From contig NZ_JALJRZ010000005.1 of NCBI RefSeq assembly GCF_024519435.1, positions 124,001 through 188,000 on the forward strand: a DNA stretch of 64,000 nucleotides, in the 5' to 3' direction. Both the position numbers and the translations under genes were made by a program. Source of the stretch: Terrabacter sp. Ter38 (GTDB lineage Bacteria; Actinomycetota; Actinomycetes; Actinomycetales; Dermatophilaceae). The notes under the pieces were generated by a model that worked only from the letters and a program-made list of their open reading frames with translations, searched no databases and was not told the origin of the DNA. Shown here one piece after another: positions 1 to 64,000 of this stretch. How positions within the stretch are numbered: the stretch's first letter is position 1; every line of letters starts with the position of its first letter.

Positions 1-713
1 GTCCACCTCCCGCCGAGCTGGAGTCCGATGGTGCGATGCCCGACCATGCCCGAGCCGGAGCCCCAGTTCCACGAGATCGCATAGGGCCAGCGTCCGCGGC
101 CATGGTCGAGGGTCGCCCACGAGGTGCCGGCCGCGATCGGGTAGGGGGTGCCGTCCACGACGAGCCGCCCCACCGCGGGGCGGGCCGGGTCCTTGACGGT
201 GTACTGGAAGAGCCGATCGCTCCACGGCACCACGACGCCGAGTCGTTCATGTCCGGGCACGAGCTGGGCGACGACGTCGAGATCGACGCGCGCGGTTCGC
301 GCGCGGAGTCTGGTGCCCTCCGGGGTGGGGTCGATGTCGATGGACAGACGCGTGGTGCGTGCCCGGGACGGGCCCTCGTCGAGGGTGCCCGGCAGGGTCG
401 TACCGCGGCCGAGCGGAGCCACGGTGTCGACGGCGACCTGCGCACCCGAACGGCGGTCGAGGACGAAGAGCGAGGGGACGGCTGCATACCCGATGTCGGA
501 CACGACCAGGGCGACGACGTGCGTCTCGGACGTGACCGCCCAGTACTCCCAGCGCTTGTTGCGACCCCAGCCGACCCGGCCGTGGCCGACGCCGTCTGCG
601 CGGTGGAGCGAGGAACGTGTCCAGCCCACGGCGGCACGGTTCAACCGACCGTCCCCCAGGGTGAGGTCGACAGGGGCGGTGATCTCGCGTTCGTGGGGCA
701 CGTGACTCATCAT
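1..713 (-). CDS. DUF2804 family protein, partial (C-terminus beyond window)
   Basis: Reading the minus strand from an ATG pair at 713/710 gives an open frame that runs off the window edge with no stop, about 237 residues. It starts MMSHVPHEREITAPVDL and continues with repeated Trp-rich stretches such as GWGRNKRWEYWAV and ISWNWGSGSGMVGH, which I recognise as the DUF2804 family of large (about 330 aa) beta-rich proteins of unknown function; perhaps 90-100 residues are missing. The family is cytoplasmic and has been likened to lipocalin-type folds, so ligand or lipid binding is possible but not shown. No clear Shine-Dalgarno sequence precedes the ATG pair. It lies downstream of, and in the same orientation as, the small gene at 806-1090. 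Confidence 0.72.
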   Translation of the reverse strand, partial: MMSHVPHEREITAPVDLTLGDGRLNRAAVGWTRSSLHRADGVGHGRVGWGRNKRWEYWAVTSETHVVALVVSDIGYAAVPSLFVLDRRSGAQVAVDTVAPLGRGTTLPGTLDEGPSRARTTRLSIDIDPTPEGTRLRARTARVDLDVVAQLVPGHERLGVVVPWSDRLFQYTVKDPARPAVGRLVVDGTPYPIAAGTSWATLDHGRGRWPYAISWNWGSGSGMVGHRTIGLQLGGRW

Positions 714-805
714 CGACCTGTCCACCGACCGGAGGCGGCGGGGGTCGCGTTCCCGACCCACGTCCGACGACCCTCGCTGCTCCGGCCCGGTCCGCAGGGC
801 TCCCG

Positions 806-1090
806 TCACCGAGGGTCGTTCTCGCTCACGCCAAGGCGCACCTTTCCCGTGCGGGGGCACTCGTCCGAGTGCGCGAGCGCGTCCTTTCGCGCCTTGTCCC
901 GGGCCCGACGAGCGGGGCCTGTCCAGTCGCAGCTCTTGCAGTAGCCGAGCACGAACGAGCCGTCCTCCTGCGTCGTGTCGGCGTCGACGCGTTCGAGCGT
1001 CGCGTGGTGCTTGTTGCCCTCGCCATCCTTGACGGTGAGCTCGTCACCGCGGCGCTTGAAGAACCGCGGACCACCCCCAGACTTCGCCAT
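806..1090 (-). CDS. Small protein with possible zinc-binding CxxC...HxxxC motif
   Basis: A 94-residue protein if the ATG at 1090 (MAKSGGGPRFFKRRGDEL) is used; the frame stays open to 1246 but that extension is Arg/Pro-rich and looks non-coding, so I chose the internal start, with AGGCGA about 10 nt upstream. The body is basic and charged. CKSCDW near residues 58-63 and a later HSDEC form C-x2-C and H-x3-C pairs that could hold one zinc. No known family recognised. It may be cotranscribed with the DUF2804 gene 93 nt downstream. Confidence 0.55.
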   Translation of the reverse strand: MAKSGGGPRFFKRRGDELTVKDGEGNKHHATLERVDADTTQEDGSFVLGYCKSCDWTGPARRARDKARKDALAHSDECPRTGKVRLGVSENDPR

Positions 1091-1250
1091 GGCGACATCG
1101 TCGCCTGCTTCGGCGCCGGGGCCAAGTGGCTGGCCAGGGCGCGGATGGCCGCCCGCGCGGGTGCCCGGCCGGCGCGAGACGCGGATCGACCCGTGGATGG
1201 ACCTATCCCGGTCAACTGGCGAGGTCGACTGAGTTCTTCGAATCATGCTC

Positions 1251-1280
1251 TTGCACAGACGAACTCGACGGTGCTACAAC
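1251..1280 (+). promoter_or_regulatory. Candidate housekeeping promoter for hsp20
   Basis: TTGCAC (1251-1256) and TACAAC (1275-1280) are separated by 18 nt in a locally AT-richer stretch about 80 nt upstream of the hsp20 start. This fits a sigma-70-type promoter. I found no HAIR or CIRCE heat-shock inverted repeat here. Confidence 0.4.
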
Positions 1281-1360
1281 ATTCCTACAGCGCATGCCAC
1301 GACGTGTGAGATGCGGTCGTGGCCACCATGGAGCATCTGGACATGATGGAGGTGACGACG

Positions 1361-1813
1361 ATGCTGATGCGCACCGACCCCTTCCGTGACCCCTTCCGCG
1401 ACCTCGACCGGGTGGCGCAGCTGGCCCTCGGCGCCAGCGGCACCCTGGCCAGACCCTCGGCCATGCCGATGGACGCCTGGCGCGACGGGGACACCTTCCA
1501 CGTCGAGCTGGACCTGCCGGGCGTCGACCCGCAGTCCATCGACCTCGACGTCGAACGGAACGTCGTGACGGTCAAGGCCGAGCGGCCCACCCGCGCGAGC
1601 GACGCCGATCTCATCGCTGCCGAGCGGCCACGGGGCGTCTTCAGCCGCCAGCTCGTGCTGGGCGACAGCCTCGACACCGAGCAGATCCGCGCGAGCTACG
1701 ACGCGGGAGTCCTTCGGCTCGCGATCCCGGTGGCGGAGCGCGCCAAGCCGCGCCGGATCGAGATCTCCCAGGACGCCGACAGCGCCGACGACCGGAAGAC
1801 CATCACCGCCTGA
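1361..1813 (+). CDS. Hsp20/alpha-crystallin small heat-shock protein
   Basis: A 150-residue ATP-independent holdase that keeps unfolding proteins soluble in the cytoplasm. It has the short N-terminal arm [17 protein letters not shown], then the alpha-crystallin beta-sandwich beginning at [20 protein letters not shown], and the A-x-x-x-G-V-L family signature as [12 protein letters not shown] near the end, followed by an acidic tail. This resembles the mycobacterial Hsp18/Acr1-type proteins. The start at 1361 is preferred over the in-frame GTG at 1319 because GGAGGT lies at 1348-1353, about 7 nt upstream. A promoter-like pair sits at 1251-1280. Regulation by HspR or a stress sigma factor cannot be inferred. 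Confidence 0.93.
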
Positions 1814-1821
1814 GGGACGGG

Positions 1822-2232
1822 ATGGTGATGGTCACGCCAACCGAGTCGGTCACCGACGTCGACGAAGCCTTCCTGGCCCTCGTCTGCGATGACGAGGAGT
1901 TGCTGCGCGCCGAGTTCGACGCGATCGTCGATGCCGCCTGGCCGCCGGGCGGCACGCACCGCCGACCTGCTGACCCCGATGGCGCGCCCGGCGATCGGGC
2001 GCGTGTCGAGGACCGGTGCCGCACGGCGGCGCTGCGGGCCGTGCGGCGCGAGGGCGGTCCCGTCGACCGCGGCCGGGAACGCGCCCCGCCGCCGTCGTTC
2101 GAGCGTCGGGCTCGTCCCGCTGCCGGCTCACCGGGTGGTTCGCGCCACCCGGTGAGCCGGCGTCACGTCGTCGGGGAGGGCGCCGACCCGCGCGCGGTGG
2201 GCACTCGTCTCAGCCGACCGCCGGCCTGCTGA
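1822..2232 (+). CDS. Hypothetical protein with conserved-looking acidic N-terminus
   Basis: The first 40 residues (MVMVTPTESVTDVDEAFLAL, then ...DDEELLRAEFDAIVDAAW) look like genuine coding and resemble small actinobacterial proteins I have seen near this type of locus. After about residue 42 the composition turns Arg/Pro/Gly-rich with no predicted fold. A near-perfect 17-bp hairpin (2122-2161) lies inside the 3' part of the frame, so the true gene may end before it, or a frameshift or lost stop codon may have extended the frame. It starts 8 nt after hsp20 and could be cotranscribed with it. Function unknown. Confidence 0.4.
   Translation: MVMVTPTESVTDVDEAFLALVCDDEELLRAEFDAIVDAAWPPGGTHRRPADPDGAPGDRARVEDRCRTAALRAVRREGGPVDRGRERAPPPSFERRARPAAGSPGGSRHPVSRRHVVGEGADPRAVGTRLSRPPAC
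2122..2161. terminator. Strong hairpin, likely terminator of the hsp20 transcript
   Basis: A perfect 17-bp stem (2122-2138 with 2145-2161) encloses the 6-nt loop TTCGCG. There is no U-tract, as is usual for high-GC actinobacterial terminators. It overlaps the doubtful 3' part of the preceding open frame. Confidence 0.6.
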
Positions 2233-2352
2233 CCGAAGAGCCTGCGCGCCGCGCTGACGCGCCAGCCGTCCGGCGCGACAGCCACTGACGAGGGCGCAGT
2301 AACCTGAGGCCACGCCCTGACCGTCCACCAGCAGATCCGGAGACCCAGCACC

Positions 2353-2568
2353 GTGACGTCGCAGCCCGAATGGAGAAGCGGAACCCGCCACCCGACGGGC
2401 GGCTACGACAAGGTCATCGTCGCCCGGGGCGACACCCTCTACTTCACGGCCGCGCGGCTGCACCGGCTCGACGGCCCGGCCGTCGAGGCCGAGGACGGCT
2501 CCGTCCAGTACTGGGTGCACGGCAAGCAGGTGTCCGAGCAGGAGTATCACGACCGCCCGCAGGCGTAG
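2353..2568 (+). CDS. Small hypothetical protein (71 aa)
   Basis: Starts at GTG 2353 with CCGGAG about 11 nt upstream. The sequence RLHRLDGPAVEAEDGSVQYW followed by VHGKQVSEQEY resembles one copy of the LHR-DGPA...G-Y-W-x-x-G-K repeat that occurs in tandem in some phage and bacterial proteins (MORN-like beta-hairpin units), here as a single unit. Codon usage is normal for the region. No function can be assigned; it stands alone between a terminator and the lsr2 gene. Confidence 0.55.
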   Translation: MTSQPEWRSGTRHPTGGYDKVIVARGDTLYFTAARLHRLDGPAVEAEDGSVQYWVHGKQVSEQEYHDRPQA

Positions 2569-2630
2569 TCGCTGACGCCGCGCGCCGACGCGTCGACGCG
2601 TCGAGTCTTCCGCGCCGTGGGGTCGAGCGG

Positions 2631-2975
2631 CTACCGGTGAGCGTCGTCGTACGCCGTCACCACGGCCTGAGGGATCCGCCCCCGCGCAGGGGCGTGCTGC
2701 CCCGTCTCGGCCGCCCAGGCCCGGATCAGCGCGTTGCGGGACTCGCCCACCGCGGGCAGCACCGTCGTCGACCGCGCAGGTGCCGTATGCGTCCGGCGCT
2801 CGTCACCGGCGCGCCGAGCTCCGGCCACCCAGGCCTCGAGCGTCGAGCGGAGGGCGTCGGCGTTCGCCTCCGAGAGGTCGATCTCGAAGGAGTCCCCGTC
2901 GAGGCCGAAGGTGACGGTCTCGACGGCCTCGGTGCCGTCGAGGTCGTCGACGAGGGAGACGATGGTCCGGCGCAT
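2631..2975 (-). CDS. lsr2: Lsr2-family nucleoid-associated protein
   Basis: 114 residues, the normal Lsr2 length. The N-terminal dimerisation domain is evident in LVDDLDGTEAVETVTFGLDG and FEIDLSEANADALRSTL; after a linker the C-terminal DNA-binding domain RNALIRAWAAETGQ carries the AT-hook-like RGR at residues 98-100 (family core G/R-G-R), followed by IPQAVVTAY. Lsr2 bridges DNA and silences AT-rich genes. The gene is divergent from the ferric ABC operon; the 130-nt spacer contains the iron box. Mycobacterial Lsr2 has known links to iron control of gene expression, but a functional link here is only inferred from position. Confidence 0.9.
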   Translation of the reverse strand: MRRTIVSLVDDLDGTEAVETVTFGLDGDSFEIDLSEANADALRSTLEAWVAGARRAGDERRTHTAPARSTTVLPAVGESRNALIRAWAAETGQHAPARGRIPQAVVTAYDDAHR

Positions 2976-3028
2976 GGGACGAGCCTAGTGGCGCCCCGGG
3001 AGTGGACGGAGGCCCACTCCACCCTGTG

Positions 3029-3047
3029 TAAGGTAAGGCTTACCTAC
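3029..3047. promoter_or_regulatory. IdeR/DtxR-type iron box
   Basis: The 19-mer TAAGGTAAGGCTTACCTAC matches the DtxR/IdeR consensus TTAGGTTAGGCTAACCTAA at 15 of 19 positions and contains a perfect palindrome AGGTAAG-G-CTTACCT. It lies about 60 nt upstream of the iron-transport operon, so Fe(II)-loaded repressor would shut the importer down. Confidence 0.8.
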
Positions 3048-3105
3048 TCAGGCACGCCGTCCGACGGGACCGGCGCGCCCCTCCGGATCCACGAAGGCAG
3101 CTCAC

Positions 3106-4146
3106 ATGACCTCCCGCCCCCGCACCACCATCGGCGTCGCCATCGCGGCGGCCGGCGCCCTCGCCCTGACGGCCTGCGGCTCCGGCTCCTCCTCCGGCAA
3201 CGGCGCGACCGACGGATCGGGCAGCATCACCGTCTACAACGCGCAGCACGAGAGCCTCACGAAGGAGTGGGTCGACGCGTTCACGAAGCAGACCGGCATC
3301 ACGGTCACCGTGCGCAACGGCGACGACTCCGAGATGTCCAACCAGATCGTCCAGGAGGGCGCGGCGTCGCCAGCCGACGTCTTCCTCACCGAGAACAGCC
3401 CCGCCATGACGCAGGTCGAGAACGCCGGGCTCTTCGCCGACGTCGACGCGGCGACTCTCGACCAGGTTCCCGCCGGGTTCCGCCCGTCCACCGGCACGTG
3501 GACCGGGATCGCGGCCCGCTCGACGGTCCTCGTCTACGACAAGCGCAAGCTGCAGGAGAACCAGCTGCCCGCCTCGATGCTCGACCTCGCCAAGCCCGAG
3601 TGGAAGGGCCGCTGGGCGGCCTCGCCGTCGGGCGCCGACTTCCAGGCCATCGTCTCGGCGCTGCTCGAGCTCAAGGGCGAGACCGTGACGAACGACTGGC
3701 TCACGGCGATGAAGACCAACGCCAAGGCCTACAAGGGCAACAGCACCGCGATGAAGGCGGTGAACTCCGGCGAGGTCGAGACGGCGCTCATCTACCACTA
3801 CTACTACTACGGGGACCAGGCGAAGACCGGCGAGAACTCGGCCAACGTCGGCACCCACTACTTCAGGAACCAGGACCCGGGCGCCTTCGTGTCCGTCTCC
3901 GGCGGTGGCGTGCTCAAGGCGTCGAAGAACGCCGCGGCCGCCCAGTCCTTCCTCAAGTTCGTCACCGGCAAGGCCGGCCAGGAGGTGCTCCGACACGGCA
4001 CGTCCTTCGAGTACGCCATCGGCTCCGACGTGCCCTCCAACCCGGCGCTCGTGCCCCTGAAGGACCTCCAGGCCCCGACGGTCGACCCCGCCAAGCTCAA
4101 CTCCGCCACGGTCACCGATCTGATGACCAAGGCGGGTCTGCTGTAG
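3106..4146 (+). CDS. Ferric iron ABC transporter, substrate-binding lipoprotein
   Basis: 346 residues. A signal peptide ends in the lipobox LTAC (Cys near residue 24), followed by a Ser/Gly linker. The mature protein starts [20 protein letters not shown], typical of the FbpA/FutA class of periplasmic-type Fe(III)-binding proteins (family 1 solute-binding, PF13416/PF13343-like). The adjacent tyrosines in [10 protein letters not shown] are the kind that coordinate iron in this class. It is the first gene of an operon with the permease (7 nt downstream) and ATPase, preceded by an iron box, which supports ferric iron over other anions or polyamines. Membrane-anchored on the outer face of the cytoplasmic membrane. 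Confidence 0.92.
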
Positions 4147-4153
4147 TTCTCGG

Positions 4154-5770
4154 GTGACCACCGACCTCACCGCACCCGGCGCGCACCGCGCGACCGGCAC
4201 CGGCACGGCTCCCACGCCGGGCCCGGGCACCCGCCCGGGCCCGGCGTCCGGGCGTCGGCGACCGCACGCCCTCGCGGTCATCGCCGTACTCATCGCGCTC
4301 TTCTCGCTCGTGCCCCTCGGCTACGTCATCGCGATGACGGTCGCCACCGGATGGGACACCGCGGTCAGTCTCATCTTCCGAGCGCGCGTCGGTGAGCTGC
4401 TCCTCAACACCATCCTGCTCATGGCCGTCTCGGTGCCGCTGTGCCTCGTCCTCGGCGTCGGTGGCGCCTGGCTCGTCGAGCGGACCTCTCTGCGCGGCAA
4501 CAGGTTCTGGGCGCTCGCGCTGGCCGCGCCGCTCGCCATCCCGGCGTTCGTCAACAGCTACGGGTGGGTGTCGGCCGTGCCGTCCCTCGCCGGCCTCTGG
4601 TCGGGCGTCCTCATCTCGGTGCTGTCGTACTTCCCGCTCGTCTACATCCCGGCGGCGGCGACCCTGAGCCGCCTCGACCCGTCCCTCGAGGAGTCCGCGG
4701 CCTCGCTCGGTCTCGGCCCGTGGCAGGTCTTCCGCCGGGTCGTGCTGCCCCAGCTACGGCTCGCGATGACCGGCGGCGCGCTGCTCGTCGGACTGCACCT
4801 GCTCGCCGAGTACGGCGCTTTCGCGATGATCCGCTTCGACACCTTCACGACGGCGATCATGGTGCAGTACCAGTCGACCTTCAACGGCGCTGCCGGCAAC
4901 ATGCTCGCCAGCGTCCTCGTCGTCCTGTGCCTCCTGCTGCTCGTCGCCGAGGTCCGCAGCCGCGGCACCGCTCGCTACGCCCGCGTCGGCTCCGGTGGAC
5001 AGGCGGCCCCGGGGCGTATGCCGCTCGGTCGGCTCCACGTGCCGGCGCAGCTCGCGCTGCTGCTGCTCGTCGTCCTCGCCGTCGGCGTCCCGATGTGGTT
5101 CGTCGTCCGTTGGGTCGTGCTCGGCGGATCGGAGATCTGGGCTCCCGACGAGCTGGTCCCGGCCCTGCTCCAGACGCTCGTCTACGGCGTGGCCGGTGCG
5201 GTCGCGACGACGCTCGTCGCCTTCCCGATGGCCTTCCTCGCGGTGCGCCGACCGAGCTGGTTCACCCGCTCCCTCGAGCTGTCCAACTACATCACGAGCT
5301 CGATGCCAGGCATCGTCGTCGGCCTCGCCTTCGTCACCGTGTCCATCCGCTTCCTGCCGGCGTTCTACCAGACGGCCGTCGTCCTCGTCGCGGCCTACGT
5401 GCTGCTCTTCCTGCCGCGTGCCCTGGTCAGTCTCCGCTCCGGGCTCGCGCAGGCGCCGCGGGAGCTCGAGGAGGCCGCGCAAGCGCTCGGGGTGCGTCCC
5501 CTCGGCGCCTTCGTCCGGGTCACGCTGCGGCTCACGGCGCCGGCCGCCGCCGGGGGAGCGGCGCTGGTCTTCCTCGCCATCGTCAACGAGCTGACGGCGA
5601 CCCTCCTGCTCGCCCCCAACGGCACCACCACCCTCGCGACGGAGTTCTGGGCCAAGAGCAGCGAGATCGACTACGCCGGTGCCGCGCCCTACGCCCTACT
5701 CATGGTCGTGCTCTCGGCACCGATGACCTACCTGCTGTTCCAGCAGTCGAAGAAAGCGGCCGGACAATGA
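4154..5770 (+). CDS. Ferric iron ABC transporter, fused permease
   Basis: 538 residues from GTG 4154. Two homologous membrane modules, each about six helices, separated by a cytoplasmic linker near residues 260-290, as in FbpB/SfuB permeases. Each module carries an EAA loop that docks the ATPase: [20 protein letters not shown] in the first half and [20 protein letters not shown] in the second. The N-terminal 35 residues are Pro/Gly/Thr-rich and cytoplasmic. The stop overlaps the ATPase start (ATGA), indicating translational coupling. It forms the channel that passes Fe(III) from the binding lipoprotein to the cytoplasm. Confidence 0.92.
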
Positions 5771-6933
5771 CCACGACACCCCCGTCGACCTCCTCGCACC
5801 CGCCGGTCGACTACCACGACCCGTCGGCCCGGGGCCGTCTCGAGGTCAAGGGACTGACGAAGAGCTTCGGTCCGCAGCAGGTGCTGCGCGGCGTCACGCT
5901 GTCGGTCGACCCGGGGAGCACGACGGCCATCGTCGGTCCGTCGGGCTCAGGCAAGACGACCCTGCTGCGGCTCATCGCCGGCTTCGAGGGCGCCGACGCG
6001 GGCTCGGTCACCCTGAGCGGGCGCGCGCTCGCCGGTATCGATGCCTGGGTGCCCGCGCACCACCGCGACGTGGGCTACGTCGCCCAGGACGGCGCCCTCT
6101 TCCCCCACCTCACCGTCGGCCAGAACATCGCCTTCGGCATCGATGCCTCCGACCTGGCCGGCGGGCGCAAGGCCGTGCGGGCGCGTGTGGCCGAGCTGCT
6201 CGAGATGGTCTCGCTCGACGGCGCGCTCGCGGCGCGGCGACCGCACGAGATCTCGGGCGGGCAGCAGCAGCGGGTGGCGCTCGCGCGGGCCCTCGCCCGC
6301 GAACCCGAGCTCATGCTCCTCGACGAGTCCTTCTCTGCCCTCGACGCGGGTCTGCGGGTCGCGACGCGTCGCACCGTGGCCAAGGTGCTGCACGACGCCG
6401 GCATCACGACGGTCCTCGTGACGCACGACCAGGCCGAGGCACTGAGCTTCGCCGACCAGGTCGCCGTGATGCGCGACGGTCTGCTCGCGCAGGTCGACAG
6501 CCCGCTCGAGGTCTACACGAGACCCGTCGACCGGGCCACGGCCGAGTTCCTCGGCGACGCGGTGATGCTCGAGGCGTGGGTCGACGGCGACACGGCGACG
6601 TGCTCTCTCGGGTCCGTCCCGCTGGCGGCCACGACCCTCCGCGGACGAGTGCAGCTCATGCTCCGACCGGAGCAGATCCGCGTCGACGACGACGGCCCGA
6701 TCCGCGGGGTCGTCGTCGACACCGACTACTTCGGTCCCGAGAGCACGGTTCGTCTCGAGCTGACCTCGAGCCGCGAACCCGGTTGTGAGACATCGGCGCT
6801 CGCTCGGGAGGGTGAGATCATCAGCATCCGCCACTCCAACGCGTTCATCGCCGCCAGGGGCACCGAGCTCCGGTTGCGCATCGAGGGCGAGGCCATCGCC
6901 TTCCCGGCGACGGCAACCGGCGCCCCAGCCTGA
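5767..6933 (+). CDS. Ferric iron ABC transporter, ATP-binding protein
   Basis: 388 residues starting inside the permease stop (ATGA). Walker [16 protein letters not shown]-loop in [16 protein letters not shown], signature [15 protein letters not shown], Walker [14 protein letters not shown] (Ser where Pro is common after DE), and H-loop [11 protein letters not shown]. The last 110 residues form the TOBE-like regulatory domain usual for FbpC ([12 protein letters not shown] onwards). It energises import by the fused permease. Convergent with the HerA-like gene 34 nt away. Confidence 0.93.
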
Positions 6934-6967
6934 CGGGTGAGCGCCGCAGGGCGCCCGAGGTCGTCCT

Positions 6968-8401
6968 TCAGGGCATCGGCACCGGGACGTCGGTGCCGCC
7001 CTGCGGGGTGATGCGTCCACGGACCTGCACCACGCTCGGCATGGGGACGAACCCGCCGGCGAGCAGCGCCTCACCCTGACGGAAGCGGGCGGCCTGCGCG
7101 AGCAGCCCACGGGGCACGAACCCGAAGACGGAGGCGAGCTGGTCGAGGTCGTCCCGCGAGTTCATCCGCATCAGCGTCAGGTTGTCGCACTGGGACACGA
7201 TGCCGGGGTGCACCTTCGAGGGACGCTGCGTCGACAGGAGCAACCAGAGGCCGTACTTCCGGCCCTCGGCGGCGATCTGGATGAGCCGGTCGCGCACCGC
7301 GACTCCGAGGGGGGTCTCGGGCTCCGGTGGGCAGAGGTTGTGCGCCTCGTCGACGACGATGAGGAGGGGGCGGCGTTCGGTGCGCCGGGCCCACAGGTCG
7401 TCGAGGACGGCGAGCGCCACGGTGAGCTGCTCCTCGGGACGGTCGTAGCCACCGAGGTCGACGACCGTCGCGGCCGGTCGGCGCTCGATGACGTCCGTGA
7501 CGGCCGTGGCTCCGAATGCCCAGGTCCTCGTCCACTCGGTGAGGCCGAGGTTCTCGAGGCGCTGCGCCAGGGCTTCGGCGTCCGGGTCGCCGAGCGAGCG
7601 CAGGTACGGGACGATCTGACCCGCGTCCACGGTCTGGAAGTCTCCTCCGAAGAGGCGCAGCAGCGCGTTGTACTCGGCCCGGTCGACGACCGGGTCGAGA
7701 CGCAGGACCGCGGCCTTGGCCCGGGACGTGAGCTCGGTGAAGCGCACCCGCAGCGGGTTCTGCTCGTCGTCGGGCCGCAGGATGACGACCTCACGGTCAT
7801 GGAGTGCGTCGGCCTGCTCGTCCTCCGCGCCGGCCTGGACGGCCTGCTCGTGAAGGCGCACGAAGTCGCTGTTGGGGTCGAAGACGACCATGGGGAGGCG
7901 GGTCGTCAGGAGGATCCGCTCGAGGAGCACGCCGAGGGCGTACGTCTTGCCGGAGCCGCTCTGTCCGCACCAGAACGTGTGTCGGTTGAGGCGGTTGGGC
8001 ACGAGCGCGACGCCCACCGACTCCTGGCCCGCGAGGTGGCCGAGGTGCAGCCGGGGGTCGCCGCCCGACAGCAGCCGCTGCACGGTGTCGGGCCGGGTCG
8101 GCCGAACCGGGACCTCGTGCCGCGGCGAGTCCGCGGGTCGCCCCGAACCGGAGCCACTCCCGACCTGCACCAGCGTGCCGGTGGCGGCGAAGCCGACGCC
8201 CGACGCCTCGTCCGTGACCTCCTCGACGAACGCGAGGATGCCGTCCTCGTCGTCGAGCTCGAGGTAGTCACCCGGCAGCGGGCGCTCGCTCCCGGGGCCG
8301 CGGGCGACGAAGGACCGGCCGTCCGTGGACTCCAGATGGGTCAGCGCCGCAGGCACGGAGGTCGGAGCGGTGGGCGGGTCGACCTCGACGTTCGCAGTCA
8401 T
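6968..8401 (-). CDS. HerA-like ATPase (DUF87/FtsK-HerA superfamily)
   Basis: 477 residues from ATG 8401 (MTANVEVDPPTAPT). An N-terminal beta-barrel-like region (residues 40-85) is followed by a Gly/Ser linker and a HerA-type P-loop domain: Walker A GQSGSGKT at 146-153, Walker B LLIVVDEAH ending at D351-E352, then STQRPSKVHPGIVSQCDN, the sensor-like region typical of HerA/MlaA ATPases. Such enzymes form hexameric DNA pumps. Archaeal HerA works with NurA nuclease in end resection and bacterial relatives pair with nuclease, Sir2 or other effectors in defence, but no such partner is adjacent. Divergent from the membrane hydrolase gene. Role here unknown. Confidence 0.85.
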   Translation of the reverse strand: MTANVEVDPPTAPTSVPAALTHLESTDGRSFVARGPGSERPLPGDYLELDDEDGILAFVEEVTDEASGVGFAATGTLVQVGSGSGSGRPADSPRHEVPVRPTRPDTVQRLLSGGDPRLHLGHLAGQESVGVALVPNRLNRHTFWCGQSGSGKTYALGVLLERILLTTRLPMVVFDPNSDFVRLHEQAVQAGAEDEQADALHDREVVILRPDDEQNPLRVRFTELTSRAKAAVLRLDPVVDRAEYNALLRLFGGDFQTVDAGQIVPYLRSLGDPDAEALAQRLENLGLTEWTRTWAFGATAVTDVIERRPAATVVDLGGYDRPEEQLTVALAVLDDLWARRTERRPLLIVVDEAHNLCPPEPETPLGVAVRDRLIQIAAEGRKYGLWLLLSTQRPSKVHPGIVSQCDNLTLMRMNSRDDLDQLASVFGFVPRGLLAQAARFRQGEALLAGGFVPMPSVVQVRGRITPQGGTDVPVPMP

Positions 8402-8581
8402 GGATCCATGATGCTCACGCCTGGGCCCGATGGGCACCCCTTGGCGCAGAAGGCCGCCGGACAAGCCCGAAGATCACTCTGGAGGGGTGAGCGCATCGCG
8501 CCCCGACGTGTCCATGCTCGAAGCAGGTGGTCGGGTGCGACGAGAGGTCCGCCCGCAGCCGGTCAGTGCCGTGGAGGCCTC

Positions 8582-10549
8582 ATGGAGCAGTCGGACGTCG
8601 TCCGCACCGGGCAGAAGGTCGGCCTCGTCATGGCCTCCTTCGTCACACCGTCGACGCTCGCGCCGTCGCTGTCGAAGCGCTCCTGGCAGGACCAGGGGAT
8701 CATCACCGGCTTGTCGACGGGCGCCCACTACCTCGTCGCGCTCTCCTCCCAGGACGTCATCGACGTCGTGGCGAGCGCGGCCGCCACGTGGGCGGTCTTC
8801 CCCGACAGCTGGTCCGTCGAACGCCGCCGGTCGGCGGCAACCCTCGGGTGCGAGCTGGTCATGGCGCCGCTGGGACTCGGTCTCGCGGCGTATCTCGACC
8901 GGCGCGGCGTCGCGACGGCGAAGGACGGCCTCCTGCGGCAGGGCGCCTGGCGGATGGGCGCCACGGGCCTGTGCGGATCGGTGCTCATCGGGGCGACGGC
9001 CGGGGTGCGTCGGCTCGACCGCGCCGTCGGTGCCGACGGGCGCATCGCGGCCCTCCCGCTGTCGATCCCCGTGGGTCTGGCCACGTCGGCCCTCATCGAG
9101 CGCGTCCAGCGCGAGTCCGGCTCGGAGGCCGGACTCGACACCGCGGACGACGTGCCCACCCTGCGGGGGCTCGCAGCCGGCGGCGGGGTCCTCGCGGTGC
9201 TCTACGGCGCAGGCTGGGTCGAGCGGTGGACCGCCGAGCAGGTGCGCCGGCTGGCCCCGGGGCAGACACCTGGCGCCGGGCTCGCCTGGCAGCTCGTCTC
9301 GCACGCCGCCTTCGTGGCCGGCGCCGGCATCGCCGTCAGCGCCCTCTGGACGCGCGTCATGCAGCGGATCGAGGCCGTGACGACGACGGTGGACCCGTGG
9401 ATGCAGGCGGCACCCGGCGTCTGGACCGACCCGATGACGAGCGGTGACCCGGCGAGCCTCGTGTCGTGGGAGTCCTTGGGGCGGGAGGGCCGCCGGCACG
9501 CTGTCACCTATGTGCGCCCCGCACCCGTCGCGCAACCGCTGGCGCTCCCGGACGGCAGGACCCCGCCGGACCTGTCGATCGCGACGGTGATGGGCGAGCC
9601 CGCCCGCGCGCACCCCGTCCAGGTCTTCGTCGGCCTCGACAGCGCCGCGACTCCGACCGAGCGCGTCGAGCTCGCGATCGCCGAGATGGATCGCACCGAC
9701 GCGTGGTCGCGCTCGCTGCTCATGCTCGTGTCGCCCACCGGGACGGGCTACGTCAACTACGTCGCGATCGCCGCAGCTCAGTACCTCACGCGCGGAGACG
9801 TCGCGAGCGTCACGATGCAGTACTCCAAGCGTCCCTCCCCGCTGTCGCTCGGCAAGGTCCGCGACGCGCGCGAGCAGAACCGGCTGCTGTGGCTGCGCAT
9901 CTTCGAGCGGGTGCGCGCCATGGCACCGGAGGAGCGGCCTGAGGTCGTGCTCTTCGGTGAGTCGCTCGGCGCGCACACGAGCCAGGACGTGTTGCTCGGC
10001 TGGGGGACCCTCGGACCGCAGGCCCTCGGGATCGACCGGGCCCTGTGGATCGGCACGCCCGGTGGCAGCCAGTGGATGCACGAGGTCACAGGGGCACCAC
10101 GCCCCGATGTCGATGCGAGCCTCGTCGCCGTCGTCAACGACCACGAGCAGTTCCTCGCCCTCGGCCAGGAGGCGAGGGAACGGCTGCGCTACGTGCTGCT
10201 CAGCCACGACAACGACGGTGTCACGAAGTTCGGCCCCGACCTGCTCAACCGCAGACCCGCCTGGCTGGGGCCCGACCGGCCGCGCCGCGAGGACGTGCCG
10301 TTGCGGTCGCCACGCGGCATACCGGCAGGGATGCGGTGGCGTCCGGTCACGACGTTCTTCCAGACGCTCATCGACATGAAGAACGCCCAGCTGCCCGGCG
10401 AGTTCAGGGCCTGGGCCCACGACTACCGCGCCGACCTGCCCGAGTTCATTCGCGACGTCTACGGCCTCGAGTGCACGGACGAGCAGATGCATGCCATCCA
10501 GGCGGCGGTCCGGGTACGCGAGGAGTTCCGCGAGGAGGTCTTCGCCTGA
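8582..10549 (+). CDS. Membrane-associated alpha/beta-hydrolase (Abhydrolase_9 type)
   Basis: 655 residues from ATG 8582, with GGAGG 5 nt upstream. The N-terminal half is membrane-embedded, with several hydrophobic segments in residues 10-270 and the signature FVTPSTLAPSLSKRSWQDQG. The C-terminal half is an alpha/beta-hydrolase domain with the nucleophile elbow VLFGESLGAHTSQD (G-E-S-L-G) and IGTPGGSQWMHEV. This two-part arrangement matches PF15420/PF10081, abundant in actinobacteria and of unknown substrate; lipid or cell-envelope ester hydrolysis is plausible. An Ile codon ATA appears inside the repeated word GGCATAC at 10316-10322. Confidence 0.88.
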   Translation: MEQSDVVRTGQKVGLVMASFVTPSTLAPSLSKRSWQDQGIITGLSTGAHYLVALSSQDVIDVVASAAATWAVFPDSWSVERRRSAATLGCELVMAPLGLGLAAYLDRRGVATAKDGLLRQGAWRMGATGLCGSVLIGATAGVRRLDRAVGADGRIAALPLSIPVGLATSALIERVQRESGSEAGLDTADDVPTLRGLAAGGGVLAVLYGAGWVERWTAEQVRRLAPGQTPGAGLAWQLVSHAAFVAGAGIAVSALWTRVMQRIEAVTTTVDPWMQAAPGVWTDPMTSGDPASLVSWESLGREGRRHAVTYVRPAPVAQPLALPDGRTPPDLSIATVMGEPARAHPVQVFVGLDSAATPTERVELAIAEMDRTDAWSRSLLMLVSPTGTGYVNYVAIAAAQYLTRGDVASVTMQYSKRPSPLSLGKVRDAREQNRLLWLRIFERVRAMAPEERPEVVLFGESLGAHTSQDVLLGWGTLGPQALGIDRALWIGTPGGSQWMHEVTGAPRPDVDASLVAVVNDHEQFLALGQEARERLRYVLLSHDNDGVTKFGPDLLNRRPAWLGPDRPRREDVPLRSPRGIPAGMRWRPVTTFFQTLIDMKNAQLPGEFRAWAHDYRADLPEFIRDVYGLECTDEQMHAIQAAVRVREEFREEVFA

Positions 10550-10616
10550 GCGACCCGCTGCACCAGCACGTCCGATCCATCCGCTGACAGCCAGAACCAC
10601 CTGAACGGAGGCCGCC

Positions 10617-11036
10617 ATGGCCGGCGCCAACCCCACCGCCCCCACCCGCCGCGCCCGCACGCTCTGGGCCGCCGGGGCCAGCACCTTCGCCGCGACGATC
10701 ATGCTCATCGTGGGCCTGTTCCAGTTCGTCGAGGGACTCGTCGCCGTCGTCAACGGCCCTGAGTTCTACGTCAGCACTCCGAGCTATGTCTTCACCTTCA
10801 ACGCCACCGCGTGGGGGTGGTTCCACATGGTCATCGGCCTTGCAGCGGCCGTTGCCGGGGCGTTCATCTTCACCGGCAACCTGCTGGCCAGGTCGGTCGG
10901 AGTCGCCCTCGCGGTGCTGTCCGCACTGGCGAACTTCCTGTGGCTGCCGCACTACCCGCTCTGGGGGATCGTCATCATCGCGCTCGACGTGCTCGTCATC
11001 TGGGGTCTCACGTCGGTCGACCTCAGCGATCTGTGA
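10617..11036 (+). CDS. Four-helix membrane protein (DUF7144-like)
   Basis: 139 residues with ACGGAGG upstream. Four hydrophobic helices are evident: AASTFAATIMLIVGLFQFVE, a middle pair around WFHMVIGLAAAVAGAFIF, VGVALAVLSALANFLWLP, and the final WGIVIIALDVLVIWGL. The pattern G-x-x-Q-x-x-x-G-L...W-x-W-x-H matches small conserved actinobacterial membrane proteins currently called DUF7144. Function unknown. It follows the hydrolase by 67 nt and may share its transcript. Confidence 0.75.
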   Translation: MAGANPTAPTRRARTLWAAGASTFAATIMLIVGLFQFVEGLVAVVNGPEFYVSTPSYVFTFNATAWGWFHMVIGLAAAVAGAFIFTGNLLARSVGVALAVLSALANFLWLPHYPLWGIVIIALDVLVIWGLTSVDLSDL

Positions 11037-11061
11037 AGCCCCCACCTCTGCGTCGGTGACC

Positions 11062-11622
11062 TCAGCCGTGGGGAAGGATCGCCGGGCCGAGCCGGAGCAG
11101 CTCGGCTCGCAGCGCCTCGTCGTCGACGTCGGCGAGCATCGGGTCGATCCCGGCCTGGGCGACGCCGGCCCCGACGACGGAGACGGCGATCCGTCGGCGC
11201 AGGTCGGGGGACGGTCCGAGGAGCAGGGCGGTCAGCCGTCCGATGAGGGAGTTGAGGTCGTCGTGGGCAGCCATGATGCGCTCGACCTCGGGGTCGCGCA
11301 TCAGCGCGGCGACGACCTGACGGTGGCCGATCATGAGGTCGACGAGCCCTCGCAACGCTGCGGTCGCGGCCGCGTCGGGGGTTGCCTCCGCCTCCGCTGC
11401 CGTGACGAAGGCCGTCATGTCGACGAGCGCCTCCTCGAGGACGGCCAGGACGATGTCCTCCTTGGCGTGGAACTGGTAGTAGACGGCCGCCTTGGTGACC
11501 CCGAGGTGGTCGGCGATCATCTGCAACGACGTCCCGGTGACGCCGTGTTCGGCGAAGAGCTCGACGGCAGCCTCGATGACGCGCCGGCGGCCGTGGCCCC
11601 GGGGGGCCTGGGGTCGCGCCAT
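11062..11622 (-). CDS. TetR-family repressor, likely of the MMPL exporter
   Basis: 186 residues. N-terminal TetR HTH: RRRVIEAAVELFAEHGVTGT then LQMIADHLGVTKAAVYYQFH, with the recognition helix ending KAAVYYQF. The C-terminal ligand-binding domain is all-alpha. Divergently transcribed from the MMPL exporter with 213 nt between; an 18-nt inverted repeat in that spacer (11754-11771) is the probable operator. Arrangement suggests local derepression of the exporter by a lipophilic ligand or drug. Confidence 0.9.
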   Translation of the reverse strand: MARPQAPRGHGRRRVIEAAVELFAEHGVTGTSLQMIADHLGVTKAAVYYQFHAKEDIVLAVLEEALVDMTAFVTAAEAEATPDAAATAALRGLVDLMIGHRQVVAALMRDPEVERIMAAHDDLNSLIGRLTALLLGPSPDLRRRIAVSVVGAGVAQAGIDPMLADVDDEALRAELLRLGPAILPHG

Positions 11623-11753
11623 GGTCGCCTCCTCGTCGGTGCTCCACGCGGGGGCCGTATGCCGTCGGCTGCCGGGGCGCGGCGGCGTCCCGTCGACGGG
11701 CGCGGCGTGGTGCGCGTCACCCTAGCGGAGCGGGCCGATCGGCTTGTCATCGA

Positions 11754-11771
11754 GTTAGCCGAACGGTTAAC
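11754..11771. promoter_or_regulatory. TetR operator upstream of MMPL gene
   Basis: GTTAGCCG-AA-CGGTTAAC is an inverted repeat with 7 of 8 arm positions matching. It directly follows TTGTCA (11744-11749), a plausible -35 element, and ends 64 nt before the MMPL start, so a bound repressor would occlude the promoter. Confidence 0.55.
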
Positions 11772-11835
11772 TTGAGAACCGCTGGCCAGTGACGCCCGGC
11801 ACCGAAGCACCTCGAGACCCCTTGGAGTCACCCCC

Positions 11836-14043
11836 ATGGCCACCCTTCTCTACCGGATCGGACGTCTCGCGTTCGGTCGTCGCGGCGTCGTCGCGTCCGC
11901 CTGGTTCGTCCTGCTCGCCGTGCTCGCCGGTGTGCTGCTGACCCTCGGCAGCGCCCCGACCTCCAGCGTCACGATCCCGGGCACGGAGTCCCAGCGGGCC
12001 CTCGAGGCGCTGGCCAAGGAGTTCCCGCAGGCGAGTGGGGCCTCGGGCACCGTCGTCGTCCGGGCGCCCGAGGGGCAGACCGTCGTCGCCCCCGCGGGCA
12101 CGGCGGTCGTCGACGACGTCGTCACGAGGGCCGGGAAGATCCCGGGTGTCGTCGGGGCCCTCAGCCCCTTCGACACCAAGGCGCTCAGCCCTGACGGCCG
12201 CTACGGCCTCGTCACGGTCCAGTTCGACCGGACGGCGGACGAGCTGACCGCGGAGCAGCGCTCTGCCTACGAGGCGCTCGGCGACGGCGCCCCGAGCGGC
12301 TGGGCCGTGGCTGCCGGTGGGGAGCCCCTGCTCGCGACGCCGGAGATCGGCTCGACCGAGGGCATCGGCGTCCTCGTCGCGCTCGTCGTGCTCGTCATCA
12401 CCTTCGGCTCACTCGTCGCGGCGGGGATGACGATGGTCAACGCCCTCATCGGGGTCGGCGTCGGCATGATCGGGCTGCTCATCGTCGGACATGCCGTCGA
12501 GCTCTCGAGCGTGACTCCGGTGCTCGCGCTCATGCTCGGTCTCGCGGTAGGCATCGACTACTCGCTCTTCATCACCTCGCGCTACCGGCACAACCTCGCC
12601 CTCGGGCTCGAGCGCCAGGAGGCGGCAGCGCGTGCCGTCGGCACCGCCGGCACCGCCGTCGTCTTCGCCGGGCTGACCGTCATCATCGCCCTCGCGGGCC
12701 TGTCGGTCGTCGGCATCCCGTTCCTCACCGCGATGGGCCTCGCGGCCGCCGGGACCGTGCTCGTCGCCGTCCTCGTGGCCGTGACGCTGCTACCGGCCCT
12801 GCTCGGTTTCGCCGGCGACCGGGTGCTCTCACGCCGGCAGCGCCAGGCCGACGCCGCCGGCACGGACCTCGACGAGAGGGCCGGCAACCGCGGCTTCGCC
12901 TGGGGACGCTTCACGGTGCGCCACCGCGTCCCGGTGCTCCTCGTCGGCATCGTCGTCCTCGGCGCGGTCGCGCTGCCGGCTGCCGACATGCGGCTCGCCC
13001 TGCCGGACGACGGCACGGCGCCGGCCACGAGCAGCAAGCGCGCCGCCTACGACCTCATCTCGGACGGCTTCGGCGAGGGTTTCAACGGCCGCCTCGTGAT
13101 GGTGGTCCACGGCGACAGCGAGCAGCAGGCGAAGCAGGCCACGGAGGGTGCGGCCAAGGCGGCCACCGGTCTGTCCGACGTGATCGCCGTCGCGCCCGGG
13201 CAGACGAGCGCCGACGGACGCACGACGATCCTCGCGGTCATCCCGAGATCCGGCCCCACGGCGGAGGCGACCTTCGACCTCGTCCGCGACCTGCGCTCGG
13301 CTCTCGCCTCGACGGCCGGCACGACCGGAGCCGAGATCTCGGTCACCGGTGTCACGGCAGTCGGCGTCGACGTGTCCGACAAGCTCTCCGCGGCCCTGCC
13401 CGTCTACCTGCTCGTCGTCGTCGGGCTCGGCTTCGTCCTGCTCATGCTCATGTTCCGGTCGCTGCTCGTGCCGCTCAAGGCGACCCTCGGCTTCCTCCTG
13501 ACGATCGGTGCCGCGTTCGGAGCGACCGTCGCGATCTTCCAGTGGGGCTGGCTGTCCTCGCTCGTGGGGCTCGACACTGCTGGGCCGCTCGTCAGCTTCC
13601 TGCCGATCCTGCTCATCGGCATCCTCTTCGGTCTGGCGATGGACTACGAGGTCTTCCTCGTCTCGCGGATGCGCGAGGACTTCGTGCACGGGGAGACCGC
13701 GCGCGAGGCGGTCGTCGCCGGTGTCGGGCACGGGGCTCGGGTCGTCGTCGCCGCGGCGCTCATCATGATGTCGGTGTTCGCCGGCTTCGTCCTCGTCGAG
13801 GACCCGATCATCAAGTCGATGGGCTTCGCCCTGGCCTTCGGGGTCGCGGTCGACGCCTTCATCGTGCGCCTGTCGCTCGTCCCTGCGGCCATGTCGTTCC
13901 TGGGCGACAGGGCGTGGTGGCTGCCGCGGTGGCTGGACCGCGCCATGCCCAACGTCGACATCGAGGGTGAGAAGCTCCGTCCCGCAGGCGGATCCGGTGA
14001 CCCTGAGGGTGCCGAGCGACCGGCGGTCCAGACCGCTCCGTGA
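11836..14043 (+). CDS. MMPL-family RND exporter
   Basis: 735 residues. N-terminal helix, an extracytoplasmic loop of about 130 residues, then a five-helix block with GIDYSLFITSRYRHNLALG (MMPL domain 1); the duplicated second half repeats this after RFTVRHRVPVLLVGIVVLGA, with FGLAMDYEVFLVSRMREDFV (domain 2). The DY pairs (GIDYS, AMDYE) are the proton-relay positions of MmpL proteins. Length matches shorter MMPL proteins of Micrococcales (about 720-750 aa). Probably exports a lipid or hydrophobic drug by proton-motive force. Controlled by the divergent TetR. Confidence 0.92.
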   Translation: MATLLYRIGRLAFGRRGVVASAWFVLLAVLAGVLLTLGSAPTSSVTIPGTESQRALEALAKEFPQASGASGTVVVRAPEGQTVVAPAGTAVVDDVVTRAGKIPGVVGALSPFDTKALSPDGRYGLVTVQFDRTADELTAEQRSAYEALGDGAPSGWAVAAGGEPLLATPEIGSTEGIGVLVALVVLVITFGSLVAAGMTMVNALIGVGVGMIGLLIVGHAVELSSVTPVLALMLGLAVGIDYSLFITSRYRHNLALGLERQEAAARAVGTAGTAVVFAGLTVIIALAGLSVVGIPFLTAMGLAAAGTVLVAVLVAVTLLPALLGFAGDRVLSRRQRQADAAGTDLDERAGNRGFAWGRFTVRHRVPVLLVGIVVLGAVALPAADMRLALPDDGTAPATSSKRAAYDLISDGFGEGFNGRLVMVVHGDSEQQAKQATEGAAKAATGLSDVIAVAPGQTSADGRTTILAVIPRSGPTAEATFDLVRDLRSALASTAGTTGAEISVTGVTAVGVDVSDKLSAALPVYLLVVVGLGFVLLMLMFRSLLVPLKATLGFLLTIGAAFGATVAIFQWGWLSSLVGLDTAGPLVSFLPILLIGILFGLAMDYEVFLVSRMREDFVHGETAREAVVAGVGHGARVVVAAALIMMSVFAGFVLVEDPIIKSMGFALAFGVAVDAFIVRLSLVPAAMSFLGDRAWWLPRWLDRAMPNVDIEGEKLRPAGGSGDPEGAERPAVQTAP

Positions 14044-14051
14044 CGTCGCCG

Positions 14052-14093
14052 ACCTCGTATGCCGCGTGTCGGAGGGGACACGGCATACGAGGT
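14052..14093. terminator. Bidirectional terminator containing inverted GTATGCC words
   Basis: ACCTCGTATGCCG (14052-14064) pairs perfectly with CGGCATACGAGGT (14081-14093); an inner TGTC/GACA pairing extends the stem past a small bulge. It separates the convergent MMPL and DUF202 genes. Both stem arms contain the dispersed word GTATGCC/GGCATAC described elsewhere. Confidence 0.7.
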
Positions 14094-14095
14094 CG

Positions 14096-14437
14096 TCAGC
14101 GGCTGGCGAGGACGACGACGAGGGTGAGGGCGGCGACCGCGAGGACACCGGCGATCGCGGCCGTCCTCGCGATCGGGGCCGCGGCCACCGTACGGCTGTC
14201 CGGGTCGTCGCGCATGCGCACGAGCCGGCTGCCGTCGCGGTAGCGACGTCGTGCCGTCAGCGCGAGGTCGACGCTCCACAGCAGGCCGAGGAGGGCGACG
14301 GCATACCCGAGGGGTCCGACCTGCGGGGGGAGCACCCGTATCGCGAGGAGCGAGCCGACGGCCACCGAGAGCGCCGTGCGGCGCCAGGCGAGGGACGTGC
14401 GCTCGGCCTGCAGCCCGGGGTCGGCTGGGGAGGTCAC
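14096..14437 (-). CDS. DUF202 membrane protein, second of a pair
   Basis: 113 residues from GTG 14437, which overlaps the stop of the upstream gene (GTGA). DUF202 signature near the N-terminus: GLQAERTSLAWRRTALSVAV (E-R-T-x-L-A-W-x-R-T), followed by three hydrophobic helices. Small inner-membrane protein related to yeast Vtc1-like and YidH-like proteins; function unknown. Forms a translationally coupled pair with the DUF202 gene directly upstream, suggesting a heteromer. Confidence 0.85.
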   Translation of the reverse strand: MTSPADPGLQAERTSLAWRRTALSVAVGSLLAIRVLPPQVGPLGYAVALLGLLWSVDLALTARRRYRDGSRLVRMRDDPDSRTVAAAPIARTAAIAGVLAVAALTLVVVLASR

Positions 14438-14799
14438 AGCAGCAGGCCGACGACGACGGCGAGCGCGACGAGCCCGAGCAGCAGGGCGATGGGCAGCTTG
14501 AGGCCCGACGACGGCAGCGGGGCGAGGCGGCGCATGGCGCGCTCGGTGCGCACCCACGAGAGCCAGGCCTGCGCGGTGGCTGCGAGCCCTGCGAGGACGA
14601 GCAGGAGGGAGATGGTCACGCGGAGCCAGTCGGTCACCGGCAGCTGGAGGGCCTCGACGGCGAGCCCGGCCGCGACGAAGGCCAGCCCGGTCCGGATCCA
14701 GGCGAGGAAGGTGCGCTCGTTGGCGAGGCTGAAGCGGGGGTCGGGGTCCTCGCCGTGGTCGAAGACGGATCGTGGAAAGCGTCCGCGGTCCTGGGCCAT
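14434..14799 (-). CDS. DUF202 membrane protein, first of a pair (YidH-like)
   Basis: 121 residues from ATG 14799 with GAGGA upstream. DUF202 motif: RFSLANERTFLAWIRTGLAF (N-E-R-T-F-L-A-W-x-R-T), then helices around LRVTISLLLVLAGLAATAQ and IALLLGLVALAVVVGLLL. More YidH-like than its partner. The two paralogues are coupled by a 4-nt overlap. Divergent from the aldo/keto reductase. Confidence 0.87.
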   Translation of the reverse strand: MAQDRGRFPRSVFDHGEDPDPRFSLANERTFLAWIRTGLAFVAAGLAVEALQLPVTDWLRVTISLLLVLAGLAATAQAWLSWVRTERAMRRLAPLPSSGLKLPIALLLGLVALAVVVGLLL

Positions 14800-14946
14800 G
14801 TCCGTCGTCCTCCTCGTCGACGAGCCCGGGTGGGTCGCCGGGGTCGCACCGATCATCCTCCACCCAGGGCGGCCCCCGCCCCACGACCGCTCGCACGAGC
14901 CGGCCGCCCCTCGCCCCCGGCACGTGGAGTGCCTAGGTTGGGACCC

Positions 14947-15786
14947 ATGACCCAGGTTCCGACCCGCACCCTCAGCGACGGCACGACCCTCCCCGCCACC
15001 GGCTTCGGCACGTACCCGCTCACGGGCGAGGACGGCATACGTGCCATCGTGTCGGCGCTCGAGGCCGGCTATCGGCTGCTCGACACGGCCGTCAACTACG
15101 GCAACGAGGCGGAGGTGGGCGAGGCGATCCGCCGGTCCGGCGTGCCCCGCGACGAGATCGTCGTCCAGACGAAGGTGCCGGGGCGCGACCACGCGTACGA
15201 CCGTGCCATCGCCTCCGTCGAGGGGTCGCTCGAGCGCCTCGGCCTCGAGCAGGTGGACGTCGCCGTCATCCACTGGCCCAACCCGAGCGTCGGGCTCTAC
15301 GGCGACGCGTACCGCGCTCTCCTCGAGTGCCGCGAGCGCGGCCTCGTGCGGTCCGTCGGTGTCAGCAACTTCACCGAGCAGCATCTCGCCGACGTCATCG
15401 AGGCGACGGGTGTCACGCCGGTGCTCAACCAGGTCGAGCTGCACCCGCTCTTCCCGCAGGAGCGTCTGCGAGCGGTCCACGAGCGGCTCGGGATCGTCAC
15501 CGAGGCGTGGAGCCCGCTCGGCAAGCGGAACGCCCCCTTCGGCGCCGACCCGGTGGCTGCTGCCGCGGAGGCGCACGGCGTCACCCCGGCCCAGGCGATC
15601 CTGCGCTGGCACGTGCAGCTCGGCGTCGTGCCGCTGCCGAAGTCGTCGGACGCCCAGCGGCAGCGCGCCAACCTCGACGTCTTCGGCTTCGAGCTGTCCC
15701 ACGCCGAGGTCACCGCCATCTCGGCGCTGGCGCGCGCGGACGGGCGCCTCTTCGGGGGCGACCCGGACACGCATGAGGAGATGTGA
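14947..15786 (+). CDS. Aldo/keto reductase
   Basis: 279 residues, NADPH-dependent carbonyl reductase of the AKR5-like group (2,5-diketo-gluconate reductase type). Catalytic tetrad visible: D46 in LLDTAVNYGNE, Y51, K76 in VVQTKV and H109 in VAVIHWP. NADPH site LPKSSDAQRQRANLD toward the C-terminus in place of the canonical IPKS. Cytoplasmic; in vivo substrate unknown. A rare ATA Ile codon at residue 31 falls in a GGCATAC word (15034-15040). Confidence 0.92.
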   Translation: MTQVPTRTLSDGTTLPATGFGTYPLTGEDGIRAIVSALEAGYRLLDTAVNYGNEAEVGEAIRRSGVPRDEIVVQTKVPGRDHAYDRAIASVEGSLERLGLEQVDVAVIHWPNPSVGLYGDAYRALLECRERGLVRSVGVSNFTEQHLADVIEATGVTPVLNQVELHPLFPQERLRAVHERLGIVTEAWSPLGKRNAPFGADPVAAAAEAHGVTPAQAILRWHVQLGVVPLPKSSDAQRQRANLDVFGFELSHAEVTAISALARADGRLFGGDPDTHEEM

Positions 15787-15942
15787 GGCTCGACCGGGCG
15801 CGTCGGGCCACGCAGCCGCGCGCGGCGGCGAGCTGGTCGGCGTCGGGCCGGAACCACGCCCAGCTGCCCGGGCGCCCTGAACGCCATCGATGCCGGCGGC
15901 GACGCCGAGGCCGTGGTGGTCCGCAGCACCTACGGTGTCGGC

Positions 15943-16062
15943 TCAGTCGCGGGGCTCGTCGTCGTCGTCCCAGTGACACATGCACGAGCACGTGTGGTCC
16001 ACCGTTCCGTTCGCCGGGCACCTCTTGTGCCAACCGTTCTCGCACTCGGCACTCATGGCCAT
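15943..16062 (-). CDS. Small Cys-rich protein (39 aa)
   Basis: A short frame too small for usual gene calls: ATG 16062, reading MAMSAECENGWHKRCP, later HTCSCMCHWDDDDEPRD, stop at 15943. AGGGGTGA lies about 5 nt upstream of the ATG, which favours this start over the in-frame ATG at 16056. Five Cys and three His residues in 39 aa suggest a structural metal site; the acidic DDDD tail is also unusual. I recall similar small Cys/His-rich ORFs annotated as hypothetical in actinobacteria. Function unknown. Confidence 0.5.
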   Translation of the reverse strand: MAMSAECENGWHKRCPANGTVDHTCSCMCHWDDDDEPRD

Positions 16063-16425
16063 CGGTTCACCCCTTGTGAGGTCTCCACGCTCCTACCGCC
16101 CGGGCCACCGAGGGCGGGTCGCGCCCAGTGGGGCGTCCCGGCCGCTCGGCCCGGCAGCCGGCGGTCAACCGGTGGACGCACCCACGAGGGAACGCCTCAA
16201 TCCTGAACGACGGCTGGGGGCAGGGGTACGGTGAAACCGGGCCGAGCGGCTGGTCACTTCGGTGGCTGGCGGCCGAGTGTCCGGCCCGAACGTGTCGCAG
16301 GCGTTACCCCTCACGAAAGTGCACCGTGATGCCCCTCCCAGCACGTCCTCCCTCCCACCGACACGCCACCGACCCCCCGGAGGCCGTCGGGCGACCTCCA
16401 GCGTCCTCCGGCCAGGGCTGACGCC
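16063..16425. other. Intergenic region upstream of LuxR-type regulator
   Basis: 363 nt between the divergent small Cys-rich gene and the large regulator. It must hold both promoters, but I see no convincing -35/-10 pair, inverted repeat or RNA gene. Confidence 0.4.
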
Positions 16426-19400
16426 GTGCACTCGGGGACTGCGCGCACGACCGACGGCCACGTCGACGGGCGGGCCTCCTCCACCCTCCCGCGCTCGCCC
16501 AAGCACCGACCGCCCGCCCTCACGGTCCGCACCGTACGACGGGCCACGATCCCCGCGCCCCTCCCGCTGGACTCGGCGACGGAGCGTGCCAGCGGCACGG
16601 TCGTGCTCGTCGCCGGCTCGGTCGGCACGGGCAAGACGACGTTGCTCGCGGACTGGTCGGGCGCGCTGGAGCAGCGCGGCGACCTTGTCGGCTGGGCCTC
16701 GCTCGACCGTGAGGACAACGACCCCCGGGTCATGGGCGAGACGCTGCTCGGCGCCCTCACGGCGGCCGTGGGAGCCCAGGTCCCCGCCGTCGACGCGGAG
16801 ACGGTCCCGAACCGCGTCGGGCACGCGTTCGTGACCCGGCTCGTCCAGCTCGCGGGTGAGGCTCCTGCGGACACGTGGCTCGTCCTCGACGACCTGCACC
16901 TCGTCCGCGACCCGCGGTGCGTGGAGCTCGTCGAGCTGATCGTCCGATGGGCCCCGGCGCACCTGCACGTCGTCGTCGGCACGCGTGCCGACCCGGGACT
17001 GCACCTGGCCCGGCTGCGCCTCGAGGAGCGGCTCGTCGAGGTGCGCGAGCACCAGCTGCGCTTCACCATCGACGACACCCGTGAGCTGTTGTCCCGGCAC
17101 GACGTCGGCCTCGACGAGGGCCAGGTGCGCCACCTTCAGGAGCTCACGGAGGGGTGGGCGGCCGGGGTCGCCCTGGCGGCTGTCTCGTTGGCGCGCGGTC
17201 GCGAGGCCGATGCCTTCCTCCGCGAGTTCGCGCGGAGCCACCGCGCGATGTCGGGCTACCTCGTCGAGGAGGTGCTGGCGAGCCTCGACGAGGAGGTGCG
17301 TGACTTCCTCGTCTCGACCTCGGTCCTCGAGGACCTCACGCCCGACCTCGCCGCCGCCGTGACCGGGCGCGACGACGCGGGGGCGCTGCTCGAGGCGCTC
17401 TCGTCGGACAACGCCATGGTCAGCGTCGACCGGCTCGGGTCGCCGACCTATCGCTACCACGTGCTGCTGCGCAGCTACCTCGGCGCGATGCTCGAGTCCC
17501 GTAGCCTCCGAGGTGCCCGGGAGGTCCATGCCCGGGCCGCCCGGTGGTATGCCGCCCACGACGTCCCGGGACAGGCGCTGCGTCACGCCGAGGCGGCCGG
17601 GGATCTCGACCTCATGAGCGACGTGATCCATCACCACGCGCTCCACCTGCTCCTCGACGGCCGGGCCGCCGACGTCGAGGCCGCCGTGCGCACGGTCCCG
17701 ATCGGGGACCCCGTCATGACCGCGGTCGCAGCACTCGCGAGCCTCGACCTGTCGGACCCGGACGCCGCGCGGACCCAGCTCGTGTCACTCGCGACGCAGC
17801 CCGACACGTGGCTCGCCGGCGAGGTGGACGGTGCTCCGGCGGATGTCGAGCCGGCGCCCGACGGCCCGGGCCCCGCCGACCCGGGAGCGTTACCCCTCGA
17901 GCGCCTGCTGGCGGTCGGCCTCCGCTGGCTCTCCTTCGTGGGTGACGACGTGGGTCGACGGTCGGCTGCGGAGCCGGCTGCGGGTCCGGCTGCGGGCCCG
18001 GCTGCGGGCCCGGCTGCGGGTCCGGCTGCGGGTCCGGCTGCGCGCCTCGGCGCCCAGCCCAGCGGCGACGAGCGCGTCGCGGACGGCCTGACCGCCGAGC
18101 TGTCCTCCACCTTCCGGGCGTGGTCGGGCAGCCGGTCCGCACGCAGCCACGTCGTGCCGACCCTCGACGACTCCGTCCCGAGCACCATGGCGGGAGAAGG
18201 GCTTTCGGAGCGGAGTCGGCTGATGGGCCGCGCGCCGCACGAGCACGCCCAGACCGACCTCGACCTCCTCGACGAGCTGACGAGCGGGGGCGTCCTCTTC
18301 GGCGCCGGCCGTCTCGACGACGCCCGGACGGCCTACGGCGCGGCCCTCGGCACCGCTCGCCGTGCCGGGCACCTGCTGTCCGCCCTTCAGGCCATGGTCG
18401 GGCTCGCGTCGGTCGCGGCCGGCCGGGAGGACCTCGTCGAGATGACGGCATGGTCCGAGCGTGTGCTCGCCGAGGCGCAGGGCACGCCGTGGGCCCGGTC
18501 GCCCCGGCTCCTGCCCGCCCATGTCTTCGCGGCGTGGGGCGCCCATCAGGTCCTCGACATCGCGACCGCGCGGGACCGCAACCGGACCGCCCTCGCGCTG
18601 ATCGCCGAGGTCTCGTCGATGATGCCCGCGCTCGTGTCCGGGAACGGGGAGCCCGGCGACGCAGCCTCCTCGACAGCGGCGCGCGGCCTCGAGCAGCTGG
18701 GTCGGCTCGCGCGGATGCTCGACGCCGACCTCGACCTCGAAGAGGATGCGGACGAGCCCGGTGCCCGGCAGGACGTGGTCGCCCGCGTCATGGCGGGAGC
18801 CAGGGACGTGTCGCGACTGTCGATGACCCCGGACCTCGCCGTGGGCGAGCTGTCCCGGGCGCACCGGATCGTGCTGCTCGCAGGGTTCCCGCGACTCGCT
18901 GTCGAGGTCGAGCAGCTGAGTGACGGGCTGCCCGGGTGCGAGGTCGAGATCGCCGTCATGGCGGGGGTGCGCCACCTGTGGGACGGTGACGACGCCGCTG
19001 CCCGCTCGGCGGTCGCGCCCCTGCTCGCGGTCGACCCTGCGATGCTTCCCCTGCGCGCGGCCGTCACGGCGCACCTCGTCAAGGCGGTGGTGGCCCATCG
19101 CAACGCCCAGCCCACCGTCGCGCACGAGGGACTCGTCGTCGCCCTGACCCGAGCCGCTCCCCAGCGCGCGCTCCGGACGGTGCTCGAGGTCGCGCCTGAG
19201 GTCGCCGAGGTCCTCGCCGTCGGTGCAGGACGGCTCGGCGAGCTCGAGCCGTTCGCCCTCGAACTGCGCGAGCACTCCCGTCCGGCTGCGGACCTGCGCC
19301 CGGATCCGCTGCTCGAGGTCGCCCTCAGTGCCCGCGAGCTCAGCCTGCTGCGTGAGCTGCCGTCGCTCCTGACCGTCGCCGAGATCGCCGACGCGCGAGC

Positions 19401-19509
19401 CGTGAGCCGCAACACCGTCAAGACGCAGATGCGGTCGCTCTTCCAGAAGCTCGGCGTCGGGTCGCGCCGCGACGCCGTGGCAGCAGCGCGTCGTCTCGGG
19501 CTCCTCTAG
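16426..19509 (+). CDS. Large ATP-binding LuxR-family (MalT/LAL-type STAND) regulator
   Basis: 1027 residues from GTG 16426. Walker A GSVGTGKT at 64-71 and Walker B LVLDDLH with D155-D156 define a STAND NTPase core, followed by winged-helix and helical repeat regions. The C-terminus is a LuxR HTH: SARELSLLRELPSLLTVAEI then SRNTVKTQMRSLFQKLGV. About residues 515-540 consist of an Ala-Ala-Gly-Pro repeat encoded by a 12-nt tandem repeat, probably a flexible linker. Such proteins are ATP-dependent activators responding to an inducer. No adjacent catabolic operon reveals the ligand. Followed by a hairpin terminator. Confidence 0.88.
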   Translation: MHSGTARTTDGHVDGRASSTLPRSPKHRPPALTVRTVRRATIPAPLPLDSATERASGTVVLVAGSVGTGKTTLLADWSGALEQRGDLVGWASLDREDNDPRVMGETLLGALTAAVGAQVPAVDAETVPNRVGHAFVTRLVQLAGEAPADTWLVLDDLHLVRDPRCVELVELIVRWAPAHLHVVVGTRADPGLHLARLRLEERLVEVREHQLRFTIDDTRELLSRHDVGLDEGQVRHLQELTEGWAAGVALAAVSLARGREADAFLREFARSHRAMSGYLVEEVLASLDEEVRDFLVSTSVLEDLTPDLAAAVTGRDDAGALLEALSSDNAMVSVDRLGSPTYRYHVLLRSYLGAMLESRSLRGAREVHARAARWYAAHDVPGQALRHAEAAGDLDLMSDVIHHHALHLLLDGRAADVEAAVRTVPIGDPVMTAVAALASLDLSDPDAARTQLVSLATQPDTWLAGEVDGAPADVEPAPDGPGPADPGALPLERLLAVGLRWLSFVGDDVGRRSAAEPAAGPAAGPAAGPAAGPAAGPAARLGAQPSGDERVADGLTAELSSTFRAWSGSRSARSHVVPTLDDSVPSTMAGEGLSERSRLMGRAPHEHAQTDLDLLDELTSGGVLFGAGRLDDARTAYGAALGTARRAGHLLSALQAMVGLASVAAGREDLVEMTAWSERVLAEAQGTPWARSPRLLPAHVFAAWGAHQVLDIATARDRNRTALALIAEVSSMMPALVSGNGEPGDAASSTAARGLEQLGRLARMLDADLDLEEDADEPGARQDVVARVMAGARDVSRLSMTPDLAVGELSRAHRIVLLAGFPRLAVEVEQLSDGLPGCEVEIAVMAGVRHLWDGDDAAARSAVAPLLAVDPAMLPLRAAVTAHLVKAVVAHRNAQPTVAHEGLVVALTRAAPQRALRTVLEVAPEVAEVLAVGAGRLGELEPFALELREHSRPAADLRPDPLLEVALSARELSLLRELPSLLTVAEIADARAVSRNTVKTQMRSLFQKLGVGSRRDAVAAARRLGLL
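17974..18042 (+). repeat. 12-nt tandem repeat inside the regulator gene
   Basis: Five full units of CCGGCTGCGGGY plus a partial sixth, encoding the repeated tetrapeptide PAAG in frame. A length that is a multiple of three lets the copy number vary by slippage without breaking the frame. Confidence 0.9.
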
Positions 19510-19517
19510 GACGCCGA

Positions 19518-19556
19518 CGCGTCGAGGTCACCCGCCCGGGGTGACGCCGCGACGCG
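19518..19556. terminator. Hairpin after the LuxR-type regulator
   Basis: Inner stem GTCACCC (19527-19533) with GGGTGAC (19539-19545) and an outer stem CGCGTCG (19518-19524) with CGACGCG (19550-19556), starting 9 nt after the stop codon. Confidence 0.55.
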
Positions 19557-19619
19557 CCCGGACGGGCACCATCGGAGCAAGAGCCTTCGGCATCCGGTCC
19601 GACCCGCGAAGGGGGCGGC

Positions 19620-19826
19620 GTGCGCTACGAGTTCATCCTGGCCGAGCAGATCCCCGAGGTCGCCCGCGCGGCCTTCCCGGAGCTCGACGAGTCGACCGTC
19701 CCGGTCGGCGCGCTGGGCTCGGTCATGTACGGACACGTCGTCGACGCACCGCACCTGCACGGCATCCTCGACCGTTTCCAGGACCTCGGCTTCACGCTCC
19801 TCGAGCTGCGTCGCCTCCCGGACTAG
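19620..19826 (+). CDS. Small hypothetical protein (68 aa)
   Basis: GTG 19620 with GAAGGGGG about 6 nt upstream. The sequence MRYEFILAEQIPEVARAAFP, then VMYGHVVDAPHLHGILDRFQ and ending LLELRRLPD, matches the pattern of a small conserved actinobacterial protein (M-R-Y-E...F-P-E-L...H-L-H-G-x-L-x-R-F) often found in stress or oxidoreductase contexts. It may be an alpha/beta mini-domain. Spaced only 5 nt from the flippase-like gene, so probably cotranscribed. Confidence 0.65.
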   Translation: MRYEFILAEQIPEVARAAFPELDESTVPVGALGSVMYGHVVDAPHLHGILDRFQDLGFTLLELRRLPD

Positions 19827-19831
19827 GACCG

Positions 19832-20962
19832 GTGACCCAGGAGCCCGCGGGGGACTCTGCGGTCGGCCCCCCTGAGCCAGGGCGGTCCGAGCAGCCGCAG
19901 GAGCCGCCGTCGCGAGGTGAGGGGCGGCGACGGTCGACGCGACGACGGACGCTGCTCGTCGGTGCCCTGCGGATCGGTCTGACACTCGTGGCGCTGTGGT
20001 GGTTCTCCCGCGTCGTGCGACGGGTCAACTGGTCGGCCGTGTGGGACGCCGTGGCCGGCCTGACCCCGGCCCAGGTCGTGGCCCTGCTGGGCGCCGTCGC
20101 GCTGCGCCAGTGCCTCAATGCCGGCCCACTCGCAGTCTTCGTGCCGTCCCTCGGACTGCGCCGGGCCGTGTCGAACGACCTGTCGGCGAACCTCGTCGCG
20201 ACAGTCGCGCCCCCGCCGGGCGACGTCGTGCTGCGCATCGCGATGCTCCGGTCGTGGGGGATCCCGTCCGCCGAGGGCATCGCCGGCATCTCGCTCAACA
20301 CCCTGACCTACTACGTCGCCCGTTTCGGCGCACCGGTCCTGGGGCTGGGACTGGCCGCGGTCGCTGGACAGGTCGAGCCGGCATACGTCTGGACCGCTGT
20401 CTCGAGCGGGGCGGTCAGCCTCGTCGTCGTCGTGGGGCTCGTCATCGCGTCCCGCGGTGAGCGACCCGCCGCGCGTGCCGCCGGATGGGTCGGCCACCAG
20501 CTGCGACGTGTCACCCCGCGGGTCGACCCCGCGGCGTGGTCGACCCGCGCCACCGAGTTCGTCCGACAGGCGGGCGACGTCCTGCGCCGCGGTTGGGGCC
20601 GGGCCATGGCCTGCCAGGTGGGACTGGTCCTCAGCGAGGCGCTGTTGCTCGTGCTGTCGCTGCGCTTCGCCGGCGTGCCGGCGCTCGTGGCTCCCACCGT
20701 CACCGTCGTCGTGGCCCTGCTCATCAGCTACCCCCTCACAGCACTGCCCTTCGGCGGCCTCGGGGTGCTCGACGGCGCCGTCATCGCCATCCTCGGCCTG
20801 GAGCAGGGACCGTTCGAGACGAAGGCCATCGCGGGGCTCGTCGTCTTCCGCGTGTGCTGGATGCTCGTCCCGCTCGCGCTCGGAGCCGCGGCGGTCACCC
20901 GATGGCGGCGCGCCCACGTCGCCGAGGCAGCGGCCGTCAGAAGCGCCACACGAGGGGAATGA
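19832..20962 (+). CDS. Flippase-like integral membrane protein (LPG_synthase_TM/UPF0104 type)
   Basis: 376 residues from GTG 19832 with AGGA upstream. A 45-residue charged cytoplasmic tail precedes about eight hydrophobic helices. Features of the lysylphosphatidylglycerol synthase TM family (PF03706): LGLRRAVSNDLSANLVATVA with APPPGDVVLRIAMLRSWGI, and LPFGGLGVLDGAVIAILGL near the C-terminus. These proteins are thought to move lipids or lipid-linked molecules across the membrane. It lacks the synthase domain. Its 3' end overlaps the convergent transporter gene by 26 nt. Confidence 0.85.
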   Translation: MTQEPAGDSAVGPPEPGRSEQPQEPPSRGEGRRRSTRRRTLLVGALRIGLTLVALWWFSRVVRRVNWSAVWDAVAGLTPAQVVALLGAVALRQCLNAGPLAVFVPSLGLRRAVSNDLSANLVATVAPPPGDVVLRIAMLRSWGIPSAEGIAGISLNTLTYYVARFGAPVLGLGLAAVAGQVEPAYVWTAVSSGAVSLVVVVGLVIASRGERPAARAAGWVGHQLRRVTPRVDPAAWSTRATEFVRQAGDVLRRGWGRAMACQVGLVLSEALLLVLSLRFAGVPALVAPTVTVVVALLISYPLTALPFGGLGVLDGAVIAILGLEQGPFETKAIAGLVVFRVCWMLVPLALGAAAVTRWRRAHVAEAAAVRSATRGE

Positions 20963-22742
20963 CGGTGACGGCCACGACGAGCCACAGGAGCAGGACCGGA
21001 AGCCCGAGGCGCCAGTAGTCGCCGAAGCGGTAGCCGCCCGGGCCCATGATCATCATGTTGGCCGGCGTCGCGATCGGGGTGAGCAGCGACGCGGCCCCGG
21101 CGACCGCGACGAGCATGAGGACCGGCAGCACCGAGACCCCGGTCTCCTGGGCCGCGGCGACCGCGATCGGCACGATGATGAGCACCGTGGCGGTGTTGCT
21201 GACGACCTGCCCGACGACCGCGGTCAGGGCGAAGAGCGCGATGAGGAGCGCGTAGGGGCGACCCGCGCCCACGACGTCGATGAGGCCCCGTGCCACGAGG
21301 TCGGCCGCGCCGCTCGTCTCGATCGCGGTCGACAGCGGGATGAGGCCACCGATGAGCACGACGGTCTGCCACGAGACGGCGCGGTAGGCCTGGTTGACGC
21401 TGATGACCCGGGTCAGCACCATCGCGGTCGCGGCAGCGAGGCCTGCGATCGCCGGCGGCACGACTCCGAGCGCGAGCAGGGCGACCATGACGAGGAGGAC
21501 GACGATCGCCCGGCCCGACCGTGGACCGAGCGGAACTGCTTGTCGCCGAACGAGATCCGGGGAGTCGACGAGCAGCACGTCACGGTCGTGCACGAGCTCC
21601 TCGATGGCCGTCCACGTGCCGTGCAGCAGGAGGCTGTCACCGGCGTTCAGCTCGAGCGGCGCAGCCCCCACGTCCTTGCCGAGACGACGGATCCCGAGCA
21701 CGACGAGGTCGCTCGCTCGCATCTGTCCGGGGAAGGCCGTCTCGCCGACCAGCGGCGAACGCGGGGGCACGACGACCTCGGCCACGCCGACCTCGCGGTT
21801 CATGATCCCGGCCGACTCGACCGTGATCGGCCGCATCGCGACCGCGAGACGCAGCTCGGGCACGAGCCGGCTCACTGCCTCGCTCGCCCCGCTCACGACG
21901 ACGACGTCGTCGTCACCCACGGGGGTCGGGCCCGTGACGACGTGGCCACCGGTGCTCTGCACGCCGATGAGCGTCACCCCCGGGTATGCCGCGAGGTCGA
22001 GACGGTCTGCCGGTACCCCGACGACGGGCGACCCGGGACGCACCCGGAGGCGGTAGAAGCCGTCGTGCAGCTCGTAGTACGCCGGGAGCCGGTTGGCGTG
22101 ACGGCCGAGGTCTCGCACGGGCTGCGACGAGGTCCGGCGGGGGAGCACCCGGGGTCCGAGCAGGACGCCGAGCGTCACGGTGCCGATGACGAGAGGCAGC
22201 CCGACGACGGCGAAGTCGAAGAAGCCGAACGGCTCCGAGCCGGCGTCGACGGCTGCGTTGGAGACGATGACGTTGACCGGGCTGCCGGTCAGGGCGAGGA
22301 GGGACCCGGCGCTCCCGGCGAAGGCCATCGGCATGAGCATGACCGACGGGGACCGCCGGATCCGGGTGGCGAGGACGAGCACCATGGGCAGCAGGGCGGC
22401 GACCGAGCCGTTGAGGGTGATGACGGCGGTGAGCACGGCACACAGCCCGAGCACCGCGACCATGAGCCGCACCGCCCCGTTGCCGACGACGTCGATGAGC
22501 CGCTGGCCGGCCCACGTCGTCACGCCGGCTGAGTCGATGGCCTCGCTGACCACGAAGAGGGAAGCGATGAAGACGACGACAGGGTCGCCGAACCCCGACA
22601 GGGCCGTGTTCGCGTCGACGAGTCCCGTCGCGTACAGCGCGAGGCAGGTGAGGACGGCCACCCCGCCCACGGGCAGCCGGTTCCAGATGAAGAGGACGAC
22701 GGTCGCGGCGAGGACCACCAGGCTCGTCGTCGCGGGGCTCAT
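20937..22742 (-). CDS. SLC13/DASS-type anion transporter with TrkA_C domains
   Basis: 601 residues from ATG 22742. N-terminal helices with GVAVLTCLALYATGLVDANT and LNGSVAALLPMVLVLATR; the substrate-site signature TGSPVNVIVSNAA and its repeat VSNTATVLIIVPIAVAA in the second half match the divalent-anion:Na+ symporter (DASS/CitMHS) fold. Two RCK/TrkA_C-like cytoplasmic domains lie between (from YRLRVRPGSPVVGVPAD to GDSLLLHGTWTAIEELV). Such proteins carry sulfate, di- or tricarboxylates. Substrate not deducible. The 3' end overlaps the convergent gene. Confidence 0.88.
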   Translation of the reverse strand: MSPATTSLVVLAATVVLFIWNRLPVGGVAVLTCLALYATGLVDANTALSGFGDPVVVFIASLFVVSEAIDSAGVTTWAGQRLIDVVGNGAVRLMVAVLGLCAVLTAVITLNGSVAALLPMVLVLATRIRRSPSVMLMPMAFAGSAGSLLALTGSPVNVIVSNAAVDAGSEPFGFFDFAVVGLPLVIGTVTLGVLLGPRVLPRRTSSQPVRDLGRHANRLPAYYELHDGFYRLRVRPGSPVVGVPADRLDLAAYPGVTLIGVQSTGGHVVTGPTPVGDDDVVVVSGASEAVSRLVPELRLAVAMRPITVESAGIMNREVGVAEVVVPPRSPLVGETAFPGQMRASDLVVLGIRRLGKDVGAAPLELNAGDSLLLHGTWTAIEELVHDRDVLLVDSPDLVRRQAVPLGPRSGRAIVVLLVMVALLALGVVPPAIAGLAAATAMVLTRVISVNQAYRAVSWQTVVLIGGLIPLSTAIETSGAADLVARGLIDVVGAGRPYALLIALFALTAVVGQVVSNTATVLIIVPIAVAAAQETGVSVLPVLMLVAVAGAASLLTPIATPANMMIMGPGGYRFGDYWRLGLPVLLLWLVVAVTVIPLVWRF

Positions 22743-22859
22743 CGCCCCATCGTCCGGGCTCGGGGACCTGGTGCGGTCACCCACGACGGGTGAATCGGTC
22801 GCCGGGCGGCACGGCCATGCTCGGAAGGGCCAAGACCAACGTCTCCCGAAGGAGTCGGC

Positions 22860-24377
22860 GTGAGCACCCCTGCCATGCGCACTCTGGATCCCATCCCGTC
22901 CACCCGTTCGTACGTCACGGTCGACGCCGTCACCGAGCTCCCCGGCGCCGACGAGGTCGGGGCGGTCGCGGTGCCCGTGGCCGAGGGTGCCGACCCGCCG
23001 GCCGACCTCGGGCAGGACGCCGCTGCACTCGCCGCCGCCGGCTTCACCGGTAGACGCGGGGAGACGATCGTCCTTCCCGGCGGGGGGCGGGCCCTCGTCG
23101 CGGTCGGCATCGGCGCCGTGGACGACGTCGACGAGGCCGCGGTGCGCGACCTCGCCGCGACGTTCGCACGGGCCGTGCCACAGCACACGAGGCTCGCGGT
23201 GGAGCTGCCCGACCGGGAGATCGGGCTGTCACCCCGAGACTTCGCCCGGGCCGTCACCGAGGGCGTCCTCCTCGCCCGCTGGCGCTTCCGCATCAGCGAG
23301 TCCGACGACGATCCCGTCCTCGAGCGGCTCGTCCTCGTCGCCCCCGCCGAGCACTCCGAGGCAGTCGTAGAGGGCGTTCGCCGTGGTGTGGTGCTCGCAC
23401 GAGCGGCAGCCCTCGGCCGCGACCTCGCCAACTGTCCGGCCGCGGCGCTCACGGCGACCCGCATCGGCGAGGTCGCGCAGGAGCTCGGCCCTGACGCAGG
23501 ACTGGACGTCGACGTCGTCGGCCTCGACGAGCTCGTCGAGATGGGGTGCGGCGGCCTGCTCGGGGTCAACCTCGGCAGCGTCGAGGAGCCCCGCATGGTC
23601 CGCCTGCACTACGTGCCGGAGGGCGAGTCCCGAGGGCACCTCGCCCTCGTCGGCAAGGGCATCATGTACGACTCCGGCGGGATCAGCCTCAAGCCGAGCG
23701 ACGAGTCGCACGCGCAGATGAAGAACGACATGACCGGTGCGGCCACGGTCCTCGCGGCGATGACCGCGCTCCGTGCCGTCGGCTGCCAGACCGAGGTGAC
23801 CGGCTACCTCATGTGCACCGACAACATGCCCTCCGGCTCGGCGCTCAAGCTCGGCGACGTGCTCCGGATGCGCAACGGCAAGACCGTCGAGGTGCTCAAC
23901 ACCGATGCCGAGGGACGCCTCGTCATGGCCGACGCGCTCGCCCTCGCCGTCGAGCTCGACGTCGACGCGATCGTCGACATCGCCACCCTGACGGGCGCGT
24001 GCCTGCGGGCGCTGGGCGTCGACATCGCCGGCGTCATGGGCAACTCGGACGCGCTCGTCGAGCAGGTCCGTGCGGCCGGTGACGCGGTCGACGAGCCGGT
24101 CTGGCCGCTGCCGCTGCACCGCCGATACCGCTCGCAGCTCGACTCGCCGATCGCCGACATGACCAACATGGGCGGCCCGAACGCCGGTCAGATCACGGCG
24201 GCCCTCTTCCTCGAGGAGTTCGTCGGTGGCAAGCCGTGGGCCCACATCGACATCGCCGGCACGGCACAGCTGCCGGAGGCCAGGGGCTGGCGCAACAAGG
24301 GCGCCACCGGGTTCGGCAGCCGGCTCCTCGTCGAGCTCGCCTGCGCGTTCGAGAGGCCGACCGAGGGGGACGCATGA
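22860..24377 (+). CDS. pepA: Leucyl aminopeptidase (M17, PepA)
   Basis: 505 residues from GTG 22860 with AAGGAG 8 nt upstream. The M17 dizinc centre is visible in VGKGIMYDSGGISLKPSD and in the hallmark NTDAEGRLVMADAL; the catalytic Lys and Arg lie in these motifs. The C-terminal catalytic domain is full-length with an N-terminal macro-like domain of about 180 residues. Cytoplasmic hexameric exopeptidase that trims N-terminal residues from peptides. Its stop codon overlaps the AbgT start (ATGA), a coupling that suggests processing of amino acid conjugates brought in by AbgT. Confidence 0.95.
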   Translation: MSTPAMRTLDPIPSTRSYVTVDAVTELPGADEVGAVAVPVAEGADPPADLGQDAAALAAAGFTGRRGETIVLPGGGRALVAVGIGAVDDVDEAAVRDLAATFARAVPQHTRLAVELPDREIGLSPRDFARAVTEGVLLARWRFRISESDDDPVLERLVLVAPAEHSEAVVEGVRRGVVLARAAALGRDLANCPAAALTATRIGEVAQELGPDAGLDVDVVGLDELVEMGCGGLLGVNLGSVEEPRMVRLHYVPEGESRGHLALVGKGIMYDSGGISLKPSDESHAQMKNDMTGAATVLAAMTALRAVGCQTEVTGYLMCTDNMPSGSALKLGDVLRMRNGKTVEVLNTDAEGRLVMADALALAVELDVDAIVDIATLTGACLRALGVDIAGVMGNSDALVEQVRAAGDAVDEPVWPLPLHRRYRSQLDSPIADMTNMGGPNAGQITAALFLEEFVGGKPWAHIDIAGTAQLPEARGWRNKGATGFGSRLLVELACAFERPTEGDA

Positions 24378-26068
24378 GCACGGTCGCGGACACACCGCAG
24401 TCGCCGGCCGACGAGGAGGGGAAAGGCGCCGGCAAGCCTGGGGGGACCCAGCGCTTCCTCGACGCGATCGAGCGTCTCGGCAACAAGGTGCCGCATCCGG
24501 CGCTCATCTTCCTCGGCCTCATCGTCGCCGTCATCGTGCTCTCGCACGTGCTCTACCTCACCGGTGCCAGCGTCACGGCCGACGTGGCCGAGCCCGGCTC
24601 GGTCCCCGCGGTCCCGGACTACGAGGGCGGCACCTCGCTTCCCGGCTACCCGCACCCGCCGACCGGCGCGGTCCCGGACTACGAGATCGAGCGCGAGACG
24701 ATCACGGCCAACAGCCTCTTGACGGCGGACGGCATCCGCTTCATCTTCACGACGGCCGTGCAGAACTTCAACGACTTCGGCGTCGTGGCCGTCATCCTCG
24801 TCGCCATGATCGGCGTCGGGGTCGCGGAGGAGGCCGGACTCATCGCCGCCCTCATCCGCAAGATGGTCAAGGTCGCCCCGCGCGGCGCGATCACCTTCAT
24901 CATCGTGCTCCTCGGTGGCATCTCGAGCGTCGCCTCCGACGCCGGCTACCTCGTGCTGATCCCGCTCGGTGCCGCGGCCTTCGTGTCGCTCGGGCGCCAT
25001 CCCCTGGCCGGTATCGCGGCGGCGTACGCCGGCGTCAGCGCCGCCTTCTTCGTCAACGTCCTGATCACCCCGGCCGACGGCATCATCACCGAGGTGACGA
25101 ACGAGACCATCGGTCTGGTCGCTCCGAACGTCGAGCTCAACGTCACCCACAACTTCTTCTTCAGCACGGCGTCCCTCCTCTTCTGTGCCGTCGTCATGAC
25201 GTGGGTCACCGAGCGCCTCCTCGAGCCACGGCTCGGCCGGTGGAACCGCGCAGAAGGACCCGACGACGTCCCGCCCGAGACGGTGCCGACCGACGACGAG
25301 ATGGCGCTCGAGTCGCGCGGACTGCGGATGTCACTGATCTGGACCCTCGTCGCCGTCGCCGTCGTCGCCCTGCTCACGGCTCTGCCGAATGCGCCGCTGC
25401 GCAACCCCGAGACCGGGGAGGTCTTCGGGTCCTCGCCCTTCATGAGCAGCCTGCTCTTCATCATCTCGATGCTCTTCCTCGCGGCCGGCCTCGGCTACGG
25501 CCGGGGGGCGAAGACGCTGACCGGCAGCACCAACGTCATCAACGCGATCGTCAAGACGTTCAACGGCCTCGGCGGCCTGATCTTCCTCATGCTGCTCATC
25601 GCCCAGTTCATCGCGTACTTCAACTACTCGAACATGAGCAGGCTCGCGGCGACGGGCCTGGCCGACGTCCTCGAGAGCGCCAACATCGGGGCGCTCGCGC
25701 TCCTCGTCGGCTTCATCCTGCTCGTGGCCGTCATCGACCTGATCATGCCGGGGGTCATCCCCAAGTGGGCGATCCTGGCGCCGATCTTCATCCCGCTCTT
25801 CTACCGGCTCGGGATCGCGCCGCAGACGGTCATCGCCGCCTACCGCGTCGGCGACGGACCGATGAACGTCATCACGCCACTCATGGTCTACCTGCCCTTC
25901 ATCGTCCTCGTGTGCCAGCGCTACCAGAAGAAGGCCGGACTCGGCACCGTGGTGTCGATGATGATCCCGTACACCGCGATCGTCCTCGTCACGTGGATCC
26001 TCTTCTTCGTCGCCTGGTACCTGGTCGGGATCCCTTGGGGTCCAAGCGCTCCCGTCCACCTCAACTGA
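24374..26068 (+). CDS. AbgT-family transporter (p-aminobenzoyl-glutamate type)
   Basis: 564 residues, ATG 24374 overlapping the pepA stop. About a dozen hydrophobic helices; family features include FLDAIERLGNKVPHPALIFL at the N-terminus, GVGVAEEAGLIAALIRKMV and LGGISSVASDAGYLVLIPLG, and the hairpin region around MPGVIPKWAILAPIFIPL. AbgT proteins were described as importers of p-aminobenzoyl-glutamate, and some family members as sulfonamide exporters. Coupling to an aminopeptidase and proximity to glutaminase favour a peptide/glutamate-conjugate salvage role here, which is inference. Confidence 0.93.
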   Translation: MSTVADTPQSPADEEGKGAGKPGGTQRFLDAIERLGNKVPHPALIFLGLIVAVIVLSHVLYLTGASVTADVAEPGSVPAVPDYEGGTSLPGYPHPPTGAVPDYEIERETITANSLLTADGIRFIFTTAVQNFNDFGVVAVILVAMIGVGVAEEAGLIAALIRKMVKVAPRGAITFIIVLLGGISSVASDAGYLVLIPLGAAAFVSLGRHPLAGIAAAYAGVSAAFFVNVLITPADGIITEVTNETIGLVAPNVELNVTHNFFFSTASLLFCAVVMTWVTERLLEPRLGRWNRAEGPDDVPPETVPTDDEMALESRGLRMSLIWTLVAVAVVALLTALPNAPLRNPETGEVFGSSPFMSSLLFIISMLFLAAGLGYGRGAKTLTGSTNVINAIVKTFNGLGGLIFLMLLIAQFIAYFNYSNMSRLAATGLADVLESANIGALALLVGFILLVAVIDLIMPGVIPKWAILAPIFIPLFYRLGIAPQTVIAAYRVGDGPMNVITPLMVYLPFIVLVCQRYQKKAGLGTVVSMMIPYTAIVLVTWILFFVAWYLVGIPWGPSAPVHLN

Positions 26069-26092
26069 CGCCGTCGGTACCGGTGGCGTGAC

Positions 26093-27187
26093 GTGGACGT
26101 GGGGGCCGACGGTTCCGGGGGCAGCGTCGCCGGCCCGGTGGGCGACCCCCGGTCCGTGGCGCCGGACGGTCCGGTCGCCCGGGTGTCGACCGGTCACCTG
26201 CCGGACGACGCCACGGTCGGGGAGCTGCTGCGGGTGGCCTACGACCGGCACCGCCACGTGGCCGACGGCGACGTCGCGACGTACATCCCACAGCTCGCCC
26301 GGGCCGACCCAGCCTGGTGCGCGGCCTCCGTCGTCTCGGTGTCAGGGCGCGCCTTCGAGGTCGGCGACGTCGGCGTGCCCTTCTCGATCCAGAGCGTCTC
26401 GAAACCCTTCGTGCTGGCTCTCGTCGTCGAGGCGCTCGGGCACGACCGATCGCGAGACCTGTTGGGCGCCAACGCGACCGGCCTGCCCTTCAACTCGGTG
26501 ATGGCCGTCGAGGTGCACGACCACCGCACCATGAACCCCATGGTCAACGCCGGCGCCATCGCCACGACGAGCCTCACCCCGGACGTGGCCGGCCTGAGTC
26601 GCCACGACAGCGGCGCCGAGGCCGCGTGGGGTGTGGTCGTCGACGGGCTCTCGGCCTTCGCCGGGCGACGTCTCGCCGTCGACGAGGACGTGTACGCGTG
26701 CGAGTCCGGCACGAACCTGCGCAACCGTGGCATCGCCCACCTGCTGCACAGCTACGGGCGGGTGCACTGCGACCCCGACGTCGCGACCGACCTCTACACC
26801 CGGCAGTGCTCGCTGACCGTCGACGTGCACGACCTCGCCGTCATGGCCGCGACGCTCGCCGACGGGGGCGTCAACCCGGTGACCGGCCAGCGCGTCGTGT
26901 CGGACGGGACCTGTGCGCGCGTGCTGGCCGTCATGGCGACCGCCGGCCTCTACGAGCTGTCCGGCGACTGGCTCTGGGAGGTCGGCCTCCCGGGCAAGAG
27001 CGGCGTCAGCGGGGCCGTGGTGACGGTCGCCCCCGGCAAAGGAGGTCTGGCCGCGTGGTCGCCGCCCCTCGACGCCGCGGGCAACAGCGTGCGGGGTCAG
27101 CTCATCACACGCTCCCTGAGCCGGGCGCTCGGGCTCAACGTCTTCGCCTCGGCACCCGATCCGCACGCCGCGCCGCGGGGCGACTGA
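26093..27187 (+). CDS. glsA: Glutaminase A
   Basis: 364 residues if GTG 26093 is used; the first 35 are Gly/Asp-rich and a later start is possible. Serine-dependent beta-lactamase-like fold: FSIQSVSKPFVLALV holds the S-x-x-K catalytic pair, followed by NSVMAVEVHDHRTMNPMVNA and the conserved YACESGTNLRNRGIAHLL and GLPGKSGVSGAVV. Converts L-glutamine to glutamate and ammonia. It follows the AbgT gene by 24 nt and is probably cotranscribed, giving an aminopeptidase-transporter-glutaminase set. Confidence 0.93.
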   Translation: MDVGADGSGGSVAGPVGDPRSVAPDGPVARVSTGHLPDDATVGELLRVAYDRHRHVADGDVATYIPQLARADPAWCAASVVSVSGRAFEVGDVGVPFSIQSVSKPFVLALVVEALGHDRSRDLLGANATGLPFNSVMAVEVHDHRTMNPMVNAGAIATTSLTPDVAGLSRHDSGAEAAWGVVVDGLSAFAGRRLAVDEDVYACESGTNLRNRGIAHLLHSYGRVHCDPDVATDLYTRQCSLTVDVHDLAVMAATLADGGVNPVTGQRVVSDGTCARVLAVMATAGLYELSGDWLWEVGLPGKSGVSGAVVTVAPGKGGLAAWSPPLDAAGNSVRGQLITRSLSRALGLNVFASAPDPHAAPRGD

Positions 27188-27288
27188 CCGAGATCGGGGG
27201 CGCCCGCGGTCGCACCGAGGTCCCCGCGCCCGGTCGCTCCCGCGCAAACCGTTCGCGTCGCGCCCGTCGTGGTGGAGACAATCGTCCG

Positions 27289-28731
27289 GTGGACATCGAC
27301 CTCGAGGTCACGGGAGGCGTCGTCCGCGGGGTCACCGACGGCGACCTCGTGGTCCTCAAGGGCATCCCCTACGCGGCCCCACCGACTCCGTTCACCGCGC
27401 CCGAGCCGGTGCGGCCCTGGCACGGCGTCCGCGAGGCCGTGACCTTCGGGCCCCCGCCCCCGCAGTCGGGGGCCTTCGGGATGGACGCCCTGGCCGACCG
27501 CGGTGACGACTGGCTGACGCTCAACGTGTGGTCGCCCGACCTCGACGGCCGGCTGCCGGTCATGGTCTGGATCCAGGGCGGCGCCTACGTCTTCGGCAGG
27601 TCGGGCCTCCCGGAGTACGACGGAAGCACGCTCGCCCGGGGCGGGGTCGTCCTGGTGACCTTCAACTACCGGGTCGGCCTGGACGGCTTCGGCTGGGTCG
27701 AGGGGACGCCGCCGAACCGCGGGCTGCTCGACCAGGTGGCGGCCCTCGAGTGGGTCCGCGACAACATCGGGGCGTTCGGTGGGGACCCCGACCGGGTGAC
27801 GGTCTTCGGGCAGTCCGCAGGCGGCGGTTCGGTGGCTGCCCTCCTGGCCATGCCGCGTGCCGCCGGCCTCTTCCACCGGGCCGTCGTGCAGAGCATGCCC
27901 GGTACCTTCTTCACCCCTCGGTTGGCCGCCGACATCACGCGGGCCTGCGCAGCCGAGCTGGGTCTGGAAGCCGCTGAGCTGCCTGCGGCCGACCCCTGGG
28001 CCCTGCCGACCGCCGGTGACGCCCTGGCCTCGACGATGTCGCGCCACGCGGATCGCTGGGGCCGCGCCGCCCACGCCCTGGTGCCCTTCGCGCCGGTCGT
28101 CGACGGAGACGTGCTCCCGACCACGCCGTGGCTCGGGCTGACCGGCCAGGTGCCGGTGCTGGTCGGTCACACGCGCCACGAGCAGCGGTTGCTCACGGCA
28201 CTCGGCGGACTGCTCGGCGAGGTCACCGCGGACCAGGCCGTCGAGGCCGCCCGGATCTTCGGCCCGGACCCGCAGCGCTACCGCGACAGCTTCCCCGACC
28301 CCGAGGAGCTCTACGACGTCGTGCGGTCGGACTGGCTCTTCCGTATGCCGTCGCTGCACCTCGCGCTGGCCCAGCTGGCAGCGGGCGGGCGGGCTCACCT
28401 CTACGAGCTGACCTGGCCGGCCCCGGGCATGGGGGGCGTGCTCGGCGCCTGTCACGGCCTCGACGTGCCCCTCGTCTTCGGCAACCTCACGCTGGGCCAG
28501 CCGGCTGTGCTCATCGGTGAGCCGACGGCGGAAGCGGAGGCCGTGTCGGAACAGATGCGGCGCGCGTGGACGGCGTTCGCGACGAGTGGTGAGCCGGGCT
28601 GGCCGTCCCACGACACCGGTGCGACGCGGCTCTTCGACGCGGCGCCTTCGGTCGCGGACTACCCGGAGCAGGTCTCCCGCGAGATCTGGCACGAGCCGCC
28701 GGGCGTGCTCGACCTGGTCGGCACGGACTGA
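27289..28731 (+). CDS. Type B carboxylesterase
   Basis: 480 residues from GTG 27289. Nucleophile elbow FGQSAGGGSVAALL with Ser176; oxyanion region WIQGGAYVFGRSGL, where the usual His of HGGA is Gln; YDGSTLARGGVVLVTFNYRV and NRGLLDQVAALEWVRDNI are family signatures. The catalytic His is likely in GACHGLDVPLVFGN. Cytoplasmic (no signal peptide), hydrolysing carboxylic esters or carbamates of unknown origin. 100 nt after glsA; convergent with the lipoprotein gene. Confidence 0.92.
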   Translation: MDIDLEVTGGVVRGVTDGDLVVLKGIPYAAPPTPFTAPEPVRPWHGVREAVTFGPPPPQSGAFGMDALADRGDDWLTLNVWSPDLDGRLPVMVWIQGGAYVFGRSGLPEYDGSTLARGGVVLVTFNYRVGLDGFGWVEGTPPNRGLLDQVAALEWVRDNIGAFGGDPDRVTVFGQSAGGGSVAALLAMPRAAGLFHRAVVQSMPGTFFTPRLAADITRACAAELGLEAAELPAADPWALPTAGDALASTMSRHADRWGRAAHALVPFAPVVDGDVLPTTPWLGLTGQVPVLVGHTRHEQRLLTALGGLLGEVTADQAVEAARIFGPDPQRYRDSFPDPEELYDVVRSDWLFRMPSLHLALAQLAAGGRAHLYELTWPAPGMGGVLGACHGLDVPLVFGNLTLGQPAVLIGEPTAEAEAVSEQMRRAWTAFATSGEPGWPSHDTGATRLFDAAPSVADYPEQVSREIWHEPPGVLDLVGTD

Positions 28732-28765
28732 CCGCGGAACCGGATGGCCCGGCCCCGGGGGCGGG

Positions 28766-29323
28766 TCAGCTGGTGGGCGGCGCGACGGGCGAGACCGGCG
28801 AGACGGTCGGCAGTCCGAACCCGTCGACGAAGACGTTGACCGTCACGCTGCCGGCCTTCTCGAAGCGGAAGCTCACGGGCAGGAGCCGACCGGCCCGCAC
28901 GTCGAGCTTCAGGTCGACCATCTCGAGGTGCAGGCCGCCGGGGTACTGCAAGGACACGACACCGTTGCCCGGGACGTCGACCTGCACGGGGGCCTCGGGG
29001 CCGTCGGTGCCCTGGCGCATGACGACCTGACGCGCGTACACCGAGCTCACACCCACGAGCCGGTCGGCGGCGTCGCCGTCGTTGGCGAGGGTCGTGAACA
29101 GGCCGGTGTTGGACCCGCCGAGGAGCTTGCGGTCCTGGGGAGCGTCGATACGTGTCGCGAGGAGCCGGATGCGGCCGACCTCGGCGTTGACGCTCGTGCC
29201 GCGAGCCGGGTCGGTGATGCGCGCCTGCACCGGGTCCGGCTGCGAGGTGCACGCGGCGAGCGGGACGACGCCGAGCGACAGGAGAGCGACGACGACGATC
29301 GGGCTGGTCCTCTGGGTCCTCAT
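28766..29323 (-). CDS. Lipoprotein with PCu(A)C-like fold
   Basis: 185 residues from ATG 29323. Signal peptide with lipobox PLAAC. The C-terminal half contains YPGGLHLEMVDLKLDVRAGR followed by LPVSFRFEKAGSVTVNVFV, the strand pattern of the periplasmic copper chaperone PCu(A)C family, but the Met/His copper ligands (H-x10-M-x21-H-x-M) are not evident, so copper binding is doubtful. Actinobacterial lipoproteins of this type are common and uncharacterised. The C-terminus is Pro/Ser/Thr-rich. Confidence 0.65.
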   Translation of the reverse strand: MRTQRTSPIVVVALLSLGVVPLAACTSQPDPVQARITDPARGTSVNAEVGRIRLLATRIDAPQDRKLLGGSNTGLFTTLANDGDAADRLVGVSSVYARQVVMRQGTDGPEAPVQVDVPGNGVVSLQYPGGLHLEMVDLKLDVRAGRLLPVSFRFEKAGSVTVNVFVDGFGLPTVSPVSPVAPPTS

Positions 29324-29435
29324 GGTCGTCAGGGTAGGAGGGGTGCACCGTAGGGCGATTCGCCCGTCGAGGGTGATCCGGTCCGCCTGACGGGTCGGCG
29401 TCACGTCCGGGAGCCGCGCGCGCCCGCGACGGTCC

Positions 29436-31079
29436 TCAGCACTGCGCGTACGGCGTCGTCGTCGGGCTCGGCGTCGCGGGGCGCGGCGTCCGGATCGCCG
29501 CGCCCGTGCCGCTCGCTGAACCGGGCGTCGTGGACGTCGGCGTCGGTGTCCTCGCGGGCTTCGGCGCGGCGATCCCCTTCCTGACGAGGGCCCGGATCCT
29601 CGCGTAGTCGGGGTCCCACGGCTTGATGCCGTCGTCGAGGGTCAGCGTCACGCTGTTGACCCTGGCCTTCTGCACCCGCTCGACGAGGTCGACGAACGCC
29701 GGCAGGCTCCGGGCCGGGATGTCGGTGTAGATGTTGTCGCGCGCGATGCGGGCCAGCTGGGGATACCGCCCCACCATCTCGGCCGGGTTCACCTGCTCGA
29801 CAATCGCCTTGACCACGCACCGCTGGCGGGCCTGGCGGAACGTGTCGCTGTCGGCGGCACGCGAGCGGGCGTACCAGAGCGAGTGCCACCCGTCGAGGTG
29901 CTGGCGACCGGGCGTGAACCAGGCCTTGACGCCGACGATGCGCTGGTCGGCGGTGACGTGCCCGCCGATCGGCAGCGGCCCGCCCGTGCCGGCGTTCTTG
30001 ACGTTGATGTCGAGCCCGCCCATGGCGTCGATGAGCAGCGAGAAGCCCTTGAGGTCGATGACGACGACGTGGTCGATGGTGAGCCCGACGATCTGCTGCA
30101 CGGTGCCGCGGATCTCCTCCCGACCCGGCACGACGCCCTTCGGGTACGCGCCCGGGTGGTCGACGGCATACGCCTCCGCCTCGCTGTAGAGGTTGGTGAG
30201 CAGGCACTGGCCGGTCACGCCGGGCGCGTTCTGGGCGCAGGACCGCTCGGGCGAGCCGAAGCGGCCGGACGGGTAGCGGGCGAGGAGGGGGCTGCCGGGG
30301 GCGAGCGGCGCCTTGAGCAGGTTGCGGGGCATCGAGATGAGCGTCGTGCGCCCGGAGTGCGTGTCGATGCTCGCGACGATCATCGAGTCCGTGCGGGTGC
30401 CGATGCGGTCGGAACCCGCGTCGGAGCCGAGCAGCAGCACGTTGACCCGGGCCTGCTCGGCCCACGGGTCGTCGCCCTCGACGACCTTCGCGCCCACGCC
30501 CGGTCGCGACGGTGGCGCGGAGAAGACGACCTCGACGGTGTCCTGGGTGATGAGGGCGTAGTCCGCGGCGGTCAGGGCCCCCCCGCCCACGACGAGCACC
30601 ATGAGCGTCGTGAAGGCGGCGAGCAGGCCGGTGCGGCCGCGGTCGAGCGTGCCCGGTCGCGCCTGGACGGCGGTCAGGACGATGGATGCGCACCAGACAA
30701 GGCCCCAGGTCCCGATCACGACGACGGCGCCGCGGAGCAGGTCGGGCCGGGCGACGACCGTCAGTGCAGCACTCGTGACGCCCCGGGTCAGCACGGCGTA
30801 GGCCCCGACGGCGACCGCGGCGAGGGTGACGCCGAGGATGGTCCAGCCGACCCGACGGCTACGGGTCTGGGTCAGCCCGGCGCCCGGCAGGATTGTGCCG
30901 AGGGCCGTGAGACCGAGTGCGCGGCGCAAGCCGGACCCAGGCTCACGGCGCACCTGGCTGCGACCCGGCTCACCCGGCTCACCCGGCTCACCCGGCTCAC
31001 CCGGCTCACCCGCCCCGGTCGCTGCCGGCGGCGGCGCGTCCGGCGGCCGCGGTCCGTGCGCGGCGCCGTCCGGCATCAT
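29436..31079 (-). CDS. LytR-CpsA-Psr (LCP) family cell-wall ligase
   Basis: 547 residues from the ATG pair at 31079, with GGGAGGAG 5 nt upstream. A Pro/Gly/Glu-rich cytoplasmic N-terminus (GEP repeats) is followed by four hydrophobic helices (residues 60-190) and the extracytoplasmic LCP domain: VNVLLLGSDAGSDRIGTRTD, RTTLISMPRNL (Arg/Asp pyrophosphate-lipid contacts), NAGTGGPLPIGG and WYARSRAADSDTFRQARQR. LCP enzymes attach teichoic acids or polysaccharides to peptidoglycan, in actinobacteria also arabinogalactan. Four TM helices instead of one is a recurring actinobacterial variant. Confidence 0.9.
   Translation of the reverse strand: MMPDGAAHGPRPPDAPPPAATGAGEPGEPGEPGEPGEPGRSQVRREPGSGLRRALGLTALGTILPGAGLTQTRSRRVGWTILGVTLAAVAVGAYAVLTRGVTSAALTVVARPDLLRGAVVVIGTWGLVWCASIVLTAVQARPGTLDRGRTGLLAAFTTLMVLVVGGGALTAADYALITQDTVEVVFSAPPSRPGVGAKVVEGDDPWAEQARVNVLLLGSDAGSDRIGTRTDSMIVASIDTHSGRTTLISMPRNLLKAPLAPGSPLLARYPSGRFGSPERSCAQNAPGVTGQCLLTNLYSEAEAYAVDHPGAYPKGVVPGREEIRGTVQQIVGLTIDHVVVIDLKGFSLLIDAMGGLDINVKNAGTGGPLPIGGHVTADQRIVGVKAWFTPGRQHLDGWHSLWYARSRAADSDTFRQARQRCVVKAIVEQVNPAEMVGRYPQLARIARDNIYTDIPARSLPAFVDLVERVQKARVNSVTLTLDDGIKPWDPDYARIRALVRKGIAAPKPARTPTPTSTTPGSASGTGAAIRTPRPATPSPTTTPYAQC
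30964..31008 (-). repeat. 9-nt tandem repeat in the LCP gene
   Basis: Five units of CCCGGCTCA on the plus strand, encoding collagen-like Gly-Glu-Pro repeats (GEPGEPGEP) in the cytoplasmic N-terminus. Copy-number changes would keep the reading frame. Confidence 0.9.
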
Positions 31080-31165
31080 CGTGCTCCTCCCGGCCTGGCC
31101 ACACGCGCAGGTCACCGAATGACATCATCTCTCCCGGCGGCGCCGAGCAGAAGCACTTCGGCGAA

Positions 31166-31204
31166 CGGCCCTCCAGAGGGCCGGCGGGCCCAGCGGCCCC
31201 GCCG
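31166..31204 (-). terminator. Tandem hairpins after the ANTAR gene
   Basis: Stem CGGCCCT (31166-31172) with AGGGCCG (31177-31183), followed by a second GC-rich hairpin of the CCGGCGGG/CCCGCCGG type up to 31204. They sit between the ANTAR stop (31206) and the LCP start. Confidence 0.5.
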
Positions 31205-31205
31205 G

Positions 31206-31544
31206 TCACGACCGGTCGATGAGCCCCGTCTCGACGACCTCGAGCGCCAGCACGTGCAGCTTGACGTTGCGCGCCATGCTGGCCCTCCGCAGCTCGTCGA
31301 ACGCCTGATCGCGAGTCACGCGGCGCAACGCCATGAGGATGCCGATGGCGGCGCCGATGTCACGGCTGTGGGCGAGGGCGGCCTCGAGCTGGAGGGCGCG
31401 CGACTCGGCGGCGTCGAGACGCTCGAGCGCCTCGAGGAGGTAGGTCTCGACCGGATTCAGCTGCTTGTCGGCCACGTCGGACGCCCCGAAGACCGTCTCG
31501 ACCCCGTCCTGGGGCGAGGTGCCCGCCACGACGTGTGGCTCCAT
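31206..31544 (-). CDS. ANTAR-domain RNA-binding protein
   Basis: 112 residues from ATG 31544 with AGGAG about 9 nt upstream. A short N-terminus leads into a coiled stretch (ETYLLEALERLDAAESRALQ) and an ANTAR domain: SRDIGAAIGILMALRRVTRD then QAFDELRRASMARNVKLHVL. ANTAR proteins bind paired hexaloop RNA hairpins to prevent termination. No sensor domain is fused, so activation must come from a partner or expression level. Next to the DosRS-like locus. Confidence 0.88.
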   Translation of the reverse strand: MEPHVVAGTSPQDGVETVFGASDVADKQLNPVETYLLEALERLDAAESRALQLEAALAHSRDIGAAIGILMALRRVTRDQAFDELRRASMARNVKLHVLALEVVETGLIDRS

Positions 31545-31920
31545 GCGAGAACTCCTACTGGTACCCCGCCGGCGGCCTTTGCTCGACCGCGATCTGGCGC
31601 CCGTCAAGCCTAGGGGACTGGTCCGACGGATGGTGCCGAGCGGGTGGGGTGTCCGGTTCGTCCGGGAGGGCGCGGCGCGCGGCGAGCGGCGAGCGCACGC
31701 GGCGAGCGCACGCGGCGAGCGACTGACCCGGCGCTCGCTGGGTACTCGTCACCCGGCGGCATCGTCGCTCTTCAACCAGCCAGGGGCGGCGGTGACGTCG
31801 CAGGACGGACCGGATCCGGACACACAGCGAGACGGCACCCGCTCGGGGGATCGGGTGCCGCCTCACCCACACCATCGCGGCCCGCGTTCATCCGTTACAG
31901 CCTCCGGATCGCGTATGCCG
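31545..31920. other. Intergenic region between ANTAR and response-regulator genes
   Basis: 376 nt without a gene. It contains a 13-nt direct repeat (GAGCGCACGCGGC at 31691-31703 and 31704-31716), a terminator hairpin at 31833-31860 and a GTATGCCGTC word at 31913-31922 that touches the stop of the response regulator. The ANTAR promoter should lie here but is not obvious. Confidence 0.5.
31833..31860 (-). terminator. Terminator of the two-component operon
   Basis: Perfect 9-bp stem CGGCACCCG (31833-31841) with CGGGTGCCG (31852-31860), 10-nt loop, about 60 nt beyond the response-regulator stop. Confidence 0.6.
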
Positions 31921-35109
<3,189 letters not shown>

Positions 35110-35110
35110 G

Positions 35111-35773
35111 TCAGGACCTCGGCGTCGGCCCGGCCGAGGCCAGGCGTTGGGGGTGGTGGGCGCGGCCGGGGTCACGTCCCACAGGCCGTCCGAGCTCGAC
35201 GGCGCTGACCGGGCGCGGCTCGGGCGTCACGGCGCGGAGCATCGCTCGGCACCGGTCGAGCTCGGCCCGCACCCGGGCCAGCTCGGTGCGCACCTCGAGG
35301 AAGTGCCCGAGGTGGTCGCCGATGCTGCGCGCCCACGCGTCGACGGCACGCCAGTCGGCGCACCACGTCATGGGGATGGTGGACCGACCGTCCTCCGGTC
35401 CCGCCTCGGTGCCGGCGTGCGGCGGCTCGGCGGGCCGGGCCGGGACCAACGGCCGGCCGCTCAACGGCCGGCCGCTCCAGTGGCTGACGTGCAGGTGGTC
35501 GACGGCGACGACGAGGTCGAAGCCCTCCGTCGACGTGATCGCGACGCACGGGCGGCACGTGACGCGGTGGCCGGCGTGCGAGAGCTCGTCGGCGATCGCC
35601 GCGGCGATCGCCTCGTCGATCCCCGCGGTCGTCGCCGCGAACGAGGGCGACGAGGGGGCCGTGGCGCTCGCGCCGGTGGCCACCCCGGCCTGGAGCACCC
35701 CCGTGGCATACGACTGTGGCGCCGCCTCCGGCGGGGGTCGGGGGGTGGAGTACGTGATGAGGACGGTGCACAT
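35111..35773 (-). CDS. Degenerate flavodoxin-like protein
   Basis: 220 residues from ATG 35773, with GGGAG 6 nt upstream. It begins MCTVLITYSTPRPPPEAAPQ, like the FMN phosphate loop of flavodoxin_5-type proteins (VLVTYAS-x-x-G-x-T), but the loop is replaced by a Pro/Ala-rich insertion. The next region, IDEAIAAAIADELSHAGHRV then GFDLVVAVDHLHVSHW, fits alpha1-beta2-alpha2 of the fold. The C-terminus has a charged helix (VRTELARVRAELDRCRAML). FMN binding is probably lost. It leads a two-gene operon with the PNPOx-like gene. Confidence 0.6.
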   Translation of the reverse strand: MCTVLITYSTPRPPPEAAPQSYATGVLQAGVATGASATAPSSPSFAATTAGIDEAIAAAIADELSHAGHRVTCRPCVAITSTEGFDLVVAVDHLHVSHWSGRPLSGRPLVPARPAEPPHAGTEAGPEDGRSTIPMTWCADWRAVDAWARSIGDHLGHFLEVRTELARVRAELDRCRAMLRAVTPEPRPVSAVELGRPVGRDPGRAHHPQRLASAGPTPRS

Positions 35774-35953
35774 GGTGCTCTCCCTGGTCGGCGGCGCCTG
35801 GCGAGGCGCTTCTTCGAGGGTGCGCCGCAGTGGGTGGGCGATGACACGGCCGAAGGTCGCCAGGTGCCGGGACCAAGGTCCCGGATCGGACAGGACCGAT
35901 GCATCTGTCGGCGGGCCGGGTCGCGGCAGAGGCTGGACACAGAGGTGGGCACC

Positions 35954-36481
35954 ATGGATGAGACGAGACGGCGTGACCCGGGTCCGGCGCGCTCCGGGGC
36001 GGACCGTGTGGCGACCCGAGCCGCTGGGGCGCGGGGGGCTGGCGCGGCTCGGCAGAACGGCAGGATCGTCGTGGGTGTCGACGGCTCGAAGCAGAGCCGC
36101 GCCGCGCTGCGCTGGGCCTGTGCCGACGCCCGCGCCACGGGGTCGACGGTCGTCGCGGTCGCGGTGTGGCACCTCTACCCGCTGGCGCCGCCCGAGCGTG
36201 TCGGTGCGTCGCCGTGGTGGTTCACGGCCGACCCCGAGGAGGCCACCCGGGCCTTCCTCGCGGAGGTCGTGGACGAGGTGGCCGGGGACTTCCCGGACGT
36301 CGTCGTCGAGCAGCGGGTGCTGTCGGGGCATGCCGCCGAGCAGCTGATCAGCCTGTCCGCGGTCGCGGACCTCGTCGTCCTCGGGGCGACCGGCAGCGGT
36401 GGCTTCGCCGGCATGTCGCTGGGCTCGACGAGCCGCGCCGTCGTCGAGCACGCCCTCAGCACCGTGGTCCTCGCCCGCTGA
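35954..36481 (+). CDS. Universal stress protein (UspA family)
   Basis: 175 residues with AGAGGTGG upstream of ATG 35954. A 38-residue Arg/Ala-rich leader precedes a single Usp domain: IVVGVDGSKQSRAALRWACA at its start and the ATP-binding motif VVLGATGSGGFAGMSLGSTS (G-x2-G-x9-G-S/T) at its end. ATP-binding Usp proteins accumulate in stress and stasis; in mycobacteria many are DosR targets. Divergent from the flavodoxin-like gene and next to the DosRS-like pair. Confidence 0.92.
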   Translation: MDETRRRDPGPARSGADRVATRAAGARGAGAARQNGRIVVGVDGSKQSRAALRWACADARATGSTVVAVAVWHLYPLAPPERVGASPWWFTADPEEATRAFLAEVVDEVAGDFPDVVVEQRVLSGHAAEQLISLSAVADLVVLGATGSGGFAGMSLGSTSRAVVEHALSTVVLAR

Positions 36482-36484
36482 CGT

Positions 36485-37402
36485 TCAGCCGGGCGCGTCT
36501 CCGGTGACCCTCCACGTGCCGTCGGGATCGCGCCGGGCGAGCCCCCGCGTGGCGAACGCGTCGAGCCATCCCTCCATCGGCCACCAGCCCCACCGGCGGG
36601 CGAAGCGGTTGGCATTGGCGACGATGTCGTGCACGTGCTGGACGGGCGGCGAGCTCGTCGGGTGATGCTGATGGTGTGCTGCGGCGCCGCCGACCCAGAG
36701 CAGGCGCCCACCGGAGCCGCCGAGGCGCTGGCCGAAGTCGGTGTCCTCGCCGCCGTAGCCGACGTATCCCTCGTCGAAGCCTCCGACGGCCTCCCACGAG
36801 CGCACGGTCAGCGCGAAGGACAGCGACCAGAAGAGCCGCAGGTCCTCGGCGGGACGCACCTCGTCCGGGGCCAACACCGGCCGTGCGGGGTGCGGGGCGG
36901 CGAGGGCGGCGAGGTCGAGGTCCCGGTAGTCGCGTCCCGCCGGGGCCGGTGGCAGGTAGGCCACCTCTCCGGAGAGGACGAGCGGTGCCCCGCCCGGCCC
37001 GAGACGGCGCCGGTGCTCGTCGGCCAGCACGGCCGCATACCGCTCGACGAGTCGCGGCGACGGGATGCAGTCGACGTCGAGGAGCACGACCTGCTCGGCG
37101 CGAGCGCGGGCGGCGACGGCGACCCCGAGATTGCGCGCCGCGGCCAGGGGTAGCCTGCCCTCGCGTCGCGGCAGGCTCGCGACCCGCACGTCCCACGGCC
37201 CCGCCTGCGACCGGGCGAGCGGCTCGACCTCCGGGTCGTCCATGGCGACGACCACGTGCAGGTCCGGCAGGCGGCTCTGGCGACGCAGGCCCCACAGCTG
37301 GCGCGCGAGGTGCGTGTGGCGCCCGTGCACGATCGTCACCACGGCCACGCTCGGCGCCCTGCGCGCGGACGTCCCAGCTTCTGCTGCGTGGGCGGTGGTC
37401 AC
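36485..37402 (-). CDS. Family 2 glycosyltransferase
   Basis: 305 residues from GTG 37402 overlapping the upstream stop (GTGA). GT-A fold: VAVVTIVHGRHTHLARQLWG, the DxD-like metal site in VVLLDVDCIPSP, and a C-terminal galactosyltransferase-type motif FALTVRSWEAVGGFDEGYVG then YGGEDTDFGQRL (ED acting as base). No membrane helix. It transfers an activated sugar to an unknown acceptor. Last gene of the four-glycosyltransferase operon, converging on uspA with a 3-nt gap. Confidence 0.9.
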   Translation of the reverse strand: MTTAHAAEAGTSARRAPSVAVVTIVHGRHTHLARQLWGLRRQSRLPDLHVVVAMDDPEVEPLARSQAGPWDVRVASLPRREGRLPLAAARNLGVAVAARARAEQVVLLDVDCIPSPRLVERYAAVLADEHRRRLGPGGAPLVLSGEVAYLPPAPAGRDYRDLDLAALAAPHPARPVLAPDEVRPAEDLRLFWSLSFALTVRSWEAVGGFDEGYVGYGGEDTDFGQRLGGSGGRLLWVGGAAAHHQHHPTSSPPVQHVHDIVANANRFARRWGWWPMEGWLDAFATRGLARRDPDGTWRVTGDAPG

Positions 37403-38502
37403 GACGCCGTACGCATGTCGCCGCCACGGCGGTGGTGGCGGTCGGCGAGCTCGTCCAGCCTGGCCGCTGCGTAGGGCGCCCCGTGGCCGGTGGACCACTG
37501 GCGCCAGCCCTCCCCGCCGCGGTCGAGGGCCTGCTCGAGCAGGCCGGGCCACGCCGAGGCGAGCGGCCACGCGGGGACGCCGACCGCGACCCCGAGCCGG
37601 TCGACGGCGGCGGCCGTCGCCACCTGCTCGTCGAAGGGTCGCGGCTGGGCCACGACGACGGCGGGACGGCGCGCCGCGGCGACCTCGGCGACGGCGTTCT
37701 GGCCGCCGTGCGTGACGACGACGTCGGCAGACTCGAGGTCGGCCCACAGGTCTGGCGACGGCGAGCCAGGGCCGCGCTCGACCCACTCCCAACCCGGTGT
37801 CGCGGCCCGGGCGGCGGCCACCTCGACGGCGGACGTCGACCGTCCGCCGCCGCCCCAGAGGACGAGGACGCGTCGCGGCGACGTCTCGTCAGGCTCCGGC
37901 CCGGCAGCGGTGGGGCTGTCCACCCACGCCTCGATGCCGCCCGCGGGCGAGCCGAGGGACGTGCGTCGACGGGCCGGGACCCGGTCGTCGAAACGCGAGA
38001 TGCCCCCGACCGCCCACAGCTTGTCCCGCCACGACGCGGGCCAGGCGGTCGCGTGGGCCGCCTCGGGCCACGGGGCGAGCAGTGCCTCGGCCAGGTCGTA
38101 GGCGAGGACGTGGGCGCGGTCAGTGCGTTCCCCGGGCATCGCCAGCACGACCACCGGTACCCCGCACAGCCGGACGAGCGTCGCGACCTCCACCGACACG
38201 TCGACGACGACGAGCGAGGGCCGCATCCGCGTGACCCACTCGGTCAGGGCGGCGGCACGGCGGGCCAACCCGACGTCGTGCAGGGGGACCCAGTGCAGCA
38301 CGTCGCCCGCCCGGGGGTCGGCGCGGGCGACCTCGCAGGCGGGCATGCGGTCGTCGCGGTCGAGCTGCAGCCACTCCGACGTCCAACCGTCGGGGGGCGG
38401 AAGGGAGCTGAGACCGGTGACCGGGGACCTGAGGTGCTCGGCGACGGCCTGCAGGCGGGTCAGGTGGCCGAGCCCCTGGTGGTGGACGTACCAGCCGATC
38501 AC
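37399..38502 (-). CDS. GT-B glycosyltransferase (MurG/UGT-like)
   Basis: 367 residues from GTG 38502 overlapping the stop of the preceding gene. Starts VIGWYVHHQGLGHLTRLQAV, with the G-x-G-H-x-x-R loop of GT28/GT1 enzymes; the C-terminal nucleotide-sugar site reads SADVVVTHGGQNAVAEVAAA then RPFDEQVATAAAV, like the glycosyltransferase GGQ/H-x-G-x-N motif. Cytoplasmic or membrane-peripheral. Donor and acceptor unknown. Confidence 0.85.
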   Translation of the reverse strand: MIGWYVHHQGLGHLTRLQAVAEHLRSPVTGLSSLPPPDGWTSEWLQLDRDDRMPACEVARADPRAGDVLHWVPLHDVGLARRAAALTEWVTRMRPSLVVVDVSVEVATLVRLCGVPVVVLAMPGERTDRAHVLAYDLAEALLAPWPEAAHATAWPASWRDKLWAVGGISRFDDRVPARRRTSLGSPAGGIEAWVDSPTAAGPEPDETSPRRVLVLWGGGGRSTSAVEVAAARAATPGWEWVERGPGSPSPDLWADLESADVVVTHGGQNAVAEVAAARRPAVVVAQPRPFDEQVATAAAVDRLGVAVGVPAWPLASAWPGLLEQALDRGGEGWRQWSTGHGAPYAAARLDELADRHHRRGGDMRTAS

Positions 38503-39581
38503 GCGGCACCGGACATCGCAGTGAGGGACTCGTAGATCCCGAGGTAGCTCTCGACCATGCGGTCCACCGAGCAGGCCGCGACGGCATGGGCCCGGCACGC
38601 GGCCCGGTCGAGGTCGACGGCCGCGGCCACGGCGTCGACAGCGGCCGCGTCGTCGCAGTCGCGGGGGAGCAGCAGCCCGACGCCGGGCACGACGAACTCG
38701 CCCAGGCCGCCGCGATCGAGGGCCACGACCGGCGTGCCGCACGCAAGGGACTCCGCCGCGACGAGGCCGTACGGCTCGTCCCACTCCGGCGTCACGAGCG
38801 TGGCCGCGCTCGCCCCGACGAGGGCGACGAGGCCGTCGGTGTCGAGGTGGCCGACGTACTCGACGTCGTCCCCGAGCTCGCCCGCGACGTGCCGGGTGAA
38901 GTAGTCCGCATCGCCGACCGGGCCCGCGAGGCGGAGCCGTCGGCCTGCCGCCCGGGCCATGGCGATGGCCCGGTGCGGTGCCTTCTCCGGCACGAGCCGT
39001 CCCACCCAGACGAGGTCGTCGCCGCCGGGTCCTTCGACCCATCGGTCGACGTCGACTCCGTTGTGCACGACGTGCGCCGGGGTGACGTGCGCCCACGACC
39101 GCGCGGTGTGCTCGCTCACGGCGACGAAATAGCTGTGCCGCAGAGGGTTCCGTGACCGGGTGCCGATCTCGATCGCGGGCTCGAGCCACGGGGTCGGCGG
39201 AGTGTGCAGGGTCGTGAGCACGGGCGACGGCAACGAGTCGGCCATCGCGACCGGCAGGTGGTGGAGGCTGTTGTTGTGCACGACCGCGACATCGGGACGT
39301 CGCTGGAGCGCGAGCATGACCTGCAGGTAGGCGTGGTGCTCGCGCAGCCACGCCTCCGGCACCATCGAGGTGTCGCTCCGGGCAGCGTGGCTCAGGCGCA
39401 GGGGCTCCACGTCGAGCGCGGTGGCCCCCAACGCCGGGTCGCTGCCCGGGCCGGCGAAGAAGGACACGTCGACACCCTGTCGTCTCAGCCCTCGCACGAG
39501 GTGCCACGTCAGCGACTCCAGGCCCCCGGCGAACGGCTCCGCGATGGGGTGCCTCGCGGCAGCGAGGATCACGACGCGCAT
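38499..39581 (-). CDS. Family 4 glycosyltransferase
   Basis: 360 residues from ATG 39581. GT-B retaining enzyme: N-terminal AGGLESLTWHLVRGLRRQGV, central HNGVDVDRW and VWVGRLVPEKAPHRAIAMAR, and donor-site E-x7-E as TPEWDEPYGLVAAESLACGT. Typical GDP- or UDP-sugar alpha-transferase. Overlaps the upstream glycosyltransferase gene by 13 nt and the downstream one by 4 nt, so all four are probably made from one message. Confidence 0.93.
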   Translation of the reverse strand: MRVVILAAARHPIAEPFAGGLESLTWHLVRGLRRQGVDVSFFAGPGSDPALGATALDVEPLRLSHAARSDTSMVPEAWLREHHAYLQVMLALQRRPDVAVVHNNSLHHLPVAMADSLPSPVLTTLHTPPTPWLEPAIEIGTRSRNPLRHSYFVAVSEHTARSWAHVTPAHVVHNGVDVDRWVEGPGGDDLVWVGRLVPEKAPHRAIAMARAAGRRLRLAGPVGDADYFTRHVAGELGDDVEYVGHLDTDGLVALVGASAATLVTPEWDEPYGLVAAESLACGTPVVALDRGGLGEFVVPGVGLLLPRDCDDAAAVDAVAAAVDLDRAACRAHAVAACSVDRMVESYLGIYESLTAMSGAA

Positions 39582-40660
39582 GCGACACCCCCCTTCGCCG
39601 CCGCAGCCAGCACGGCGGCATACACCTGCTCGTGGGCGCGCGAGACGTCGTGGCGCTCGCGCCTGCGCTCCTCCGACCCGGCCCGCCACGACGGCCGCTC
39701 GCGGTACGCGCTCAGGAGGGTGTCCCGGAGCGTCGGGGCCCCGCCCGCGGGGGACCCCGGCGCGCGGTAGAGGAGGCACGGACGCTGGTCGGCGTAGTGG
39801 CCGCAGTCGGGGGCGACGACCGTCGTGCCGAGGTCGTGGCACGCCTCGAGCCAGCCCGAGTGCGTGCCGAAGCGGTAGGGCAGCACCGACACGTCGAGGG
39901 ACTGGAGGTAGTCCCACAGGTCGTCGTCGCTGAAGTAGTCGTGCACGTGCAGGTCGACGCCGTCGGTCGCTGCGAGCTCCCGGAGCCGGGGCTCGAGGTC
40001 GGTCGCGTGCCGAGGACCGCCCGGCGTCATGACGTCGGTGTGCGCGTCGACGCGCAACCGGGCACCGGGCATCTCGGGCAGCGTGGCGACGATGCTCTCG
40101 ATGACGGGCAGGGGGTCCATGCCCGCGCGCAGGCTCTTGACGTGGACCCCGATGACGTAGCCGCGATGCGGCACCCGGGGTCGGGACAGACGCGGCTCCT
40201 CGACGACGTGCGGGTGGGGCACGACGAGCGCCTCGCGTCCCCACCGCTCGGCGATCTCCGCCGCGGCACCGGAGGTGAGCGTGATGAGGGCGTCCGCCGC
40301 CTCGACGAGGACCCCGAGCTGCGCGTCGTGCAGCTGGCGCTCGTGGTGGTGCGGGTTGCGCAGGTCGTGCACGGTCAGCACGAGGGGCTTGCCGTGGCGG
40401 CGCAGGCTGGAGGCGACCCGGGCGAGGTCGTCGGGTGACACGGCGTCGAAGCCGAAGTGCACGTGCATCACGTCGAAGTCGGTGGCGTGGGCGTCGACCC
40501 AGCCGGGCTCGAGCATCCGCGGCGGCCACCACTGGGCATCGGGGACGTCGGCACGGGGACGGGGGTCGGGCAGCCGCGTCACCGTCGTGTCGCCGTCAGG
40601 GGGAGCGAGGTGACGGACGTAGACGTGGCCTGCGGGGACGGACGCGATGACGGGGCTCAA
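39569..40660 (-). CDS. GT-B glycosyltransferase, first gene of operon
   Basis: 363 residues if TTG 40660 is the start, chosen because no ATG or GTG fits, GAGAGG lies 9 nt upstream and the protein begins LSPVIASVPAGHVYVRHLAP, a natural first strand. Further motifs: DVMHVHFGFDAVSPDDLARV, VLTVHDLRNPHHHERQLHDA, LITLTSGAAAEIAERWG, VIGVHVKSLRAG. The GT4-type E-x7-E is replaced by a Gly/Trp-rich loop (YRFGTHSGWLEACHDLGTTV). A GTATGCC word (40665-40671) overlaps the ribosome-binding region. Confidence 0.85.
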   Translation of the reverse strand: MSPVIASVPAGHVYVRHLAPPDGDTTVTRLPDPRPRADVPDAQWWPPRMLEPGWVDAHATDFDVMHVHFGFDAVSPDDLARVASSLRRHGKPLVLTVHDLRNPHHHERQLHDAQLGVLVEAADALITLTSGAAAEIAERWGREALVVPHPHVVEEPRLSRPRVPHRGYVIGVHVKSLRAGMDPLPVIESIVATLPEMPGARLRVDAHTDVMTPGGPRHATDLEPRLRELAATDGVDLHVHDYFSDDDLWDYLQSLDVSVLPYRFGTHSGWLEACHDLGTTVVAPDCGHYADQRPCLLYRAPGSPAGGAPTLRDTLLSAYRERPSWRAGSEERRRERHDVSRAHEQVYAAVLAAAAKGGVACAS

Positions 40661-40848
40661 ACCGGTATGCCTCTCGGGTGCACACCGCCCGACGCACCGA
40701 AGGAGGGGGCGCCGGCGCGGGTTCAGGGGGCCGCTGGGCTGGAGCCTCCACGCAGGTCCATACCCGGGTAGCGGCCCGGTCACACCGATCCGGTGGATCG
40801 TGTGCGGTATGAGGTGGTTTCGCCCGCCCGGCCGGCGCGCGCATGCCG

Positions 40849-42207
40849 TCAGACCGCCCTCGCGGCGGCGCGCTCCCGCCGGCGCTCGAGGTAGCCCATG
40901 ACCGGAGTGGCGAGCGTGCCGTGGACCATGACCGACAGCAGGATGGTGAAGGCGACCGTCGACCACAACCACCGCTCGTCGGCGAAGGCGTGCTCGCCGG
41001 CGGCGAAGGCGAGGTAGTAGAGCGAGCCGATGCCGCGCACCCCGAAGAATGCCGTGGCGAGCGTCTCGCGGCGACCGAGCCCGCCCGGGAGGTCGGCCGG
41101 GCGGGCCCGCAGCCGCAGACTCGCCCATCCGGACAGCGGGCGGACGACGAAGACGAGGGCGACGGCGATGACGACGCCGCGCCAGTCGAGCTCGTCGAGC
41201 ACCCCCTTGGTCATCGCCATGCCGAGCATGAGCAGGATGATGAGGGTCAGCAGGCGCTCGAGCCGCTGGACGACCTCGTGCATCGAGCGGTGGTAGCGGT
41301 GGTTGCGCTCGGCCGCCCGCAACGTCATGCCGCACGCGAACACCGAGAGGAAGCCGTAGCCCCCGACGAGCTGGCTCAGGCCGTAGGTCATGACGAGCGC
41401 GGCGAGGACGAGAAGTGGCTCACCCTGCTCGGCGAGTCGCAGCGACCGGCGCGACGACCGGAAGGCGACCCGGGCCAGGCCCCACCCGACGGCCACGCCG
41501 ACGAGCACGCCGACGACGACCTTGCCGACGAGGTCCCAGGCCAGCCAGTGCAGGCCCCACGACGAGAAGCTTCCGGCCGACGCGAGGAGCACCGCGGCCG
41601 TGACGAAGGGGAACGCCAGCCCGTCGTTGAGTCCGGCCTCGGACGTCAGCGCGAAGCGGACGTCGTCCCGCTCGTCGACCGGCTCACCCAGGGCTTCTCC
41701 GTCCTCGGCGCCGTCGTCACCGGTCTCGCCCGCTGGGCCCGAGCCGTCGACCCGCGGACCCTCCACCTGGACGTCGCTGGCGAGCACCGGGTCGGTCGGT
41801 GCGAGCGCCGCGCCGAGCAGCAGCGCCGCGGCGGGCGCGACACCGAGACCCCACCCGAGCAGGGCCACCGACGCGATCGTCAGTGGCATCGCGACGGCGA
41901 GCAGCCGCCACGTCGGTGACCACGAGGCCCAGGCGGACCGGCTGCGCCAGTCGAACGAGCGGTCGATCGCGAGACCGACGCCCATGAGCGCGACGAGGAT
42001 CGTGAACTCGGTGACGCGCTCCACCTGAGGCCGGATGACGACCGGGTCCAGGCGCATGCCCTCGGGCAACGGCAGCAGGCCGATGCCCATGCCGAGGACG
42101 AGGAGCACCATCGCGGCCGACACGGCATACCGTTCGAGAGCCGCCGGCAGGACAGCCGCGAGGAACATCGCCAGACCGGCGATGAGATAGATCAGGTTGA
42201 TCGACAT
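40849..42207 (-). CDS. CPA1-type Na+(K+)/H+ antiporter
   Basis: 452 residues from ATG 42207, about 12 hydrophobic helices. Cation site region LAPTDPVLASDVQV and LTSEAGLNDGLAFPFVTAAV (the ND pair of CPA1 antiporters). A 35-residue acidic insertion (GETGDDGAEDGEALGEPVDE) sits between these motifs, a cytoplasmic loop that may sense pH or ions. No C-terminal cytoplasmic domain. Exchanges monovalent cations for protons. It lies 188 nt upstream of the glycosyltransferase operon in the same orientation. Confidence 0.9.
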   Translation of the reverse strand: MSINLIYLIAGLAMFLAAVLPAALERYAVSAAMVLLVLGMGIGLLPLPEGMRLDPVVIRPQVERVTEFTILVALMGVGLAIDRSFDWRSRSAWASWSPTWRLLAVAMPLTIASVALLGWGLGVAPAAALLLGAALAPTDPVLASDVQVEGPRVDGSGPAGETGDDGAEDGEALGEPVDERDDVRFALTSEAGLNDGLAFPFVTAAVLLASAGSFSSWGLHWLAWDLVGKVVVGVLVGVAVGWGLARVAFRSSRRSLRLAEQGEPLLVLAALVMTYGLSQLVGGYGFLSVFACGMTLRAAERNHRYHRSMHEVVQRLERLLTLIILLMLGMAMTKGVLDELDWRGVVIAVALVFVVRPLSGWASLRLRARPADLPGGLGRRETLATAFFGVRGIGSLYYLAFAAGEHAFADERWLWSTVAFTILLSVMVHGTLATPVMGYLERRRERAAARAV

Positions 42208-42527
42208 GACGACACGGGGTTGCTCCTCGGGGTGGGCCTCATGATGACCTACCCGACCGGGTGACCCGCCGATCGTCGCCCGTGCGCGGCCCAGGAGACA
42301 GCACGCCGGGTCGAGAGGACGTCGACGACGTTCGCCTTCGGCCCCTGCGGTCTGCCGGCTCCCTTTTTGGCCGGCAGACCTGCGCAGCAGACGCCCCGGG
42401 ACGCATGGCACGCTGTGTCCATTGCACCCCCGTAGGTGCACGCGTGCAACCAGAGCGGGCCGCCTCGTGGAACCCTCGCCACACCGTGTGTCGAGGTCTA
42501 CGGTCGGGGGAGAAGGAAGGGTGAGCC
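42208..42527. other. Divergent intergenic region with hairpin and palindromes
   Basis: 320 nt. It holds a perfect 11-bp stem (42349-42359 with 42370-42380) whose 10-nt loop reads TCCCTTTTTG on the plus strand, an inverted repeat TTGCAC/GTGCAA (42422-42427, 42444-42449) with an additional TGCACGCGTGCA palindrome, and a 23-nt imperfect palindrome (42474-42496). Placed between the antiporter and the GAF-ANTAR gene; regulatory role likely but unproven. Confidence 0.6.
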
Positions 42528-43292
42528 ATGGGCGTGGACGAGCTGGCACCCGGTGACGACGCGCTCCGCGACGTCGCCGAGGCTTTCGCGAAGCTCGGGG
42601 CGGAACTCGGGTCGTCGGGTGCCGACGACACCCTCGACGCGCTCGCACGAGCGGCGGTCGAGCGCGTGCCCGGGGCGAAGTGGGCGAGCATCACGAGCTA
42701 CGAGCACGACCGCTTCCACACGGTCGCGGCGACGGACGAGATCGCCCGACGTGCCGATGCCATCCAGTACGCCGTCGGGTCCGGACCGTGCATCGACGCC
42801 ATCGTCGACGACACCCTCTACCGCCCCCGCGACCTCCGACATGACGAACGGTGGCCCGAGTACGGCGAACGCGTCTCGAGGGAGCTCGGCATGAGCAGCA
42901 TGCTGTCCTACCGCTTGGGCCACGGGATCGGCGACCGCGTCGACGGCCTCAACATGTACTCCGACGAGCTCGCGGCGTTCGACGAGCGGTCCGAGCTCAT
43001 CGGGCTCATGCTGGCCACGCACGGAGCGCTGGCGGTGGCGCTGGCGGCCAACCAGGAGCGGGTCGAGCACCTCCAGACGGCCCTGCTGTCGAACCGTGAG
43101 ATCGGTGTCGCCATGGGGGTGCTCATGGCCAGGCACCGGGTCACCCGGGACCAGGCGTTCGGCCTGCTGCGGATGGCGAGCCAGAACTCCAACCGCAAGC
43201 TGCACGACGTGGCCCTCCAGGTGGCTGACACCGGTTCGCTGCCGCCGATCCCGGGCGAGCGTTCGCGACGCAGGGAGCGTGCCGCCGACTGA
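42528..43292 (+). CDS. GAF-ANTAR protein
   Basis: 254 residues with a purine-rich GGAAGGGTGA upstream. The GAF domain (residues 10-165) includes VERVPGAKWASITSYEHDRF and YAVGSGPCIDAIVDDTLYRP; the C-terminal ANTAR domain reads SNREIGVAMGVLMARHRVTR then QAFGLLRMASQNSNRKLHDV. A sensor-coupled RNA-binding antiterminator. Widespread in actinobacteria as stress regulators; the ligand is unknown. Converges on the sigma-factor gene with 16 nt between. Confidence 0.92.
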   Translation: MGVDELAPGDDALRDVAEAFAKLGAELGSSGADDTLDALARAAVERVPGAKWASITSYEHDRFHTVAATDEIARRADAIQYAVGSGPCIDAIVDDTLYRPRDLRHDERWPEYGERVSRELGMSSMLSYRLGHGIGDRVDGLNMYSDELAAFDERSELIGLMLATHGALAVALAANQERVEHLQTALLSNREIGVAMGVLMARHRVTRDQAFGLLRMASQNSNRKLHDVALQVADTGSLPPIPGERSRRRERAAD

Positions 43293-43308
43293 GGCGAACG
43301 ACACGCGT

Positions 43309-44148
43309 TCACGAGGCGGTGCTCATCTCCTCGCCCACGTCCGGCTGCCCGGTCGGGTCCACGTCGTGCTCGGTGAGCTGCTCGTGGAGCCGGACCGTGA
43401 TGCGTCGGAGAGTCCGCGAGACCTGCATCTGGCTGACGCCACGCACCTCGCCGATCTCGCGCTGGGTCATCCCCTCGACATAGCGCATGAGCAGCAGCTC
43501 GCGCTCGTCGTCGTCGAGCTCGGTCAGGGCCTCGGCGAGGCACACGCGGTCGTCGGCGCCGACGAGGTCGTCGTCGTCCGCGGCAAGGAAGGCCGAGAGG
43601 CCCGGCCGATCCTCGTCCGAAGGGCTGCAGTCGAGCGAGAGCGGACGGAAGCCGGTGGCTGCCGTGGCCACCTCCCGCACCTCCTCGACGGACGCCCCGA
43701 CGGCCTGGGCCAGCTCTGCGTCCGTGGGGGTGGCACCGAGCTCCTGCTCGAGACGGCCCCGAACCGACTGCAGGTTGGCGCGCAGCTCCTGGAGGCGTCG
43801 CGGCGGACGCACGACCCAGCCGCGGTCGCGGAACCATCGCTTGAGCTCCCCGGAGATCGTGGGGACGGCATAGGCGGCGAACGACGGGGCGTGCCCCGGC
43901 TCGTAGCGGCGGACGGCCTTGACGAGTGCCAGCCGGGCGACCTGGACGAGGTCGTCGTGCTCGACGCCTCGACCGTCGTACCGCCCCGCCATGGAGGAGC
44001 AGAGATCGAGGTAGAGGTGGACGATCTCCTCGACGATCGGCTCGGAGTCCTCCGGGGTGCGGGCGGCGGCGAGGCGACGGAAGAGCTCGGACGTCTCGGC
44101 GTCACGCTCGGCGAAGGAAAGTCGGGGATGCTGAGGGGCCTGCGACAT
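43309..44148 (-). CDS. SigB/SigF/SigG-type alternative sigma factor
   Basis: 279 residues. Sigma-70 regions 2 to 4: RYDGRGVEHDDLVQVARLAL and KAVRRYEPGHAPSFAAYAVP (region 2), a PTISGELKRWFRDRGWVVRP block typical of SigB/SigF, region 3 at PTDAELAQAVGASVEEVREV, and region 4 DDDERELLLMRYVEGMTQRE followed by IGEVRGVSQMQVSRTLRRI. These sigma factors control general stress genes and are usually held by an anti-sigma/anti-anti-sigma pair, none of which is adjacent here. A matching promoter is seen at 51567-51593. Confidence 0.92.
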   Translation of the reverse strand: MSQAPQHPRLSFAERDAETSELFRRLAAARTPEDSEPIVEEIVHLYLDLCSSMAGRYDGRGVEHDDLVQVARLALVKAVRRYEPGHAPSFAAYAVPTISGELKRWFRDRGWVVRPPRRLQELRANLQSVRGRLEQELGATPTDAELAQAVGASVEEVREVATAATGFRPLSLDCSPSDEDRPGLSAFLAADDDDLVGADDRVCLAEALTELDDDERELLLMRYVEGMTQREIGEVRGVSQMQVSRTLRRITVRLHEQLTEHDVDPTGQPDVGEEMSTAS

Positions 44149-44280
44149 GACTCATCTCCGGGGTGCGGTGACGGAGTCGGCGCTGTAGTTGGACCGCTCA
44201 GATGATTCGACAGTGCCACGCGGAGGCAGATTTGGCAACAGTCTGGGTCAGCGAGAACCGATGGGCTGCAGCAGATCTCG

Positions 44281-44816
44281 ATGCTCCGCTACCTGTCGTC
44301 GTCGTCCTTCGCCGTGGACCTCCTCGAGAACTGGCAGTCCGAGTACCTTCAGTTCACGTTGTACATCCTGCTGACGGTCTGGCTGGTGCAGCGGGGCTCG
44401 TCGGAGTCGAAGAAGCCGGGCGACGAGGGTCGTGGCTCCGACGAGGAACAGCTCCTCCGACGCCTCGCGCGCCCCCACTCGCCCAGGTGGGCGCAGCGGG
44501 GAGGCTGGCGCCGCACGGTCTACTCGCACTCGCTCGTCGTGGTCATGGGCGTCATCTTCGTCTGTGCTGGCCGGCCCAGGCGGTGACCGGGCACCACGCC
44601 GAGAACGAGCAGCGGATGCGGGACCTTCTCGACCCGGTCGGGCTCGGCGACGATCTCGCGGGCCCGCACTTCTGGTCACGGACCGTGCAGAACTGGCAGT
44701 CCGAGATGCTGGCGATCGGCTCGATGGCCGTCCTCGCGATCTGTCTTCGCGAGCGTGGTTCACCCGAGTCGAAGCCGGTCGGCAGGCCCCATGACGTCAC
44801 GACGTCGGATGACTGA
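44281..44816 (+). pseudogene. Truncated, frameshifted DUF6766-like gene
   Basis: Two pieces in different frames. The first (ATG 44281) reads LLENWQSEYLQFTLYILLTV with QRGSSESKKPGD and GWRRTVYSHSLVVVMGVIFV and stops at 44586. From about 44565 another frame continues the same protein: AQAVTGHHAENEQ, FWSRTVQNWQSEMLAIGSMA, ERGSPESKPVGRP, stop 44816. One missing base near 44563-44568 explains the switch. The duplicated N-W-Q-S-E-x-L and RGS-x-ESK-P motifs match the two halves of DUF6766 membrane proteins, but the first helix and HxxxG-like segment upstream are missing, so the gene appears dead or N-terminally truncated. Confidence 0.7.
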
Positions 44817-44881
44817 GCCGCGTGAGACGGCCCGGCCCGGGTACGCGTAGGGCGCACCCGCTTCGACTGGAAGGATCGACC

Positions 44882-45784
44882 GTGTCCGAGATCGCCGACC
44901 GTGCCCAGGGCATGGTGCGCCACGACGACAAGGGCGGCTTCCCCGCCCAGCAGCAGGACCCGCCCGGACTGACGAGCCAGATGCATCCGGAGCCGGACCA
45001 CGGCGAGCAGACCTACGTCGGTCACGGCCGGCTCGAGGGGAGACGGGCACTCATCACCGGTGGGGACTCCGGCATCGGGCGGGCCATCGCGATCGCGTAC
45101 GCCCGTGAAGGTGCCGACGTCGCGATCAGCTACCTGCCTGCCGAGCAGTCCGACGCAGAGGACACCCTGCGCTGGATCGAGAAGGCCGGTCGCACCGGCG
45201 TGCTCGTGCCGGGCGACCTCGTCGAGCGTCAGGCCTGCATGCAGGCGGTCGCCGACGCGGTCCGTGGCCTGGGGGGCCTCGACATCCTCGTCAACAACGC
45301 CGGCTACCACTGGGACCGCGGTCCCGAGGGGCTGGAGGGGCTCCAGCCGGAGCACGTCGAGCGGGTCCTGCGCACCAACCTCTACGCGGTGATCTGGCTC
45401 TGCCAGGCGGCACTGCCGCATCTTCGACCTGGCTCGTCGATCATCAACACGACGTCCATCCAGGCCTACGACCCGTCGCCCGCGCTGCTCGACTACGCGG
45501 CTACCAAGGCTGCACTCAACAACCTCACCGTCAACCTCGCGGCGTCACTCGGGCCCAAGGGGATTCGCGTGAATGCCGTGGCCCCGGGACCGATCTGGAC
45601 GCCGTTGCAGCCGGCGACGCGAGACAGCCGGAAGATCGAGACGTTCGGAGCGGACACGCCGCTGGGACGGGCCGGCCAGCCCGGAGAGGTCGCACCGGCA
45701 TACGTCTTTCTGGCGTCCCCGGCGGAGGCCAGCTACGTGTCGGGCACCGTGCTCGGGGTGACGGGTGGCGGAGCGGTCTTCTGA
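44882..45784 (+). CDS. Short-chain dehydrogenase/reductase (YghA-like)
   Basis: 300 residues from GTG 44882 with GGAAGGA upstream. A 50-residue N-terminal extension (QQQDPPGLTSQMHPEPDHGE) typical of the YghA/general-stress SDR subgroup precedes the Rossmann fold: TGGDSGIG at 59-66, NNAG at 138-141, and the catalytic S192-Y205-K209. NAD(P)-dependent oxidoreductase of unknown substrate; this subgroup is commonly part of SigB-type general stress regulons, consistent with the nearby sigma gene. Confidence 0.92.
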   Translation: MSEIADRAQGMVRHDDKGGFPAQQQDPPGLTSQMHPEPDHGEQTYVGHGRLEGRRALITGGDSGIGRAIAIAYAREGADVAISYLPAEQSDAEDTLRWIEKAGRTGVLVPGDLVERQACMQAVADAVRGLGGLDILVNNAGYHWDRGPEGLEGLQPEHVERVLRTNLYAVIWLCQAALPHLRPGSSIINTTSIQAYDPSPALLDYAATKAALNNLTVNLAASLGPKGIRVNAVAPGPIWTPLQPATRDSRKIETFGADTPLGRAGQPGEVAPAYVFLASPAEASYVSGTVLGVTGGGAVF

Positions 45785-45806
45785 GACGCTGCGTCAGCGG
45801 CAGGGG

Positions 45807-46178
45807 TCAGTCGTCTCGTTCCCACGGAGGGTCCTCGCCCATCTTCGCGTAGTACTTCGCCAGGTGGCTGCGGACCCGGTCGCGGTCCTTGCCCGGCACG
45901 TCGACCCCGCCGCGTGAGCCCTGCATGACCGCGGCAGCCGCCATGACGGCGCGCGGTACGGCCTTGAGGCGGCCGTCGACGACGTCGGCGACGAGGAGCT
46001 TGTAGGCCGTGAAGTTCCCCTTGCTCTCCGCGTCGTACCAGACGTGCGCGTCGCGGTACTTCTCGTTCGGCTCGTCCTCGGCCCCGGCCCACGCCCGTAC
46101 CCGCTTCTCGGCTGCGTCACCGTCCCACTCCCGATCGCGGTCCGCGAGGGGAAGGTCCTGGAAGCTCGTCACACTCAT
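45807..46178 (-). CDS. Stand-alone protein resembling the C-terminal domain of phage prohead proteases
   Basis: 123 residues. It contains DREWDGDAAEKRVRAWAGAE, KYRDAHVWYDAESKGNFTAY, LLVADVVDGRLKAVPRAVMA and GSRGGVDVPGKDRDRVRSHL ending YYAKMGEDPPW. This ordered pattern (W-D-G-x-A-A, K-x-x-Y-K-F/L, G-x-R-G-G, I/V-P, DR-x-x-V-x-x-H-L-A-x-H/Y) is one I know as the tail that follows HK97-type prohead protease domains in actinophage-like elements. Here there is no protease domain and no other phage gene nearby, so it seems domesticated. Function unknown. Confidence 0.65.
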   Translation of the reverse strand: MSVTSFQDLPLADRDREWDGDAAEKRVRAWAGAEDEPNEKYRDAHVWYDAESKGNFTAYKLLVADVVDGRLKAVPRAVMAAAAVMQGSRGGVDVPGKDRDRVRSHLAKYYAKMGEDPPWERDD

Positions 46179-46238
46179 GGATGGGTCTCCTTGTCAGGTG
46201 TTCTGTTGCGCGGTGGCCGGCACGGTGTGCACCTTCGC

Positions 46239-47420
46239 TCAGGGGTGCAGGACGACCTTGAGGCACTCGTCTCGCTTCTCCTGGAAGATGCGGTAGAAGT
46301 CCGGCGCATCCGAGAGGCTGCCGTGGTGCGTCGCCAGGCTCTCGAGTCCCAGGACGTCCTCGTCGGCCCGGACGATGTCGAGCAGCTCGTCGCTCCAGCG
46401 GCGCACGTGGCACTGGCCCATCCGGATCGTCAGGCCCTTGTCGAAGAGGTCCATCATCGGCATCGGGTCGGCCATGCCCCCGTAGACGCCGCTGATGGAC
46501 AGGGTGCCGCCCCGCCGCACGGCTGCGACCGCAGTGTGCAAGGCCGCGAGCCGGTCGATGCCGAAGGTCTCGATGGCACCTCGGGCGAGGGGCTTGGGCA
46601 AGCGGCTGGCGCCGGCGATGACCTTCTCCGAGAACGGGTTCCCGTGGGCCTCCATGCCGACTGCATCGATGACCGCATCCGGCCCACGACCGTCGGTCAG
46701 GTCCTTGAGGGCCTGCGCCACATCGAGGTCGGACGCATCGATGACCTCGGCGCCGCTGGCTCGGGCCTTCTCGATGCGGTCGGGCACGAGGTCGACGCCG
46801 ATGACCCGTCCGACGCCGCGGTGCAGCGCCGATCTGACGGCGAGCTGGCCCACCGGACCCAGCCCCAGCACGGCCAGGGTGTCGCTGCCGTTGACGTCGG
46901 CGTACTCCACGGCCTGCCACGCCGTAGGCAGGATGTCGGAGAGGTAGAGGAAGCGCTCGTCGGGCATCTCGTGGGGGATGACGATGGGCCCGAAGTCGGC
47001 GTGCGGCACGAGGACCCTCTCCGCCTGACCGCCCGGCACCGAGCCGTAGAGGCTCGTGTAGCCGAAGAGGCTGGCGCCCTTGCCGGAGTCGGTGTTCTGC
47101 GTCGTCTCGCACTGGGCGAACAGGCCACGCTGGCACATCCAGCAGCGACCGCAGGAGATGTTGAACGGGACGACCACGCGGTCGCCGACGGCGAGGGTGG
47201 CGACCCCCGGACCGACCTCCTCGACGATTCCCATGAACTCGTGCCCGAGCACGTCGCCGGGCTCCAGGTACGGCGCGAGAACTCGGTAGAGGTGGAGGTC
47301 TGACCCGCAGATGGCGGTCGAGGTGACCCGCACGACGGCGTCGGTTGTGTGAGCCATGACAGGGTCGGGTACGTCGGTCACACGAACGTCCTCGATGCCG
47401 TGCCAGGTCAGAGCCCTCAT
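46239..47420 (-). CDS. Zinc-dependent alcohol dehydrogenase (formaldehyde dehydrogenase-like)
   Basis: 393 residues. MDR fold with catalytic zinc ligands C38 (AICGSDLH) and H60-E61 (GHEFMGIVEEVG), structural zinc Cys90, 93, 96 and 104 (SCGRCWMCQRGLFAQC), and nucleotide site VLGLGPVGQLAVRSAL. The long insertion TTQNTDSGKGASLFGYTSLY resembles glutathione-independent formaldehyde dehydrogenases and related threonine/sorbitol-type enzymes. NAD-dependent oxidation of an alcohol or formaldehyde equivalent. Same strand as the phage-tail-like gene, 60 nt apart, possibly cotranscribed. Confidence 0.92.
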   Translation of the reverse strand: MRALTWHGIEDVRVTDVPDPVMAHTTDAVVRVTSTAICGSDLHLYRVLAPYLEPGDVLGHEFMGIVEEVGPGVATLAVGDRVVVPFNISCGRCWMCQRGLFAQCETTQNTDSGKGASLFGYTSLYGSVPGGQAERVLVPHADFGPIVIPHEMPDERFLYLSDILPTAWQAVEYADVNGSDTLAVLGLGPVGQLAVRSALHRGVGRVIGVDLVPDRIEKARASGAEVIDASDLDVAQALKDLTDGRGPDAVIDAVGMEAHGNPFSEKVIAGASRLPKPLARGAIETFGIDRLAALHTAVAAVRRGGTLSISGVYGGMADPMPMMDLFDKGLTIRMGQCHVRRWSDELLDIVRADEDVLGLESLATHHGSLSDAPDFYRIFQEKRDECLKVVLHP

Positions 47421-47497
47421 GGAGCGGACCTACCCACGGCGGGCCCGCGGAAACCGGGGGTGAGCAGCGAGCGGCGCAACCACGCCAGGAGGCGAGC

Positions 47498-48451
47498 ATG
47501 GGCCCGACCGACGACATCGTGCACGACCAGCCTGTCGCCCTCGTGCTGGGCGCCTCGCGCGGGTTGGGTTTTCTCGTCGCGAGGGAGCTGCTGACGCGGG
47601 GTCACCGGGTCGTCGTGGCGGCGCGCGACGAGGCGGAGGTCGAGGCTGCCGCCGCGGCCCTGGCCGAGTACGGGCCGGTCACGGCGGAGCCCTGTGACGT
47701 GCGCGACCGGCACGACGTGGGAGAGCTGGTCGGCCGGGTGGAGCACTCGGTCGGACCCATCGAGGTGCTCGTCACGGTGGCGGGGGTCATCCAGACCGCA
47801 CCTGTCGAGTCGTTGGCCCTGCACGAGTTCGAGGACGCGATGGACACGATGGCCTGGGGACCGATCCATGCCGCCATGACGGTCCTGCCGCACATGCGTC
47901 GGCGCGGTCACGGCCGCATCGGGACGGTCACCTCGGTCGGTGGCATGGTCTCGCCGCCGCACCTGCTGCCCTACGCAACGGCGAAGTTCGCTGCGGTCGG
48001 CTTCTCGGACGGCCTGGCCGCGGCGCTCAGCGGTAGCGGCGTCACGGCCACGACGATCGTGCCCGGCCTGATGCGGACCGGGGGCCACCTGCACGCGCGG
48101 TTCGGCGGAGACCCTGCGGCCGAGTACGCGTGGTTCGCCCCCGCGGCCTCGCTCCCGCTGCTCTCGATCGATGCCGACCGCGCCGCCCGGCGCATCGTCG
48201 ACGCGGTGGTGGCCGGGAGCCCGATGGTCGTGCTGACGCCGTTGGCCTGGGTGGGGATCCGGGTGCGAGGTCTCGCGCCGGGGACGACGACCCGCGTGAT
48301 GGGTCTGATGGGTCGTCTCCTGCCGCGCGCGCCGGCCCGCGGGGGCGCCCGCACCGTCGACGGTGCCGAGGCTCGACGTCGGCTGGGCTCGGCCGTCGTC
48401 GACCGGCTGACGACGCTCGGGGACCGAGCAGCACGCCGCAACAGCGGATGA
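47498..48451 (+). CDS. Short-chain dehydrogenase/reductase
   Basis: 317 residues. Cofactor loop GASRGLGFLVARELL, catalytic region VTSVGGMVSPPHLLPYATAK (Ser, Tyr, Lys in order), and a C-terminal 60-residue extension with a hydrophobic stretch LAWVGIRVRGLAPGTTTRVM that may associate with the membrane. The NNAG motif is replaced by VTVAGVIQ. Resembles actinobacterial ketoreductase-like SDRs of unknown substrate. Divergent from the alcohol dehydrogenase gene. Confidence 0.9.
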   Translation: MGPTDDIVHDQPVALVLGASRGLGFLVARELLTRGHRVVVAARDEAEVEAAAAALAEYGPVTAEPCDVRDRHDVGELVGRVEHSVGPIEVLVTVAGVIQTAPVESLALHEFEDAMDTMAWGPIHAAMTVLPHMRRRGHGRIGTVTSVGGMVSPPHLLPYATAKFAAVGFSDGLAAALSGSGVTATTIVPGLMRTGGHLHARFGGDPAAEYAWFAPAASLPLLSIDADRAARRIVDAVVAGSPMVVLTPLAWVGIRVRGLAPGTTTRVMGLMGRLLPRAPARGGARTVDGAEARRRLGSAVVDRLTTLGDRAARRNSG

Positions 48452-48518
48452 CCCTGCACGTGTCGGAGCGCCGCGAGGCGGGTAGGCCCCAGGTGAGGAC
48501 CTCGGACAAGGAGGCACC

Positions 48519-48788
48519 ATGCCACGCAGGACACCCGGACCCTCTGTGAAGGACCAGCACCTCTACGAGTCGCTGCGCGACGACGGGGCGAGCAAGGAGA
48601 AGGCTGCACGCATCTCGAACGCAGCGGCCGCGAGCTCTCGCTCCGCCGTCAGCCGCAAGGGTGGCCGGGCCGGCGACTACGAGGACATGACGAAGGACCA
48701 GCTGATGAAGCGCGCCCGAGAGGTGGGCATCCGAGGCCGGTCGAGCATGAACAAGTCCCAGCTGATCTCCGCGTTGCGTCACCACTGA
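48519..48788 (+). CDS. Small basic protein with Rho_N/SAP-like domain
   Basis: 89 residues with a strong AAGGAGG upstream. N-terminal segment PSVKDQHLYESLRDDGASKE with KAARISNAAAA is a charged helix region seen in DUF7218-type proteins; the C-terminus DMTKDQLMKRAREVGIRGRS followed by MNKSQLISALRHH is a Rho termination factor N-terminal-like helix-extended-loop-helix that can bind nucleic acid. These small proteins are common near stress genes in actinobacteria. Monocistronic; convergent with the GH13 gene. Confidence 0.85.
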   Translation: MPRRTPGPSVKDQHLYESLRDDGASKEKAARISNAAAASSRSAVSRKGGRAGDYEDMTKDQLMKRAREVGIRGRSSMNKSQLISALRHH

Positions 48789-48809
48789 CAGGCGTGCGCG
48801 ACGCCGCCC

Positions 48810-50492
48810 TCAAAGGAGCGGGTCGTCTCCGTCGCGCACGACGAGGAGCCACCGGTAGCCGTACGGCTCCAGGTCGATGTCGAACCGCCCGGAAGCCGTG
48901 ACGTCGAGGTCGGGCCGGTCCCCGAGAACGTCGACGAGCCGGGCGCCCGCGGGCAGGTCGGCCACGGTGAGTGGCACGACGGCCCCCTCCTCGCCGAGGT
49001 TGTGCACGGCGAGCATGGCCCAGTCCTCGCAGCGGCTGACGTGGGCGAGGACAGACGGCACCGAGTGGTCGAGCACCTCGACGGTCGCCCACCCGCTCGC
49101 GGGCAGCTGGCGGTAGCGACGCGCCAGACTCCGCACGAACCACCACAGCGAGCCGGGGTCCCGCCGCTGGTCGGCGACGTTGACGTGCTCCGGTCCCCAG
49201 ACCCCGTCGGGCATGGGTCGGGTGAGCCGGCGTGGGGAGGCGGTCGAGAAGCCGCCGCTCGGTGCGGACGTCCACTGCATGGGGGTGCGCACCGCGAGCC
49301 GGCCCGGCACGTCGAGGTTCTCACCCATGCCGATCTCCTCGCCGTAGAAGAGCACCGGGGTGCCGGGCAGGGAGAACATCAGGGAGTACGCGAGCCGCAC
49401 CCTTCGCTCGTCACCGCTGACCATGGGCGGGAGGCGGCGTCGCAGACCGCGTCCGTAGAGCTGCATGTCAGGGTCGGGACCGAAGGCGTCGAAGACCTCG
49501 CGCCGCTCCTTCTGGGTGAGCTTGTCGAGCGTCAGCTCGTCGTGGTTGCGCACGAAGCTGGCCCACTGGCTCGTGACGTCGAGCGGGGGCCTCTCACGCA
49601 GGGCAGCGGCGAGCGGGCCGGCGTCACCGCGAGCCAGGGAGAGGTAGAAGCGCTGCATCCCGATGAAGTCGAACTGCATGTTGAGCCCGTCCCCGTCGTC
49701 GCCGCCGAAGAACCGGCGTTGCTCGGGGTAGGGCAGGTTGACCTCGCCGAGAAGCACGGCGTCGCCCACCCGGCGGGTCACGAACGACCGGACGTCACCG
49801 AGGTAGCGGTCGGGGTTGAAGGCGTCGTCGTCGTCGACGCCGGGCACCCCGTCGCGGGCGAAGAGGAACGGAACAGCATCCACCCGGAACCCGGACACGC
49901 CGAGCTCGAGCCAGAAGCCGAGGGTCCTCGAGATCTCCTCCTGGACAGCCGGATTCGCGACGTTGAGGTCAGGCTGGTGCTTGTAGAAGTGGTGGAGGTA
50001 GTAGTCGCCGGTCTTGTCGTCCCGCTCCCAGATGCTGTCCTCCTCGTCCGGGAAGACGACGTCCTTCGCGCTCGACCGCGGCTTCGTCCGGCTCCACACG
50101 TAGTAGTCGCGGTACGGGTCCTCGCGGCTGCGGCGGGCGGACTTGAACCAGGGGTGCTGGTCGGAGGTGTGGTTCATGACGAAGTCGACGATGATCCGGA
50201 TGCCGTGGGCGCGGGCGGTGCGCACGAGCTCGACGAAGTCGCCCAGTGTGCCGAGGTGTGGGTCGACGCCGAAGAAGTCGGTGATGTCGTAGCCGTCGTC
50301 CTTGCGGGCCGTCGGGTAGAAGGGCATCAGCCAGAGACAGGTCACCCCGAGGTCGGCGAGGTACTCGATGCGGTCGGTCATCCCGCGCAGGTCACCCACG
50401 CCGTCACCGTCGGAGTCCTGGAACGTCTCGATGTCGGCGCAGTAGAGGACGGCGTTCTTCCACCACACGTCACCCGTGTCGCTCATCCTCAT
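48810..50492 (-). CDS. GH13 alpha-glucan enzyme (trehalose synthase-like)
   Basis: 560 residues from ATG 50492, with GGAGGTGG upstream. GH13 barrel: DFVMNHTSDQHPWF (region I), GFRVDAVPFL with nucleophile D205, LLGEVNLP with acid/base E250, and FVRNHDE with D318. The N-terminal WWKNAVLYCADIETFQDSDG and DYYVWSRTKP resemble the TreS group (maltose to trehalose isomerase) and TreS-like GH13 enzymes, but it lacks the maltokinase-like domain found in some fusions. Its start overlaps the stop of the luciferase-like gene (ATGA). Substrate assignment to trehalose or maltose is inferred from similarity. Confidence 0.85.
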   Translation of the reverse strand: MRMSDTGDVWWKNAVLYCADIETFQDSDGDGVGDLRGMTDRIEYLADLGVTCLWLMPFYPTARKDDGYDITDFFGVDPHLGTLGDFVELVRTARAHGIRIIVDFVMNHTSDQHPWFKSARRSREDPYRDYYVWSRTKPRSSAKDVVFPDEEDSIWERDDKTGDYYLHHFYKHQPDLNVANPAVQEEISRTLGFWLELGVSGFRVDAVPFLFARDGVPGVDDDDAFNPDRYLGDVRSFVTRRVGDAVLLGEVNLPYPEQRRFFGGDDGDGLNMQFDFIGMQRFYLSLARGDAGPLAAALRERPPLDVTSQWASFVRNHDELTLDKLTQKERREVFDAFGPDPDMQLYGRGLRRRLPPMVSGDERRVRLAYSLMFSLPGTPVLFYGEEIGMGENLDVPGRLAVRTPMQWTSAPSGGFSTASPRRLTRPMPDGVWGPEHVNVADQRRDPGSLWWFVRSLARRYRQLPASGWATVEVLDHSVPSVLAHVSRCEDWAMLAVHNLGEEGAVVPLTVADLPAGARLVDVLGDRPDLDVTASGRFDIDLEPYGYRWLLVVRDGDDPLL

Positions 50493-51502
50493 CGTGCCAC
50501 CTCCGGTGCGCCCTGAGGTGAGGCGCCTTGCGCCGCAGGGCTGGACACCGACAGCTGGGGGAGCACGGCGGTGCCGAACGCGTCGATGAAGGGTGCCTGG
50601 TGCTGGCCGACGAAGTGCACGTAGAACTCGTCCCAGCCCAGGTCGGCATAGTCCTGCAGCCACTGCGCGTGGCGGTCGAGGTCGGCCGAGACGAGCACGG
50701 GACCCCGAAGCTGGTCCGGCGAGACCGTCTCTCCGATGAGGTCGAAGGCCTCGACGGTCTCGGTGTCCCACGCGACGGGCGGCCCGATCACGTTGCTGCG
50801 CCACTGGTCGTGGGCGACGTGCAGTGCCTCGTCCTCGGTGGGTGCCCAGCTCACGTGCACCTGCAGCCGGGCGGGACCGCGTCCACCGGCGTCGCGATAG
50901 GCCGCCAGGACCCTGCGCAGCGTCTCGGGTGGTTGGTTCACCGTGATGAGGCCGTCGGCCCAGCCGGCGTGACGCGCGGCCGTCTCTGCGGTCACCGCTG
51001 GTCCGACGAGGTCGGGAACGGGATCCGCCAGCGTCCAGAGTCGCGCCCGGTTGACCGAGACGAGCCCGTCGTGGCTGACCTCCTCTCCGGCGAGGAGGCG
51101 TCGGATCACGTCGACGCACTCGACCAGGCGGGCGTCCCGGACCTCCTTGCGCGGCCACGCGGCACCGGTCACCCGTTCGTTCGAGGCCTCGCCCGACCCG
51201 AGCGCGGCCCAGAAGCGTCCGGGGAACATCTGCCCGAGCGTCGCGATGGCCTGCGCGGTGACGGCGGGGTGGTAGCGCTGCCCCGGAGCCGTGACGACGC
51301 CGAAGGGCAGAGACGTCGTGGCGAGGGCCGCGCCGAGCCAGCTCCACGCGTACCCGGACTCGCCCTGGCGGCTGCTCCACGGCGAGATGTGGTCGGACGA
51401 CATGGCCGCCGTGAAGCCGGCGTCCTGCGCCGCGCGAACGTCCCGGAGGAGCTGGGCGGGGTCGATCTGCTCGTGCGAGCAGTGGAATCCGATGACGGTC
51501 AT
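50489..51502 (-). CDS. LLM-class flavin/F420-dependent oxidoreductase
   Basis: 337 residues from ATG 51502. Luciferase-like barrel: MTVIGFHCSHEQIDPAQLLR, SSDHISPWSSRQGESGYAWS, GVVTAPGQRYHPAVTAQAIA and FWAALGSGEASNERVTGAAW, all close to the F420-dependent glucose-6-phosphate dehydrogenase-like group (TIGR03557/TIGR03885-type). The cofactor could be F420 or FMN. Translationally coupled to the TreS-like gene, suggesting a step on glucose or trehalose metabolism or a stress response tied to it. Confidence 0.88.
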   Translation of the reverse strand: MTVIGFHCSHEQIDPAQLLRDVRAAQDAGFTAAMSSDHISPWSSRQGESGYAWSWLGAALATTSLPFGVVTAPGQRYHPAVTAQAIATLGQMFPGRFWAALGSGEASNERVTGAAWPRKEVRDARLVECVDVIRRLLAGEEVSHDGLVSVNRARLWTLADPVPDLVGPAVTAETAARHAGWADGLITVNQPPETLRRVLAAYRDAGGRGPARLQVHVSWAPTEDEALHVAHDQWRSNVIGPPVAWDTETVEAFDLIGETVSPDQLRGPVLVSADLDRHAQWLQDYADLGWDEFYVHFVGQHQAPFIDAFGTAVLPQLSVSSPAAQGASPQGAPEVAR

Positions 51503-51566
51503 GCGTCCCCACGCAACCGCACCGACAGAGGCGCCGTCAACGCCCAGCGGCCCCGGGGTGTCTGCT

Positions 51567-51593
51567 GTTGCTGGGATCCGAGCGAATGGGTAC
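51567..51593 (+). promoter_or_regulatory. Candidate SigB/SigF-type stress promoter
   Basis: GTTG (51567-51570), 17-nt spacer, GGGTAC (51588-51593) matches the general-stress consensus GTTT-N13-17-GGGTAT in its key positions. It lies 66 nt upstream of the FMN-reductase start. Confidence 0.5.
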
Positions 51594-51658
51594 GGGCGGA
51601 AGACCCTGTTCGTTCGACCCGATCGCCCGACGCGTTCGTCGACACCCCGGAGGTTCCC

Positions 51659-52273
51659 GTGCCCCTGACCGCTCTCGCGCTCAACTGCACGCTCAGTCCG
51701 TCGCCGACCGAGTCGAGCACGGAGCTGCTCGCGCAACAGGTCCTCGACGCCCTCGCCGAGCACGACGTCCGCGGCTCCATGATCCGGGTCGTGGACCACG
51801 ACGTCCGTCCCGGGGTGGAGCTCGACATGGCCGACGGCGACGCGTGGCCGGACATCCGTGAGCAGCTGATCGCGAGCGACATCCTCGTCCTCGCGACGCC
51901 GACCTGGCTGGGGCAGCACAGCAGCGTGTGTCAGCGGGTGCTCGAGCGCCTCGACGCCGAACTGTCCGAGAAGGACGAGCAGGGCCGGTTGCTCACCTAC
52001 GGCAAGGTCGCCGTGGTGGTCGTCGTCGGCAACGAGGACGGCGCCCACCACATCAGCGCGGTCGCGTTCCAGTCGCTCAACGACGTCGGGTTCACCATCC
52101 CGGCCGGTGGGGTGACGTACTGGAACGGCGAGGCCATGAGCGGCACCGACTACAAGGACCTCGACTCCACCCCCGAAACGGTCGCGCGCACGACGCGTAC
52201 GCTGGCGGCCAACGCTGCCCACCTCGCACGACTGCTCGGCACCGAGGGCTACCCGCCCTCGGACGCGACCTGA
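51659..52273 (+). CDS. NADPH-dependent FMN reductase/flavodoxin family protein
   Basis: 204 residues from GTG 51659 with GGAGG 5 nt upstream. Flavodoxin-like fold: TALALNCTLSPSPTESSTEL (FMN phosphate loop S-P-S-x-T-x-x-S), ILVLATPTWLGQHSSVCQRV, and GKVAVVVVVGNEDGAHHISA. Reduces flavin or quinones with NAD(P)H. Divergent from the luciferase-like gene, for which it could provide reduced flavin if that enzyme uses FMN. A SigB-like promoter precedes it. Confidence 0.9.
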   Translation: MPLTALALNCTLSPSPTESSTELLAQQVLDALAEHDVRGSMIRVVDHDVRPGVELDMADGDAWPDIREQLIASDILVLATPTWLGQHSSVCQRVLERLDAELSEKDEQGRLLTYGKVAVVVVVGNEDGAHHISAVAFQSLNDVGFTIPAGGVTYWNGEAMSGTDYKDLDSTPETVARTTRTLAANAAHLARLLGTEGYPPSDAT

Positions 52274-52300
52274 CCGTTAGCGATCACCGGCCGGTCGTGA

Positions 52301-53251
52301 TCAGGAGGCCCCGTGCCAGGCGGCGACCGCTGTTGGAGTGGCGAGCTCGCCCACGACGGCGGTCGAGAGCAGGGTGTGGCCGCTCGCGTTCGGGTGGTCA
52401 CCGTCGTCGAGGAGGTCACCCGTCGGATCCCGGGTGCCCGAGGTGCCCTTGAGCGGGCTGTACGCGTCCACGTAGACCGCGCCCGTCGTCGCGGCCACCT
52501 GGTGGACCGTGTCGTTGACCAGGCGGGTGAGCTCGTCGCTGCCGAGGACGAAGTCCTCGCCGAGAGCCCGGCCGACCGAGCCGTCGACCGTGACGTTCCA
52601 GTAGCCGAGCAGGGCGATCCGCAGGTCGGGACGGTGGTCGACGCGGTGGATCGCCGCGATGATCCGGGTCAGGCCGTCGCGCAGGCCGGCGATCGTGGCG
52701 GACCAGCAGTCCGACCCGGCGGCCGGGAAGCAGCCCTGGTCGTCGACCCGGTCGAGGTCGAAGTCGTTGGCTCCCACCTCGACGAGGACGAGGTCGGCGT
52801 TCGCGAGGTGGCCACGGGTGGAGGAGGAGCCGAGGTCGTCCTCGACGTCCGACGTGGTCCAGCCGCCGTTCGCGTCGTTGTGCACCACCCAGCTCCGGTG
52901 CGTCAGCGCCCCGAGCCGCTGACCGACCTGCTCGACGTAGCCCGTGCAGCCGCACGTCTCGGCCGACGGCACGGAGTCCCCGAGACCCACGAGCGTCAGC
53001 GGTCCGGACGGCGTCGTCCCGGAGGCCGACGGCGTAGCCGGGCCCACTGTGGTGGCCGACGTCCTCGGTGCCGCGCCGGGATCACCCAGGAGGGTCGACG
53101 GTCCGAGGCCGGGCACGACACCGCTCAGGCCGAGGGCGGCGAGGACGGCCAGGCCGAGCAGCGCCGCGACGAGGTGGCGAGGTCGCGCGCGCACCCCACG
53201 CCCCCGGTGCCGGCGGCGGCCCGGGCGTCCGTCAGCGTCCCCCGACGGCAT
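52301..53251 (-). CDS. Secreted or membrane-anchored SGNH/GDSL hydrolase
   Basis: 316 residues. The chosen ATG (53251) lies inside the repeated word GTATGCCGTC. A basic N-terminus and one hydrophobic helix (LVAALLGLAVLAALGLSGVV) anchor or export the protein, followed by a Ser/Thr/Pro linker. Catalytic blocks: LTLVGLGDSVPSAETCGC (block I Ser), VLVEVGANDFDLDRV (block III G-x-N-D), and DDGDHPNASGHTLLS (block V D-x-x-H). Four Cys residues could form two disulfides. Third gene of the lysX operon; probably acts on cell-envelope esters. Confidence 0.88.
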   Translation of the reverse strand: MPSGDADGRPGRRRHRGRGVRARPRHLVAALLGLAVLAALGLSGVVPGLGPSTLLGDPGAAPRTSATTVGPATPSASGTTPSGPLTLVGLGDSVPSAETCGCTGYVEQVGQRLGALTHRSWVVHNDANGGWTTSDVEDDLGSSSTRGHLANADLVLVEVGANDFDLDRVDDQGCFPAAGSDCWSATIAGLRDGLTRIIAAIHRVDHRPDLRIALLGYWNVTVDGSVGRALGEDFVLGSDELTRLVNDTVHQVAATTGAVYVDAYSPLKGTSGTRDPTGDLLDDGDHPNASGHTLLSTAVVGELATPTAVAAWHGAS

Positions 53252-53264
53252 ACGTCCTCTGGGC

Positions 53265-54380
53265 TCAGCCACGGAAGCCCGGCAGGGTCTGGGCGAGCCA
53301 CGCGAGGGCGGCCGGGACGTAGGGGGTGAACACCGAGTCGCGGTGGCCACCGTGTGCGAGGACGGTGCCCGTCACGTCGAGCGGGCTCCGGGCGACGCTG
53401 AGGAACTTCGAGGTCGTGGGGTAGGACAACGGGTCCTCGCGAGAGGTGAGCACCCACATCGCCACGGGCGGCGGCGCGGTGTGCGCCATGGTCACGAGGT
53501 CGTAGCCCCGCTGGGTCGCCGTCGTCAGGGGGTCGTAGGCCGCGCTGAAGTCCGGACGGAAGTAGCCGAGGAGCACGACGGCGGCGCCGAAGACGTCGGG
53601 GTGGCGCATCGACAGCGACGCAGCGCACCAGGCGCCGTAGGAGTAGCCGAGCGTGGCCCATGACGTCCGCGCCAGCGTGACCCGGAAGTGGTGGGCGGTC
53701 CACCCTGGGATGTCGTGGGCGAGCCACGTATCCGTCTGCGGCTGTCCGACCCCGCCGTTGACGCACTCGGTGTCGAGGCTCGCCGGGGTGTCGATGCGCG
53801 GGACGACGACGATCGAGGGGGCGAGTCGGTGCTCGGCGGTGAGGGCGTCGACGGAGCTGAGGAAGTCGAGCCTGAGGAAGCCCTTCGGCCCGCTCGGGAA
53901 GCCGTGCAGGCCGAGGATGACCGGATAGGTGCGCGAGGACCTCGGGTCGTAGCCGACGGGCAGGTGGACGTAGACCTGGCCCTCGGCGTTCGAGCGCGTG
54001 TCGACGACCGTGTAGGTCTGCAGCCGTGAGCCCGGCTGGGGCAGGGGCGGCAGCACGGTCGGCGTCGTGACGCCGCGGAGGCCCGGGCCGGCCACGGCGG
54101 CCGTGACGACCTCGGGGCTCGTCCCGCCGTGGTGCACCTGGACCGACGTCGAGCGGGAGCCGAAGAGGTCGCCCCAGCTGGAGTAGAAGAGGTACTGGTC
54201 GTTGAGCGCGGCGCCTGCGAGCGCGAGGACGAGGACGTTGAGCAGCACGACCTGCACGCCGCGGACGGCGGCGCGCGCGATGCCGGATCCCCACCGGGGC
54301 AGGCCGGCCACGACGAGCCCGAAGACGACGAGCGCGAGCCCGGAGAGCAGGACGATGGGGCCGGGATCGGTCAGCTCCAT
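53265..54380 (-). CDS. Membrane-anchored esterase (Esterase D/mycolyltransferase-like)
   Basis: 371 residues from ATG 54380. Two N-terminal helices (VLLSGLALVVFGLVVAGLP and VVLLNVLVLALAGAALND), then an extracytoplasmic alpha/beta-hydrolase: VYVHLPVGYDPRSSRTYPVI, LGLHGFPSGPKGFL, SIVVVPRIDTPASLDTECVN, nucleophile LGYSYGAWCAASLSM and catalytic His in LAHGGHRDSVFTPY. The family includes antigen-85-like transferases and feruloyl esterases. It overlaps lysX by 10 nt and precedes the SGNH gene by 13 nt. Confidence 0.9.
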   Translation of the reverse strand: MELTDPGPIVLLSGLALVVFGLVVAGLPRWGSGIARAAVRGVQVVLLNVLVLALAGAALNDQYLFYSSWGDLFGSRSTSVQVHHGGTSPEVVTAAVAGPGLRGVTTPTVLPPLPQPGSRLQTYTVVDTRSNAEGQVYVHLPVGYDPRSSRTYPVILGLHGFPSGPKGFLRLDFLSSVDALTAEHRLAPSIVVVPRIDTPASLDTECVNGGVGQPQTDTWLAHDIPGWTAHHFRVTLARTSWATLGYSYGAWCAASLSMRHPDVFGAAVVLLGYFRPDFSAAYDPLTTATQRGYDLVTMAHTAPPPVAMWVLTSREDPLSYPTTSKFLSVARSPLDVTGTVLAHGGHRDSVFTPYVPAALAWLAQTLPGFRG

Positions 54381-57300
54381 GCGGGGCTCGTCTCGCGGTC
54401 GGCCCGGCGCGTGCTCATCGGACGCACGAACGGAAAGGTCAGCACGGACCGGATCGGGCTGTGGGTCAGGAGCATGACGAGCCGGTCGACACCGATCCCG
54501 AGGCCTCCGCTGGGTGGCATCCCCAGCTCGAGGGCGTGGAGGAAGTCCTCGTCGACCTCCATCGCCTCCGGGTCTCCTGCGGCCGCCTTGAGCGACTGCT
54601 CGGTGAGCCGCGCCCGCTGGTCGACGGGGTCGGTCAGCTCGCTGTAGGCCGTGCCGACCTCCATCCCCGCCACGACGAGGTCCCAGCGCTCGACGAGCCC
54701 GGGCTCCGTCCGGTGCGGCCGCGTCAGGGGCGAGGTCTCGACGGGGAAGTCGGTGTAGAAGGTGGGCAGCACCGTGACCGGCTCCACGAGCTCGGCGTAG
54801 AGCTCCTCGATGACGGCCCCGGCGCCCATCTCGGGCCGCACCGCGATGCCGTGGACCTCGGCGAGGTCGAGCAGCACGTCGATGTCGGTGTCGATGGTGA
54901 CCCGCCGTCCCACCGCGTCGGAGACCGCGTCGAGGACCTTCACGACCGGCCACTCGCCGCTGATGTCGACGAGGTCGACGAGGTCGACGCCCTGCGTGCC
55001 GTCGTCGTCGAACCCCGACCGGCCGGGACCGGGGACGGGGAGCGGGATGACCTCCCGGCCGTGGACGGTGCGTGCGGCTTCACGGACGAGTCGCTCGGTG
55101 AGGTGGCGCATCGTCGTGTAGTCGGCGTGCGGCTGGTAGACCTCGAGCGAGGTGAACTCCGGGTTGTGCGTGGCGTCCGCCCCCTCGTTGCGGAAGTTGC
55201 GACCGAGCTCGAAGACGGGACCGAGCCCGGCGACGAGGAGCCGTTTGAGGTGCAGCTCGGGTGCGATCCGCAGCGACAGGTCGACGCCGTACGCGTTGAT
55301 GAACGTCCGGAACGGGCGCGCGCTCGCGCCGCCGTGAGTCGTGTGCAGCATCGGGGTCTCCACCTCCAGGAAGCCGGCGTCGCCGAGCGTCCTCCGGATC
55401 GATCCGACGACGGCCGAGCGGCGCCGCAGCAGCTCGACGTCGCGTGGGTGGACGAGCAGGTCGGTCGAGCGCCGGCGCGCTCGGGCGGCCGGGTCGTCGA
55501 AGGCGCGGAAGGGGAGGGGGTGTAGGCACTTGGCCTCCATGCGCCAGCTGTCGGCGAGCAGGCTCGGGGTGCCGGTGCGGGAGCGGCCGGTCGTGCCGTC
55601 GACGCGAACGAGGTCGCCGACGTCGACGAACGAGGTGAGTCGCTCGAGGCAGGTCCGACCGAGGCGGGCAGCGTCGACGAGCACCTGGAGCCGTGCCTCG
55701 CCCTCGACGAGGGTGACGAAGACGACGCCGCCGTGGTCGCGCACCTCCCGCACCCGTCCCACGACGGACAGCGGGCAGGGGACCTCCCAGGCGTCGGACC
55801 CGAGGGCCGCGATGGGGGTCGTCATGACGGAGGCCGCGCCGACCGGGTAGGCCTCGATCCCGGCCTCGCGCATCCGGTCCAGGGCGGCTACGCGGTGGCG
55901 GAACTGGTCGGACCGGCGCGGTCCGAGAGCCTCGACGTCGACGGGCGGTGCACTGATCTCGGCCACCCGGCCCAGGTGCTCGGCGTCGAGCTCGGTGGGG
56001 GTCGTGCGGATCGACGGGTGTCGCACGAAGCCCTCGGCTGCTCCGGCGGCGAGGGCGACCTGTGGAAGGGACACGGCGTCGTCGTAGCAGAGGAAGCGCG
56101 GCTGCCACGTCGGCTCGTACTTCTCGTTGGCCCGGTAGAGGCGCTCGAGCTGCCAGACGCGGTCGAAGAAGCCGAGGACCGACGCGCCCACCCGCGTCAG
56201 CGACCGGGACCCGAGGCGCTCGGCGTCCTCGAACACGGAGCGGAACATGCAGAAGTTGAGCGAGACCCGGCCCAGGCCGAGCCGACGGGCGTGGGCGAGC
56301 AGCTCGCTGACCATGAGCTCCGTGACGCCGTTGGGGGCGTCGGGGGAACGCCGCATGACGTCGAGCGAGACGCCTGAGCGGCCCCACGGCACGAGGGAGA
56401 GCACCCCGACGAGCGACCCATCGGCGGCATGGGCCGTCACGTGGAGGACGTCCCCGTCAGCGGCGTCACCACCGCGCCCGAGGGCCATCGAGAAGCCGCG
56501 GTCGGTCTCGCCTCCGCGCCAGGCCTCGGCGCGGTCGGTGATCTCGGCGACCTCGTCGGCCCGCAGCTCGCTCTGGCGACGCACGCGGACCTCGAGTCCG
56601 GCTCGAGTCGCCCGCGCCACGGCATGCCGCACAGGCGAGAGCGAGGCCCTTCGCAGGTCGAAGCGCGCGGGGTCGAGGATCGCCTCGTCCCCGAGAAGCA
56701 GCACCCGCATCCCCCCGGTGGCTGCGTACGCCCGGGCACCACGCTCGCTCGCGCCGAGCACGGCCGGGACCCAGCCGAACTCGCGAGCCTCGGCCCGCCA
56801 GGCCTCGATGGCCGGCTGCCAGCTGTCCGGGTGCCCGACCGGGTCGGCGCTCGCGAGGGAGACCCCGGCGACGACCCGGTAGGTCACGGCGGCCCGACCG
56901 TCGGGGGAGAACACGGAGGCCTTGTCGCGGCGCGTGGCGAAGTAGCCCAGGGAGTCTTCGGAGCCGTGGCGGGCCAGGAGGCCGCGCAGGGCCACCTCGC
57001 GGGCCGGCGACCAGCGACTGCGGGGGCGGGCCGAGGCGAGGAAGAGGGTGACGGCCGCGAGGATCGTCAGGCCGGCGCAGACCGCGACGACGTCGATGAC
57101 CCAGGGCGGCACGAGCGCGAGGGTGTGGCGGCTCACGCCCCCGAAGACGGCGAGCACGGTGTCGATGAGGGGGTCGACCTGGGAGCGGGGAGCCCCGACG
57201 GCGTCGAGGAGCAGCCAGGCCACGCCGAGCGTCACGACGGAGCCGACGGCCAGCGCGGCGAACGCGAGACCCCACGAGCCACGTTGGAGCCGGCCGGTGA

Positions 57301-57727
57301 ACTCGTGGCGGATCCGCCAGAGCCACCACAGGGCCAGGGCTGCGACGAGGGTCGACACGATGTCGAGCCCGCGCCCGAGCTCGCCCCGGCTCACCCACAT
57401 CTCGGTCCGGGGGAGCCGCGCGGCCGGCACGAGCGCCACGAACCCGACGTAGATGCCGACGATCTGGAAGACGGCGACGAACCACAGCCCGATCCGCTTG
57501 CGGCCCAGCAGCGCTCGGGTGGCCAGGGCGAGGACGACCACCGACACGAAGGTCGGGGCCACCGGCACGTTGAGGAGGCCGAAGATGCCCTCGGCGAGGA
57601 AGGGGTGGGGTCGGCGTCGGGCCAGCAGGGTCAGCAGCAGTGCGACGAGGGTGGCGAGCGCGTAGAGGCCGGTGAGCAGTCGCGCGGGACGGTGCGAGGC
57701 CGGCGCCCGCAAGGTTCGGGTGCCCAT
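54371..57727 (-). CDS. lysX: LysX: lysylphosphatidylglycerol biosynthesis bifunctional protein
   Basis: 1118 residues from ATG 57727. N-terminal part has about six membrane helices (residues 15-260), then a DUF2156 acyltransferase-like domain (LGYFATRRDKASVFSPDGRA, MRVLLLGDEAILDPARFDLR, SLNFCMFRSVFEDAERLGSR) that transfers Lys from Lys-tRNA to phosphatidylglycerol. The C-terminal third is class II lysyl-tRNA synthetase: OB fold GVVFVTLVEGEARLQVLVD, motif 2 ELGRNFRNEGADATHNPEFT, motif 3 SGGLGIGVDRLVMLLTHSP. As in mycobacterial LysX, this charges and uses Lys-tRNA to modify membrane lipid, giving resistance to cationic peptides. First gene of the operon. Confidence 0.95.
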   Translation of the reverse strand: MGTRTLRAPASHRPARLLTGLYALATLVALLLTLLARRRPHPFLAEGIFGLLNVPVAPTFVSVVVLALATRALLGRKRIGLWFVAVFQIVGIYVGFVALVPAARLPRTEMWVSRGELGRGLDIVSTLVAALALWWLWRIRHEFTGRLQRGSWGLAFAALAVGSVVTLGVAWLLLDAVGAPRSQVDPLIDTVLAVFGGVSRHTLALVPPWVIDVVAVCAGLTILAAVTLFLASARPRSRWSPAREVALRGLLARHGSEDSLGYFATRRDKASVFSPDGRAAVTYRVVAGVSLASADPVGHPDSWQPAIEAWRAEAREFGWVPAVLGASERGARAYAATGGMRVLLLGDEAILDPARFDLRRASLSPVRHAVARATRAGLEVRVRRQSELRADEVAEITDRAEAWRGGETDRGFSMALGRGGDAADGDVLHVTAHAADGSLVGVLSLVPWGRSGVSLDVMRRSPDAPNGVTELMVSELLAHARRLGLGRVSLNFCMFRSVFEDAERLGSRSLTRVGASVLGFFDRVWQLERLYRANEKYEPTWQPRFLCYDDAVSLPQVALAAGAAEGFVRHPSIRTTPTELDAEHLGRVAEISAPPVDVEALGPRRSDQFRHRVAALDRMREAGIEAYPVGAASVMTTPIAALGSDAWEVPCPLSVVGRVREVRDHGGVVFVTLVEGEARLQVLVDAARLGRTCLERLTSFVDVGDLVRVDGTTGRSRTGTPSLLADSWRMEAKCLHPLPFRAFDDPAARARRRSTDLLVHPRDVELLRRRSAVVGSIRRTLGDAGFLEVETPMLHTTHGGASARPFRTFINAYGVDLSLRIAPELHLKRLLVAGLGPVFELGRNFRNEGADATHNPEFTSLEVYQPHADYTTMRHLTERLVREAARTVHGREVIPLPVPGPGRSGFDDDGTQGVDLVDLVDISGEWPVVKVLDAVSDAVGRRVTIDTDIDVLLDLAEVHGIAVRPEMGAGAVIEELYAELVEPVTVLPTFYTDFPVETSPLTRPHRTEPGLVERWDLVVAGMEVGTAYSELTDPVDQRARLTEQSLKAAAGDPEAMEVDEDFLHALELGMPPSGGLGIGVDRLVMLLTHSPIRSVLTFPFVRPMSTRRADRETSPAWS

Positions 57728-57832
57728 GGCGCAGACGATCCACCTGCCCGCTGGACGGTCGCTGGGCGTTGCCTGCGAACGGCCCCACAGCCCGCGCCCA
57801 GCCCGCACCCAGACTCGTCCGAGCGCGGCCCG

Positions 57833-57854
57833 CTCAGGAACCTCTCAGGTAGGC
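57833..57854. promoter_or_regulatory. Direct repeat in lysX/glutamate-synthase-like divergent region
   Basis: CTCAGGAACCT followed at once by CTCAGGTAGGC: two CTCAGG half-sites with 11-nt spacing, the arrangement bound by OmpR/PhoB-family response regulators. The 246-nt region between lysX and the glutamate-synthase-like gene has no other clear element. Confidence 0.4.
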
Positions 57855-57973
57855 GGTCCACCGTCGCGGGTAGGTCGCGGGTGGACGAGAACATCGGTGT
57901 GCCCGTCCCGCGCGGGCACCCGGGGCGGACGAGCACGGGTCGCGCAGGCGGCACGTCGGGCGAGGAGGCAGTC

Positions 57974-59497
57974 GTGGGTCGAAGCAGGTGGGTGGTCGGC
58001 GGGGCCGGTGCAGGTGCGGCCGGACTCGCGGCCTGGGACCTCCTCCAGCGCAAGCACACGATCCTGCGGCGCTATCCCGTCGTCGGGCACCTGCGCTACC
58101 TCCTCGAGGACATCCGCCCGGAGCTGCAGCAGTACTTCATCGAGCGGGACTGGGACGGCCGCCCCTTCGACCGCGACACCAGGTCCGTCGTCTACGAGCG
58201 GGCCAAGGGCATCCACGGCGAGCGCCCCTACGGCACCGAGCTCGACGTCAACGAGGTCGGCTACGAGTACCTCGTGCACTCGGCCGCACCGGCCGACCCG
58301 CCGGACCATCCCGCCCGCGTCCTCGTCGGCGGTCCCGACTGCACGAAGCCCTACTCCATGGCGCTGCTCAACGTCTCGGCGATGAGCTTCGGTGCCCTGT
58401 CCGCCAACGCCATCCGCGCGCTCAACAAGGGGGCTGCCCTCGGCGGCTTCGCCCACGACACCGGCGAGGGCGGCTTGTCGCCCTACCACCTCGAGCACGG
58501 GGGCGACATCGTCTGGGAGATCGGCACCGGCTACTTCGGTGCGCGCACCAAGGACGGTGACTTCGACCCGGCGACCTTCTCCGACAAGGCATCCCGTGAC
58601 TCGGTCAAGTGCGTCTCCCTCAAGCTGAGCCAGGGCGCCAAGCCCGGCATCGGCGGGGTGCTGCCGGGGGCCAAGGTGACGAAGGAGATCGCCGACATCC
58701 GGCAGGTGCCGCAGGGAGAGAAGTGCGTCAGCCCGTCGAGCCACCGTGTCTTCCACACGCCGGTGGAGCTCATCGAGTTCATCGGACGCATGCGTGAGCT
58801 GGCGGGCGGCAAGCCCGCCGGCTTCAAGCTCTGCGTGGGGTCCCGGGTCGACGTGCTCGCCATCTGCAAGGCGATGCTCGAGGTCGGCACGACGCCCGAC
58901 TTCATCGTCGTCGACGGCTCCGAGGGTGGCACGGGTGCGGCGCCGCTCGAGTTCGAGGACCACGTCGGGATGCCGCTCACCCACGGCCTCATGACCGTGC
59001 ACAACGCGCTCGTCGGCGTGGGCCTACGTGACCGCGTGCGCATCGGCGCGAGCGGCAAGGTCGCGGCCGGCAACGACATCGTCAAGCGCGTCATCCAGGG
59101 CGCGGACTACACCAACTCGGCCCGCGCCATGATGATGGCCGCCGGCTGCATCCAGGCCCAGCGCTGCCACACCGACAAGTGCCCCAGCGGCGTCGCCACC
59201 CAGAACCAGCGCCGCGCGCGGGCGCTCGACGTCGGCGACAAGAGTGAGCGCGTCCACCGCTACCAGCAGGCCACGGTCGACGAGGCGATGCGGATCATGG
59301 CGGCCATGGGTGTCACGGACCCCTCCCGCCTGACCCCGCACCAGCTGCGGCTCAACGTGTCGGCGACTCGCAACCAGTCCTACGCAGAGCTCTACGACTG
59401 GCTCACACCGGGGCAGCTGTTGGCCGAGCCCCCGCGGGACTGGGCCCACGACTGGGCCGCAGCGAGCGCCGACCACTTCGGCGGGAGGCTGTCGTGA
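57974..59497 (+). CDS. Stand-alone FMN/Fe-S glutamate synthase domain protein
   Basis: 507 residues from GTG 57974 with GAGGAGG upstream. An N-terminal hydrophobic segment (VVGGAGAGAAGLAAW) may anchor it. The rest is the GOGAT central domain: NVSAMSFGALSANAIRALNK, GEGGLSPYHLEHGGDIVWEI, KLSQGAKPGIGGVLPGAKVT, VDGSEGGTGAAPLEFEDHVG and the cluster motif GCIQAQRCHTDKCPSGVATQ with C392-x5-C398-x4-C403 for a [3Fe-4S] centre. The amidotransferase domain of true glutamate synthase is absent. Coupled by a GTGA overlap to the PoxB-like gene. Confidence 0.93.
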   Translation: MGRSRWVVGGAGAGAAGLAAWDLLQRKHTILRRYPVVGHLRYLLEDIRPELQQYFIERDWDGRPFDRDTRSVVYERAKGIHGERPYGTELDVNEVGYEYLVHSAAPADPPDHPARVLVGGPDCTKPYSMALLNVSAMSFGALSANAIRALNKGAALGGFAHDTGEGGLSPYHLEHGGDIVWEIGTGYFGARTKDGDFDPATFSDKASRDSVKCVSLKLSQGAKPGIGGVLPGAKVTKEIADIRQVPQGEKCVSPSSHRVFHTPVELIEFIGRMRELAGGKPAGFKLCVGSRVDVLAICKAMLEVGTTPDFIVVDGSEGGTGAAPLEFEDHVGMPLTHGLMTVHNALVGVGLRDRVRIGASGKVAAGNDIVKRVIQGADYTNSARAMMMAAGCIQAQRCHTDKCPSGVATQNQRRARALDVGDKSERVHRYQQATVDEAMRIMAAMGVTDPSRLTPHQLRLNVSATRNQSYAELYDWLTPGQLLAEPPRDWAHDWAAASADHFGGRLS

Positions 59498-61215
59498 CCA
59501 CGGTCGCCGAGCACATCATCACCTCGTTGGCCGACGCCGGTGTGACGCAGGTCTGGGGCGTCGTCGGCGACGCCCTCAACCCGCTGACCGACGCCATCCG
59601 CACGGAGGACCGCATCGAGTGGGTCGGGGTGCGCCACGAGGAGGTGGCGGCCTTTGCCGTCAGCGCCCAGGCGCAGCTGACCGGGACGCTCGGAGTGTGC
59701 ATGGGCACGGTGGGACCGGGGTCGATCCACCTGCTCAACGGGCTCTACGACGCGAAGAAGTCTCACGCGCCGGTCCTCGCCATCTGCGGCCAGGTGCCGA
59801 GCCCCGAGATCGGGACCGACTTCTTCCAGGAGGTCGACAACAACGCCCTCTTCGCCGACGTCTCGGTGTGGTCCCAGACGCTGACCTCGGCAGGGCAGCT
59901 GCCCTACCTGCTCGAGCAGGCCGTCAACGCAGCCCAGTCGATGCGCGGCGTCGCCGTGCTGACGCTGCCGGGCGACGTCGGTGACCTCGCGCTCGACAAG
60001 GGCGTGCGTCCCGCGACGTTCGCACCGACCGCGGTGCCGGCGCCCGCACCGCACCGGCAGGTCGAGGCCGCCGTCACCGCCCTCGCCGGTGACGCCCCCG
60101 TGACGCTCCTCGTCGGGTGCGGTGCGCGCGAGGCCCGCTCGCAGGTGCTCGAGCTGGCCGACGTCCTCGCCGCCCCGATGGTGCTGACGCTCAAGGCGAA
60201 GGAGGGACTGGAACACGACAACCCCTTCGAGGTCGGGCAGTCCGGCCTCATCGGCAACCCCGCCGCCGCCAAGGCGATGGACGACTGCGAGGTGCTCGTC
60301 CTCGTCGGCACCGACTTCCCCTACCGCGACTGGTACCCCACGGGCAAGACCGTGATCCAGCTCGATGCACGAGGGGAGCACGTCGGCCGGCGCACCCCCG
60401 TGCAGCACGCCCTCGTCGGCGACGCCGCGTCGACGCTGGACGAGCTCCTGCCCCGCCTGCGCCGACGCGAGGACCGCGGGCACCTCGAGAGTGCGCGCAC
60501 GGCCTACGAGTCGTGGCACGAGCGTCAGCGCTCGCTGCTCGACCCGACCCACGACCGCACGCTCCTCGGGCGCGCACGAGCCGTCCTCGACAACCCCGAC
60601 GAGCGCATCCGGCCGGAGGCGTTGGCGGCCGCCGTCGACCGGCTGGCGCCCGACACGACGATCTTCACGAGCGACACCGGCATGTCCACCGCCTGGCTCG
60701 CCCGGTTCGTGACGATGCGTGGCACGCGTCGGCTCGTCGGCTCCTACAACCTCGGCTCGATGGCCAACGCGATGCCCATGGCCCTCGGAGCCCAGGCGCT
60801 CGACCGCACCCGCCCGGTCGTGGCCTTCGCCGGCGACGGTGGACTGATGATGCTGCTCGGCGACCTGCGCACCGCGGTGACCTACCGCCTGCCCGTCGTC
60901 GTCGTGGTCTTCGACAACGGGCGGCTCGGCATGGTCAAGCTCGAGCAGGAGCAGGGTGGCCTGCCGGAGTTCGGGACCGAGCTCGACAACCCAGACCTGG
61001 CGGCCGTCGCCGCAGCCCTGGGCCTGACGAGCCGTCGGGTCACCGAGGCCGATCAGCTCGACGACGCCGTCACGTGGGCCCTCGCGGCCGACGGCCCGGT
61101 GCTGCTCGACGTCGTGACCAACCCCGACGAGGTCGCGATCCCGCCCAAGCCCAAGCTCGCCCAGGGCTGGGGCTTCGCCATCGCCAAGGCCAAGGAGGCC
61201 GTGGAGAGCAGGTAG
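59494..61215 (+). CDS. Thiamine-diphosphate enzyme, PoxB-like pyruvate oxidase/dehydrogenase
   Basis: 573 residues, GTG 59494 overlapping the previous stop. Catalytic Glu in WVGVRHEEVAAFAVSAQAQL (E50); central domain with FMN/FAD-like region; C-terminal ThDP/Mg motif from GDGGLMMLLGDLRTAVTYRL to DNGRLGMVKLEQEQ (about residues 446-475). Closest in layout to PoxB, which converts pyruvate to acetate and CO2 with electrons to quinone at the membrane, but acetolactate-synthase-like or other 2-oxo-acid decarboxylation cannot be excluded. Flanked by nitrogen-metabolism modules. Confidence 0.9.
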   Translation: MTTVAEHIITSLADAGVTQVWGVVGDALNPLTDAIRTEDRIEWVGVRHEEVAAFAVSAQAQLTGTLGVCMGTVGPGSIHLLNGLYDAKKSHAPVLAICGQVPSPEIGTDFFQEVDNNALFADVSVWSQTLTSAGQLPYLLEQAVNAAQSMRGVAVLTLPGDVGDLALDKGVRPATFAPTAVPAPAPHRQVEAAVTALAGDAPVTLLVGCGAREARSQVLELADVLAAPMVLTLKAKEGLEHDNPFEVGQSGLIGNPAAAKAMDDCEVLVLVGTDFPYRDWYPTGKTVIQLDARGEHVGRRTPVQHALVGDAASTLDELLPRLRRREDRGHLESARTAYESWHERQRSLLDPTHDRTLLGRARAVLDNPDERIRPEALAAAVDRLAPDTTIFTSDTGMSTAWLARFVTMRGTRRLVGSYNLGSMANAMPMALGAQALDRTRPVVAFAGDGGLMMLLGDLRTAVTYRLPVVVVVFDNGRLGMVKLEQEQGGLPEFGTELDNPDLAAVAAALGLTSRRVTEADQLDDAVTWALAADGPVLLDVVTNPDEVAIPPKPKLAQGWGFAIAKAKEAVESR

Positions 61216-61217
61216 CC

Positions 61218-62075
61218 GTGTGTCGTCTCTTCGGGATGAGTGCCGGTCGCGCGCGGGTGTCCGCGACGTTCTGGCTCCTCGACGCCCCGGACAGCCTGAG
61301 TCACCAGTCGCACCGCAACCCGGACGGCACGGGCCTCGGCACCTTCGACGAGGCGGGCCGACCGGTCGTGGAGAAGCAGGCCCTGGCGGCCTGGGACGAC
61401 GCGGACTTCGCGAGCGAGGCGAAGGAACGGCGCAGCGCGACCTTCGTGGCGCACGTCCGCCACTCGTCCGGCACCGGGGCCCGCCCGGAGAACACCCACC
61501 CCTTCGAGCTCGACGGCCGGCTCTTCGCGCACAACGGTGTGGTCCGGGGGCTGTCCCTTCTCGAGGAGCACCTCGGCGCCGCCATGTCGTCGGTTCGCGG
61601 CGACACCGACTCCGAGCGACTCTTCGCGCTCGTGACCACCGAGACCGCCGCTGCGGGTGGAGACGTGGCTGTGGGGATGGAGCGTGCCCTCGGCTGGGTG
61701 GCCCGGAACCTGCCCGTGTATGCCGTCAACGTCGTCCTGACGACGCCCACCGAGCTGTGGGCGTGCCGCTACCCCGACACGCACGCCCTGTGGCTGCTCG
61801 ACCGCCGACAGCCCGTCGAGGTCCTCGACCACCGGAGTGCCGCGGGCACGCACGTCGTCAGCGACGACCTGGCCGACGCACCGTGCGTCGTCGTCGCGAG
61901 CGAGCGCCTCGACGACGACCCCGCGTGGCGGCTGCTCGACCCCGGCGTCCTCGTCCGGGTCGGCCCCGACCTGTCGGTGACCGAGCGGGCCGTCGTCGAC
62001 CCGGAGCCGCGGCACCGCCTGCGGCCGGCCGACCTCGGCGCCGCCGCGGCCTCCCAGCGACCGACCGGGAGGTGA
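61218..62075 (+). CDS. Stand-alone class II glutamine amidotransferase (YafJ-like)
   Basis: 285 residues from GTG 61218, only 2 nt after the ThDP-enzyme stop. After Met removal the N-terminal nucleophile is Cys2 (VCRLFGMS). Class II signatures: FVAHVRHSSGTGARPENTHP with R81, FAHNGVV with N106-G107, and GDTDSERLFALV with D129-T-D131. A YafJ-type domain without a synthase partner fused; it would release ammonia from glutamine. Its placement after a glutamate-synthase domain gene lacking this module is notable. Confidence 0.9.
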   Translation: MCRLFGMSAGRARVSATFWLLDAPDSLSHQSHRNPDGTGLGTFDEAGRPVVEKQALAAWDDADFASEAKERRSATFVAHVRHSSGTGARPENTHPFELDGRLFAHNGVVRGLSLLEEHLGAAMSSVRGDTDSERLFALVTTETAAAGGDVAVGMERALGWVARNLPVYAVNVVLTTPTELWACRYPDTHALWLLDRRQPVEVLDHRSAAGTHVVSDDLADAPCVVVASERLDDDPAWRLLDPGVLVRVGPDLSVTERAVVDPEPRHRLRPADLGAAAASQRPTGR

Positions 62076-62078
62076 GGC

Positions 62079-62672
62079 TCAGCCGGCCTCGACGACGCGA
62101 CGCACGAGGTCGGTCCACGTCGCCAGGATGCGCTCGCGGGTCACGCCGGCCTCGAGCTGTGGCAGCACGAAGGCCACGTCGAGCGGGGCGAGGAGGGACA
62201 AGGCCAGGACCGGCAGGTCCCCGGTCACGTCGAGCTCGGCGAGCAGGTGGCGCACGTGGGCCACGAGGAAGCCGACCGCGGGCAGCGACCGGCCGTGGCG
62301 ACCGGCAGCGGCGACCATGAGGTCGCCGCTGACGAGAGTCCGCTCGAGCCGGGACTCGCCGAACGCGAGGAGCCGGTCGAGCGCGGGCGCGCCGGGTCCG
62401 AGGGGCGGTGGACCGGAGATGACCCGGCCCTGCCACCGTGCCTCCCCGTGGTCGAGCAGGGCCGACATGAGGCCGGCGCGGCTGCCGAAACGACGGAAGA
62501 CGGTGCCCTTGCCGACCCCGGCCTCGGCCGCGACGGCATCCATCGTCACGGCGTCGACCCCGTCGCGGTCGACGAGCCGGTGCGCGGCGTCGAGGAGGAG
62601 CTCGCGGTTGCGTGCCGCGTCACGCCGCTCGGGGCGGCTGCGCAGGTCGAAGAGCGGTGGCTCGGTGGACAC
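62079..62672 (-). CDS. TetR-family repressor of the adjacent FMN reductase
   Basis: 197 residues from GTG 62672. HTH: RNRELLLDAAHRLVDRDGVD and MDAVAAEAGVGKGTVFRRFG (recognition helix GKGTVFRRFG). All-helical effector domain follows. Converges on the amidotransferase gene (3-nt gap) and diverges from the FMN reductase across a perfect operator at 62741-62762. Similar TetR/NADPH-reductase pairs respond to electrophiles or quinones. Confidence 0.92.
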   Translation of the reverse strand: MSTEPPLFDLRSRPERRDAARNRELLLDAAHRLVDRDGVDAVTMDAVAAEAGVGKGTVFRRFGSRAGLMSALLDHGEARWQGRVISGPPPLGPGAPALDRLLAFGESRLERTLVSGDLMVAAAGRHGRSLPAVGFLVAHVRHLLAELDVTGDLPVLALSLLAPLDVAFVLPQLEAGVTRERILATWTDLVRRVVEAG

Positions 62673-62740
62673 GGTCGTGATCCTAGGTCGGACGGCGGCC
62701 GGTGCAGGGCGACCGCGATGACCTGTCCAGCTCGGGAATA

Positions 62741-62762
62741 GAAACGGACTGCGGTCCGTTTC
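62741..62762. promoter_or_regulatory. TetR operator, perfect palindrome
   Basis: GAAACGGAC-TGCG-GTCCGTTTC: two perfect 9-nt arms with a 4-nt spacer, ending 7 nt before the FMN-reductase ATG and 69 nt upstream of the repressor start, so it can control both genes. Confidence 0.85.
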
Positions 62763-62769
62763 GAACCCC

Positions 62770-63324
62770 ATGACCACTGCTGCCACCCCCCGCACGCGCG
62801 TCGCCGTCCTCGTCGGAAGCCTGCGCACCCAGTCCGTCAACCGTCGCATCGCCGAGTCCCTGCGCGACCAGGCGCCCGAGGGTGTCGAGATCGACATCAT
62901 CGACGGCCTCGGCGCCCTCCCGTTCTACAACGAGGACATCGACGGCGACGACGTGCCTGCCACCGCTGCCCAGCTGCGCGAGAGCGTCGCTGGCGCCGAC
63001 CGCGTGCTCGCCGTGACGCCGGAGTACAACGGCACCATGCCGGCCGTGCTCAACAACGCCATCGACTGGCTGTCCCGTCCCTACGGTCAGGGCGCCATCA
63101 CCGGCAAGCCCTTCGCCGTCGTCGGCGCGACCCCGACCCCCTACGGCGGCAAGTGGGCCCACGACGACACCCGTCGGTCGGCTGGCATCGCCGGTGCCGT
63201 CGTGCTCGACGAGGTCATCGTGTCGCAGACGACCATCGACACCGACGTGCTCGGCGACCCGGAGGTCTTCGGGCGCCTGCAGGACGCGCTCAGCGCCCTC
63301 GTCGACCACCGGCCCGCCGCCTGA
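62770..63324 (+). CDS. NAD(P)H-dependent FMN reductase
   Basis: 184 residues. Flavodoxin-like fold with VAVLVGSLRTQSVNRRIAES (G-S-L-R-x-x-S-x-N FMN loop), VLAVTPEYNGTMPAVLNNAI and DWLSRPYGQGAITGKPFAVV. SsuE/chromate- and quinone-reductase-like enzyme that uses NAD(P)H to reduce FMN, quinones or azo compounds. No leader space: the operator overlaps the 5' region, so the transcript is short or leaderless. Controlled by the divergent TetR. Followed by a 16-bp hairpin terminator. Confidence 0.93.
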   Translation: MTTAATPRTRVAVLVGSLRTQSVNRRIAESLRDQAPEGVEIDIIDGLGALPFYNEDIDGDDVPATAAQLRESVAGADRVLAVTPEYNGTMPAVLNNAIDWLSRPYGQGAITGKPFAVVGATPTPYGGKWAHDDTRRSAGIAGAVVLDEVIVSQTTIDTDVLGDPEVFGRLQDALSALVDHRPAA

Positions 63325-63367
63325 GCACCTGCCCCGCACCCGACCCCGGCTCGCGACGAGCCGACGA

Positions 63368-63403
63368 GCCGCTGGGCCCGGACCGATGTCCGGGCCCAGC
63401 GGC
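63368..63403. terminator. Bidirectional terminator
   Basis: Perfect 16-bp stem (63368-63383 with 63388-63403) with the tetraloop CGAT between the convergent FMN-reductase and MarR/OhrR genes. The 3' arm runs into a GGCATAC word (63401-63407). Confidence 0.85.
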
Positions 63404-63435
63404 ATACCAGGGTCGTCGTGCTCGGCCGGGCGCGC

Positions 63436-63948
63436 TCAGTCGGTCGCCGTCGTCGCGGCGATGATCCGGCTGAGCGAGGCGTGCAGGGCCTGGAGGTCCT
63501 CGACCCGCACGCCGAGCCGCTCGACGATCTGCGGCGGAACGTCGAGCGCCTGCTCGCGCAGCTGCCGGCCGCGCGGCGTCAAGGTGATGGCGAGGGCGCG
63601 CTCGTCGTCGGGGTGGCGGTCGCGCCTGATGAGACCTGCCGCTTCGAGCCGCTTGAGCAGGGGCGAGAGCGTGGCCGGCTCGAGGCTGAGCAGACGGCCG
63701 ATCTCGCGGACGGTGAGCGGTGACCGCTCCCAGAGGGCGAGCATCACGAGGTACTGCGGGTGGGTGAGCCCGAGGGGGTCGAGCACCGGGCGGTAGAGCC
63801 CGATGACGTTGCGGGCCGCCACGGCGAGGGCGAAGCAGACCTGCTGGTCGAGCTTGAGCAGGTCGTCGGGGGACATGGAGGACACGGCGGTCTCCGCGGG
63901 GCGGGTGGTCGGTCGCGGCGTGGTGCGGGAGGTGGCGCTGCGGGTCAT
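63436..63948 (-). CDS. MarR-family regulator, OhrR-like
   Basis: 170 residues from ATG 63948; an internal ATG at 63876 would give a 146-residue protein of standard length. QQVCFALAVAARNVIGLYRP and LDPLGLTHPQYLVMLALWER match OhrR, including the conserved peroxide-sensing Cys of the Q-L-C-F-A-L motif (Cys14 counting from the internal Met). Winged HTH: VREIGRLLSLEPATLSPLLK, then LEAAGLIRRDRHPDDERALA. OhrR represses ohr and is inactivated by organic hydroperoxides. A palindrome upstream (63984-63998) is the likely operator. Confidence 0.88.
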   Translation of the reverse strand: MTRSATSRTTPRPTTRPAETAVSSMSPDDLLKLDQQVCFALAVAARNVIGLYRPVLDPLGLTHPQYLVMLALWERSPLTVREIGRLLSLEPATLSPLLKRLEAAGLIRRDRHPDDERALAITLTPRGRQLREQALDVPPQIVERLGVRVEDLQALHASLSRIIAATTATD

Positions 63949-63983
63949 CGAGGCCTCGTCGTCGGTGTGGCGGGACCTGTGTA

Positions 63984-63998
63984 CACTAACAGTTAGTG
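63984..63998. promoter_or_regulatory. OhrR/MarR operator at the window edge
   Basis: CACTAAC-A-GTTAGTG, a perfect 7-nt inverted repeat with one central base, 36 nt upstream of the OhrR-like start. It probably also controls a divergent gene beyond the window, expected to be an organic hydroperoxide reductase (ohr). Confidence 0.65.
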
Positions 63999-64000
63999 CA

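What the first reader, a model, noticed from the sequence alone, without database searches (positions are those of the whole stretch)
5016..63407. A 7-10-nt word, GTATGCCG(TC), is heavily over-represented and overrides codon preference
I count 23 copies of GTATGCC on both strands, 21 of them GTATGCCG and 10 the full GTATGCCGTC. With roughly 72% G+C and random base order I would expect about 6 of the 7-mer and about 0.1 of the 10-mer in 64 kb (both strands). In coding sequence the word occurs in every frame and each time uses otherwise unusual codons: TAT before GCC (17547, 14300, 30165, 33681, 35705, 39617, 42124, 61718), GCA TAC (20380, 21984, 33618, 45696), GGC ATA with rare Ile ATA (10316, 15034), CGT ATG CC (5016, 28343, 53247). 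Six copies are intergenic. Different substitutions converge on the same word, so simple deamination of one methylated site does not explain it. Candidates are a DNA-uptake word, a methylation/restriction site, or a segregation signal; equal numbers on both strands argue against an oriented KOPS-like element.
Basis: partly seen in the sequence, partly recalled or inferred. Interest (0 to 1): 0.78.

Follow-up and report, generated by a model that had tools for sequence, protein, structure and literature searches.

The report
Genome-wide direction-spaced DNA word, soil actinobacteria
A seven-letter DNA word, GTATGCC, is written some two thousand times into the chromosome of a soil bacterium and of many of its relatives, kept apart from copies facing the same way and scarce in two inserted viruses, which suggests a mark by which the cell recognises its own DNA.

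Summary
The window (genus Terrabacter, family Intrasporangiaceae/Dermatophilaceae) holds 23 GTATGCC against 1.7 expected; the genome holds 640 GTATGCCGTC against 22 of the reversed word. Protein sequence and codon usage explain 24 of 161 coding copies in 464 kb. The word is enriched in many genera of this family and not in 18 other families of the order. The 7-mer core has genus-specific flanks, shows no strand polarity, forms hairpins at some gene ends in Terrabacter, and is sparse in two prophages of a relative. A new feature: copies in the same orientation avoid each other within about 1 kb while opposite copies do not; samples of Neisseria uptake sequences and E. coli Chi do not show this. 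I favour a self-DNA recognition word for natural transformation, read with polarity (about 0.45). A Chi-like signal or an unknown directional reader remain open. No receptor was found, and the gene families tested do not separate genomes with and without the word.

The parts
5016..5022 (+). GTATGCC copy, in a gene
10316..10322 (-). GTATGCC copy, in a gene
11657..11666 (+). GTATGCCGTC, intergenic
14045..14100 (.). hairpin between two convergent genes made by an inverted pair of the word (14057-14063 + and 14082-14088 -); probable two-way terminator (inferred)
   Evidence: -35.6 kcal/mol, z -6.1; 13 bp and 7 bp from the two called gene ends
14057..14063 (+). GTATGCC copy, left arm of the hairpin
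14082..14088 (-). GTATGCC copy, right arm of the hairpin
14297..14306 (-). GTATGCCGTC, in a short called gene
15031..15040 (-). GTATGCCGTC, in an aldo/keto reductase gene
17547..17553 (+). GTATGCC copy, in a MalT-like regulator gene
20380..20386 (-). GTATGCC copy, in a gene
21984..21990 (+). GTATGCC copy, in a DASS-type symporter gene
28343..28352 (+). GTATGCCGTC, in a carboxylesterase gene
30162..30171 (-). GTATGCCGTC, in a LytR-CpsA-Psr gene
31913..31922 (+). GTATGCCGTC, at the end of a called gene (7-mer core intergenic)
33618..33627 (+). GTATGCCGTC, in a GAF/histidine kinase gene
33678..33687 (-). GTATGCCGTC, same gene, opposite orientation
35705..35711 (-). GTATGCC copy, in a gene
39617..39623 (-). 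GTATGCC copy, in a gene
40665..40671 (+). GTATGCC copy, intergenic
42124..42130 (-). GTATGCC copy, in a Na/H exchanger gene
45697..45703 (-). GTATGCC copy, in a gene
53244..53253 (-). GTATGCCGTC, intergenic
61718..61727 (+). GTATGCCGTC, in a gene
63401..63407 (-). GTATGCC copy, intergenic

Best explanation
GTATGCC (in this genus GTATGCCG[T/C]C) is a genome-wide self-recognition word of chromosomes of this family. The most likely use is natural transformation through ComEA/ComEC and Tad/Flp pili: a surface or channel protein binds the word on incoming DNA and starts uptake from it in one direction. Conspecific DNA is thus favoured, and the word spreads and is kept by uptake plus homologous recombination. 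Because uptake from a word runs one way and brings in one strand, a second word facing the same way within about 1 kb adds little, while one facing the other way does. Shown: the excess, its DNA-level origin, the family limits, dialects, hairpins (in Terrabacter), same-orientation exclusion, scarcity in two prophages, and presence of comEC and pilus-type ATPases. Inferred: that a reader exists, that it acts in uptake, and that it is polar.
For: About 2,200 copies of the 7-mer in this genome, beyond codon and protein constraints in 464 kb. No strand polarity. Constant 7-base core with genus-specific flanks, comparable to the DUS dialects of PMC3630211 (passages). Close inverted pairs form strong hairpins at gene ends in this genome; Neisseria DUS pairs are likewise opposite in 17 of 18 pairs within 60 bp. 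Six copies in 80.5 kb of two prophages against 16 in 39.5 kb of flanks. comEC in 145 of 149 and a PF00437 ATPase (Tad/PilB type) in 148 of 149 family genomes; comEA+comEC+tad is the transformation set of Micrococcus luteus (PMC4322843, passages). Prophages sit inside comEC in two genomes that carry the word; prophages that disrupt competence genes are described for pneumococcus (PMC12637031, passages), so transformation probably matters in these hosts. Same-orientation exclusion indicates a directional reader.
Against: Genomes without the word have comEC as well, so this gene does not track it. DUS in a Neisseria MAG show no same-orientation exclusion (45 seen, 35.6 expected). No receptor was identified. 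Intergenic enrichment and the excess of close hairpin pairs are present in Terrabacter but absent in the complete g48 genome. Conservation between Terrabacter species is only moderately above comparable 7-mers, and 0 of 5 in one of them. Nothing here tests transformation in these strains.
Confidence: 0.45

Rival explanations
1. Chi-like signal: the word tells a helicase-nuclease working on broken ends (AdnAB in actinobacteria) to stop degrading and start recombination; both orientations are needed for the two ends of a break.
For: Short asymmetric core, chromosome marking, orientation matters, redundancy of near copies facing the same way would be expected; an AdnAB-type gene pair (name inferred from PF12705 and gene order) in the 20 loci examined, one of them incomplete.
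Against: Chi is polarised and consecutive Chi sites tend to share a strand (PMC8022716 passages; E. coli sample: 109 of 131 on the major strand of their segment, neighbours 91 same and 37 opposite); here there is no polarity and neighbours alternate. E. coli Chi shows no same-orientation exclusion (19 seen, 19.2 expected; small sample). RecC was not found in the window's genome. The AdnAB-type pair is full-length in 9 of 10 word-less genomes, and no residues track the word beyond the mirror comparison.
Confidence: 0.17
2. Binding site of an unknown DNA-organising, replication or repair protein (or an asymmetric methylation mark needed on each strand separately) that acts in one direction or on one strand.
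For: Strand-autonomous spacing fits any process in which each strand needs its own spaced marks. The gene families tested (comEC, PF00437 ATPase, recC, PDDEXK_1 nuclease) do not track the word.
Against: Hairpin pairs, dialects and scarcity in acquired DNA have a ready precedent in uptake words; over-representation from a methylation site alone is not expected.
Confidence: 0.33
3. By-product: codon or codon-pair bias, mutation bias, terminator repeats, or sequencing adapter.
For: Most coding copies (101 of 161) are in the Tyr-Ala frame; the 10-mer lies within the Illumina P7 oligo (recalled).
Against: 161 against 24 in codon shuffles; five of six strand/frame classes enriched here and six of six in G127; 0 of 218 sites with the P7 16-mer; limited to one family.
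Confidence: 0.02

Closest known systems
DNA uptake sequences (DUS, Neisseriaceae) and uptake signal sequences (USS, Pasteurellaceae)
   Same: Hundreds to thousands of copies, both strands, asymmetric word, constant core with dialects, close inverted pairs at gene ends (in Terrabacter), few in the two prophages seen, comEC present.
   Different: High-GC Gram-positive family; presumably a different pilus type (Tad/Flp); same-orientation exclusion within about 1 kb that the Neisseria DUS sample lacked; no receptor known. The Terrabacter dialect shares ATGCCGTC with Neisseria ATGCCGTCTGAA, but other genera extend the core differently, so I take this as coincidence.
Chi sites (RecBCD/AddAB)
   Same: Short asymmetric over-represented chromosomal word; orientation matters.
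   Different: No strand polarity; consecutive copies alternate; same-orientation exclusion not seen in the E. coli Chi sample.
HIP1 of cyanobacteria (recalled, no call)
   Same: Extreme over-representation within one lineage.
   Different: HIP1 is palindromic; this word is not.

Membership tests
DUS/USS | short word far above composition and codon expectation, spread over the genome | tested here: met
DUS/USS | both orientations, no strand polarity | tested here: met
   (G127, 338 sites in 20 stretches); origin position assumed, GC skew did not confirm it, but the stretches together show no polarity
DUS/USS | inverted pairs forming hairpins at gene ends | tested here: inconclusive
   own genome: 10 of 13 nearest-neighbour pairs within 60 bp are GTATGCC..GGCATAC, 6 of the 10 intergenic, 5 of those 6 at gene 3' ends; no excess in G127
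DUS/USS | lineage dialects around a constant core | tested here: met
DUS/USS | scarce in acquired DNA | tested here: met
   two prophages of one genus
DUS/USS | competence machinery present | tested here: met
   (ComEA seen in 15 of 21 loci); but also in word-less genomes
DUS/USS | no orientation-dependent spacing (as seen in the Neisseria sample) | tested here: not met
   not a textbook defining trait, so I do not treat it as exclusion
DUS/USS | word raises uptake; cognate receptor such as ComP | not testable with these tools
   needs experiments
Chi | polarised along replication; consecutive sites on one strand | tested here: not met
   E. coli control
Chi | a Chi-reading nuclease present | tested here: inconclusive
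   AdnAB-type pair in the own genome, not known to me to read Chi; RecC not found in the own genome
Chi | changes nuclease activity | not testable with these tools
   needs biochemistry
KOPS/FtsK-type polar signal | orientation skewed towards the terminus | tested here: not met

The most novel reading that the evidence does not exclude
A new class of genomic word: a directional, strand-autonomous self-mark in which each DNA strand carries its own spaced series of copies, with a same-strand exclusion zone of about 1 kb and no regard to the other strand, unlike uptake sequences, Chi or KOPS.
Probability: 0.35. Interest if true: 0.9.

Novelty: new variant of a known kind. Interest (0 to 1): 0.8.

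Why it matters
Uptake guided by a genomic word is known to me (recalled) mainly from two proteobacterial families; a Gram-positive case with a different pilus would show that it evolved again. The spacing rule gives a sequence-only handle on whether a genomic word is read with polarity, and the family offers natural contrasts of genomes with and without the word.

Tried and rejected
Codon/codon-pair bias, Tyr-Ala bias and Markov composition: rejected. Illumina adapter: rejected. KOPS: rejected. RecBCD-Chi: RecC in 59 of 149 family genomes and not found in the own genome; with the 10-mer rule, word+ 25 with / 57 without, word- 33 with / 31 without, unclear 1 / 2. Reading RecC rows against the 7-mer counts (my arithmetic), in g1, g6, g32 and g36 the single RecC+ genome had the lowest density, but not in g23 or g51; and in g48 RecC is in 30 of 31 genomes, the word-less G437 included. 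Taken as weak. AdnAB residues tracking the word: none beyond the mirror comparison. comEC, PF00437 and PF12705 as discriminating genes: no. The word-less g48 genome G437 shows only part of comEC, but its contig ends there (8504 bases), so nothing follows. Arthrobacter hits: local pairs without wider enrichment in the 8-kb loci. One-mismatch neighbours of the word: the Markov expectation is itself coloured by the word, so I draw nothing from it. A plasmid search with a window gene gave one weak hit and no information. Conservation in relatives: above comparable 7-mers in 5 of 6 genomes, but significant alone in only one. Two regular-expression passes for ComEA were wrong by my own patterns (4 and 0 of 21 loci); 6 of 21 loci still gave none and were not followed up.
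Full report
What is there. The window contains 23 GTATGCC on both strands against 1.71 expected from dinucleotide shuffles, and 10 GTATGCCGTC against 0.06. The window is bases 124001-188000 of contig 50 of a 4.83-Mb genome, which holds 328 + and 312 - copies of the 10-mer, against 13 and 9 of the same word read backwards, and 2185 GTATGCC against 349 of the reversed 7-mer. In 464 kb of this genome the two most over-represented 7-mers against a 3rd-order Markov model are the overlapping TATGCCG and GTATGCC (z 52.5 and 43.9), and the extended consensus is GTATGCC, then G (0.93), T or C (0.45/0.41), C (0.63).

Whose genome. So the window lies in Terrabacter or its immediate kin, family Intrasporangiaceae in NCBI, Dermatophilaceae in GTDB (recalled). 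The window genes that I searched (20 of 57 called) look like ordinary chromosomal ones: LysX, and TreS-like, pyruvate dehydrogenase-like, transporter, aminopeptidase and other genes (several below the curated cut-offs).

Not codons, not adapters. Shuffling synonymous codons within each gene, which fixes the protein and codon usage, gives 24.2 coding copies against 161 seen, and 6.0 against 85 for GTATGCCGYC. Enrichment holds in five of six strand/frame classes here and in all six in G127, a complete genome of another genus. The 10-mer lies in the Illumina P7 oligo (recalled), but 0 of 218 sites carry the 16-base P7 stretch.

Who has it. Of 149 family genomes, 82 are clearly enriched for the Terrabacter 10-mer, 64 are not and 3 are unclear by a simple rule (at least 25 copies and 2.5 times the control); 30 of 53 genera have an enriched genome and 21 have only unenriched ones. 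This rule misses other dialects: the two g16 genomes fail it but have 1209 and 1292 7-mers against controls of 640 and 714. In 272 genomes of 18 other families of the order, 7-mer counts lie near the control; by eye the largest excesses were about 3-fold (G161 9 against 3, G350 178 against 62). Flanks differ by genus: GTATGCCGTG in G017, GGGGTATGCC in G047, CCGTATGCCG in G099, while 80 kb of the word-less G045 shows no such top word.

Where copies sit. In Terrabacter copies are 2.8 times denser between genes than within them (57 in 52.4 kb against 161 in 411.6 kb); in G127 there is no difference (0.826 and 0.831 per kb). Of 13 nearest-neighbour pairs with a gap of at most 60 bp in the own genome, 10 are GTATGCC..GGCATAC. 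Six of those 10 are intergenic, and five of the six lie at gene 3' ends, four of them between convergent genes, including window 14057-14088. These five folded at -35.6 to -51.1 kcal/mol with z from -5.1 to -9.2. G127 has no such excess. Copies are spread evenly: gap coefficient of variation 0.89, longest gap 10.6 kb in 464 kb.

The spacing rule. In 20 stretches of G127 the strands are balanced: 75/75 in the ten from the first part of the contig and 98/90 in the ten from the second. I assumed the origin near the contig start; the GC skew (0.001 and 0.009) did not confirm it, but no long-range polarity is visible in these stretches. Neighbours alternate in orientation: own 131 opposite, 84 same (permutation P 0.0008); G127 217 and 102 (0 of 5000 shuffles); G099 29 and 12 (0.0012); G039 26 and 12 (0.010); G017 28 and 22 (0.23); G047 26 and 18 (0.18). 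For all pairs 60-1000 bp apart, same-orientation pairs are depleted: 20 against 48.5 expected (own), 86 against 134.6 (G127), 20 against 45.3 (G017, G039, G047 and G099 pooled; G047 is of the same genus as G127), while opposite pairs are at or somewhat above expectation: 59/49.1, 170/144.8, 44/45.0. Beyond about 2 kb both are near expectation. Eight hand-picked control words show no such pattern: in the own genome seven gave pairs, and same-orientation pairs are in the majority in five, slightly in the minority in two (6/7 and 8/11); in G127 six gave pairs and none has a minority of same-orientation pairs. E. coli Chi in 600 kb (131 sites) shows 19 against 19.2, with strong polarity; this control is small. 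So the rule is not a general property of uptake words or Chi, as far as these samples go.

Foreign DNA. In two g48 genomes, G080 and G451, an insert of about 40 kb with portal, terminase and head genes splits comEC next to a serine integrase. The two inserts hold 2 and 4 copies of the word in 80.5 kb together, against 16 in 39.5 kb of flanking chromosome. In two further genomes, G117 and G049, which lack the word, a truncated comEC also borders a serine integrase.

Maintenance. In syntenic DNA of six same-genus genomes the window's copies are conserved 21/23 (G136), 18/23 (G094), 15/23 (G122), 11/19 (G113), 7/12 (G142) and 0/5 (G130), against 0.67, 0.67, 0.53, 0.41, 0.41 and 0.36 for 7-mers with three A/T. 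Five of six exceed the comparison but only the first is significant alone, and G130, which has RecC, goes the other way on five sites. Copies thus turn over, with at most moderate retention.

Which reader. comEC is present in 145 of 149 family genomes, a PF00437 ATPase in 148, and PF12705 nucleases in all 149; none separates genomes with and without the word. An AdnAB-type gene pair is found in 10 word+ and 10 word- loci, the second gene incomplete in G062, with no residues tracking the word beyond the mirror comparison. RecC was not found in the window's genome. ComEA was recognised in 15 of 21 comEC loci. The ComEA-ComEC-Tad set is the transformation apparatus of Micrococcus luteus (PMC4322843, passages); the terms for sequence-specific uptake that I searched there had no occurrence.

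Judgement. Strand balance, dialects, hairpins, scarcity in prophages and the competence genes point to an uptake-like self-recognition word; the exclusion rule says that its reader is directional or strand-specific. I therefore propose polar, word-started DNA uptake, at 0.45, with a Chi-like signal and an unknown directional reader as the main rivals. Literature: the listings (10 to 25 rows each, 3) showed no paper on this word or on uptake words in this family; the library holds open-licence papers only. Papers seen: PMC2346458, first of three parts; PMC8022716, PMC12637031, PMC4322843, PMC3630211 and PMC6370729, passages.

Noticed in passing
L278-L280 (G080) and L281-L283 (G451): About 40-kb prophages with a serine integrase inserted at nearly the same place in comEC in two genomes of genus g48; in G117 (L284) and G049 (L285) a truncated comEC also lies beside a serine integrase, so comEC looks like a recurrent phage target in this family.
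   Followed up: partly
L275, L288, L289 (G434, G090, G089): comEC domain matches are split or partial in these genomes, possibly frameshifts or insertions.
   Followed up: no
L005 (G000 C1:86112-96454): A 10.3-kb stretch without the word and with low G+C (0.67) contains a PF00437 (TadA-type) ATPase match; possibly an acquired tad locus.
   Followed up: no
L090, L092, L103, L109 (Arthrobacter); L105, L116 (Lentzea): Near-perfect inverted pairs of the word occur as single local hairpins, alike between related species, outside the family.
   Followed up: partly
L185:18705-18771 and 6197-6444 (G127 C1:3500001-3520000): Repeated units of about 30 bp that contain the word, in two intergenic stretches.
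   Followed up: no
G130, G085, G031, G125: In four genera the single genome with RecC has the lowest word density (G085 and G031 are incomplete assemblies); two other genera do not show it.
   Followed up: partly
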